DNA of 64,000 nucleotides from Capsicum annuum (Eukaryota; Streptophyta; Magnoliopsida; Solanales; Solanaceae): the NCBI RefSeq assembly GCF_002878395.1, contig NC_061114.1, forward strand, positions 163,725,884-163,789,883. The letters are read 5' to 3'. A program made the translations under genes and the position numbers. Positions 1 through 64,000 of this stretch are shown piece by piece (the stretch's first letter is position 1; each line of letters opens with the position of its first letter). The notes beneath the pieces were generated by a model. It did no database searches and had not been told where the DNA came from. It saw only the letters and a program-made list of their open reading frames with translations.

Positions 1-155
1 TAATTTACCACAGAACTTGACCTCTTCTGGTTAGTCCATCATCTTTCAGGGAGAAATTAGTTTTATTGCTTATGACAGTTTAAACTGTCTTACTCTAGCT
101 TTAGTATCACTACACTTTATTCTTAATCCTAATATATTGTTTTTATTATGATCAG

Positions 156-15508
<15,353 letters not shown>

Positions 15509-16880
15509 TGATTTGACTGCTAATCAAGCTCTATGTGCAAGAGCTTGCCAAAGACACATCAGCCTGATCACTTATAGAAGCTGCATTTTGGGTTGAAGTT
15601 TTGTCTTTTAAAGTTGGAAATGTCTTGTTGTAGCATTATATCTCTCTGTGGGGCAACAGTTAGAAGGGAAAAGTGAAAGTTATCTGCTGAATTGCCAATA
15701 ATATTATGGCCATTTGTCTTAGTTTTAGGAGAAGAGCCTAGGCCAAATGTGTTATCGATATCTTACATATGTTTTTCTTCAGCTGAAATGTGTCTAAAAA
15801 GAAGCGATGATTGAATAATCAGACAATAATTGCAGGTATGTGTTTTCTCCTTTTCCCCCTTGAGAATGAAAGAATTATGTAGAAGTTAGAACCACAAAAG
15901 AATTGACACAAGATTGTTGGATTATCAAATTTGATTTATATACGAGGCTGAGGTTGATTCCCTGATTGAAATTCATTTTCAGAAGGAATGGAATTAATCC
16001 CCTCCCCCCTTCTCCAACTATTTAGATTTCCTATCATTATCGTTCAATTTCTATTTTGTTCTTTCCATTAATATACAAATGTCTCTATCTAAGGTGCTCA
16101 GTGCAGGATGAGAAAGACTTGGCAAGATTTTAGTTTTAGCTGTTCTATAAAAAAGTCATCGTTATTTTCTGTTTAAATTACAGTAAAGAAGGATGGTACA
16201 AGTATGCATATATAGGAGAAATATTAGGATCAATTGTTTTCGATTCTAAATACAAGACTACGTTAGGCTTTTTCATCCTAGCTTTCTAATTTTGATCGGG
16301 TGACTAATTCAGCTCCACTTCGTTGGAGTAAGTTGAACTCCCAAACACATGAATCTAACATTTCCCCTCAAAGAGACCAGACACATGGACAAGGTGAATA
16401 TGCTCTCAATCTATATATTTGGAATCTCAGGAACTTTGAAAAGATTTAATTAATTTAAGCTCCGATTTTTCCCTTGTTATGTTACTGTTTCTAGTCTTAT
16501 GGTTACACTTCAAAAGTACATGTAAATATGCTAAGAATTTATACTATATGTAAACTTAGGGGCAAGCAGCTTTCAAAAAATAAAAATTATTGATGAAAAG
16601 CAAATAGATTTCGTTGCACATCTTTAACAATCTTTCTAATTTTATGTACTTTTTTTCTATCTAATCATTTGCTATTCTAACATAGAAATTCCAAAAGAAG
16701 AAAAAAAACTGGATACTCGTTTTCTTTTTTTTGGCCCAACACTCCCTTGAAACACTTTAATCAAGACTTGAAAAGCACAAAGAGAAATGTAATAAATATA
16801 GAAAAAACAGAATATTACAAATATAATGAGTTCGTTGCCACAAACTCTAACAGTTGAATGAATAAAATTTAAATTCTAGA
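15509..16880. other. PEX1 3' UTR and intergenic DNA
   Basis: Follows the PEX1 stop. The first ~330 bp read like a 3' UTR (AATAATATTATGG near 15700, TGAATAATCAG near 15810), but no single poly(A) signal can be fixed. The rest is AT-rich, with no element recognised. Confidence 0.5.
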
Positions 16881-16889
16881 TCACTCCCG

Positions 16890-18293
16890 ATAAGTAAACC
16901 ATTTTGGAGCGCTCAAACTTATCATGTAAATGAATCCCAGATGAATGGTAGAAGGTGGAGGCAGCGATCGAAATGGTCCTTTCAATGTCCAAAACCAAAA
17001 ATATCCATTCCCTTCGCAGTAGAGCAGCACTTCTCCGTCCAAAAACATATATATTGGTATGACTAAATAAAGATGAGTCTCTCGTATAGTTGATAATTCA
17101 GTTTAAAATTCCTTGACATCATAGTGTTTCATTATCCATAACTTATGTGTCCAACTCCGTATCTCTATAAGTACAACGAGCACAAAGCAGTCCTCTTAAT
17201 ACTGAAACATCTCGTATCAAGTAAAATAGGATGGAAAGATTGCAAATTTCCTCCGGCAATGGTATCTCTCCGTACACCTCATTTGATATAGTAAATGAAA
17301 CAATAAAATACTTAGATAAAATATTCATACTGATCCAATGAAATGCGCCTTGAATAAATGCCAATGAGTTCTTACCTCACATACAATCGCGAAAGTATCA
17401 TTTTTTCTCCGCGAACCACTCTTCAACGCAAGAATTTTACAATATGATTTGACATCATCACCCTTATTGTCAATCTTAAGAATTTTATAATCATCACTAG
17501 TTGAGTCATATCCTATTCCATAAGTGCAAGAGAAGTGCGGTGGAAATTCGGGATTAGGAAGTACTACTGATTCATTCGTGGATGGGCACCACAAGAAATG
17601 ATCACGACGAAACCAAAGAAGAGATAAACAAGCCATCGCAACATCATTGTATTATGTAACTGCATGATTTATCATTCGTAGGGCAATCAAACTTTTGTAC
17701 ATTCTCAATCGGTTGAATTGAGGATAAAGACGAAGAATATTCTTCTGTTCGCTTTTACTTTATCACATTTTGATTTAGCACAAAAACAATTAATAACATA
17801 AAATAGATTTTTTTTAATCTTTTTCTTGATTTGTCAAAAATAACAAGTAGATGCAGAAATACAATTAGAAAATTAGTGATAAGTAAAAGTGAACGCAGAA
17901 AATAGTACACATTGTACCAACCTTAGGGCTAATAAGAAATTTTTTATTATTCTTGGCACGTTGTTATGCTTCATCTTAAAATACAATTCAAAATTTAATG
18001 TCTCCCAAGATTTTGAATCAAAGAAGAGACCGCACAAGTAACTGTAGGATGTCCATAGTTATTTCCCTTGGTAAGTGGATTTCCACAGCCTGATTTATAT
18101 TATTCTTTAACGATGTCACAGTAACTCTCTTCCTATCAAAATTTGCTTTCTTTGATGCTCTTTTCTCATTATGAATTTGATAGGAGAGTAAGTAGTTAAA
18201 TAATCTTTTTTCGGATGAAGCAAGCAAAGTTGCAACAACAGAAAAGCCAACTATTTTAAGCACAAATTTGAAAAGCTTAGCCTTTTCCTCCAT
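16890..18293 (-). pseudogene. F-box protein gene with F-box-associated (FBA) domain, broken
   Basis: F-box proteins are substrate receptors of SCF ubiquitin ligases. On the - strand, an F-box-like start EIHLPREITMDILQLLVRSL lies at about 18090-18020 (residues 70-90 of the frame starting at 18293). Then comes LSLLWFRRDHFLWCPSTNES with VVLPNPEFPP and GYDSTSDDYKILKI (17620-17460), typical of the FBA_1/3 family in Solanaceae. After a frameshift near 17340 there is FTISNEVYGEIPLPE and VLRGLLCA (17290-17190), and after another the C-terminal FLDGEVLLYCEGNGYFWFW (about 17060-17000). At least three frame breaks and several stops (for example in KEF*TELSTI) make it a pseudogene. It is convergent with PEX1. 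Confidence 0.75.
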
Positions 18294-18931
18294 CTATTCA
18301 GCTTCCTTTTACTCAGCAAATTAATTTAGGGTAAGGAAATTGACACTCATCCATGTTAATTTATCAAATCCGGTAAATCTTCCTCTTCCTTTTCCCTTTT
18401 GAATTGGAGATAGGATTTTGGTTTCTTTTTCCTTTTCCTTCTTTAATTGAATGGAACAAAATAATATTGTGACTAAAATAATATTCATTACTAAACACTA
18501 GCAGGGGTTTGGTTAATTGGTTTTAAATTTTAAAAATTGATAATATTTAATTTGGTTTTGATTTTACTAAAAAAGAATCGAATAAATAACCAATTTGAAT
18601 CGGATAAATTATATTATAAATTTTATGATTATTTGAATATGTGATATTAATTTTTTATAAATAATTATAAATATTTTATATCTTTTAATCATTAATTTAA
18701 TTTTAGTCCACTTTTTTCAGATGCAATACAACACTTTTAAGTTTCGTTTCTTAAAAAATATGCTCAAACCCAACTATCTAATCTAATTGTTTATATGTGG
18801 TATGGTATTTTACTGATTTTTAACTTTGTTTGCTAAGACATCCATCACTCTTCAATGCTTGCCCTTTCGAATTTTGTAGAATTAACCATTCTATTTAAAA
18901 TTGCATCATAGTTTGTGGAGAAAATTGAAGG
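18294..18931. other. AT-rich intergenic DNA
   Basis: Very AT-rich sequence between the F-box pseudogene and the RTE LINE; no features recognised. Confidence 0.6.
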
Positions 18932-18949
18932 AAAGGTGTCTTTTTAACT

Positions 18950-19480
18950 CTTCCTAACGGCTCTCTCTCTTTCTCCCTACCCTCTCTCTCTCTCGCACCG
19001 GTCACCGGCCTCGTCGCCGTCGTCGACCGTCGGCGCCGACCCGACCCGACCTCCGGCCCCCGGCGCCGCCCTAACGATTCTCTCTCTTTCTAACGGCTCT
19101 CTCTCTCTCTACCCTCTCTCCCCCTCTCTCGCACCGGTCCCCGGTCACCGGCGCCGTCGCTGACCTTCGGCGCCGACCCGACCCGACCGCCGGCCCCGAC
19201 CTCCGGTCCCCGGCGCCGACCCCCTTCGCCGCTCCCCGCCACCTTCCGACGCCGACCGCCGGTTCCAAGCCGTTTCCCCCCCGCTGTGCACCCCCCTCAC
19301 CCCCCATCCCCACCCTTACCTGTCCTGTTCGTACCCCTCCCCCAGCGGGATACACCAGCCCTCCCCCCACCTCGGCCTTCAGACAGCCAGCCGCCGCCCG
19401 GTCTTCAGCCGCCACCCGCCACCCGCCGCCCGGTCTCCAGCCGCCACCCGCCGCTCCGTCTCTAGCAGCCGCAGCTCCAA
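18950..19480 (+). repeat. GC/CT-rich tandem leader of the RTE LINE
   Basis: Two similar blocks follow each other (about 18955-19070 and 19081-19215). Each starts with CTAACGGCTCTCTCTC and a CT-microsatellite, then CTCTCGCACCGGTC and GGCGCCGACCCGACCCGAC. A third, GC-only part with CCGCCACCCGCCGC repeats follows (19380-19460). Such repeated leader monomers are known as promoters in mammalian L1. Here a promoter role is only inferred. The region is strikingly GC-rich against an AT-rich background. Confidence 0.7.
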
Positions 19481-19890
19481 GCGTAATCCGGTGACTTCTA
19501 ACCTTTGTTATTTTCGTTATTTCATATTCCATTTTATTTCATTATTTCATATTCCATTCTTAGTATTATGCTAGTAGTAGCCCCTGTACCTTGACTTGCG
19601 TGGAATTTGTGGACATTGCCTGTTGTCTGTTGTTGCTGTTGCTGTGGTCGTTTCTTCCACTGCTTTGGATTGGGTTATTGGCTGGGAACCTGTATTTGGG
19701 GCGGTGGGTGTTGAGTCCGGTGATGTTTGCCCCCTAATTGAGTATAGTTTTGTTTCGGGAGTATTTTTTTGAATTTGTGTGAGCCTTGTATTTCCTTGCT
19801 GCTGCTTTGATACTACCACCGTGTATATCTGTATATTTTCCTATACTTTCATGTAGTTGTGGCTGTGGGCGGTAATGGGTGAATAGGGTC

Positions 19891-22866
19891 ATGTCCGAGG
19901 GGGTTGGGGAGTGGGGCCGTGGTGGGGGCGAGGGATGAGGAGAAGGCGGGAGTGGGAAGGAGGCCAAGGTTTGGTCGGGGGGGGTGGGGTGTAGTGGAAG
20001 GCGTGACGGTAGGCTGAGGGTTGGGTCTTGGAATATAGGGACCTTTTAGGGTAAATCTATAGAGCTTGTGAAGATTCTTAGGAAGAGGAGGATCAACAGT
20101 GCGTGCGTCCAAGAGACCAAGTGGGTAGGGTCTAAGGCTAGGGATGTGGATGGTTACAAGCTGTGGTACTCTGGGAGCGACAGGCGTAAGAATGGAGTTG
20201 ACATCTTAGTAGATGAAGAGCTTAGAGGTCAGGTAGTGGAGGTGAAGAGGATCAACGATAGGTTGATGACTATTAAGTTGGTCATTCGGGGGTTTACCCT
20301 GAACGTGTGCAGTGCTTATGCGCCGCAAGTGGGATCGGAGGGGGAGGAGAAGATGCGGTTTTGGGAGGCTTTGGAGGAGGTGGTGATAGGCGTGCCTAGT
20401 TCGGAGAAGATCATTGTAGCAGGGGATTTCAACGGGCACATCGGTGCGCTACCGGGAGGCTTTGGTGACGTGCATGGTGGTTTTGGTTTTGGGGAGAGAA
20501 ATGAAGAGGGGGCGACCCTACTGGAGTTTGCGAGGGCCTTTGGGCTGGTGGTGGTGAACTCGGGCTTCCCGAAGTAGGACGACCACCTGGTCACCTTTCG
20601 AAGCGCGGTAGCCAGGACTCAGATTGACTTTTTGTTGCTTAGGAAAGGGGATAGGGCGTTGTGCAAGGACTGTAAAGTCATCCCGAGTGAGAATCTTTCG
20701 ACCCAGCATAGGCTCTTGGTTATGGATTTGGGTATAAAGAAGAATAGAAAGAGGAGGACTAAGGAGTGTAGACCGAGAATTAAGTGGGGCGGCCTGACGC
20801 CAGTGAATGCGTGTGAGATAGAGGAGAGGTTGGCGGGAATGGGGGTGTGGGAGTGTAGGGGGGACGTAGATAGTATGTGGGACAGGGCGGCAAGGTGCAT
20901 CAGGGAGAATGCAAGTGAGGTGTTGGGTGTTTCTAGGGGCTGGGCCGGGCACCATCGGGGGGATTGGTGGTGGAATGAAGAGGTGGAGAAGAAAGTGAGG
21001 ACCAAGAAAGGGGCGTATGCTAAGTTGGTGGAAAGTAAGGACGAAGAGGAGAAGCGGGTAAACAAGAAAGAGTACAAGCTAGCGAGGAAGGAGGCAAAGT
21101 CAGCAGTCACGGCAGCTAAGACGGCCGCTTTTGAGAGCTTGTATGCAGGGTTACAGGGGAAAGAAGGGGAGAAAGAGTTGTTTAGACTCGCTAAGGCTAG
21201 GGAGAGGAAGGGTCGTGACCTCGATCAGGTGAGGTGCATTAAGGGGGAGGACGGTAGAGTGTTGGTGGAGGACGGCCATATTAAGAAGAGATGGCAGTCG
21301 TATTTTCATAGGCTCTTGAATGACGAAGGGGATAGAGCTATTGTGTTAGGGGAACTGGAGCACTCAGAGGAGTGTCGGGATTTTAGCTATTGTAGACGTT
21401 TTAAGGTAGAAGAGGTTAGACAGGCTGTCCACAGGATGTGAAGGGGTAGGGCGACGGGGCCGGATGAGATACCGGTGGAGTTTTAGAAGTTCGTTGGAGA
21501 GGCTGGTGTAAGGTGGTTGACTGGATTGTTTAATGAAATCTTCAGGACGACAAAGATGCCCGAGGCGTGGAGGTGGAGTACCATGGTCCCTCTCTATAAG
21601 AATAAGGGGGACATTCAGAGTTGCAATAACTATAGGGGGATTAAGTTATTGAGTCACTCTATGAAGATCTGGGAGAGAGTGGTCGAGGTGAGGCTGAGAC
21701 GGATAGTGTCTATTTCGGAAAATCAGTTCGGATTTATGCCCGGCCGCTCGACGATGGAGGCAATCCACCTGGTGTGGAGGTTGGTGGAGCAGTATAGGGA
21801 GAGGAAGAAGGATCTGCACATGGTGTTTATCGACCTGGAGAAGGCATACGACAAAGTCTCCAGGGAGGTGCTTTGGAGATGCTTGGAGGTGAGTGGAGTA
21901 CCGCTGGCATATACCAGAGTAATTAAGGATATGTATGATGGAGCGAAAACCCAGGTGAGGACGGCGGGAGGGGACTCAGAGCATTTCACTGTCCTGATAG
22001 GATTGCATAAGGGATCTACTCTTAGTTCCTTTTTGTTTGCATTGGTGATGGATGTGTTGACGCAGCGCATTCAAGGGGAGGTGCCGTGGTGTATGCTTTT
22101 TGCAGACGATGTAGTGCTGATAGATGAGACTCGAGGGGGTGTGAATGACAAATTAGAGGTGTGGAGGCAAACTCTTGAGTCTAAAGGGTTCAGGGTGAGC
22201 AGAAGCAAGACAGAGTATATGGAATGCAAGTTTAATGACGTGAGGCGGGAGAATGAGGTAGTAGTGAAGCTGGAAGCACTGGAGGTATGTAAGAGGGATA
22301 AGTTCAAGTATCTTGGGTCCGTGATCCAGAGTAACGGTGAGATTGACGAGGATGTCTCGCACCGTATTGGGGCGGGATGGATGAAGTGGAAACTCGCGTC
22401 GGGGGTGCTGTGTGATAAGAAGGTGCCGCCCAAGCTTAAAGGCAAATTCTATAGGGTGGTAGTCCGTCCGGCCTTGCTGTATGGAGCGGAGTGTTGGTCA
22501 GTTAAGAACTCCCACATCCAAAAAATGAAGGTGGCAGAAATGCGGATGTTGCGCTGGATGTGTGGACTGACTCGAGGGGATAGAGTTCGGAATGAGACTA
22601 TCCGGGAGAAGGTTGGTGTGACTTCAGTGGAGTGTAAGATGCGGGAAGCACGATTGAGATGGTTCGGACACGTGAAGAGGAGGGGCATGGATGCCCCGGT
22701 CCGTAGGTGTGAGAGGCTAGCGTTGAATGGTTTTAGACGGGGTAGGGGTAGGCCGAAGAAGTACTGGGGTGAGGTGATTAGGCGGGACATAGAACAGTTA
22801 TAGCTCACCGAGGACATGACCCTAGATAGGAAGGTCTGGAGGGCGCGAATTACGGCAGAGGATTAG
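19891..22866 (+). pseudogene. RTE LINE polyprotein (endonuclease + reverse transcriptase) with six in-frame stops
   Basis: One continuous frame from an ATG at 19891. Endonuclease blocks: GRLRVGSWNIGTF, SACVQETKWVG, NVCSAYAPQVG, IIVAGDFNGHIG (about 20010-20460) and [14 protein letters not shown] charged linker follows (20750-21200). RT blocks: [61 protein letters not shown], and catalytic FADD at 22099-22110. The C-terminal WFGHVKRRG / RGRPKKYW block is also present. Stops lie at 19936 (TGA), 20047 (TAG), 20575 (TAG), 21439 (TGA), 21484 (TAG) and 22801 (TAG). No frameshift is seen, so decay is by point mutation only and fairly recent. The truncated copy at 12541 keeps the reading at the position of the last stop as CAG (Gln). 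Confidence 0.9.
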
Positions 22867-23200
22867 GGCCAGTTTGGGTCGCTAGTGTAGGGAATTTCTT
22901 GGTGGGGGTTTTATTCCCGTTATGATTCCGTGTTCCGTGTTCCATGTTTTATTACGACTCTGTGTGCTTTCCTCTGTTTTATATTACTTATGGGTGCCGT
23001 ATTTATGTTATGTAATCTGCTTCTGTGCTTTACTATGTGTTTGTGTGGTATCTCGTGCCTTGAGCCGGGGGTCTATCGGAAACAACCTTTCTACTTCATC
23101 AGAGGTAGAGGTATGGACTGCGTACATCTTCCCCCCCCCCCCCCCCCCAGACCCTACTAGGTGGGAATACACTGGGTTTGTTGTTGTTGTTGTTGTTGTT

Positions 23201-23700
23201 AAAGGGTCAAACATCATTAGAAAACTTGACTAAGTTAATTGTGGACTTGATTAATATTTTCAAAACTTTCTAATCTTTTTAAAAATACAAATCAACCCAA
23301 CCCACATCCCTCTTCAATCCAAATCAATCAGTCTCTCTCCTCTCTCTCGACAGCTTCTCTCAACTCTCTCCCAACCAACAGTTCTGTAAATTTCTCCTTT
23401 CAATCCTCGACGACTTCAACCTTCGACGATAAATAGTTGGGATTCGACAGCTTCTCTCAACTCTCTCCCAACCAACAGCTCTGCAAATTTCTCCTTTCAA
23501 TCCTCGATGACTTCAACATCCAATGATAAATAGTTGGGCTTCGAGTTTCTTTTCGACTTCAACCTTCAATAGACGTAACAATCTTGCTCTCCGGCCACAA
23601 TAGCTTTGAATTCTTCAACCTTCAATCGTTGTGACAACCTAGCTCTCCGACCACAATAGCTTCAAATTCATCATCGTTCCTTTTCTTTTTTCACAGGTAA
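23201..23700 (+). promoter_or_regulatory. Leader (promoter/5' UTR) of Ulp1-type gene A, with a 97-bp tandem duplication
   Basis: The piece around 23260-23300 (TATTTTCAAAACTTTCTAAT...TTTTTAAAAATACAAATCAA) resembles the - strand leader of gene B at about 48260-48200. From 23348, CGACAGCTTCTCTCAACTC opens a unit that repeats at 23445 (period 97 bp, few differences). A splice donor, TTCACAG|GTAAAA, at 23697 suggests a 5' UTR intron running to near the start codon at 25176. Transcription start is not determinable. Confidence 0.5.
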
Positions 23701-24029
23701 AAATTTATGGCCTTTTTAGTTTTGAAGAAAATGATGAACTTGAGCCAACTTCTCTTATGGTATTGATTAACCATTTCAATATTTGTTGCTTTCATTTGAA
23801 ATGCGTTCTGAATAAAACTCTAATTTCTGGTATTTCTTCTCTTCTCTTTACGAAGTGAATTATGATTTTTTGTTGTTTGTTGTATTTTTTGAAGTTTGAT
23901 TTTTGTTGTTTGTGTTTATAAAAATAAAACAATGATTTGGGTTGATCTGTTTTATTCTTGTTCTTGGTAAAAATGGCGATATTGTTGTTTTTCTGTTGAA
24001 CAAAATCGTGCTACTATTTTTTGTTTTCT

Positions 24030-25080
24030 CCAACAGATTATCTCTCTAGTACAATATATTAACCATCTGATGCAACAAATTTGACATATGATGCAACATA
24101 TCAACCACCTGATGCACCAGAGGAACCATCAGATTACAATTCTGATGCAATAAATTAATTATCTGATGCAACAGATTTAGCATATGATGCAACAATTTAA
24201 CTATCTGATGCAACAAATTAACCATATGTTGCAACAGATTAGGCATCGGATAAAAAATCTGATTTAACTGATTAACAATCTGATGCAACGAAAGAATCAT
24301 CAAATTAATGATCTGATGCAACAGATGAACCTCCTGTTGGATAAAATCCTATCAGCTTTTCCAACAGGACATGTCCAAGACTTTATTTTTCCAACTACCA
24401 TTCATCTGCCTCGATAAACGACCCTATGTTGGAAAAATCTAAACAATATTAACCATTGATCACTCATGTTTTGCAACAGATGTGTAACCTGTTGCACAAA
24501 CCATTCATCTTTGCACAAACCATTCATCTTTCTCAATGGATGAGTGATATGTTTTGTATAGTCGCAACAAATTACTCAGTCGTTGCTGCAGGTTAGTTAA
24601 CTGTGCCGACCGATCACTCATATATTACAACAGATGTGTGATTTGTTGCATAGATCATTCATCTTTCTTAACAGATGAGTGATATGTTTTGTATTATCGC
24701 AATAAACTACTCAACTATTGCTACAGGTTATTTAACTATTCTAACAGATTACTCATATGTTGCAATAGATGATATTACAAAAGATATGTGATCTGCCGCA
24801 CAGACCATTCATTTTTCTCAATAGATGAGTGATATGTTTTGTATTTTTATAACAGATTACTCATCTATTGCAACAGGTTATTTAACTGTTCCAACAGATC
24901 ACTCATATATTACAACAATGTGTGATCTGTTGCATAGACCATTCATCTGTCTTAAAAGATGAGTAATACATTTTGTTTTGTTGCAACAGGTTGCCCATCC
25001 GCTGCAACAGGTTTGTTATATGCTGCAACAAATATACTACCTGGTGCAATAGATAAGTGATCTGTTGGAACTGTTATTTT
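24030..25080. repeat. Array of degenerate ATCTGTTGCAACAGAT-type palindromes (block 1)
   Basis: Dense, irregularly spaced copies of half-motifs such as CTGATGCAACA, TGTTGCAACAGAT and CAACAGATGAGTGATATG. From 24470 a longer ~120-bp phrase recurs (ACTCATATGTTGCAACAGAT...CATTCATCTTTCTCAATGGATGAGTGATATGTT) at about 24470, 24600, 24730 and 24890. It lies between the leader splice donor (23697) and the start codon of gene A (25176), i.e. probably in a 5' UTR intron. Confidence 0.85.
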
Positions 25081-25175
25081 ACTGTTTTGCTTGCTAGATT
25101 TACTGTTATCTATTTTTAACAATGCATTAATCAACTATGATATATTTTTTTATGTTCCTGTTAATTTTATAAAAT

Positions 25176-27035
25176 ATGGCTCCCAAAAGAACAGAAATTG
25201 AACCAAGTCCAAGTAAAGGAATAAGTGAAGCAATTAGGCTATATCCTCCACTCTATGAGCTTCCTTTACAAGTGTTATCTCAATCAGGAGTAGAATATGA
25301 TGAACACGGGGAGGAGAAATATTTCAAAAGAGATGATCCAAATGCTAATAGCCCTTCCACCGAAGAGTTATTCAAAACCTTCAGAATTGATCATTATCCT
25401 GTAAGAATGCAGTGCGATAGTGCCACAGATTGAACGGGTTTCGTGGTTAAGTCAGCCATGAAAAAATCTTTCAACGCCTTCAAAAAAATATTTCGAGAAT
25501 AAAAATTAAATGCTTATTTCAGGGATAGCTGCTTTGGGAAGTATCTTGATTTGCTGGAGGACAACAATGCTCGTTTCCAAATGAAAGTGATATATGAACT
25601 TCTCAAGCGTAGGTTTATGTATGAAAACAAAGATAAGGTGGATGAAGTATGGATAAATTATGTGGCATGCTTGTTTGTTTTGATTGGAAGGAGTTTTCCA
25701 TAGTTACTGGACTAAAATGTTATCCTCCTTCTCAAGTTATACCTATTCTAACCCCAAAAAAGTACCCCGCACACCCAAAAAAGACAAAGACAAGTCGTGT
25801 GATCATGATGACCTGGTGTCCATTGTTGGTCCAAGCTTTAAAAACAAAAATTTGATAGAAACGTTGAAATGTAAAGGACTTTCAAAGAAGCATAGACAGT
25901 CATTGTGCTTGGTTTGGTTTATACATAATATTCTTTGGACGAGAGACGTTAATAACAACATAAGCGTTGGTTTAATAAAGCTCTCCGAGGATCTTGAGGC
26001 ATTTAACAGCTATCCTTGGGGTTATGAAAGCTTCAAAATGACTGTCAAATATTTGTTGACTCCGTTAGTGCCAAAGACAGTCAACATATATGGCTTTTCA
26101 TGGGCTTTCATGGTAAATGTTTCTTTCTTTTATTATGATATCGTTTATTTTTTTACTCAATAATGGTTTTGATTTATTGGCGTTATTTTATAGGCTTAAA
26201 CGTTTGAAGCCGTTTCTTATTTGAGACAACAAGTAAACTACCAGGAAGAAGTTTCCTGTCCAAGAATCTTGAGATGGTTGTCGGCGAAAACTGATAAAAA
26301 TGCAAAATTTCTTAATCTCTTCAACCCCCGAAGGATGCAGTAAGTATAATTATAATTAAGTTTTTATTTTAATTAATGATTTTTTTGAATGATCTAATCA
26401 TCATTCTAATGTATGTAATGATTTATGTTAGATTGTGCATCTGTCGCTAATTCCGACCAATCGAGAATTGAAGATTCCATTTTTTCTTACTTTATGGTCT
26501 GTGCAAACTTTATCGGACCCTAAGGTCATCGACAGAATAAAAATAAAATTATTTAGAGCAACAATCATTAGTGGAAAAATAATTTTTGGAGGGTGAACTT
26601 GTTGTTGATGATCTCAGTGGTGATGGAGCTGTTGGAGGTAGTAGTGGTGCTGCTGTTGGTACTAATGATGCTCCTCTTACAGTATTTAAAATAAACCATT
26701 ATGAGTATGATCATACTAGTTACATAGATTTTGTCTCTCCCAGCGAATGTTTTGCATGCAAATGTCAAGACTGCAGGGGGAAACATGATGTAGTGATTAA
26801 TGTTATTAATACATTAACTGCTTCTGTAAAGGAATTGACATCTAAGAGGGGTGTTATTCCATCAAAGAGAATTTTATTTCCATAAACTCCATTAGAGATT
26901 AAGGCTAAGAGGATAAGGAAAGTGATTTCCAAGGCATTATCAAGCATCCATAAAAGCAAAATTGCAACTCCTCTGTTCGTGTGTTGCACTGAGCAATGTG
27001 CAATGTCCGAAGGAGAGCAACACGAGCTAAAAAAG
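25176..27035 (+). pseudogene. Ulp1-type gene A: DUF1985 domain protein, 3' part missing, broken
   Basis: Starts [15 protein letters not shown] at 25176. A DUF1985-like region follows, pieced from several frames: CFGKYLDLLEDNNARFQMKV, DWKEFSIVTGLKCYPPSQ (25680-25735), SLCLVWFIHNILWTRDVNNN and EAFNSYPWGYESFKMTVKYL (25990-26050), ending in WAF. Introns match gene B: donor at 26113 after WAFM, acceptor before 26194, donor at 26341. A Gly/Ser-rich part with a CKCQDC cluster (26750-26775) comes next, and the last exon ends at a donor at 27036. In plants DUF1985 sits N-terminal to a Ulp1 (SUMO/NEDD-type) cysteine protease domain, often carried by Mutator-like elements. No Ulp1 domain follows here. 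Stops (25431, 26194-26199) and frameshifts show decay. Confidence 0.7.
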
Positions 27036-27059
27036 GTGAATATATATGTCTTCTAACTA

Positions 27060-27999
27060 ACAAACAGACACATTTCTGTTTCAACAGATGATACATTTGC
27101 TGAAAATTATCAAACAGATATATACATCTGTTGCAACAGCTGACTAACTTATTGCACCAGATAAAGTATCTGTTGCGATATATGTCTTGTATATTTTAGC
27201 AAATCAAACAGCTCTTCGTACCTCTTTTATTTATACCAACAGATGACCTATCTGCTGCAATAGATGGTCATATGTTGCAACAGATGGTTCATCCGTTGAA
27301 AATTATCATATAGGTCTTTCTCATGTAGAAATTTGTCCCAATAGTTGATTCATTATTGCAACAGAAATATAATTTGTTTGGGATAATTTAAAATAGGAGG
27401 AAGACCTGTTTGATTTGCTGGAACAGATGAGTTATCCTTTTCCATTTTGTTGTATCTCCGTGATTAACATTGACCAATTCTGGCTTTCCGTGTGGATGTA
27501 AAAGCTACTGCTGAACAACATTGACAATATGCTACTCTTTTTATGAAAATACGGAGAACAGAAAGTGCAGAAATCGTACGTAAGCGACAATAAAGATCCA
27601 CGATGAGCAAAGCCGAATTCTATAACACCGGATAAAGAACAACTTATCCATATTGAGTAGATCTTTATAGCTTGAGTCTGTCAAAGTAATAACCTCATCC
27701 CTCCCTAGGAATCATCCTCTACATCAATATTTAAATTGTTGATGTATTTGTTGAGATTTGTACCAATAATAATTTTTTTATATTTTATTTATTCATTGAT
27801 TTATTTCAGCTAATTCTTAAGGCTTCGATTTATTTTATTTTATCTATGAATTTTATTTTTTCCTTAGATTTGAACTTGTTAATTGAAATGGAATACTAGA
27901 TTCAAATATTGCAACTGGTAATGTATCTGTTGCAACAGATGGTACATCTATTGGAAAATATCGAACAGATTTAGACATATGCTGCAATAGGTAGGTAAT
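27060..27999. repeat. Palindrome-type array (block 2), in a 3' intron of gene A
   Basis: CATCTGTTGCAACAG-like units at about 27080-27450 and 27900-27990, including one exact ATCTGTTGCAACAGAT at 27925-27940. Between them, 27480-27700 contains a possible short coding remnant (VDVKATAEQH-like, about 27496-27525) that resembles the linker of plant Ulp1-family proteins. The block stops where the Ogre-like LTR begins at 28000. Confidence 0.75.
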
Positions 28000-30900
28000 T
28001 ATTGACACCCAATTTTGCCTCGCCCCTTTTTCTCTAATTATTTTTTACCGATGCTCCTTGACCCTAAATAAATTATAAAAATTAAATATAAATAAAATTC
28101 ATATTTTTATATCTATTTCTACTAATATTTAAGTAAAATGAGATTTATTTATTTATTTATCATAATATAAAATATTTCAATCAAATATGATTAAATATTT
28201 TAGCAAATAAAATAAAATAAAAATATCTTTAGGTAATTACATTTGCATTCTTTCTAATGTTATTTCACGGCGATATTATATATATATTTTTATATATTCT
28301 TATTTTTTTACACACACATATATTTTGGTTAATGAAAAAAAAATATATTAGACGTTTATATTAAATTGTTTATATAATTTATATATATTAGACTAAAATA
28401 ATTTTAGGATAACAGGGAGCATTGACAAAACTAATTTCAGTAGAAAAAAAGTATTCAAGCCAACAGTAACACAAATTTGATATTATTACTCAAGACCTAT
28501 TATTTCTCATAAATTCTAGTCACACAAGTCCAAAATCAGTTCGAAACTCGGACCAACTCCCACGTCATAATCACCCATCACACGCTGCAACGTCATACAA
28601 AAACACACCAAATTTTATTCCCATAAACTCGAATGAATCTAATCCGTGGATAACTTTTCAATTCGAGGATTTCGAAATTTTAGCAGTTATCGCTATATAT
28701 ATATATATAATTTATTTTATTTAATTATTTATTTATTTTTGTAGTTATTTTCTTCCCTCCTTTTCTATAAAATTGAGTCCAGACCCTTCCGATCGAAGAC
28801 TGAACGGACAAAAATAACCACATTTTAAATCAACTCTTAATTAAATTTATATATATTTATATTTATATATATATATATACACATATATATTCAAATATGT
28901 TTTATTTATTTATTTTAGAATGTCTATTTTAATCCGTCTGATCAAACGATCGGACGGCCTACGATTGAGTTACCATAATCAGCCTATTAGTAGGCTTTTC
29001 CCACACCCGATAAATTAAATACGGTCCTCTTACACAAATGGAAGCGATCGCCTGCTAAAGTAGTAATATGTCTCTTCTCCTTTCTTATCTGCCGTCACGC
29101 GTACACAGTCCCTATCTTCCCTATCAAAATAGTACTCTTTCTCCTCTCTACTTCTCTCTTCTCCTTCTCCCTTTCCTACATGACGCTCCCAAATCCTAAA
29201 CCCCACCGACAAACCTCAACTACCCCCTGCGCAACCATCCTCCATACCTCAAAAATCCCCTCAAAAATCCACAAACAGTGAAATAGACTCAATTTCAAGG
29301 AAAAGAACTCAAAATCTTTCAATTAATCATGATAGCTGTGGAAAAATGGGGTTTGAATTTGAAAGTATATTTTTTTTCTTAAAGTTGTAGTTTCAAATTC
29401 GGACTTTTGAAGTCCGGATTTCACCTATAAAAAGGGGTGTTGTCAACCTCAGAAGGGGAGGGGAAAAATTGAAAAGAAATCTTGAAAATTGGGAAAGGGG
29501 CTTAAAAAAAATCAAAAACAAAGACAAGAAGAGGAGAAGAAACAATTGAAGAAAAAGGAAAACAGACAACAAGTGAAAAGCAGAGAGAATTAGGGGGAGA
29601 AGAAAACAAAGAGATTGAAAAACTTGAGAAAAAGGGCTTTAAAAATCGAACAGAGGGAAGAAAAGAATCGAGAAAAAAGGGCAAAGTTTCGTGAAAAAGT
29701 CAGAATTCTACAGTTGAGTTCGTCGGCCGAAAAACTCTCGATGTTGAAACCTCACATTTGCATCCCCAACATTGGTAAAAGGAAGTATGTTGATTTGGAC
29801 TATTTTAGTGCTTCTTTGACCGACATTTAATCTGTGGATATTGAATTGATTTCTCTTGATGCTCATGACAGTAAAGTTCTTTCGTAACAACTAAAGAGAT
29901 GAATAATGGTAGCATGTCTTCCCCTGTGACCACAAATATAATTGTATGAATGCTCTATGTTCATGTTTTATACTCTATTCCATGCCTTATTTATTTATTT
30001 GAACTTAAAAAAGTATCTAATCTTTATCTTTTCTTTTACATGTACATTTAGGAGTTGGAGTTTCGTAACGGAACTCGTCTTTGTCCCAAGCATCGGTTCA
30101 ACCACATTAGGATCGCAGAGCCTCGGAGTACCGCAAATTAGGAGCCTAAGCTCCTAAATCGAGTTTATTATTCTTTATCGCCTTTCGATTTAATTTATGT
30201 TGAGTTTTATTTATGTTTTAATTACTAAATCTTGTTGTTAATTTTACTTACGATAACTTTATTTGATTATTGAATCTGTGTAGCTTTGTTCTTCATTGGT
30301 CATCTTAGAAGTAACTTTAGCGTATAGGTTTTCACAAATCACATGACTGTTGCTAAAATACATATCTTATCATGCTTGGGTAATTCTTTTCGCCAATATG
30401 TCTAAATAAAGTTAACAGGGGAACCACCACGTTTCGCTTAAAATACAACAAAAAAATAAAATTTTCAAAACTAATAGGAAAAAAATCACTAAATTTATGT
30501 TTTTTTTTTAAAATGGTTCACCTACTAATTTTAACTTATTTTTTCTAATAAATAATTCTAATATTTTGCACTACATTTTATTCTTTTTTTTTTTTTAATA
30601 TTATTCGAGTTTTCAAGATAGAAATGCGAGGTATATATATTCATCTGCTACCACGTGCAAGGTAAATTATTTTATATACTACCATGATAATTTTTCATTA
30701 TTATCTCCAATATTGCTATTATTATCGTTATTATCTATACCGCAATTATCTCCACTATCTTAATTATTATTATGATGATGATGATGAGGGTTTAAACAAT
30801 TTCACAGGTTTTGCATTATATTATTATTATTATTAATTTAAACCCATTCTTAATCTTTCATATATTTTTTCACATACTCTTAATATACATTTCGCAAATA

Positions 30901-31457
30901 AATTTTCACGTCATGAAAAATATATTTGTTTATATTCTAGTCGTACACTTAAACTTCACATGTGTGAAATAGAATTGTAAGATTTTGCACCTTCTTATGT
31001 GTGTAAATTACATTACTACCCTTTTCGTATTTAAAAAATACTCATACATATATTTTGTGATAATTATATTACTTTCTTGTACATGATAGCATCATGTTTA
31101 TTATACCTTAAATTTTCTTCTAAGAAATAAATAAAAAATAATGACAAATTTTTTCTTATCACTATTTTAAGCAAATAGCAGAATAATTTTTTTTCTAAAC
31201 TAAGTGTAAGGACTATCTTCGGATAGGCTCTGAGGGTGCCTAACGCCTTCACCTCGAGTAACCAAAATCCTTACTCAGAATCTCAAAATGTACTCGATAG
31301 ACTAAACCAGAGTTTTTCTGATAAAAAAATAGTTTTTCCTAATTTTCTTAAAAAGTTAGGTGGCGACTCTAAAAAATAATTTTTAAAACCCAAGAGTCAC
31401 GACACACGTCACCATATGTTGTGTGTTGTTTCGACCGGTTCGAAATAGGGCGCGACA
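28000..31457 (+). repeat. 5' LTR of the Ogre-like element (about 3.46 kb)
   Basis: Runs from the GACACCCAATTTTGCCT start to ...GCGCGACA before the primer-binding site. It contains a likely core promoter, TATAAAAA at 29426-29433 (matching TATAAAAG at 42521-42528 in the other LTR), followed by a purine-rich leader (29455-29700). Short frames inside it (for example 29615-29830) are not conserved in the other LTR and I do not call them genes. TA-rich microsatellites occur near 28270, 28695 and 28865. Confidence 0.85.
29426..29433 (+). promoter_or_regulatory. TATA box in 5' LTR
   Basis: CCTATAAAAAGGGG, conserved in position and context in both LTRs, directly upstream of a purine-rich transcribed-type leader. 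Confidence 0.6.
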
Positions 31458-31460
31458 GAA

Positions 31461-31478
31461 TGGTGACTTTGCTGGGGA
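31461..31478 (+). other. Primer-binding site, tRNA-Arg type
   Basis: TGGTGACTTTGCTGGGGA starts three bases after the LTR end. The consensus complementary to plant tRNA-Arg 3' ends in Ogre/Tat elements is TGGCGACTCCGCTGGGGA; three C-to-T changes are seen here. Confidence 0.75.
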
Positions 31479-32031
31479 ATAATGAACTTAGGTTTTAACC
31501 TTAACATGCTTAGTTTAGGATTTTTATGCTTTATTATTTTGTTTGCTTTACGTATCTTTATATCATGCTCTGTGTGAAAGGACGCAATCCAAATCCAAAC
31601 TTGGATTCCTTATTTGTTTGAACAACACTACTTGTTACTGCTTTATCACTTGTATTTTTCCTATCGAGTCTTTGGCCGTACACAATTCACACACTGTAAT
31701 TCACGCGGGGGGTGTCTTACACTCCCATAAACCTTCGTTGGATTCCTTAGTTTCAAAGTTGGCGCAATTAGGTTAGTGTAACCTCTCGCAGCTATTTAAT
31801 CCCACTCTCAAACATTTAGGGAAAGATCTTACTCTAGTAATAAGTCATATTGCATACACCTTAGGCGAGACGGTCCAAGACATCGTCATCGCAATTAGGA
31901 AACCACCCTTTTGTCAAAGGTTACAAACATGTCGACATATTTTTATGTGAAGATTGATGTTAACGGTGTAAACTAAAACACGGAATGGATTTGAGATAAA
32001 CGACTTACTATACCCTCTTTTTTTCCTCCAG

Positions 32032-33640
32032 ATGAATATCAATCCAAATTTGCCAAACATCCAAATAGTCATCTCTGCCCCTGATAGCCTACAGAATTAG
32101 TGGAGAAACATTCGTGTGGCACTTGGTGTGGAGGTTCAGGAATATTTGGGGGCTCTATTATCGTTAATGAAGGTTCGAGCCAATAAGACCCTCATTACAT
32201 TATTAACGGAGTTCTGGGACCCAAACACAGTGACCTTCAGATTTTTGGACTTCGAGATCACCCCTACTCTAAGAAAATTAATAGCTTTGCTGAGTTGCCG
32301 CTTCAAGGGAGGCTGCCGGTACTCCCATCACCTGTAAGGAAGGAGGATTTCTTGAGGCTTTTAGGATTGGATATATTTTCTTCCCTAAGGAATGTTAAGG
32401 ATGGAAAGGTAAAGCTATATTGCCTTTTTAGAAGATTCGGCCGTGTGGAGAGTTATGACGAGCACAAGAATGAGTTTGTTTATACCCGCAGACAATGGGT
32501 GCATATGCGACCAGGGTCTTCGTTTTGGCATTTTTTGGAATCATGATTTTCCTAATGAAACGACAATGTGTTGACATTAATATTCTGCCAGTAGTAATGA
32601 ATGTATCTGCAGATCCACAGAGGTTCACATTAGTGCACATGATACTTGCAGAGGTATTCTGATCATTATCTGCCTGCTCTAGGGGATATGACTTCTTTGG
32701 GGGTTGCAACCTGCTGTTACAGATTTGGGTGATAGAACACTTCTATCACCGCCTTCCATAGATGGATTACACGATCGATGCACACAGCCAAATTCAAAGT
32801 CACGAGGATCGCCTAAGGTATTGGATCGTGCCAACTGGAGAAGAGGAGTGGCACGAGTTTTTAACCAATCTTACCGGGGATTCCATCCAATGGAAATATT
32901 CTTGGATGGGGATATTTGCCTTCATTAGAACTTGTCATCTGTACTTCATTAAGCTGATTGGGCTATGTGGCATCCAGCCATATGCGCCTCTGCGGGTCCT
33001 TAGATAATTTGGCATCATCCAGGATATCCCGCTTTGGTCTACCATGGTACTTCATGAAGACAGTTATGACGCTTTGATTCCAACGGCATGAGTGATGAAC
33101 CTCCAGATGGAGTGAGATTACATAATTATGCTATAGATTGAAGGCGAGAAATGGTGCACACCAGAATATTATATTTGGTGCGCCACTGTTAGTCACATAG
33201 CTAGACTGAGCGAAGATGGTTTTCAAGGACTCACAGACCCTCGGTGGGTTGAATGGGTTAAGAAGGAAGTGTTTACGCCCATGTATAATCAGATAATCCC
33301 AGGTTCTATTGATTACCTAATTTCGGTGATCGAGGAGGATCCAGAGGAAGACCCAGAGGAGGAAAAAAAGAAGATCCCAAAAAGGACCCTGAAGAGGACC
33401 CAGAGGAAGAACCCAAATAATACCCTGAGGAAAGCACAAAATGGATGAAAGAAGACCCTCAGGAAGTCTCAAAAATAGGTTTCAATATGATCTTGAAGAC
33501 GGAGGGGTGATGGATGTAGACTTGGCACCCGATCATGACCTAGAGGGATCCCAAGATCTTATTTTGACGAGGGCAGACATGAGGATGATGATGCCACTTG
33601 GCCTTAACTTCCTTTCTTGTTCTACTGTCTATATTCCCTA
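32032..33640 (+). pseudogene. Ogre-like ORF1 (plant mobile domain-like), broken
   Basis: ATG at 32032 opens MNINPNLPNIQI; after a TAG the frame continues VALGVEVQEYLGALLSL, LLTEFWDPNTVTFRFLDFEI and TPTLRKLIALL. A W.. F..L.F...PT..E...L pattern is typical of the plant mobile domain found in Ogre ORF1 and in host MAIN-like proteins. Later frames hold MDYTIDAHSQIQSH and EEEWHEFLTNLTGDSIQWKY, then an acidic EDPEE repeat (33340-33430). The reading frame changes at least four times. The role of ORF1 in Ogre elements is unknown. Confidence 0.65.
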
Positions 33641-34013
33641 AAAGAGCCATATGGCCAACTTCATTGTAAGCCCTTGGGACCATCCTTGTACTTTATTTTT
33701 AAGCTGACTTTGATCTATTTTGATGTAATCTTTGAAGCACCATTGTTTAATAAAAGTCGTGTTTGTCCTCAAATCCAAATGTGTTTAAATAGACCGTTTA
33801 TCATCAAATTGATTGTAGCGTAGGCCTATCTCTACCAAAAAGAGGCTCTATATTAGGACGCATTTGGATGTCGCCAACTTGGCGTATATATGTGTTACTT
33901 ACTTGTTACATTTTTGTTATCTCTCAAACTAACACGGTTTCCCTTTTTTTTTCTTTTCTTTCTTTTGTTTATTGTTTATTGTTTTCCCCTCCAAAATAAA
34001 AAAAAGTTGATTT

Positions 34014-35560
34014 ATGTCGACACGCAAACTAGCGGAATCCCAATACAACCTTTGGTCCAAAGGAAAGATGACTAACAAGGACCAATTCGACAAAGCTGTG
34101 ATGATCCCAGTAGATGACACCGAGAGTTCTCAAAGGCCATCAGATACTCAGAATGATGATCAAATGGCCAACATGGCATAAGAAATCGAGGTTCTAAAAG
34201 AAGAACTCCTCCAAATGTGGGATCTAACCAAGCTTACAATATCTAGCTTTCCCGCTCAGTTGCATGCTCTAAGTGTCGAATTACCTCCAGGTGCTCCTGC
34301 TAACTAAGCAAATATAGCGTATGCTCAAGCCCCACCAGCTTTTCAGACTACTGTTAGAACTACACCTTCTTATTCGTTTCCTGCTTAGAATTTTATTATT
34401 CCCATCCATCCAGAGATGCAACACATACCTGAGACATATATCACTTTTGAGATACCTGTGCCGCTTGTATACGCTACAAAAGCTCCTACCTTCGAAACAT
34501 CTACGACTCTTAAGGTTCCATATGAGGTTGATCGATATGCGAGAATGGGAAAGGATGTCCAATCAAATGAAGAAGGGTCAATAGCAGCCCAACTCAAAAG
34601 TCTAAAAAGGGCATTCAGAAATATGCAAATCACCAGAGGGACTGAAAGCCTGGACTACGATGACTTATGCATTCATCCGGACATCGACATGCCAATGAGA
34701 TACAACCTACCAAAGTTTGACATGTTTGATGGAAAGGGTGATCCGCATGCACATCTGAGGACTTACTATGATAAGTTGGTCGGTGTGGAAAGGAACAAGA
34801 AGTTGAGAATGAAACTATTTATTCGGAGTTTATCGGGAGAAGCTTTGACTTGGTACACCCGACAAGACCCCCATAAGTGGCGTGACTAGCAGGAAATAGA
34901 TGAGGACTTCATGAGTTACTTCAGATTTAACACTGAGATTGCCCCAGACAGGTTCTTATTGGCTAACATACAAAAGAAGCTATCAGAATCTTTTCAAGAG
35001 TACGCATGACGTTGAAGGAACGAGGCTGCTAGGATCCAGCCTCCACTGGACGAAAGTGAGCTCTCCAAATATTTTATCTGAGCTCAAGGGGGTGTCTATT
35101 TTGATAAGATGATGTCAATGATCGGCTAAAAGTTTGCAGAGTTTGTAAAGATGGGGGATTTCATAGAAGAAGGCATCAAATCAAGGAAGATCCAATCTAT
35201 GGATGTGCTACAAGCTGCAAGTAAGGCCATGCAGACTAGTTCCATTAATGGTAATAAGAAAAAGTGGGAAGATGTCTCAGCCGCCACACAATAATACCAA
35301 CCTGGAAATTCTTCCTACCGTTTCCCTAACAACCCCCAAATTGTTGCACATATCCCAGTGTACAATACTCAACCGTATTACAATCCACCTCGAGCTCCAG
35401 CATACCAAAATCCACCAAGACCATACGCCCCTGTCCAAGCTATAACTTACTAAAATAGACCAACTTATGCACCTAGACCACGTCCAAACTTTGAAACCAG
35501 AAACACCCGTACCTACACACCAATTGCAGAACCTTTGGCCCAATTTTTTTTGAGAGATTA
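34014..35560 (+). pseudogene. gag of the Ogre-like element, broken
   Basis: From ATG 34014 (MSTRKLAESQYNLWSKGKM) the frame holds ALKSLKRAFRNMQ-like coiled sequence, PKFDMFDGKGDPHAHLRTYY, KLRMKLFIRSLSGEALTWY and, after stops, FMSYFRFNTEIAPDRFLL. This is the retrotransposon gag domain. The tail is rich in Pro, Tyr, Asn and Gln (YNPPRAPAYQNPPRPYAP). There are at least eight in-frame TAG/TAA/TGA codons, several where family members have Trp or Gln. Confidence 0.85.
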
Positions 35561-35869
35561 AGGATAACTGGTTTGTTTTATCCAACCTCTTAAAACTTCA
35601 ATGGTAACAAGTGATGCGCCTATCACTCAGGAAACACAAAAGACTGATATAGCTTAAAGAATCAGATTGAGTCTCTGATAAGGAGGGGTATAATGAAATG
35701 CACCACCGCAGCTCCAAATATAAACAATAACCCTTTGATAAATCATGGAAATTGAGAAATCAATATGATTACTCTAGGGGAGGAGTATGATTTGGAAGAA
35801 ACTATTGTGCCCACATGGAATACATAAGAAATCGCCACTGCATCCCCATTACAACCATTTATCACAGTT

Positions 35870-37230
35870 TAGTTGAGGGAGCCTATAACTATTCAGACCT
35901 CCCTTCCAAGAGTCATAGTGACCACATTATCCACTGGAAGGCTCGACTATGACACTAAAGTAGTCCCATGGGACTATCAAACTAAAGCCAAGGGAAAGAT
36001 GATAGACGCTGCCATGACTCAAGGGATGACCAGGTCAGGAAGGTATTACGCACCAGAGGAACTAAATCGTGGAGTTCTCAAGAAATATCAGAACCCGAAG
36101 AGAAATATTACTGATGCTGAAGCTGTAGAATTATGGAAAAAGATACAACCAAAGGACTATTCAGTTGAAGATCAGTTCAAGAAGACACCGGCCCACATAT
36201 CCGCCATGTCCTTGCTTATGAGTTCTAAAGCCCATAGAAATAATTTAATGGAATTGTTGTGTGGGGTTAGCATACCAAAGAAGACCACTAGCGAGACTTT
36301 GGCTGCAACAATTGGGCGAGTGGTAGGGGCAAATAAGGTCTCTTTCCATGATGATGAGCTACCGTCAGGAGGGGCTGCACACAATAAAACACTCTATATT
36401 ATAGTATGGTAAAATTGTGAATAGGGTTTTAATTAATGGTGGTTCAGGATGCAATATTTTTTCGTTCTCCACTCTAAGGGATTTGGGTGTGAATATAGAA
36501 GATATAAGGGTGAGTCGGGTGAAGGTTAGAGCCTTTGATGGGTTGCAAAGGAGTGTCATCGAAGAAATTTACTTGACACTGTAGATAGGACTGGCAAAAT
36601 TTCCTATCCTATTTTAGGTCATGGATGTGTCTTCTAGCTATAACCTGCTGCTGGGAAGGCCATGGGTCCACATGGCAAGAGTCGTTCCTTCCACTCTTCA
36701 TCAGTAAGTAAAGTTTGAGTGGGGTCGCACAGAAGTTATTGTCCATGGAAATCTCAGTCATCCCATTTATTCTATCAATTCAGTCCTAGTCACCGAAGAG
36801 TTAGATGGAGCCACTTTCCATGCCCTGGACATTATGCAAGCTACAAAGACCAACGAGAAGATAAAACCAACTGAAGGGAAAATGTCGAGTGCTGAAAAAA
36901 TAGTTGCGTTGGAGGTGTTGAAATATGGGTATCAGCCTAAGACAGGGCTAGGACCGAAAACCAATAGTATAGTCGAGCCAATCTAGCTGAAGCATCAGAG
37001 AGGGACTACAGGTCTCGGATATGAGCCTATTTCTGGAGGAGCCTGCAGTAAAGGATTTAAAGTATTGGTATTCGTGCCAGCCCAAGTCCCAGTTTCAGAG
37101 AAAACAGTTGACGAAAACATCATAGAAGGAATAGGAAATCCGTTTGTGGTCGTAATCGAAGGAGAACCAGAGATGGATTTCAAGAAGCTCACCATCCGTG
37201 ATGCCAAGCTTGGAGAAGTTTTACAGAATT
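35870..37230 (+). pseudogene. Protease region and G-patch of the Ogre-like element
   Basis: An open piece (35873-36412) with VPWDYQTKAKGKMI and SRAY-type GMTRSGRYYAPEEL precedes the aspartic protease: RVLINGGSGCNIFS (36430-36470) and later SYNLLLGRPWVHM (36640-36670). The catalytic position reads Asn (LINGGS) where family members have Asp (LID.GS), so the protease is inactive. Downstream KYGYQPKTGLGPKTNSI (about 36920-36970) is a G-patch, a module reported in some Tat-lineage polyproteins. Confidence 0.8.
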
Positions 37231-37499
37231 GAACCATCAGCCCATCCCTATTCCGTTAGGAGTCTTGGTAGTACGGGATTGTTGTTGCTTTTAAAAATTA
37301 TTTTATTTGCATGATCAATTGAGACTTGAATCATGCCGAAGATCTTTTTGCTACTTGTCTCTTGCCAAAGCCCAGTGCTTTTATCAATAAAAGTTCTTAT
37401 TTTTAAAACTTATTTTCCTATTTTCAGTATCTATTTACTTTACTCGCTTTTTATGTTTTTCAGTGCAAATATTAATAAAAATCCTCATTCCACGATTAT

Positions 37500-38900
37500 G
37501 ATATGTAACGAATCCATTGAGCAAAATGAGAGCGATGAGCAAGATTATGAGGAGTACGATGAAAGCATGATGCCTAAAAACCTACCACAGGAGAGTGAGC
37601 AACTCGAAAGTCAGAAGAAGCCTAATATGGACGAAACTGAAGTAGTCAATTTTGGTGATGAAGAAATGGCAAAGGAAACACGAGTTAGCATACACTTGGA
37701 GATTGAAAGGAAACAAGAACTGATAGGCCTGCTCAAGCAATACATCGATGTATTTTCTTGGTCTTATGATGACATGTCTGGTTTGAGCACTGATATCATC
37801 TCGCATAGACTTTCGACTAACCCCACATGTCTGCCCGTGAAGCAAAAGACGAGGAAATTTAAACCCAACTTGAGTTTGAGAATTAAGGAAGAAGTAACCA
37901 AATAAATAGAAGCCAACATCGTGAGGGTCACAATTTATCCACCTGGTTGGCCAACATTGTGCCAGTACTGAAGAAGGATAGAAAGATAAGAATATGTGTG
38001 GATTATCGGGATCTCAACAAGGCTAGTCCAAAAGATAAGTTTATTTCTCCCAAATATTCACATTCTCATTGATAATTGCACAAAACATGAGTTGTAGTCG
38101 TTTGTTGATTGTTTTGCGGGATATCATCAAATCTTGATGGACAAGAATGATGCAGAGAAGACAACCTTTATCTCTCCATGGGGAGTGTACTGCTACAGGT
38201 TAATGCCATTTGGACTCAAGAATGCCGAAGCAGCTTAAATGAGGGTCGTGACTACTCTTTTGCACGATATAATTCATAAAGAGATCGAGGTGTATGTGGA
38301 TGATATCGTTATTAAGTCTAAAAGGAGTTTGAATCACCTAGATGACTTACGAAAGTTCTTCGAAAGTCTACAAAGGTATGACCTAAAGTTGAATCCAGCT
38401 AAATGCGCCTTTGGAGTTCCTGCAGGAAAGTTATCAGAATTCATTATTAGTAGGAGAGGTATAGAGTTGGATCCATTCAAGATAAAGGAAATCCAAGACT
38501 TACCATCTCCTAAGACCAAAAAAACGTAATGAGCTTCTTGGGAAGACTCAATTACATCAGTCGGTTCATAGTCCAGTCCACGTTAATTTGTGAACCAATA
38601 TTCAAGTTATTGAAGAAGGATGCTGCCATCGAATGGACTGAAGAATGTCAGAAAGCTTTTGACAAAATCAAGGAGTATTTGTCTAACCCACCAGTACTGA
38701 TTCCACCAAAATTGAGAAAGTTATTATTGTTATATCTATCTATTTTGGATAATATATTTGGATGCGTGTTAGGGCAGCATGATGAAACATGGAGAAAAGA
38801 GCAAGCCATTTACTACCTGAGTAAGAAGTTCATGCCGTATGAAGCCAGGTACACATTATTAGAGCGGACTTGCTGTGCATTGACTTGGGTCGCGTAAAAT
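37500..38900 (+). pseudogene. Reverse transcriptase and RNase H of the Ogre-like element, broken
   Basis: Pieces in order: KQYIDVFSWSYDDMSGLSTD (37735-37795), IRICVDYRDLNKASPKDKF (frame-shifted, about 37985-38045), FAGYHQILMDKNDAEKT (38115-38165), the catalytic YVDDIVIKSK (about 38293-38322), LNPAKCAFGV, then FLGRLNYISRFI and the RNase H block with YYLSKKFMPYEARYTLLE (38810-38865). RT YVDD is intact, but frameshifts near 37900, 38050 and 38525 and a stop at 38236 break the protein. Confidence 0.88.
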
Positions 38901-39179
38901 TTAAGACACTAATATCTATGTATACCACGTACTTGATCTGAAGAATGGATCCACTCAAGTATATCTTTTAGAAGCCAATGCCTATTGGAAATTTGGCAAA
39001 ATAACAAACTTTGTTGAGTGAGTTTGACATTGTGTATGTGACACAAAAAGCTATCAGGGAACAAGCTTTGGCTGATCACCTCGTGAAAAATCCAGTTAAT
39101 CAAGATTACATACTACTCAATACCTACTTTCCTGATGAAGAGGTGTTGTTTACAGGAGAAAACATCTAAGAGCCGTATG

Positions 39180-39475
39180 ATGGATGGAGAATGTTCTTCG
39201 ATGGAGCTGGGAACTTTAAAGGAGTCGGAGTTGGAGCAGTCCTAGTTTCAAAAATAGGTCAACATTATTCGATTTCGACGAAGATTAGGTTTCCTTGCAC
39301 GAATAACATAGTAGAATATGAGGCTTGCATTCTCAGACTTAGGATGGCAGTAGACATGGACATCAAAGAGCTTTTGGTGATAGAAGATTCAGATTTGGTG
39401 ATCCATCAGGTGCAGGGGAATGGACCACCAAGAATGTCAAAATCCTTCCTTATGTGCAATGTGTTAAGGAGTTGA
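39180..39475 (+). pseudogene. Second (archaeal-type) RNase H, aRNH
   Basis: MFFDGAGNFKGVGVGAVLV, NNIVEYEACILRLRMAVD and LLVIEDSDLVIHQVQGN show the three acidic positions of the type-I RNase H fold: the first Asp in FDGA, Glu in VEYEA, Asp in DSDL. A second RNase H between the retroviral one and integrase defines the Tat lineage. This 98-codon stretch is open, although the flanks are broken. Confidence 0.85.
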
Positions 39476-39619
39476 GTAAAAGGTTCACGAAGATTGAATT
39501 ACAACACGTCCCTCGAATTCAAAATGAGTTTGCCAATGCCTTGGAGACAATATCCTCAATGATTCAATATCTTGATAAGAATTACATCGATCCCATCAAA
39601 GTGGAAATACATGATCAAT

Positions 39620-40814
39620 AAGTATACTGTTTCCATGTAGATGAAGAGCCAGATGGAAAGCCGTGGTACTACGATATCAAGAGGTTACTCGAAGTAGGAG
39701 AATATCTAGAAGGAACTACCGACAAGTACATGAGGACTTTAAGGAGGATGGCCAATCACTTTGTTCTCGATAAGGAAATCTTGTATAGGAGGACTCCAGA
39801 CTTGGGATTGTTATGATGCATCGATGCTACGGAGGCCACAAGATTGTTAGAGGAGATACATGCAGTAACATGTGGACCTCACATGAACGGTTTCATGATT
39901 GCAAGGAAGATTTTGAGAGAAGGATACATTTAGATGACCATGAAGAGGGATAACATTTAATATCTGTAGAAGTGTAACCAATGTCAAGTTCATAGAGACT
40001 TTATACGAGTTTCGCCAAATGAATTCAATGTGATGGGTTCTCCTTGGACATTTTCTGCTTGGGGCATGGATGTTATTAGGCCCATAGAGCCTTCTGCGTC
40101 CAATAGACACTGTTTTTTCTTGGTCGTTATCGATTACTTCACAAAGTGAGTTGAAACCTCAACACATAGGACCGTAACCAAGAAAGTTTAGCAAATTTCA
40201 TCCGTAACAACTTAGTTTGTCAGTTTAGGATCCCAGAGTCAATCATAACAGATAACGAAGCCATTCTCAATAGTGACTTGATGAGGGAAATCTGTGAGAG
40301 GTTTAAGATCTCTCATTGAAACTCTACGGCATATTAACCACAAATGAACGGAGCAGTTAAGGCTGCAAATAAGAATATTAAGAGAATTTTGAGAAAGATA
40401 TTGGACGGTAATAGGGAATGGCATGAGAAGCTACCATATGCTTTACTCGGCTATCACACCACGATTAGAACATCTACTGGGGCAGCTCCCTACATGTTGG
40501 TTTACGGGTTGGAAGCAGTGATACCTGTAGAGGTAGAGATATCATCATTAAGAGTTATCCAGGAGGTTGGTCTAGAAGACGCTGAATGGATTCGTAGAAA
40601 GGTCGACCAATTGATGCTCATTGATGAAAAGATATTGGATGCAGTCTTTCATGGTCAACTTTATCAAAATAGAATGATCAAGGCGTTCAACAAAAAAGTC
40701 AAGCCTCATCGATTCGTACCAGGACAGTTGGTATTGAAAAAGATATTCCCTCACCAAGCTGAAGCCAAAGGGAAATTTTCACCAAAATGGCAAGGTCCCT
40801 ACATAGTTCACTGA
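39620..40814 (+). pseudogene. Integrase of the Ogre-like element, broken
   Basis: HHCC zinc module remnants (EIHAVTCGPHMNGFMIARKI and KCNQCQVH), the core SAWGMDVIRPIEP (D conserved, about 40060-40090), VVIDYFTK, then MNGAVKAANKNIKRILRKI with YALLGYHTTIRTSTGAAPY and a C-terminal FVPGQLVLKK..GKFSPKWQGPY. The last 157 codons (40344-40814) are open. The central part has several stops and a shift near 40200. Confidence 0.85.
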
Positions 40815-41321
40815 GTACTCTCCGGATGAGCAGTAATTCTTACAGAATGGATGGCACAGTAAGCACGAAGTCGATCAATTCAGCCATGAAGTACTAGATT
40901 TGAAGACATTAGGAATAGTAGTTATTTCTTTGTACTTTTGCATTTTCTCTAATGTAACAGAACTATGTATTTGCATGAATTCCCATGGTGGGATATGTAG
41001 GTAGCCCACATAGGGTTCGGTTTCCCTTAGAAAAACCCCAAAAACATCATCCTTTTATGTATTCAGAACTACGCCCAACCTGACTTTCCAAGGCGGGATA
41101 CATAGGCAATCCTCATCGGATTCGGTCCCTTCAAAGTATTAACTTTTCATTGTACTGAACTACGGCCTGACTTGATTCCACTTGGATATGTAGGCAACTC
41201 AGAAACTGGAACCCGATCATAATATTACAAATATTTTTGTTTCATCCGAGACAAAATTGGTTACATCAACGTGATTTTGCCCAAAGATTTTCACATAAAT
41301 CTTTGGTCACTCAGGGGCAAC
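40815..41321 (+). repeat. 3' untranslated stretch with repeated GGGATATGTAGG motifs, and polypurine tract
   Basis: Three imperfect copies: GGTGGGATATGTAGGTAGCCC (about 40987), GGCGGGATACATAGGCAATCC (about 41092) and TTGGATATGTAGGCAACTC (about 41184), spaced roughly 95-105 bp. Each is followed by a GGTTCGGT/GATTCGGTCCC phrase in the first two. The polypurine tract CAGGGGCAAC touches the LTR at 41322. Confidence 0.6.
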
Positions 41322-43629
41322 TGTTGACACCCAATTTTGCCTAGACCCTTTTTCTCTAATTATTTTTTACCAATGCTGCTTGACCCTAAATAAATTACAA
41401 AAATTAAATATAAATAAAATTCATAGTTTTACATCTATTTTTACTAATTTTTAAGAAAAAGATATTTGTTTATCATAATATAAAATATTTTAATCAAATA
41501 TGATTAAATATTTTAGAAAATAAAATAAAATAAAAATATCTTTCGATAATTACATTTGCATTCTTTCTAATGTTATTTCTAGGCGATATTATATATATTT
41601 TTATATATTCTTATCTTTTACACACACATATTTTGGTTAATGAAAAAATATATATAATTAGAAGTTTATATTAAATTATTTATATAACTAATATATGTTA
41701 GACTAAAATAATTTTAGGATAACAGGGAGCATCGACAAAATTAATTTTAGTAGAAAAAGAGTATTTGAACCAACTCCCACGTCATAATCACCCATCACAT
41801 GCTGCTACGTCATAAAAAAGCACCAAATTTGATTCCCATAAACTCAAATGAATCTGATCCGCTGATAACTTTTTAATCCGAGGATTTCAAAATTTTATCA
41901 GTTATCGCCATATATATATATAATTTATTTTATTTTATTATTTATTTATTTCCGTAGTTATTTTCTTCCCTCCTTTTCCATAAAATTGAGTCCAAACCAT
42001 TTCTATCGAAGATTGAACGGACAAAAATGACCACAATTTAAATTATGGTCATTTAAAAAGCCGGACTTTTGAAGTCAACATAATCAGCCTATTAGTAGGC
42101 TTTTCCAACACTTAATAAATCAAATACAGTCCTCTTACACAAATGGAAGCCATCACGTGGTAAAAATAGTAACATGTCTCTTCTCCCTTCTTATCTGCCA
42201 TCACGCGTACACAATCCCTATCTTTTCTATCAAAATAGTACTCTGTCTCTTCTCTATTTCTCTCTTCTCCTTCGCCGTCTCCTTCACGACGCTCCCAAAT
42301 CCTAAACCCCACCGACAAACCTCAACCACCCCCCTGCGCAACCATCTTCCATACCCCAAAAATCCACAAACAGTGAAATCGACCCAATTTCAGGGAAAAG
42401 AACTCAAAATCTTTCAATTCATCATGATAGCTGTGGAAAAATGGGGTTTGGATTTGAAATTTAATTTTTTTTCTCAAAGTTGTAGTTTCAAATCCAGACT
42501 TTTGAAGTCCGGATTTCACCTATAAAAGGGGTTGTTGTCAACCTCAGAAGGGGAGGAAAAAATTGAAAAAAATCTTGAAAATTGGGAAAAGGGCTTAAAA
42601 AAATAAAAAATAAAAAATAAGGACCAGAAGAGGAGAAGGGAAAATTGGGAAAAAAGGGCAACGAAAAATAAGTGAAAAGCATAGAGAATTAGGGGGAGAA
42701 GAAAACAAAGAGGTTGAAAAAAAGGGAAAAGGGCTTTAAAAAATCGAAAAGAGAGAAGAAAAGAATCGAGAAAAAAGGGCAAAGTTTCCTGAAAAGGTCG
42801 GAGTTCTACAGTTGAGTTCGTTGGCCGGAAAACTCTCGACATTGAAGCCTCACATTTGCTGCCGCAACATTAATAAAAGGAAGTATGTTGATTTGGATTA
42901 TTTTAGTACATCTTTGACCGACATTTAATCTGTGGATATTAAATTGATTTCTCTTGATGCCCATGACAGTAAAGTTCTTTCGTAACAACTAACGAGATGA
43001 ATAATGGTAGCATGTCTTCCCTTGTGACCACAAATATAATTGTATGAATGCTTTATGTTTATGTTTTATACTTTATTTCATGCCTTATTTATTTATTTGA
43101 ACTTAAAAAAGTATCTAATCTTTATCTTTTCTTTTACATGTAAATTCTGGAGTTGGAGTTTCATAACGAAACTCGTCTTTGTCCCAAGCATTGGGTCAAC
43201 CGCATTAGGATCGTAGAGCCTCGGAGTCCCGCAAATTAGGAGCCTAAGCTCCTAAATCGAGTTTATTATTCTTTATCGCCTTTCGATTTAATTTATGTTG
43301 AGTTTTATTTATGATTTAATTACTAACTCTTGTTGTTAAGTTTACTTACGATAACTTTATTTGATTATTGAATCTGTGTAGCTTTGTTCTTCATTGGTCA
43401 TCTTAAAAGTAGCTTTAGCATATGGGTTTTCGCAAATCACATGACTATTGCTAAAATATATATCTTAACGTGCTTGGGTAATTCTTTTCGCCAATATGTC
43501 TAAATAAAGTTAACAGGCTAACCACCATGTTTCGCTTAAAATACAACAAAAAAATAAAATTTTCAAAACTAATAGGAAAACACATCACTAAATTTATGTT
43601 TTTTTAAAAGGGTTCACCTACTAATTTTA
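41322..43629 (+). repeat. 3' LTR of the Ogre-like element, truncated at its 3' end
   Basis: Aligns with 28000-30533 of the 5' LTR, with small indels; for example, about 220 bp around 28790-28970 of the left copy are shortened near 42045-42075. Similarity ends at CACCTACTAATTTTA. The sequence then becomes palindrome-array DNA. TATA box at 42521-42528. Confidence 0.85.
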
Positions 43630-43900
43630 CAAAATATCAAACAGATTTAGAAATACGTTATAAAATTTAGGTCATCTATTGAAAATTATCAAATAGGTCT
43701 TTCCACTGTTGCAACAGATTAGACTTAGATTAGATAGAAATAACATCAGCATAATGCAACAGATGACCAACCTATTGCAACAGATAAACTATCTGCCAGA
43801 ACAGATAGAATATATTTTATAACAGATTGACGATCTATTGCATTATAAAAAACTGAACTTTCATCAGAAAAAAATTAGTCACTTCATGTACATATAATTT
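43630..43900. repeat. Palindrome-type array (block 3), right side of the Ogre-like element
   Basis: AAATATCAAACAGATTTAGA, TGTTGCAACAGATTAG, GCAACAGATGACCAACC and similar units. The first 45 bp resemble the left flank of the retrotransposon (27955-27999). Confidence 0.75.
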
Positions 43901-44644
43901 AAAATAAAGTGAAGTGTGACTTGAAATAAAAAATTATTATTTCACAGGATCTTCTATATACACAGGCTCTAAGCGTCCAGTTAGTACCCCATAAGCCCAG
44001 ACCTCTTGCAGGTTTGCCACAACGTTATCACACAGAAAGGTCATTGGCTCGGCCATTTTTGTGCCGGGTCAACAAGCATTCAATGTGTGCAAGAGCGTGC
44101 GAGCCGCACGCGTAACCGGTTTCATTTTTTGGAAGGGTCATGCCCTTGTTTCAACCTTCAAAATACTATGATTTCTTCATCTACACTTTCTTTGGTAAAT
44201 GATTCATCAGTTTACTCTCCCTCAACAAGATGGGCAACAACTCCATCAGTGGCTGCACAAGGAGAAAAAGATCGACCTCCTCGATGGTAGGTTCATTGCA
44301 GTCATAAACTTTGATCTTTCCATCCCCGAGTAGTATCTCAACAGCCCGATAATATATACCGTTCATGCTAATGACTGCAATAACCCTCTTTGCCTCGGTA
44401 CAGTTCTTGCTGTGTGGATTTGGCCTCTCCCCTCTAATATATTTTATCATTTTTCTTCATTCAAGTCCAACATAGAAACTAAGAAATCAAGTCTCGCACT
44501 ATAAGATGATGCATTAGAATTGAGTTGATCATACTTATCCTTGAGATTCTTACAAAAATTGAGGTCCATTATCCTATCAGCAGCGTCATAAGCTTCCGGG
44601 TACGTTAATGGCCTTTTTCTCATGAGGCAAAGAATTTTGTCAAC

Positions 44645-44905
44645 ATGTTGTGATATAAGAAGTTAATTTTTAAATAGGTTAGTAATTGTAAAAATGGTCC
44701 ATTTGTTATATAGGGTTCTCGGAATAAATAATCCAATAGAACTTATGCAATAGATGGATAGTAAGTTACAATAGAACTACTACTAGTTGCACCAGAATAC
44801 CTAGCTGTTGTAATAGATTTCACATCTGTTGCGTAGCTTCTTCTTCATGGGGTAGATTATAAGACTACATTAGGAAAATTAAATGGGGGGGGGGGGGGGG
44901 AAGAG
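44645..44905. repeat. Palindrome-type motifs and a G-run within an intron of gene B
   Basis: Sparse TGTTGTAATAGATTTCACATCTGTTGC-like units (44740-44835), followed by a run of about 17 G at 44885-44901. Lies between gene B coding pieces. Confidence 0.55.
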
Positions 44906-45639
44906 AGGCTTAGGGTAATCTAGTGCGCCTAGATTGACATTCTTGGCCTGTCGTAGATCCCTCTTTTCTTTGGCTCCAAGTTTTGCGTATATGTCTACCT
45001 TCTTAAATGGCCCCTAAACTTCAACAACTTTTGAAGAGAGAGGAGTTGCAATTATTTTTTATTTCCGACCGGAGAGTACATCGATTATTGCTCTTTTCTT
45101 CCTCCTAACCAACACTGTAGGAACGTATAGATCTCTCACCTTCTTGGATGGTATGACTCCCTTCTTGGATTTGAATTCCTCGATAGCTTTAAAGATAGCC
45201 TCTACTTTTTTAAAGTGTTTATCCTAGCTTTCCTTGCACTTTTCGCATTCGCAACAAGAACACGAGGGTGAAGAGGGGTGAGAGGGACCTATGTAAGGGT
45301 GAAAAGGGGTGTTTTCAAACATATTTATTTTTTCTTGAGCATCAACATGCTAATCATCATGAGTGGTAGCAGCATCAGTATACCTTCCAGCAACACCAAC
45401 AACTCCACCAGAAGAAGCACCCGAATCTGCCTTAGTAGGTTGGTCATGAAGAGCCTCAACATTAGGCTGACCTTGCATAATTATTTTTTTATGGTGGTTG
45501 CTCCAGCCAATTCCTTCTTTATTAACTCCACCGTTGGGTCTGCTATAGTATCAACATGACCTAGAGTAATATAAGAAGTCATCAATGACTCTTCCTCGGT
45601 AAGCATGATCCATGGATGCACAACCTAGAAAAAAAGGCA

Positions 45640-46225
45640 GATACATTTAAATCATATAATATAATAATTTTCACAGTTGGGTTACATTTTAACACGGTCA
45701 ACTTCTACAACAGATTAATAATATGTTGCATCAGATTACCCATCTGTTGTATAATTTGCAGTAAATGGTTAAAATTTGTTTGAGTCGGGTTCAAAGAACC
45801 AGAGAAACACATGGATAATCTAACGTAAAATATCAATCATCTGTCGCAACAGATTACCAATCTATTGCACCAGTTGCACAAGACGAGTAATCTATTTGGT
45901 TACATGTTATGCAACAGATGATTTGTATGTCGCAATATATTAACAATACGTTACATTAGATTACCCATTTATTGCATAATTTGCAGTAGATGGTTAATGT
46001 TAGGAGTCGGGTTCAGAGAACCGAAGAACCAGATAGGTAATTTGATGCAAGTTATCAATAATCTATCGTAATAGATTATCCATCTGTTGAACTGATTGGC
46101 ACAGGACGGGTAATCTATCGCAACAGATGTCCCATATGGTGCATCAGATATAACATCTATTGCACCAGATATAACATTTGCCCAATATCTTTTATTTTAT
46201 TGAGTAAACTTATTTTACTTGAAGA
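45640..46225. repeat. Palindrome-type array (block 4) within an intron of gene B
   Basis: Units such as CATCTGTCGCAACAGATTACC (45837), CAACAGATGATTTG and GGTGCATCAGATATAACATC (46137). Two longer sub-blocks (45660-45800 and 45930-46030) share the phrase GTCGGGTTCAGAGAACC. They lie between the exon ending in DDA (near 46230) and the next gene B exon (to about 45625). Confidence 0.75.
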
Positions 46226-47544
46226 AGACGTACTGCATCATCCGGAGGGTTAAAGAGATCAGCCTTCTTAATTATTGGTTTGTTCTTTGTAGCTAACCAC
46301 CTAAACATCCTTGGATGGGAAAACTTATCTGGGTAATCCATTACCTGCTTTCAGAGGGGTGGAATGACTTCAAATGCCCAAGCCTAAAAAATGTAAACAG
46401 GAAGCAAGCAAAAAAAGTCATAATAACTATATTCAATATAAATTAATGGTGAGTAAAATAAAAATAATGATTAATTTTACCACGAATGCCCAAGGAAAGC
46501 CGAATAATGTGGTCGTTCCTGAGGATAGCTTTGTCAGTAAATATTGGACAGTCAAGTAGAAATTGTCATATCCCCAGGGATAATTGTTGAATTTATCAAA
46601 ATCCTCAGCACTCGCCAACAAATCATCTTCTATGACCTTGTTGACGTATCTTGCCAATATAACCAAATGGGCAAATCAAAATAAGCACAATTTCTCCCTG
46701 TACTTCTTTGGTATGGTTTTATCCATGAGACCTGTCTACAAATTCGATACTTTGTAGCCATATCGAGCAATGTCAAGCAACCTATCAATTTTTTTCTTGA
46801 ATTTTCGTACCTTGGATCTTTTGTGCGGTATTTTCTTGGAGATAGGTGATTCTTCTGGACGATGGCATCTCAAGCTTATCACTATGGCAAACTCTTGTAA
46901 GCGAAAACAAATTGGCATGCCACTGTAGTTGATTCAGATTTCATCCATCTTTTTGTCTCCCTCATTCGGATCTACATCATCCCCCACGTTCTTGATCCTG
47001 TGCTTGAGAAGATCATAAACCATCCTCATATTAAAATGGGTAGGGGACTCAGGTAGCTCAAAAAAGCATCCAAAGCAGCTCTTCTTAAAAAGTCAGTCTA
47101 TCGTCCTTCATAATTTTCCTAAAATAAATAAATTTACTCCCCATCTGACATTTAAGTACAATTTCACCAGTTAGTTCTTCTGCTTTTTGGTCATTTATCA
47201 GCATCACAATTTGAAACTTGTCAATACTGAAAAGTTTTGACAGGATCATACTGGGATGTCGATATTAATTCACACCCCATTGGTGGTCCATTATCATCAT
47301 ATTAATGATTATCCTCTTTCTCTTTCTCACTCTCTAATTCCTCCTCTTTCTCACTTTTATTTTCTTTATCACCTTGTACAGACCCTTGTGTACCTCCCTC
47401 AACATTGTTTTTATATCTCTCCTCAGCTTTATTTTTTCCTGACTGAGATTATTCAGGAAGCTCCTCTGAATCCCTCTGTACTGTAGCCTTTTTTGGGTGG
47501 TCAGACATTGCTCCAGTTTTACTTTCTTTTCTTTTGGGAGACAT

Positions 47545-48320
47545 GTTTTACCTACAAACAAAAGAAAAACAAAAATTACATTAAAATTGATGTATGCATA
47601 AATTTTAAAAAATACATTACAAACACCAATAATAACGATACACCAACAGCCACCACAAACATAACCAACCAATGCCACTACAAACACCACCACCCAATGC
47701 TACCAACAACCACCACTAGTGCCACCATGACGACGACGACGGCCACCACCACCACCACCACAAACATCATCCAACAATACCATGATAGTTAACGAAATAT
47801 TGCTATAGAAACTAGGGTTTTCTCGAGTTCTTCCTATGATTTTACCATTAAAACTCAAAATTTTAAACCCATTCTCGAAGATAATACAACTAAAAGTTTT
47901 ATTTTTTATCATTAACTTAAAATCCCTTATTTTTTAGAAAAAAAAACAAATATAAAACTCTTCTCGAACTCAGTTACCTGTGAAGATAGAGAAAATTGCT
48001 GATACAAGCAAGAATGAAGTCGAAAATAACATCTATGTGGTCGAAAATAGGAAGAAAATCAATTTATTATGAAGGGTAGAGCCATTTATTGAGTAGTTGT
48101 TGTTTGTACTGTATAATTGAGTGAGAAAGAGCGAGAAAAGAGTAAAAACTCGAGATTTGAAATGATGAAAGGTTTTTTCTCACAAATTGATGATTTGTAC
48201 GAGTTGGTTTGTATTTTGAAAAAGAATGACAAGTTTTGAAAATGTAAATTTGGTCCAAATTGATCTTAATTATTTTTTAATATTGTAAAAGATATGCATA
48301 ATTGTTAACCCTCTCATCAT
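47545..48320 (-). promoter_or_regulatory. Leader and upstream region of gene B
   Basis: On the - strand, ATTTTCAAAACTTGTCATTC...TTCAAAATACAAACCAACTC (about 48250-48205) resembles the start of the gene A leader, and CTTCACAG|GTAACTG (about 47978) looks like its splice donor. A CACCAC/CAACAAC-rich simple stretch (47640-47790) fills the presumed leader intron. Confidence 0.45.
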
Positions 48321-50360
48321 GCAATTTCCAAAAGACTCAATTGAAGTTGTAGTTGATCCTATAAACTCTTACCCCTGGTCCTAGATTTAATCAATTTAGG
48401 TATATGAACTCAATTGAAATTATATAAAAACAAATGTTCAACCTATTGTATAAGCTATGCATCTTTGTAAATTATCAAATAGATTAAGTAATCTGTTGCG
48501 ATAGATTACCTATCTGTTGTAAATTATCAAATGGATTGTCACATGTCGCAACAGATTATCCATCTGTTGTAAATTATCAAATAGGCACTATCATCTGTTG
48601 TAGTTGACCCTATGAGAACTCACCCCTAGTCTTAGATTAATTAATTAAGGTATTAGTTGAACATATGAGGTAATAAGAATCGATTCAGCTCAGAGTGATC
48701 GATCAACGACTCTGGTCAGGAGGAACGCAATATCGTCTTATATGCAATTGCCAAAAGACTCAATTGAAGTTGTAGTCGACCCTACAAAAACTCACCCCTG
48801 GTCCTAGATTAATCAATTAAGGTATTAGTCTAACATATGAAATCAATTGAAATTGTATAAAAACAAATATTCAACCTGTTGCAACAAATGTCTTTTCTAT
48901 TAGATTTAATCAAATAGATTAAGTTATCTGTTGAAACATATTATGCATCTGTTGTAAATTATCAAGCAGATTAAGTCATATGTTGTGATAGATTACCTAT
49001 CTATTGTAAATTATTAAATGGATTGAGTCATATGTCGTAATAGATTACCCATATGTTATAAATTATCAAATAGGAGCTGCCATTTGTTGTATTTGACCCT
49101 ATGAGAACTCACCCCTGGTCCTAGATTAACCAATTAAGGTATTAGTCTAAAATATAAAGTACTAAGAATTGGTTCAGCTCAGAGTGATCGATTGACGACT
49201 CTAGTTGGGGGAACACAATACCGTCTCAACAACAATAAACCCAGTGTATTCCCACATTGTGAGGTCTGGGGAGGGTAAGATATACGCAGTCCATACCACT
49301 ACCTCCGGAGAAGTAGCTAAACGCAATACCATCTCATCATACAATTTCTGAAAAACTCAATTAAAGTTGTAGTTGACCCTATGAAAACTCACCCCTAGTC
49401 CTAGATTAATCAATTAAGGCATTAATTGAACATATGAGGTAGTAAAATTTGGTTCAGCTCAAAGTGATCGATCGACGACTCTGGCTGGGAGGAACGCAAT
49501 ACCATCTCATATGCAATTACCAAAAGACTCAATTGAAGTTGTAGTTGACCCTATGACAACTTACCCAGGTCCTAGATTAATCAATTGAGATATTAGTCTA
49601 ACATATGAAATCAATTAAAATTATATAAAAATAAATGTTCAACCTGTTGCAACAGATGTCTTTTTTGTTGGATTTAATCAAACAGATTAAGTTATATGTT
49701 GCAACATATTATGCATCTGTTATAAATTATCAAACATATTATGCATCTATTGTAGTTGACCCTATGAGAACTCACCCTTGGTCCTAGATTAATCAATTAA
49801 GGTATTAGTCTAAATATGAAATCAATTGAAATTGTATAAAAATAAATATTCAACTTGTTGCAACGGATGTCTATTCTGTTGGATTTCATCGAACAGATTA
49901 AGTCATTTGTTGCAACAGATTACTTATCTGTTGTAGATAATCAAATAGATTATGTCATCTGTTGAGAAAGATTGCCCATCTATTGTAAATTATTAAATGG
50001 ATTGAGTCATATGTTGCAATAGATTACCTATTTATTGTAAATTATCAAATAGGCGCTGCCATCTATTGTAGTTGACACTATGAGAATTCACCCCTGGTCC
50101 TAGATTAATCAATTAAGGTATGAGTTGAACATATAAGGTAGTAAGAATCGGTTCAGCTCAGAGTGATCGATCGATGACTCTGATCGGGAGGAATGCAACA
50201 CCGTCTCATATACAATTGCCAAAAGACTCAATTGAAGTTGTAGTTAACCCAATGTGAACTCACCCCTAGTTTTAGATTAATCAATTAAGGTATTAGTCTA
50301 ATATATGAGGTAATAAAAATTGGTTCAGCTCAGAATAATCAATCAACGACTCTCAAAAAT
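48320..50360. repeat. Composite tandem array (block 5) with two alternating modules
   Basis: Module 1: CCAAAAGACTCAATTGAAG, TTGACCCTATGAGAACTCACC, CCTAGATTAATCAATTAAGG, found near 48328, 48748, 49338, 49513 and 50220, with partial copies at 48600, 49090, 49755 and 50070. Module 2: TGTTGCAACAGAT-type palindromes with TGTAAATTATCAAA spacers (48430-48600, 48870-49090, 49630-49750, 49850-50065). A linker with GGTTCAGCTCAGAGTGATCG and CGACTCTGG recurs at about 48682, 49171, 49450, 50150 and 50325. Spacing is irregular (about 175-700 bp), so this is a higher-order but shuffled array. Confidence 0.8.
49213..49336 (-). mobile_element. 92-bp RTE/SINE tail inserted in the array, with target duplication
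   Basis: Insert 49229-49320. Read on the - strand: GTAGTGGTATGGACTGCGTA ... CCCCAGACCTCACAATGTGG, GAATACACTGGGTTTATTGTTG, the same tail as the RTE LINEs at 13743 and 23200. Flanks ACACAATACCGTCTCA (49213-49228) and ACGCAATACCATCTCA (49321-49336) are a 16-bp duplication with two mismatches. Confidence 0.85.
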
Positions 50361-51230
50361 CTCCGGAGTAAGTAATCTTATCTGGTCTTTTCAATGTCAT
50401 CGTCTTCTCGTGCCTCTAAAAGTAAAAAATTATATTTAAAACCCATATCTAGAAGAATACTCTCTTCTCCAGCCGTAAAGTAAGACTCAAATCATCTATT
50501 GCTCTTCTTTATTCTCAATTCTCTTTTTTCCCTTTTTTCTCTTTTTTTCTCTCTTCTTTCGGATGAGGATCCTTTTGGATCTCAATCGATTAATATCTTT
50601 TCTCGACTGAACTGGATGTTCTGATCCCTTTACTTTTTTTATATTGCAGGTATGGTTCACTATTGCTCTTTTAATCTTGTCTTCTTCTTTGTATGTTATT
50701 AAAATTAGATATTTACATCTGTTGCTTTTAATGATTTACACATTACCAGTATTCTATTTATTGAGAAAATTGAAGGAAAAGTGAAGTCTTGAATGAATAA
50801 ACCATTGATTTTATATCTGTTGCAAAATGCCTCAGCAGTTGAACAGATGGGTAATCTATTGCATCAGATTGGTCGTCTGTTGATTCACTTAATTTTGTGT
50901 TACCCTTTTATACAGATGGAGCAACTGATTGAAGAAATCAAACAAGTAGCAAGACTGGTTTGATTTATTCTAATAGATGACCTATCTGTTGCAACATGTC
51001 ATCCATTTGTTGCAACAGATGCCTCATCGGCTGAGCAGATGGGTAATCAGTTGCATCAGATTGGTCATCTATTGATTCGCTCAAATTTGTGTTACCCTTT
51101 TGTAATGTTATTTTTGTTCTTCTCTTGTTTGACATCAAATGCATTTCTTTTATTTGTAGATAAAAAGAAAGTGAAATTGGATCTATTTTTGCCCGACTAG
51201 CATTAAAGGTTAGAGTAAAGATGGGTTCAG
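50361..51230 (+). repeat. MuDR-type gene leader with palindrome-type array (block 6)
   Basis: A CT-rich leader (50450-50640) ends at a likely splice donor TATTGCAG|GTATGG (about 50650). The following presumed intron contains CATCTGTTGCTTTT, TTGAACAGATGGGTAATC and ATTGCATCAGATTGGTC units, the last two recurring as near-duplicates at 50833-50905 and 51012-51085. Confidence 0.6.
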
Positions 51231-52685
51231 GAAAAGAAGCTGGTTGCAGATGGAACACTTCATATATGGGAGGTATGTATTACTAATCAACCTATTGTAA
51301 AAACACACATCCAGTACAATGATTTTGTGAATGTTTGTTCTTTACCTATTAGGCGTTAATTCTTCAAACAAGATATGACATTTTATAGTTAAGATTGTTA
51401 GGTTTGAACTGGTAAGGTTGAGAGACTAAGTAGGCGGTGTCGATACCCTGTTATGGATATGGTAGAGACAGATACTTCTAGTAGAGACCAAAGGGTTCCA
51501 AGATAGTGGTGTTGAACAATTGTGAAGCTACGTCGAAGATACCGAAGAGTTGTGTTTTGTATAGGATAGGCATCCAAGTATTCCAAAGATGGGTTCTTTG
51601 TTTCTTCACTTCAGCTTACTTTGGTTGTTGCATCAGGTATCTTGGAGAGAATATTCGAACCAACTATCACAATGAAAGGGTCGTGACCCTTTTTTATAGA
51701 GTAGCTAAAGCATATAGTAGAGAGGAATTTTTAGACCATTTCAATCAAATAATGAATGTGAATCCCAAGGTAGCAGAATTTCTCGTACGTGTCAGTTTCG
51801 AGAGATGGAGCCGAGCATTCTGTCCGGTAGATAGGTACATTCTTATCAATTTAATGTGTGAGTTACAAGTTTAGTATGATCTCGTACTAAGTGATTATGA
51901 TTCTTTTATATGGGTACAATATTATGACATCAAACATAGCTGAATCGATGAATTCATTATTTGGCGATGAAAGAGAATTTCCCATCAAGGCTATGTTTGA
52001 AAAATAAGCAAGAAGTATGGCCAATTTTTTAACGAAAGGCATGTGCAGTTCAAGTACTCAAAAAAACTGATTTATTCTCAAAATCGAAAAAATAATATCA
52101 ACGAATGTTAGTTTGGGGAATAGGTTATTATCTCATAAAATAGCAGATTACATATTCAGTATCACCGATCATGGTGATGTTGCCACGATCGATCTTCAAA
52201 CAAAATCTTGTACGTGCAGAGTTTTTGACTTGGACAAAACACCCTGTCCACATGCTATGGCAGTGCTTCGAGCTCAATACGGTCATATATATGGAGCTGA
52301 ATTTTACGAGAACTCCTCTCAATATTATTTGGTGGAAAAATATGAAATGTCATATAGTGGGCATATTACTTCGGTGCCTCCTGAAGAATCTTGGGTTGTT
52401 CCTGCAGAGCTTATGGGGAGATTAATACCTCCTCCATATATTGACCCAAGCACTATCAAACTCGAAAAAAAGCTATATAAGAGGAGGTGTGGAGTTGGAG
52501 AATCATTTTATCAAGAAGAAACAAGTACTCCGTATGTTAGCGCGCTAGCCATAAAAGAACTACATGCCCGGATCGTAATCCACAATGATCGTTGTAATTA
52601 CAAAAACTTGTGTTGTTGTTTATGGTGTTCTTTTATATATTTAAATCATTGTTACAAATATAATGTTATCATTTATTATATATAA
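51231..52685 (+). pseudogene. MuDR/MURA-type transposase (Mutator-like), C-terminal half with SWIM zinc finger, broken
   Basis: MULE transposases cut and paste DNA with a DDE core and end in a SWIM zinc finger. Recognisable pieces in order: DRHPSIPKMG (around the second catalytic Asp; about 51562), TNYHNERVVTLFYRVAKAYS with EEFLDHFNQIM (51660-51750), RWSRAFCPVDRY, MTSNIAESMNSLFGDEREFP (about 51925-51985), then an open frame (52113-52685) with HGDVATIDLQTKSCTCRVFD and TPCPHAMAVL, the CxC..CxH SWIM motif (about 52200-52262), and ESWVVPAELMGRLIPPPYID. The N-terminal part with the first Asp is not recognisable, and there are at least four frame changes. The last 190 codons are open. Confidence 0.85.
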
Positions 52686-52739
52686 AATATCTTTTTTAAT
52701 AAATTGTGCATCAATAAAATGAGGCAAAACATGAACTAA

Positions 52740-52950
52740 ACAATACAACAGACCATAAGTATTTTACACAAATTACCCATCTGTGTCAACAGATGGACAT
52801 TAGCTGCAGGAACACAACACAATTCTATAAAACTGGAATATTTTCCTCCAACAGATGATAAATCTATCACAATAGATGGATAATCTATTGACAAAAACCC
52901 AACCGATGACCAATCTATTCCAACACATGGTCCATCTGTTGAAAGAACTC
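52740..52950. repeat. Palindrome-type array (block 7) downstream of the transposase
   Basis: CATCTGTGTCAACAGATGGAC (52779), CCAACAGATGATAAATC, CACAATAGATGGATAATC and CCAACACATGGTCCATCTGTTG (52918-52940). Confidence 0.7.
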
Positions 52951-53760
52951 AAAAGCCAAAATTGCTATTGCTACTGGATTCAAAATTGCTCTTTACCTCC
53001 AATTGTCGATATGTTAACATGTATGTTTAGAAGAAGAAATAGACAAAATTAAAAATTGAATAAGAATTAAAAAGCCAAAGTCGACTAAAAATAAATTTTT
53101 TATTAAAAAAATAAAATACATTAGGTATAGATCCGATATAGAAAAATTAAAATACATACGCTAAAAGAAAAAACACATTCTAATTATTATTATTATCATC
53201 ATCATCATTAATGACAGACGGCCAATCAACTCGCAGCAGCAGCGCCCTCATCAGTTTCTGCATCTATTTGAACATTATTGCTCTCACGGCGACCAACTCC
53301 CTCTGCAGGTCATTACCCTGCCTCTAAAGTTCCCGTACTGTATCATAAAGAATAGCAATATCCCAAACAGGATCAGTCATATCTAAAACACGCATGAATT
53401 GACAAATGCAAAGAAAGGAGTTCAAATATAATACAACGTATACTATAAACTGGAAGATTTACACCAGGAAAAAACTTACCGCAACAATAAAGGAATATGC
53501 TATTTAAAGAGAAGTGGTTGAAGATGTCACACGTAAAGAAAAAATGCAAGAAATAAATAAATTTTAGCAGAATGAAGATTAAGGAGGGACCTATTTATAA
53601 AGGTTGTATCTGGATGTATAAGGAAAAAAGGCACGTCTGTTAAGCTCCATTATATTAATTATATTCAAATTGGTAGTATTTTGTTTTCTGTGATAAGTCG
53701 CGACTTTTTCTTTTACATTAATCCATCTCACCTTTTCAAAATGGTTTTGAGACTTGATAA
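52951..53760. other. AT-rich MULE flank without recognised gene
   Basis: Contains a short (ATT/ATC)n stretch (about 53180-53210) and no coding frame with recognisable homology. Confidence 0.5.
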
Positions 53761-53769
53761 TAGCGGTTA

Positions 53770-54530
53770 TTATTGAGCTGTTACAACAGATCGTCCATCT
53801 GTCACAATAGATTTAACATCTGTTGCAACAGATTGTCTGTATGTGCAATAGATGAGACATCTGTTGCAACATATGTATTAATTACTGCGATAGCTGGACC
53901 ATCTTTTAGAGATATTTTGATTTCTTCTAACAGCTGATTCATCTGTTGCGAGTTATTTTGATTTCTTCTAACAGCTGATTCATCAGTTACAACAGATGGA
54001 GAATTTGATTCATCAGTTGTTTTGAATGTGTTAGATAAAAAGTCACCACTACCTCTTTTTTAATAGTCATCACATGCGTGCAGATAAATAAATAATGTCT
54101 AGTCTGTCGCAACAGATTACCTACTGTTACAACATATGGATTATCTGTTACGATAGATGGACCATATGTTGGACGAGATGTTTTGATTTCTTCCAACAAC
54201 TGATTCATCAGTTGTAACAGATGGAGATTTTAGTTCATCAATGGTTTTGAATGTGTTAGATAAAAAGTCACGACTCTTTACCTCTTTTTTAATAGTCATC
54301 ATATGCGTGTAAATGAAAAAATAATTTCTGGTCTGTCACAATAGATTTACAATTTATTGCAACATATAGATTATCTGTTGTAATAGATGGACCATATATT
54401 GAAGGAGATGTTTTTATTTCTTCCAATAGTTGATTCATCAGTTGCAATAGATGGAGATTTTGATTCATCAGCTGTTTTGAATGTGTTAAGATAAAAAAGT
54501 CATGACTCTTCACACCTCTTTTTTAATAGT
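53770..54530. repeat. Palindrome-type array (block 8) with three ~200-bp near-repeats
   Basis: Includes exact ATCTGTTGCAACAGAT at 53818-53833. A longer unit (TTGATTTCTTCCAACA.CTGATTCATCAGTTG, then GTTTTGAATGTGTTAGATAAAAAGTC, CCTCTTTTTTAATAGTCATC and GCGTGCAGAT) occurs at about 53930-54090, 54182-54330 and 54410-54560. Confidence 0.8.
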
Positions 54531-54589
54531 CATCACATGCGTGCAGATGAATAAACAACACTATCTTGATGGGGTAGGAAAAATAAGGT

Positions 54590-54820
54590 ACGTACAATGG
54601 ATCCACTTTCATGCATGGGAGTTATGTATTATTAATCAGGCTACCATGACAGACACACATAAAGCGCAATGATTTTGTGAATGCAGTTTTTTACCGATTA
54701 GACACTGATCCTTCAAACAAGATCCTACATTATACAATTTAGTTTGATAGGTGCAAACTGATAAGACCAAAGAGTTCCAGGATAGTGGTGTCGATACCCT
54801 GTTACAATTTAATGACAATT
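54590..54820 (+). repeat. Second copy of a MULE internal segment (paralog of 51250-51500)
   Basis: TGGGAGTTATGTATTATTAATC, CAATGATTTTGTGAATGC, CTTCAAACAAGATCCTACATT, GACCAAAGAGTTCCAGGATAG and GGTGTCGATACCCTGTTA match in order the segment 51263-51510 (TGGGAGGTATGTATTACTAATC, CAATGATTTTGTGAATG, CTTCAAACAAGATATGACATT, then the last two blocks in swapped order). It is a rearranged fragment of a second MULE copy. Confidence 0.65.
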
Positions 54821-54829
54821 GATGCTCAT

Positions 54830-55430
54830 GTTTTTATGTCAATTTTGGGGAAGGGTTCAAGTTTTTGGCGGCAATGTAAATATCCAATAGTGATTGGATC
54901 AGTTTTAATGATGCAATGGACTTCTTGAAAGGCCTCCAAAGTCTTACACTGCAGCAAACAACGATGGAACCAATAGGAATTCCCCTGGTCCAAATTTACA
55001 TGAATGGATTGCTGGAGGAGACTTTTATACAACAAAAGGTGCTTGAAAGAATACCTGTGCGAGAAGGGGGAGATGAAAAAGGCTATATATCATCTCAGAC
55101 CTTATTTCAGAGGAAACACAGGAAGCAAGCAAGGAAATTCTAGAAAATTTGGTCAATGAAATTGACATGAAAAATGAAAAAACTGGATGAGCTACAAATG
55201 TGGAAGTGTATCCAAATATAAAAATTCATCAGTCGTTGAAAAAAAAAGAACGGTCAACGGGACTGGTGCTGGACACTTTGCTCGAGAATGTAATTAGCAA
55301 GTGTGGCCTCAATGAAGACTCTCACAAAGTGCAGCCAAAGCTCTAAGGAAGAAGTTTTACGAGCATAGGAAATTAATACGATTGTCGATCAGAATTGAAA
55401 CCTGAACCAACACCTCCTGAATTAAAAAAA
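54830..55430 (+). pseudogene. Unassigned coding remnant with a GHFARECN knuckle-like end
   Basis: An open piece, 54916-55143 (IPLVQIYMNGLLEETFIQQK), continues in another frame as SEETQEASKEILENLVNEID and then GTGAGHFARECN near 55270-55305. The last resembles the second half of a retroelement CCHC zinc knuckle, and a preceding KCGS (about 55198) could be its first half, displaced by indels. I cannot name the family. It might be a gag-like or pararetrovirus-like fragment. Stops and shifts make it non-functional. Confidence 0.35.
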
Positions 55431-55442
55431 AAGGAAAGCCAA

Positions 55443-56108
55443 TAGGGGTGGGCATGGTACTGAATGGTACGGTATTTTAAACTTCGGTATGGTAACTTCA
55501 GTTTTTGGTATCTAAAAGAACAATACCATTACCATACCATATTAGTTTGGTATAGTTAGGTATTCTTAAATTCAGTTTTGGTAGTTTACGGTATGGTAAT
55601 TCGATAACCATACTTTATTTGATTTCAACTTTACATATATTAATATACTATAACTTTAAACTTTAAAAATGTCTCAATCATATCAAACTAACAACTATCA
55701 TTGTTAATCAATTACACAAAAGAAAATTTTAATCACGATTGAGTAGTCCAAGATACAAACTCAGAACAACATTACCTAAGCTTAAGCATAGTACTCCTAA
55801 ATAATAAGCTTTCCAAAAATTTTATTTCTGAATAAAAGTTACTTTTAGGTTCAATTGGCTAATGGATGATATATAAATATATTTAATAATCTTAAATATA
55901 ATATATATGGGATTTATATATTATTAAAAAACTTTGGTGCGGTATATGATATTTCGGTATGTATTGCATAAAAATCAAATATCGTACCAAATACCGTATC
56001 AAATACCAAAATAATTTAAAATTCCTACCAAATACCATGTCAAATACCATAATATCCATTCCGCAGTCAAAATAATTTAAAATTTCTACCAAATACCATA
56101 TCAAATAC
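55443..56108. repeat. GGTATGGTA/ATACCAAATACC-rich repeat, probably a hAT-like non-autonomous element, cut by the gypsy LTR
   Basis: Begins AGGGGTGGGCATGG, a start I associate with plant hAT MITEs. Multiple GGTATGGTA and, on the right side, complementary ACCAAATACCATATCAAATACC units allow fold-back pairing of the two halves. About 55990-56110 holds a ~60-bp tandem duplication (AAAATAATTTAAAATTCCTA..). No opposite TIR is seen because the gypsy element starts at about 56108. Confidence 0.5.
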
Positions 56109-56494
56109 CAGAGTTCTTATGGAATTGAAAGCTGTTAGGAAGGAGCCTAAAGAGTAAATGAAATGAATTCTCTTGAACAACTCACTTCTAATACCCTAAA
56201 TTGGGAATTCTGTAACAAGAGAGGAAAGAAGAAGATTGTAATTCACTCTGCAATTTTTGAAAAATGAATATTACAATAGTTAATCAGTTCCTTATATGAG
56301 ATCCAACTAAGGGGAGGGAAAGTTAGTTACAACTAACTTTGGGGACAGGTATATCATGTGCTAAGTCACGTGCCCTGTCACTACACTAAAATAAACTAAC
56401 TATTTTTAACTAACAACCAGCTAGTGTAAATGAATTACAAATGAGTTCTGAAATACAATTGGTCTAAATGAACTAATGAACTGGAATCATATCA
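56099..56494 (-). repeat. 3' LTR of the chromovirus (left copy), outer ~9 bp lost
   Basis: Similarity to the right LTR starts at CCAGA (56108). The expected outer bases TGATACAGT are replaced by TATCAAATA of the adjoining ATACCA repeat. Confidence 0.85.
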
Positions 56495-56559
56495 AATACT
56501 CCCTCATTGACATGATCCTTGTCCTCAAGGATCAAGAACAAACTGAGGAAAATTCTGAG

Positions 56560-56700
56560 TAAAGGATTGAAAATCCTCCTAAGTACTATCATCAAGTGTT
56601 GAATTCAGCCACTTGATGAGCAGTTACGGAACAGTTGTGCCATGCTTGTGGATCATTCGTCAATCAAGAACCTCCTCAGGGTAGAGTAATATAGAACCAG
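56560..56700 (-). pseudogene. Chromodomain at the integrase C-terminus
   Basis: In the frame after ILLYPEEVLD (interrupted by a TGA where Gln is expected): RMIHKHGTTVP, LLIKWLNSTLDDST and, after another stop in place of Trp, EDFQSFTQNFPQFVLD. The VLD.R.., V.IKW and (W)ED pattern is that of the gypsy chromodomain, which directs integration to marked chromatin. Confidence 0.75.
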
Positions 56701-56899
56701 CACTAAACCACTGAGAGTATGACAGCAGCAGGTTATAACCTAATTTTTCTCTTAAATTGGGAGATATGGAAGATGGGGTGGATCTTGGTGGTAGCAGGAA
56801 ATACCAAGGTATAAGCAACAGCACCAACCTTAGCAATGATTTAAAAAGGCCCAAAAAATTTAGAGGAAAGTTTATGATTGGTGTGAGACTTCAGAGACA

Positions 56900-57947
56900 G
56901 CTACTTATAGGGTTGCAACTTAACATAGACCCAATCTCCAACATCATATGTGCTATCAGTTCTTTCTTTGTTAGCATGAGCTTGCATTCGATTCTGAGCC
57001 CGGAGCAAATAGAACTTGAGAGTTCTTAAGGTAGCTTCCCTAGCCTGAAGGCTTCTATCAATTAAATTTAGTTGAGAATCAAAAGGCATGTAAGGTAACA
57101 ACGGTGGTAGTTTTTCTCCATAAACAACCTCATAAGGTGACATATTGATGGAGATATGGTGGATGGTGTTGTACCACCATTTTGCTAATGGTAACCATGG
57201 GGCCCTTCTCGCGTCTTCTCATATGTCATACATTTAAGATAACATTCCAAGCATTTATTAACTACCTATGTTTGGCCATCCATTTGAGGATGGTATGCAG
57301 TGGATGTTAAAAGAGAGACCTTCTGCAATCTAAACATTTCCTTCCAAAACTTACTAGTGAAAATAGCATCTCGGTCAGAGACAATAGACTTAGGCATGCC
57401 ATGCAACCTGAAAACTTTATTGAGGAACACTTGAGCTACATCAACTGTAGTATAAGGGTGTTTAAGATCCAAAAAGTGAGCAGCCTTACTTAATCTATCA
57501 ACCACCACAAATATAACCTCTTTACCAGTAACCTTAGGCAAGCCTTCTATGAAATCCATAGAAATGCCTTGCCAAACCTTGTCAGGAATTGGAAGAGGCT
57601 GCAATAAACCAGGGTAAACAACATTCTCATTCTTGCATTTCTGACAAATATCATAAGCCTTTACATAAGAATAGACATATTGCTTTTTTTATTCAGAAGA
57701 AATCTGGTCTTAACCTCTTTAGAGTAGCGGCTATGCCTGAATGTTCCGCCATTGGGCTGTCATGGTAGAAGACAATCAAACTTTCCCTTAAGTCTATGTC
57801 ATTTCCAATCATCATTTTTCCCTTCCTGCTCAAGACACCAACAAGGTACTTAAAGTAAGGTTTATGACCTACAACAGATTGGATTTTTTGAATAATCTGT
57901 TGCAATGTTGGATCTTTATTCCAAAAGTCCTTCACTTCTTGTAACAA
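56900..57947 (-). pseudogene. Integrase of the chromovirus
   Basis: Zinc module HDSPMAEHSGIAATLKRL and a CQKC pair (about 57640), catalytic core WQGISMDFIEGLPKVTGKE, VVDRLSKAAHF, IVSDRDAIFTSKFWKEMF, TSTAYHPQMDGQT, then VNKCLE in a shifted frame (about 57250), and the C-terminal MSPYEVVYGEKLPPLLPY with YDVGDWVYVKLQPY. Asp-Asp-Glu positions are recognisable. Frame changes occur near 57690, 57265 and 57150. Confidence 0.88.
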
Positions 57948-57959
57948 CTCTGCTTAAAC

Positions 57960-59293
57960 CCCAGATATACTCATAAGCTGAATAACATCTACTTTCCTGG
58001 AAAGGGCATCAGCTACTACATTGTCTTTGCCCTTTTTATATTGTATAGAGTAGTCAAAGCTAATGAGCTTAATCAACCACTTTTGTTGGCTAGATGTGGT
58101 GATCCTCTGCTCCAAGAGATACTTAAGACTGTGATGATCAGTCTTATAAGTGATGATCAGTCTTAATCACAAATGGTCTACCCAAGAGGTACGACCTCCA
58201 CTTCTGAATAGCAGTAACTACTGTTAGTAATTCTCTTTCATATATAGTGCCTTATTTCTATCAGATAAACCTTGACTAAAGAATGCAATAGGTTTATTCT
58301 CTTGGACCAACACAACTCTAATTCCTTCTCCAGAAGCATTTGTCTCTACCATAAATTCCTTGGAGAAGTTCGATAGGGCTAGAATAGGTGCAGAGGTAAT
58401 GGCTTTCTTCAATTCTTTAAAAGCAGTATCAGCCGCATCATTCCACTTGAAATTACCCTTCTTTAAGAGATTGTTCAAAGGTCTTGGAATGGTAACATAT
58501 CCCTTCATGAATCTTCTGTAGTACCCTGCAAATCCTAAGAATCCTCTCAACCCTTTAAGATTTGTAGGTAGAGGCCAATTCGACACAGATTCCACCTTGT
58601 GCATGTCCATAGATACTCCTTTAGCAGAAATTACATGTCCCAAATAATCAATTTACAATACTCCAAATACACACTTGCTCTTCTTAATAAATAACATGTC
58701 TGACCTCAAAACCTTAAGTGTAGCTTGTAGATGCTGTAAATGTTCATTCCAAGTCTGACTATATATAAGGATTTTATAAAAAGAGACTAAAATGAACTTC
58801 CTGAGGTAAGCATAAAAAATATGATTCATAAGGCTCTAAAAGGTTGAAGGGGCATTAGTAAGACCAAAGCACATGACTAAAAATTCATAGTGTCCATGAT
58901 GAATTTGAAAAGCTATTTTAGGGATATCACCTTCAACCATTCTAATTTGATGGTAACCTGACTTGAGATCCAGCTTAGAAAAGAATTTTGCTCCATATAA
59001 CTCATCCAGTAGCTCCTCAATGACAGGTATTGGAAACCTATCCTTGATGGTACAGCTATTTAGTTCCCTATAATCTACACACATTCTCCATGATCCATTT
59101 TTTTCTTCACCATCATAACAAGTGATGAATAAGGGCTGGTACTGTGTCTGATAATTCCAGCTTCTAACATTTCATCGACCAGTTTTTCTATCTCATCTTT
59201 TTGAATTGTAGGATATCTGTAGGGTCTAATATTGATAGAGGAGGTTCCATCTTTCAAAATAATTTGATGATCATGGGATCTTGAAGGTGGCAA
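57960..59293 (-). pseudogene. Reverse transcriptase and RNase H of the chromovirus, catalytic site lost
   Basis: [36 protein letters not shown] and [10 protein letters not shown] (59050-58840), then MNHIFYAYLRKFILVSFYKI and LIYSQTW (about 58815-58750), then LRGFLGFAGYYRRFMKGYV (58550-58490) and the RNase H FMVETNASGEG with KPIAFFSQGLS. The canonical FFDDILIY active site reads FYKILIY (58767-58787): both aspartates are gone. A stop after APSTF and a shift near 58650 also break it. 57960-58200 contains further RNase H/linker remnants. Confidence 0.88.
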
Positions 59294-59416
59294 GTTAGTT
59301 GGAGGCTCAAATAAATCATCGTACTACTGCAAAATGACCTGCAACTCTTGATCCTTTTCAATGCATAGCTGGTCTCTTTCCATGTTAAGTATCTCTCCCA
59401 TATTTGCATCCACATG

Positions 59417-59973
59417 TTACTCCTGATACATACCTACAGAGACCATGCATAATTCAGTAGGTTTAGCCAACAATTTCTCCATTTTCTCTGGTTGCACTAG
59501 TTTAGCAGCTGGAGGTTTGATGCCTCTTAATGAAACCTTGTGTCCCATGATAGTAAATTCCATTCTCAATTTCCTGAAGTTCCACATAACATCTCCCAAT
59601 GTAGCTAGCCATTGAATACCCAATGCCTTATTGCATCCTCCAATAGGCAACACCAACATATCTGATTCAAAAGAAACACCCTGCATTTTCCATACCAAGG
59701 CTTTACACAAGTGGTAACTGTGAATTTTTTCCCATCATCAACAGAAACAGAGAAAAGTAAGACCGAAGTTAGGACACATCCAAGCCTTTTTGCAGTATCC
59801 AAGTCCAAAAAATTATGGGTACTTCCACTATCAATCAATACATGAATTACCTTACCCTTGAGAGATATAGTGACTCTCATGGTTCTAAAATCATGCAGAC
59901 CATTCATGGCATAGACAGACATATGAAGTAGTATTGATCCTTCAGAATCAGTCTCTAATCCATGTCCCAACAT
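59417..59973 (-). pseudogene. Aspartic protease of the chromovirus
   Basis: HVLIDSGSTHNFLDLDTAKR (about 59855-59795) contains the catalytic DSG. A frameshift near 59700 leads into LVLPIGGCNKALGIQWLATL and GDVMWNFRKLRMEF. Active-site residues are preserved. Confidence 0.85.
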
Positions 59974-60034
59974 CTCTAAGCACTCAGCTAGATCCTATAA
60001 TTTTTCTTTCAATTTAGTCACCTCTTCCCCTTCA

Positions 60035-61075
60035 TCAACTTCCATAAAAAATAATTCTCTTCTTTTTATACACATGACCAAAAGTGTACTTTTCATCATA
60101 ATTAAAGCACAAGCCCTTGCTTCTTCTTTCATCCATCTCAACAGAAGTAAGGATCCTAGTATTTTTATATGGGGGTTTTGGGCCTACAGTAATAGAATGG
60201 GCAGGTTTAGATATTATCTGGTGAGGCTTGAAATTGCTAGATGAATTTTGTGCAAAAGAAGGGGTAGCATTCTGGAATTTCAAGATGTTTTGGGGGTTAG
60301 GCAATATTCCATGAAAAACTTATTTCTGAATAATAAGAGTTTGTTCTTGGATCTTTGCTAAACTAATAGCCTTGGCCAGGGTTCTTGGACCCAACATATT
60401 GGCAGGAAGTCCAATTTCTGGCTTCAAGCCTCTCATAAAGTAGCTAACTACATAATGTTCAGGTAAATCTACCCTATTTAGCATTTCATCAAACAAATCT
60501 ACATATTCTTGCATAGTACCTATTTGTCTGAGATCTTTAAAATCACCTATGGGGTCATCAAATAATTCTTCCCTAAATCTGGTATAGAGACAACCTATGT
60601 ACTCACCCTATCTAGGCCAATCCCTAGTTAATCGATGCTTCATGTAGGATTGATGCCACTGTAATGCGATTTCTTCCATGCTGCAAGAAGCCATTTTTAC
60701 CTTGGATTTCTCTTTGATTTCCTCCATATCAAAGAATTGGTCATACCTGTACACCCAATCCTTCAACCCGTGCCCATCGAATTTGGGAAACTCCAATTGA
60801 TACCTTTTATTATACATCTGATAAGCCCCATGTCGTTCGCATCTGGGTTGTCCTTCTCCGGTTGCTCCATTAACCCCAGTATTAGCGGTTGGGGCCTCCA
60901 TTGATGCACCACCATTACCCAGGAACAATTGTTTGATTTTATTCATGGCTTGAGCCAGTTTTTCATCTACAATTATACGCATTTCTGCCACCGAATTCAC
61001 CGCTCCATCCATGGAGGTTTTAAGAGAATTTAACTCTTTCCATAATTCATGCATCCTTGTGCTATGGTCACCCAT
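60035..61075 (-). pseudogene. gag of the chromovirus, broken
   Basis: From the ATG at 61075 (MGDHSTRMHELWKELNSLK) through LEFPKFDGHGLKDWVYRYDQ and ALQWHQSYMKHRL (about 60640). A shift follows, then EYVDLFDEMLNRVDLPEHY with GLKPEIGLPANML (60510-60400) and the knuckle region GLCFNYDEKYTFGHVYKKK (about 60115-60060). The knuckle has lost two of its cysteines (CFNYDEKYTFGHVY in place of CxxC...HxxxxC). Confidence 0.85.
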
Positions 61076-61108
61076 TGCAAAGGTCAGAAGATCAGTATCT
61101 GATACCAA

Positions 61109-61504
61109 TGATACAGTCCAGAATTCTTATGGAATTGAAAGTTATTAGGAAGGAGCCTAAAGAGTAAATGACAAGAATTACTCTTGAACAACTCACTTCT
61201 AATACCCTAATTGGGAATTCTGTGACAAGAGAGGAAATAAAAAGATTGTAATTCACTGTGAAATTTTTGAAAAATGAATATTACAATAGCTAATCAGTTC
61301 CTTATATGAGATCCAACTAAGGGGAGGAAAAGTTAGTTACAACTAACTTTGGGGACAGGTGTATCATGTGCTAAGTCACGTGCTCTGTAATTATACTAAA
61401 ACAAACTAACTATTTTTAACTAACAGCCAGCTAGTGTAAATGAATTACAAATGAGTTCTGAAATACAATTGGTCTAAATGAACTAATGAACTGGAATCAT
61501 ATCA
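61109..61504 (-). repeat. 5' LTR of the chromovirus (right copy)
   Basis: 396 bp, TGATACAG...ATATCA on the + strand. Pairs with 56108-56494. Confidence 0.9.
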
Positions 61505-62580
61505 TAAGTCTGCAGATCCAAGAATGGATAAAGAACAACCAAAAACCTTAGATACCTGTAAGGGATATGCCCAAGATGCTCAACAAGGGAATTAATGACT
61601 TGCCCAAGTGTGAGTAGACTTTTGTTTATTTCTCCAGCTTCCCTTGCATGACCTTGAGAATTAAAATTGCAGTGTATTTAACAAAACAGAATAGTTTCCT
61701 ATTATACTAAAAGTAATAAAACAGAAAAATAGAGCACAGGGTATGAGAAAATAAGTATCTCCATGTAAGAAAAGAAAAAGAGGAAAAAACTAAGAGCAAG
61801 GTGCCTTACAGAAAGAAAAAATTAAAACAATTGTTTATGTTTGATTAGATGAAAAGGTCAAGAAATACTTTTGATTCTTTTTTTCCTTCTAGTAGACTAG
61901 TCTATGAAAATGTGCGTTGCATGTTTATTCCAGAATATTTAATATAAAATTTTATTTTATATTGGACATTGATTATTGCAATATATTTTTGAAAAATTAG
62001 TAACAACTGAATTAACAAAATAAAATTATAAATTTGCAAAAATGTATTTTCGATAGATTCTCAACTCAAAAAAAAATTTAAAGAAGAATTGTTAGAATAA
62101 TATGATAACTAAATAGCAAGACAACCCAAATGTTTCAAATACCAATGCATCCGAATCAAAAAAGTTATTCTCTTGCGGTGAACAATCTAATGCTTTGATC
62201 ACCTACACAAGCTAAACCAAACACTTAATCCATTTTCTCGTGTGCTAAAAATTCCTCAAAAATTGCTAACAGTGGATCGATGATCTATCAAGAGAAAAAT
62301 TATTTGGGTTTCTGCATCTGAATTATCATCTAGAGAAGGAACAACCAAATGAGTTTAAGTATTTTGCATTAACCACACCAACTCCCCTGATACCTTGAGA
62401 ACTTATTAACAAATGTTATAATCATGTCAAGAACCCCAGATGGATGATTCTAAATTTTAATAATTCAAGTCAATACTTATTAGAACTTGATTAGAAAAAA
62501 AAAGCTATATGTCCTACACAAATGAATAATCAACTAAAATTGGTATATAAATTCAGAATAAACATAAGTGAGATCTATAG
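61505..62580. other. AT-rich DNA without recognised genes
   Basis: No coding similarity or repeat termini found. Confidence 0.5.
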
Positions 62581-62582
62581 AA

Positions 62583-62938
62583 GTTCACAGGCACATCTAA
62601 TATTTGCGACAATAATAAATAACACAAGTGTACATAAAATGTAATTATTCCTACCCTTTAATTACTACTTATATGGAGTTAAAGGTTGTTTCTAATAGAT
62701 TCTTAGCTCAAGGAATAATAATAGTAATTATATATATGAAAAAGACATAAGATATCTATCTTTTCAATGTTGGTGGTGGACGTCCAAGCAAAACCCTTGC
62801 AACTATAGACAACCCACAAGCACATTTAATATCTGCAAGAACAAAAATAAGCGACGTGTATACAAAATTTAATTATTTTTGCCCTATAATTACTATTTAT
62901 GTGTAATAAGAGGTTTTTGATAGATTCTCAGCTCAATA

Positions 62939-62984
<46 letters not shown>

Positions 62985-63129
62985 TCCTTGCAACTACAGA
63001 CAACCCACAAGCACATCTAATATCAACAAGAACAACAATAAGCGATGTGTGTACAGAATTTAATTATTTTTGCCCTATAATTACTACTTACGTGTAATAA
63101 GAGGTTTCTGATAGATCGTCAACTCAAGA

Positions 63130-63160
<31 letters not shown>

Positions 63161-63165
63161 CCAAA
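62583..63165. repeat. Three tandem ~190-230-bp units ending in (AAT)n microsatellites
   Basis: The unit phrase GACAACCCACAAGCACAT.TAATAT, TGTACA.AATTTAATTATT, TTTGCCCTATAATTACTA, GTGTAATAAGAGGTTT and GATAGATTCTCA recurs near 62585 (diverged), 62808 and 62998. Each unit ends with AATAATAATA; the trinucleotide is expanded at about 62940-62983 and 63130-63160. Confidence 0.85.
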
Positions 63166-63369
63166 ATTGGATTCATAACTGTAGCATCTTAACATATAGA
63201 CCTCTGGAACAATAGAGGTTTACAGTTTTTATTTTAATAACAATATGTCATCTCATACATGTAACATATTCTGCTATAGTTCAACACTAGAAATTTAGTC
63301 CATCATAGGCTAGCAATAGAAAAATTAAATTAAAATTAAAATTTAAAAATTTAAAATTAACCTTTACAC

Positions 63370-63660
63370 AAATGGTTGTGCTCAGAACCGAAAAACTTTT
63401 ATTCCAAACTTAGAATATGATACAAGAGAGTCGAGAGGGAGAGTAGTTGAGAGAGTGGGGTTCTAAAAAACCTGCCTCTGAAATAAAAGATAGGCTTCCT
63501 TATATAATGGATGCCTGATACTAAAATAGCAAAGTAAAATAACTGCCTTTTACTATATATAAACGGCTCTTGCTTTTTCAGAAAGCTAAGTGCCCTTTAC
63601 TTTTTGCTTTTCATAAAGCTGCTTTTCATAAAGTAACAACAACAACAACAACAATTTACC
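63370..63660 (-). repeat. LTR-like fragment
   Basis: Read on the - strand it has LTR-type order: TATA box (CCATTATATAAGGAAGCC, about 63514-63497), a CT-rich leader (CTCTCTCAACTACTCTCCC) and an AATAAAAG poly(A) signal near 63400. A (CAA)n run (63634-63655) lies to its right. No partner LTR is in the window. Family unknown. Confidence 0.35.
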
Positions 63661-63839
63661 CAAAATCATACTTGTTTGAGACGGCCAAAGATGGCTAGAT
63701 CTTAAACGAACTAAAAAAGTAAGACAAAATTAAAAATGATAAATAATAAAATTTATAAAAAATTTCAACTAACTTGCATGAATGGTTGAGAGAGATATTC
63801 TCTTCTAATATTTTCATACCTTCAAATGACCAGCAAGAA

Positions 63840-64000
63840 GAGAGCATGTGTTGTAAATAAATATTTTAAAATATACTAAAACGAAAGGGGAGGGGAGAGA
63901 GACCTATAGATATAAGAGAAGATTTTATTTTCTTCTACTTTGGTGTGTATTTACAATGTAGAATGGAATGCCTTTTATAGGCAATAGTATGTGAAAAAAG
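63840..64000 (-). repeat. Second LTR-like fragment at the window edge
   Basis: On the - strand: GCCTATAAAAGGCATTCC, then GTAAATACACACC and CTTCTCTTATATC. This resembles a promoter-leader region of an LTR. Cut by the window end. Confidence 0.25.

Follow-up and report, generated by a model that had tools for sequence, protein, structure and literature searches.

We found that a 16-bp site of dyad symmetry, spaced in step with the DNA helix, is densely repeated in the non-coding parts of a Mutator-like (MULE) element that encodes DUF1985 genes, within a 64,000-nucleotide stretch of pepper (Capsicum) DNA that we refer to as the window. With a probability of roughly 60%, and by analogy with a known plant system, the arrays of this site would serve as landing platforms for an anti-silencing protein of the DUF1985 type encoded by the element itself, as a palindromic variant of the VANC mechanism. 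In Arabidopsis, the anti-silencing protein of the element VANDAL21 (Hiun) is VANC21, and VANC, a DUF1985 protein, is described as binding motifs that are repeated in tandem, in introns as well as upstream regions, and as removing DNA methylation (Hosaka 2017, PMC5735166).

Layout of the arrays and genes

The district that carries the arrays is a decayed Mutator-like element in the Capsicum genome, interrupted by a Gypsy retrotransposon. It contains two DUF1985 genes, here called A and B, one of them with a weak Ulp1-like stretch, and a gene for a SWIM-type transposase. Its features are as follows, with sites counted at up to 4 mismatches.

24065..25075: array ahead of gene A (leader intron or promoter side); 25 sites
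25173..27053, plus strand: gene A, a DUF1985 gene; coding 25173-26340 and 26423-27053, with frame breaks
27074..27428: array in intron of gene A; 8 sites
27499..27660, plus strand: last exon of gene A; tblastn 27502-27657 and by-eye comparison with relatives
27925..27992: array 3' of gene A, adjoining the Gypsy insertion; 3 sites
27994..43630, plus strand: Gypsy LTR retrotransposon, inserted, outside the array system; LTRs at about 27994-30533 and 41316-43629
43704..43827: array flanked by the 3' ends of genes A and B; 4 sites
43960..47545, minus strand: gene B, a DUF1985 gene with a weak Ulp1-like (C48) 3' part; limits from ORFs, by eye
44740..44818: array in presumed intron of gene B; 2 sites
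45700..46170: array in intron of gene B; 9 sites
48491..50024: arrays in the interval from gene B to the transposase gene; 15 sites in three blocks
50815..51061: array ahead of the transposase gene (leader intron or promoter side); 5 sites
51160..52685, plus strand: decayed MURA-like gene for a MULE transposase, with a SWIM zinc finger; limits set by eye
52779..52949: array following the transposase gene; 4 sites
53776..54452: right-hand array, ahead of the second transposase-like fragment; 15 sites, partly in a 230-bp repeat
54570..55400, plus strand: second transposase-like fragment; homologue in related locus L009

Within the window, 60 sites lie within 3 mismatches of ATCTGTTGCAACAGAT, spanning positions 24065-54452, compared with a mean of 0.43 and a maximum of 3 in 100 shuffled controls, which confirms the dense, multi-block motif described in a first-pass annotation of the same DNA. 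At up to 4 mismatches the number rises to 93, of which 90 fall into 12 multi-site blocks totalling 3.8 kb and 3 stand alone (32709, 58105 and 59660). Exons were indeed free of the motif, as that annotation had also claimed: none of the 90 district sites lies in the 6,467 bp set as coding, a set drawn by hand from profile matches, tblastn and ORFs (ORF-based only for the transposase and for the 3' part and N-terminal part of gene B), against a density of 8.9 sites per kb elsewhere in the district. Gene-model matches at 24513-24593, 24657-24728 and 24801-24878, in the array before gene A, were read as array-derived peptides and excluded from this coding set. Half-sites occurred at 0.46 and 0.62 per kb in coding sequence, close to the 0.38 and 0.61 per kb in the remaining window. 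The earlier placement of the blocks held for the array at 27074-27428, in an intron of gene A between a conserved exon end and an exon starting at about 27499 (ends by eye), and for the introns of gene B, one of them presumed. It had to be revised in that the Gypsy insertion, from 27994 to about 43630, splits the district, so that the array blocks belong to two pieces of it, and the orientation of gene B was corrected to the minus strand. The Gypsy LTRs are ~90% identical, with a K2P distance of 0.083 over 1547 aligned positions that cover part of the LTRs.

Gene A matched the DUF1985 profile PF09331 at E=6.6e-14 (52.5 bits, cut-off 35.1), and the Ulp1 (C48) part is mostly missing from its last exon. 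The coding stretches of both genes were traced by tblastn with 120 Capsicum relatives, which in gene B matched 44990-45630, 46216-46410 and 46478-47243; the two PF09331 pieces of gene B (E=1.4e-5 and 0.0015) and its Peptidase_C48 match (E=0.22) all scored below cut-off. Among the relatives, P0028, P0033 and P0035 exceeded the DUF1985 cut-off, and P0033 and P0035 the C48 cut-off as well. A search of solved structures (P0033, alignment A2) returned weak Ulp1-family matches to SENP1 (E=0.96) and SENP2 (E=0.13), along with others apparently due to chance, while the predicted structure of relative P0052, from a 39-row Capsicum alignment, had a mean pLDDT of 44, too poor for a search for a DNA-binding fold, and an NCBIfam scan of three proteins gave no match. 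In the transposase gene, ORF 52071-52685 encodes the SWIM finger (PF04434, E=2.6e-8), and the MULE DDE domain was absent from the scanned ORF 51485-51874. Within the second transposase-like fragment, 54608-54804 aligns with 51259-51453 at 74% identity.

The arrays belong to the element, as the annotation had supposed: the related loci L004, L008 and L009 carry such arrays at corresponding places, L008 having retained them with the coding part of gene A gone, and under a strict word list, array-derived peptides turn up in 7 of the 120 related gene models from Capsicum. When searched against the protein collection, the array-derived peptide of a window ORF had no match, and that of P0050 (residues 262-338) matched only P0050 itself.

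The annotation had proposed transposase binding sites; CACTA elements and certain other DNA transposons of plants have such sites as subterminal repeats, which act in excision. Arrays on either outer flank of the district (24065-25075 and 53776-54452) and beside transposase sequences agree with that proposal, but the majority of blocks are internal, within introns of the DUF1985 genes or in intergenic positions, and we consider it improbable. As element ends were looked for in the district and not found, a terminal position of the arrays is unsupported. VANDAL elements are marked by terminal inverted repeats that are degenerate or lacking and by a 9-bp target duplication; the only inverted pair that the district contains (23216-23296 with 48203-48281, 75%) does not lie at two ends.

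Symmetry and helical spacing of the site

The repeat unit is a 21-bp tandem made up of a 16-bp palindrome and a 5-bp spacer. TRF periods in the arrays are 19-22, 41-42, 50-52, 63 bp and longer, with 21-bp units nested in larger repeats of ~96 and 135 bp before gene A and 50-52-bp units nested in longer repeats in the arrays at 48491..50024. With the window and ten other loci pooled, 171 of the 180 distances between adjacent sites in the 17-75 bp range fell within 2.6 bp of a whole multiple of 10.5 bp, and the ten other loci on their own gave 107 of 114 near these values. Counting each distance once per locus left 60 of 69 in phase, where 54% are expected (p=7e-9), and odd half-turn distances outnumbered off-phase distances by 25 to 9 (p=4e-5). 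VANC motifs are reported to show helical periodicity (Sasaki 2022, EMBO J).

A passive tandem repeat, generated by slippage or unequal crossing-over and amplified with the element, would leave the palindrome and the 21-bp period without function. Such an origin could explain the nested TRF units of many lengths, the confinement of the arrays to non-coding DNA, and the finding that a recognised element gene lies within 3 kb at only five of ten sampled motif loci. For some of the copies a satellite independent of MULEs may also apply, given the five sampled loci with no such gene within 3 kb. A pure 21-bp ladder would, however, not be expected to hold its phase at odd half-turns (30-34, 51-52 and 72-74 bp), and the motif recurs in introns of both related genes as well as in intergenic DNA. 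Furthermore, in neighbouring units, which were not used in picking the sites, conservation of the core exceeds that of the spacer (0.31-0.88 bits at offsets 21-30 versus 0.06-0.33 bits at offsets 16-20). We therefore regard a passive origin as unlikely.

Conservation per position matches between the two arms (r=0.81, p=0.015; 145 sites in the ten other loci), and arm-to-arm compensatory changes show no excess, with 6 seen versus 9.3 expected in the window and 16 versus 16.4 at the 145 sites of the ten other loci. Because the arms are about equally conserved and compensatory changes are not in excess, a protein dimer on DNA fits better than an RNA hairpin. For the same lack of compensatory changes above chance, the selection for RNA fold-back that the annotation had suggested was rejected, and we judge any RNA-level role, in which array transcripts would fold back and either supply small-RNA silencing or withstand it, or would take part in splicing, to be very improbable. 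Array RNA from 24052-24340 does fold at -74.3 kcal/mol, compared with a shuffle mean of -46.35 kcal/mol (z -7.4), in line with such a role, but sites also lie between genes, and a scan of 23900-55500 gave no Rfam match at gathering score. Spacers in the window favour one strand (39 of 60 sites), and, although gene B lies on the opposite strand, those in its introns (6 of 8 sites) lean in the same direction along the DNA as the spacers ahead of gene A (13 of 16), an argument against an RNA role that is weak because blocks elsewhere are mixed.

Strong folding of array RNA is expected from any repeated palindrome. As for the 16-bp core, its left arm looks weaker in the window (p=0.002 for 76 profile-picked sites; p=0.03 for the 60 sites within 3 mismatches), with block polarity mixed, and this polarity was not reproduced in the ten other loci (p=0.17).

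Genome-wide distribution and proposed role

The pepper genome contains 68,145 sites at up to 1 mismatch, compared with 10 for a reversed control. The motif was for the most part not equally common away from MULEs: 20 random 10-kb windows, which amount to ~189 kb once Ns are left out, contained no site within 3 mismatches. Ten other top-scoring MULE loci likewise had none at this threshold, and element genes were recognised at five of the ten sampled motif loci. The distant DUF1985 relative at L039 has no motif sites, and the three DUF1985 matches among the best 150 that fall in the first 27.7 Mb of C1 lie at least 424 kb from the exact sites listed. A two-unit pattern gave 0 matches in viral contigs, and a literature search with the motif letters returned matches only under unrelated titles.

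Dyad-symmetric sites are typical of dimeric host factors. The symmetry of the site and the position of arrays before genes would suit a host transcription factor or insulator protein whose sites the element collected as enhancers, but the rarity of the site elsewhere, in the random windows and at the other MULE loci, leaves this with only the slimmest of chances.

Of the roles that the annotation had put forward, one in chromatin appears to fit best; layout and genes resemble those of VANDAL elements with their VANC motifs. Under the VANC-like reading, the reader protein, encoded by gene A or gene B where copies are intact, would bind each 16-bp site as a dimer, and several dimers may align along one face of the DNA. 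The bound protein would strip DNA methylation from the element and could do so in trans on internally deleted copies that keep their arrays. We count L008, with its arrays and without the coding part of gene A, in favour of this reading, and the decay of the genes in the window and the DUF1985 genes with no motif nearby against it. Also against it count the five sampled motif loci with no element gene within 3 kb, the negative outcome for a DDE domain in the scanned transposase ORF and for element ends, and the short, non-palindromic form of the VANC21 and VANC6 motifs. More tentatively, and as a doubtful extension of the same analogy, a DUF1985-Ulp1 dimer may read the site and line up along one face of the DNA at 10.5-bp steps. 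By protecting its own and internally deleted copies, such a palindromic code might have helped the family to multiply until the pepper genome, at 3.2 Gb, held near-exact sites by the tens of thousands. If the VANC-like reading is true, transposons would use sequence-specific anti-silencing well outside Arabidopsis, in a genus of crop plants whose genome is large, the symmetric target would point to a dimeric reader, and it would become testable whether such systems help transposons to enlarge genomes. Which part of a DUF1985 protein reads DNA is an open point in Hosaka 2017 (PMC5735166), and the 16-bp site together with the many relatives would allow this to be tested.

Comparison with known systems

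The pepper element shares its host family with the MULE-Solanaceae and MULE-Capsicum groups, whose descriptions (PMC6446971) report a SWIM transposase and a 9-bp target duplication for MULE-Solanaceae_1 and, where they treat these groups, make no mention of internal motif arrays. KI-MULE or Kaonashi (KIU) elements, also described from grapevine, melon and rice, carry an Ulp1 domain in a gene that runs opposite to the transposase gene, as gene B does, and, according to a 2026 review, KIU-carrying Vandals likewise recognise non-coding motifs (PMC13317346, PMC2528002). Where they treat these elements, the two papers give no motif sequence for comparison. Unlike in KI-MULEs as described there, the pepper district has two DUF1985 genes in opposite orientation, and gene B matches Ulp1 only below cut-off.

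The closest comparison is with the VANDAL elements of Hosaka 2017 (PMC5735166), the main text of which does not mention Ulp1. The VANC21 and VANC6 motifs described there are 8-9 bp long and non-palindromic, and that of VANC21 is YAGTATTAY (9 bp, one orientation), whereas the pepper site is a 16-bp palindrome with a core that lacks polarity; we do not regard a single orientation as a defining trait of such systems. The VANC6 motifs AGTTGTCC and AGTTGTAC have only GTTG in common with the pepper half-site consensus, possibly by chance. VANDAL6 and VANC6 provide a precedent for a related protein that has a tandem motif of its own outside coding DNA (PMC5735166). In VANDAL21, tandem repeats of the motif lie in the introns of VANB and VANC and upstream of VANA (PMC5735166), and the pepper district is likewise a MULE-like element with a DUF1985 gene, in which a short motif is densely repeated in tandem, mainly in non-coding DNA, both within introns of a pair of accessory genes and ahead of the transposase gene.

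Palindrome arrays in the Mutator-like district

With 3 mismatches allowed, the palindrome ATCTGTTGCAACAGAT had 60 matches in the window, against a mean of 0.43 and a largest count of 3 in 100 shuffles, and all 60 sites lay within 24065-54452, bearing out the first-pass annotation, which had described a dense, degenerate palindrome in the Mutator-like (MULE) district. Twelve window sites carried at most 1 mismatch. At up to 4 mismatches, the window held 93 sites, 90 of them in 12 multi-site blocks of the district (3.8 kb in total) and three lone (32709, 58105 and 59660). The repeat unit of ~21 bp comprises the palindrome and a variable 5-bp spacer.

Features of the district
25173-26340, 26423-27053 and about 27499-27660 (coding), plus strand: gene A, DUF1985 (E=6.6e-14)
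minus strand: gene B, with matches that all miss the cut-off: pieces of DUF1985 (E=1.4e-5 and 0.0015) and weakly Ulp1-like sequence (E=0.22)
27994 to about 43630: Gypsy element, LTRs about 90% identical
51160-52685: decayed MULE-type transposase gene, marked by a SWIM finger (E=2.6e-8)
54570-55400: second transposase-like piece

The gene A protein, whose Ulp1 part is mostly lost, had 936 matches, all from Capsicum among the 120 listed, which points to a pepper genome, and gene B is overlapped by matches of Capsicum relatives. An inverted 75% match between 23216-23296 and 48203-48281 is perhaps an upstream region common to both genes. The Gypsy LTRs diverge by a K2P of 0.083 over 1547 positions (part of the LTRs), giving an age of ~3-6 million years at substitution rates of 1.3e-8 and 6.5e-9.

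Arrays lie around gene A (before the gene, within one intron and at its 3' side), between genes A and B, within two introns of gene B, on both sides of the transposase gene as well as between it and gene B, and before the second transposase piece. The coding sequence, 6,467 bp by our own delimitation, which omits 24513-24593, 24657-24728 and 24801-24878 (in the array before gene A, with gene-model matches overlapping all three), held 0 of the 90 district sites, as against 8.9 per kb in the rest of the district; for this set, the earlier statement that exons are free of the motif holds.

Elsewhere in the window, two LINE-type copies (12522-13746 and 21981-23189) are about 93% identical, the second stopping just left of the district, and a second Gypsy-like element (56108-61504, minus-strand ORFs) has direct repeats at 56108-56494 and 61118-61504 with 94.6% identity. 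AAA-ATPase-like ORF pieces (GPPGCGKT) at 3120-3590 and 15065-15508, which we take to resemble PEX1, probably belong to a host gene whose introns carry repeats.

Genome-wide distribution and a likely derivative copy

Throughout the 3.21-Gb genome, in which the window spans C4:163725884-163789883, the pattern occurred 68,145 times with at most 1 mismatch, versus 10 times when read backwards. No site at up to 3 mismatches occurred in the first twenty of 40 random 10-kb windows drawn (C1-C12, 1-150 Mb; Ns make up ~11 kb of the 200 kb), nor any such site at the ten top-scoring MULE-domain loci (150 scored of 7,406 candidates). The motif is thus not shared by MULEs at large, and the comparison with unrelated sequence came out mostly in favour of the first-pass annotation. 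Six of the random windows had some tblastn match to a DUF1985-model protein; in five there were one or two, best to P0070 (which has a non-DUF1985 family, too, among its precomputed domains) or P0074, while the sixth, L039, had 91 matches, the best at 29% identity, and lacked the motif.

Ten motif loci (3 kb each, 4-22 sites) were taken at the exact sites that come first along C1, a non-random sample; they amount to about eight places, as L007 and L008 are 8 kb apart and L001 and L002 4.7 kb. DUF1985/Ulp1 matches occurred at four (L003, L004, L008 and L010), L009 carries the second transposase piece, and L001, L002, L005, L006 and L007 showed no recognised gene within their 3 kb. DUF1985 itself is a very large family (18,147 first-look candidates, 150 scored). 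The opening 27.7 Mb of C1 contain three of the 150 scored matches, all at least 424 kb from any listed exact site, so DUF1985 alone does not predict the motif; such genes are expected if every clade owns its motif, and would equally be seen if the link were loose.

The reverse strand of L008 (G000:C1:5842962-5845977, G000 being the genome) aligns in order to window segments 23631-24845, 27602-27999 and 43632-43890 at 83, 82 and 77% identity. The gene A coding part and the Gypsy insertion are absent and the arrays are retained (19 sites). L008 is likely a non-autonomous derivative and, as a single case, has the look expected of an array-dependent one.

At four related loci with coding matches, 3 of 36 sites fell within tblastn-covered stretches. 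Two are in L008, where this locus matches the window array 24598-24979, so the "coding" is array-derived peptide; the third, in L004, lies beyond the exon end, within an intron, as judged by eye from the sequence. By a strict word list, array-derived peptides sit in 7 of 120 relatives' gene models (P0011, P0050, P0055, P0077, P0086, P0087 and P0092), in P0011 directly ahead of MAPKRKE. P0050 additionally bears PF03478 and is apparently a fusion with another gene, and several DUF1985 models are labelled glycerol-3-phosphate acyltransferase, apparently wrongly.

Site symmetry and helical spacing

The ten motif loci supplied 145 sites, 122 of them distinct, at a limit of 4 mismatches. In these, per-position conservation of the two arms agreed (r=0.81, p=0.015) and the arms were equally good (p=0.17). 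In the window, the left arm was weaker (p=0.002 for 76 profile-picked sites; p=0.03 for the unbiased 60), and by their spacers 39 of 60 sites lean to one strand, with blocks mixed. Compensatory changes showed no excess over chance, either in the ten loci (16 vs 16.4, 145 sites) or in the window (6 vs 9.3, 76 profile-picked sites). An RNA stem under selection should yield such an excess, whereas a symmetric protein-DNA contact need not, and the RNA fold-back role suggested earlier is accordingly disfavoured.

Across the window and the ten loci, 171 of 180 neighbour distances of 17-75 bp lay within 2.6 bp of a 10.5-bp multiple; with each distance counted once per locus, 60 of 69 were in phase versus 54% expected. 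Odd half-turns (30-34, 51-52, 72-74, also 29) accounted for 25 distances, and 9 were off phase. The ten loci by themselves had 107 of 114 in phase. As repeats within one locus are partly dependent, p-values for the spacing serve as guides only. For unique window distances, the phase was weak up to 160 bp (p=0.03) and clearer up to 70 bp (p=0.005); such weakening is expected if phase held only among near neighbours. The main rival reading, that the arrays are a passive repeat, we regard as unlikely. Counting most clearly against it are the in-phase spacing at odd half-turns and a core kept constant next to a spacer that varies more freely.

A proposed anti-silencing system and comparable known systems

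Direct observation covers the symmetry of the site, its spacing in helical phase, its confinement to non-coding DNA, the presence of DUF1985 genes within the element that carries the arrays, and a huge copy number. We propose, at a probability of roughly 0.6, that the arrays are targets of an element-encoded anti-silencing system. The element's DUF1985 protein would bind the site as a dimer, and dimers would load cooperatively along a single DNA face; methylation would be removed locally, the effect spreading across the element, and deletion derivatives might be served in trans.

According to Hosaka 2017 (PMC5735166), VANC21 is a DUF1985 protein that binds YAGTATTAY and causes methylation loss, YAGTATTAY forms tandem arrays in VANB and VANC introns and upstream of VANA, and the VANC6 motif is AGTTGTCC/AC. 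Sasaki 2023 (PMC10398659) shows that RNA-directed methylation hits the same non-coding parts. A 2026 review (PMC13317346) states that Ulp1-bearing Vandals (KIU) follow the VANC pattern among themselves, also recognising motifs in non-coding DNA. The pepper element's palindrome, absent core polarity and copy number are not described in the portions of these three papers compared here. In gene content and layout, the district is similar to the VANDAL/VANC kind.
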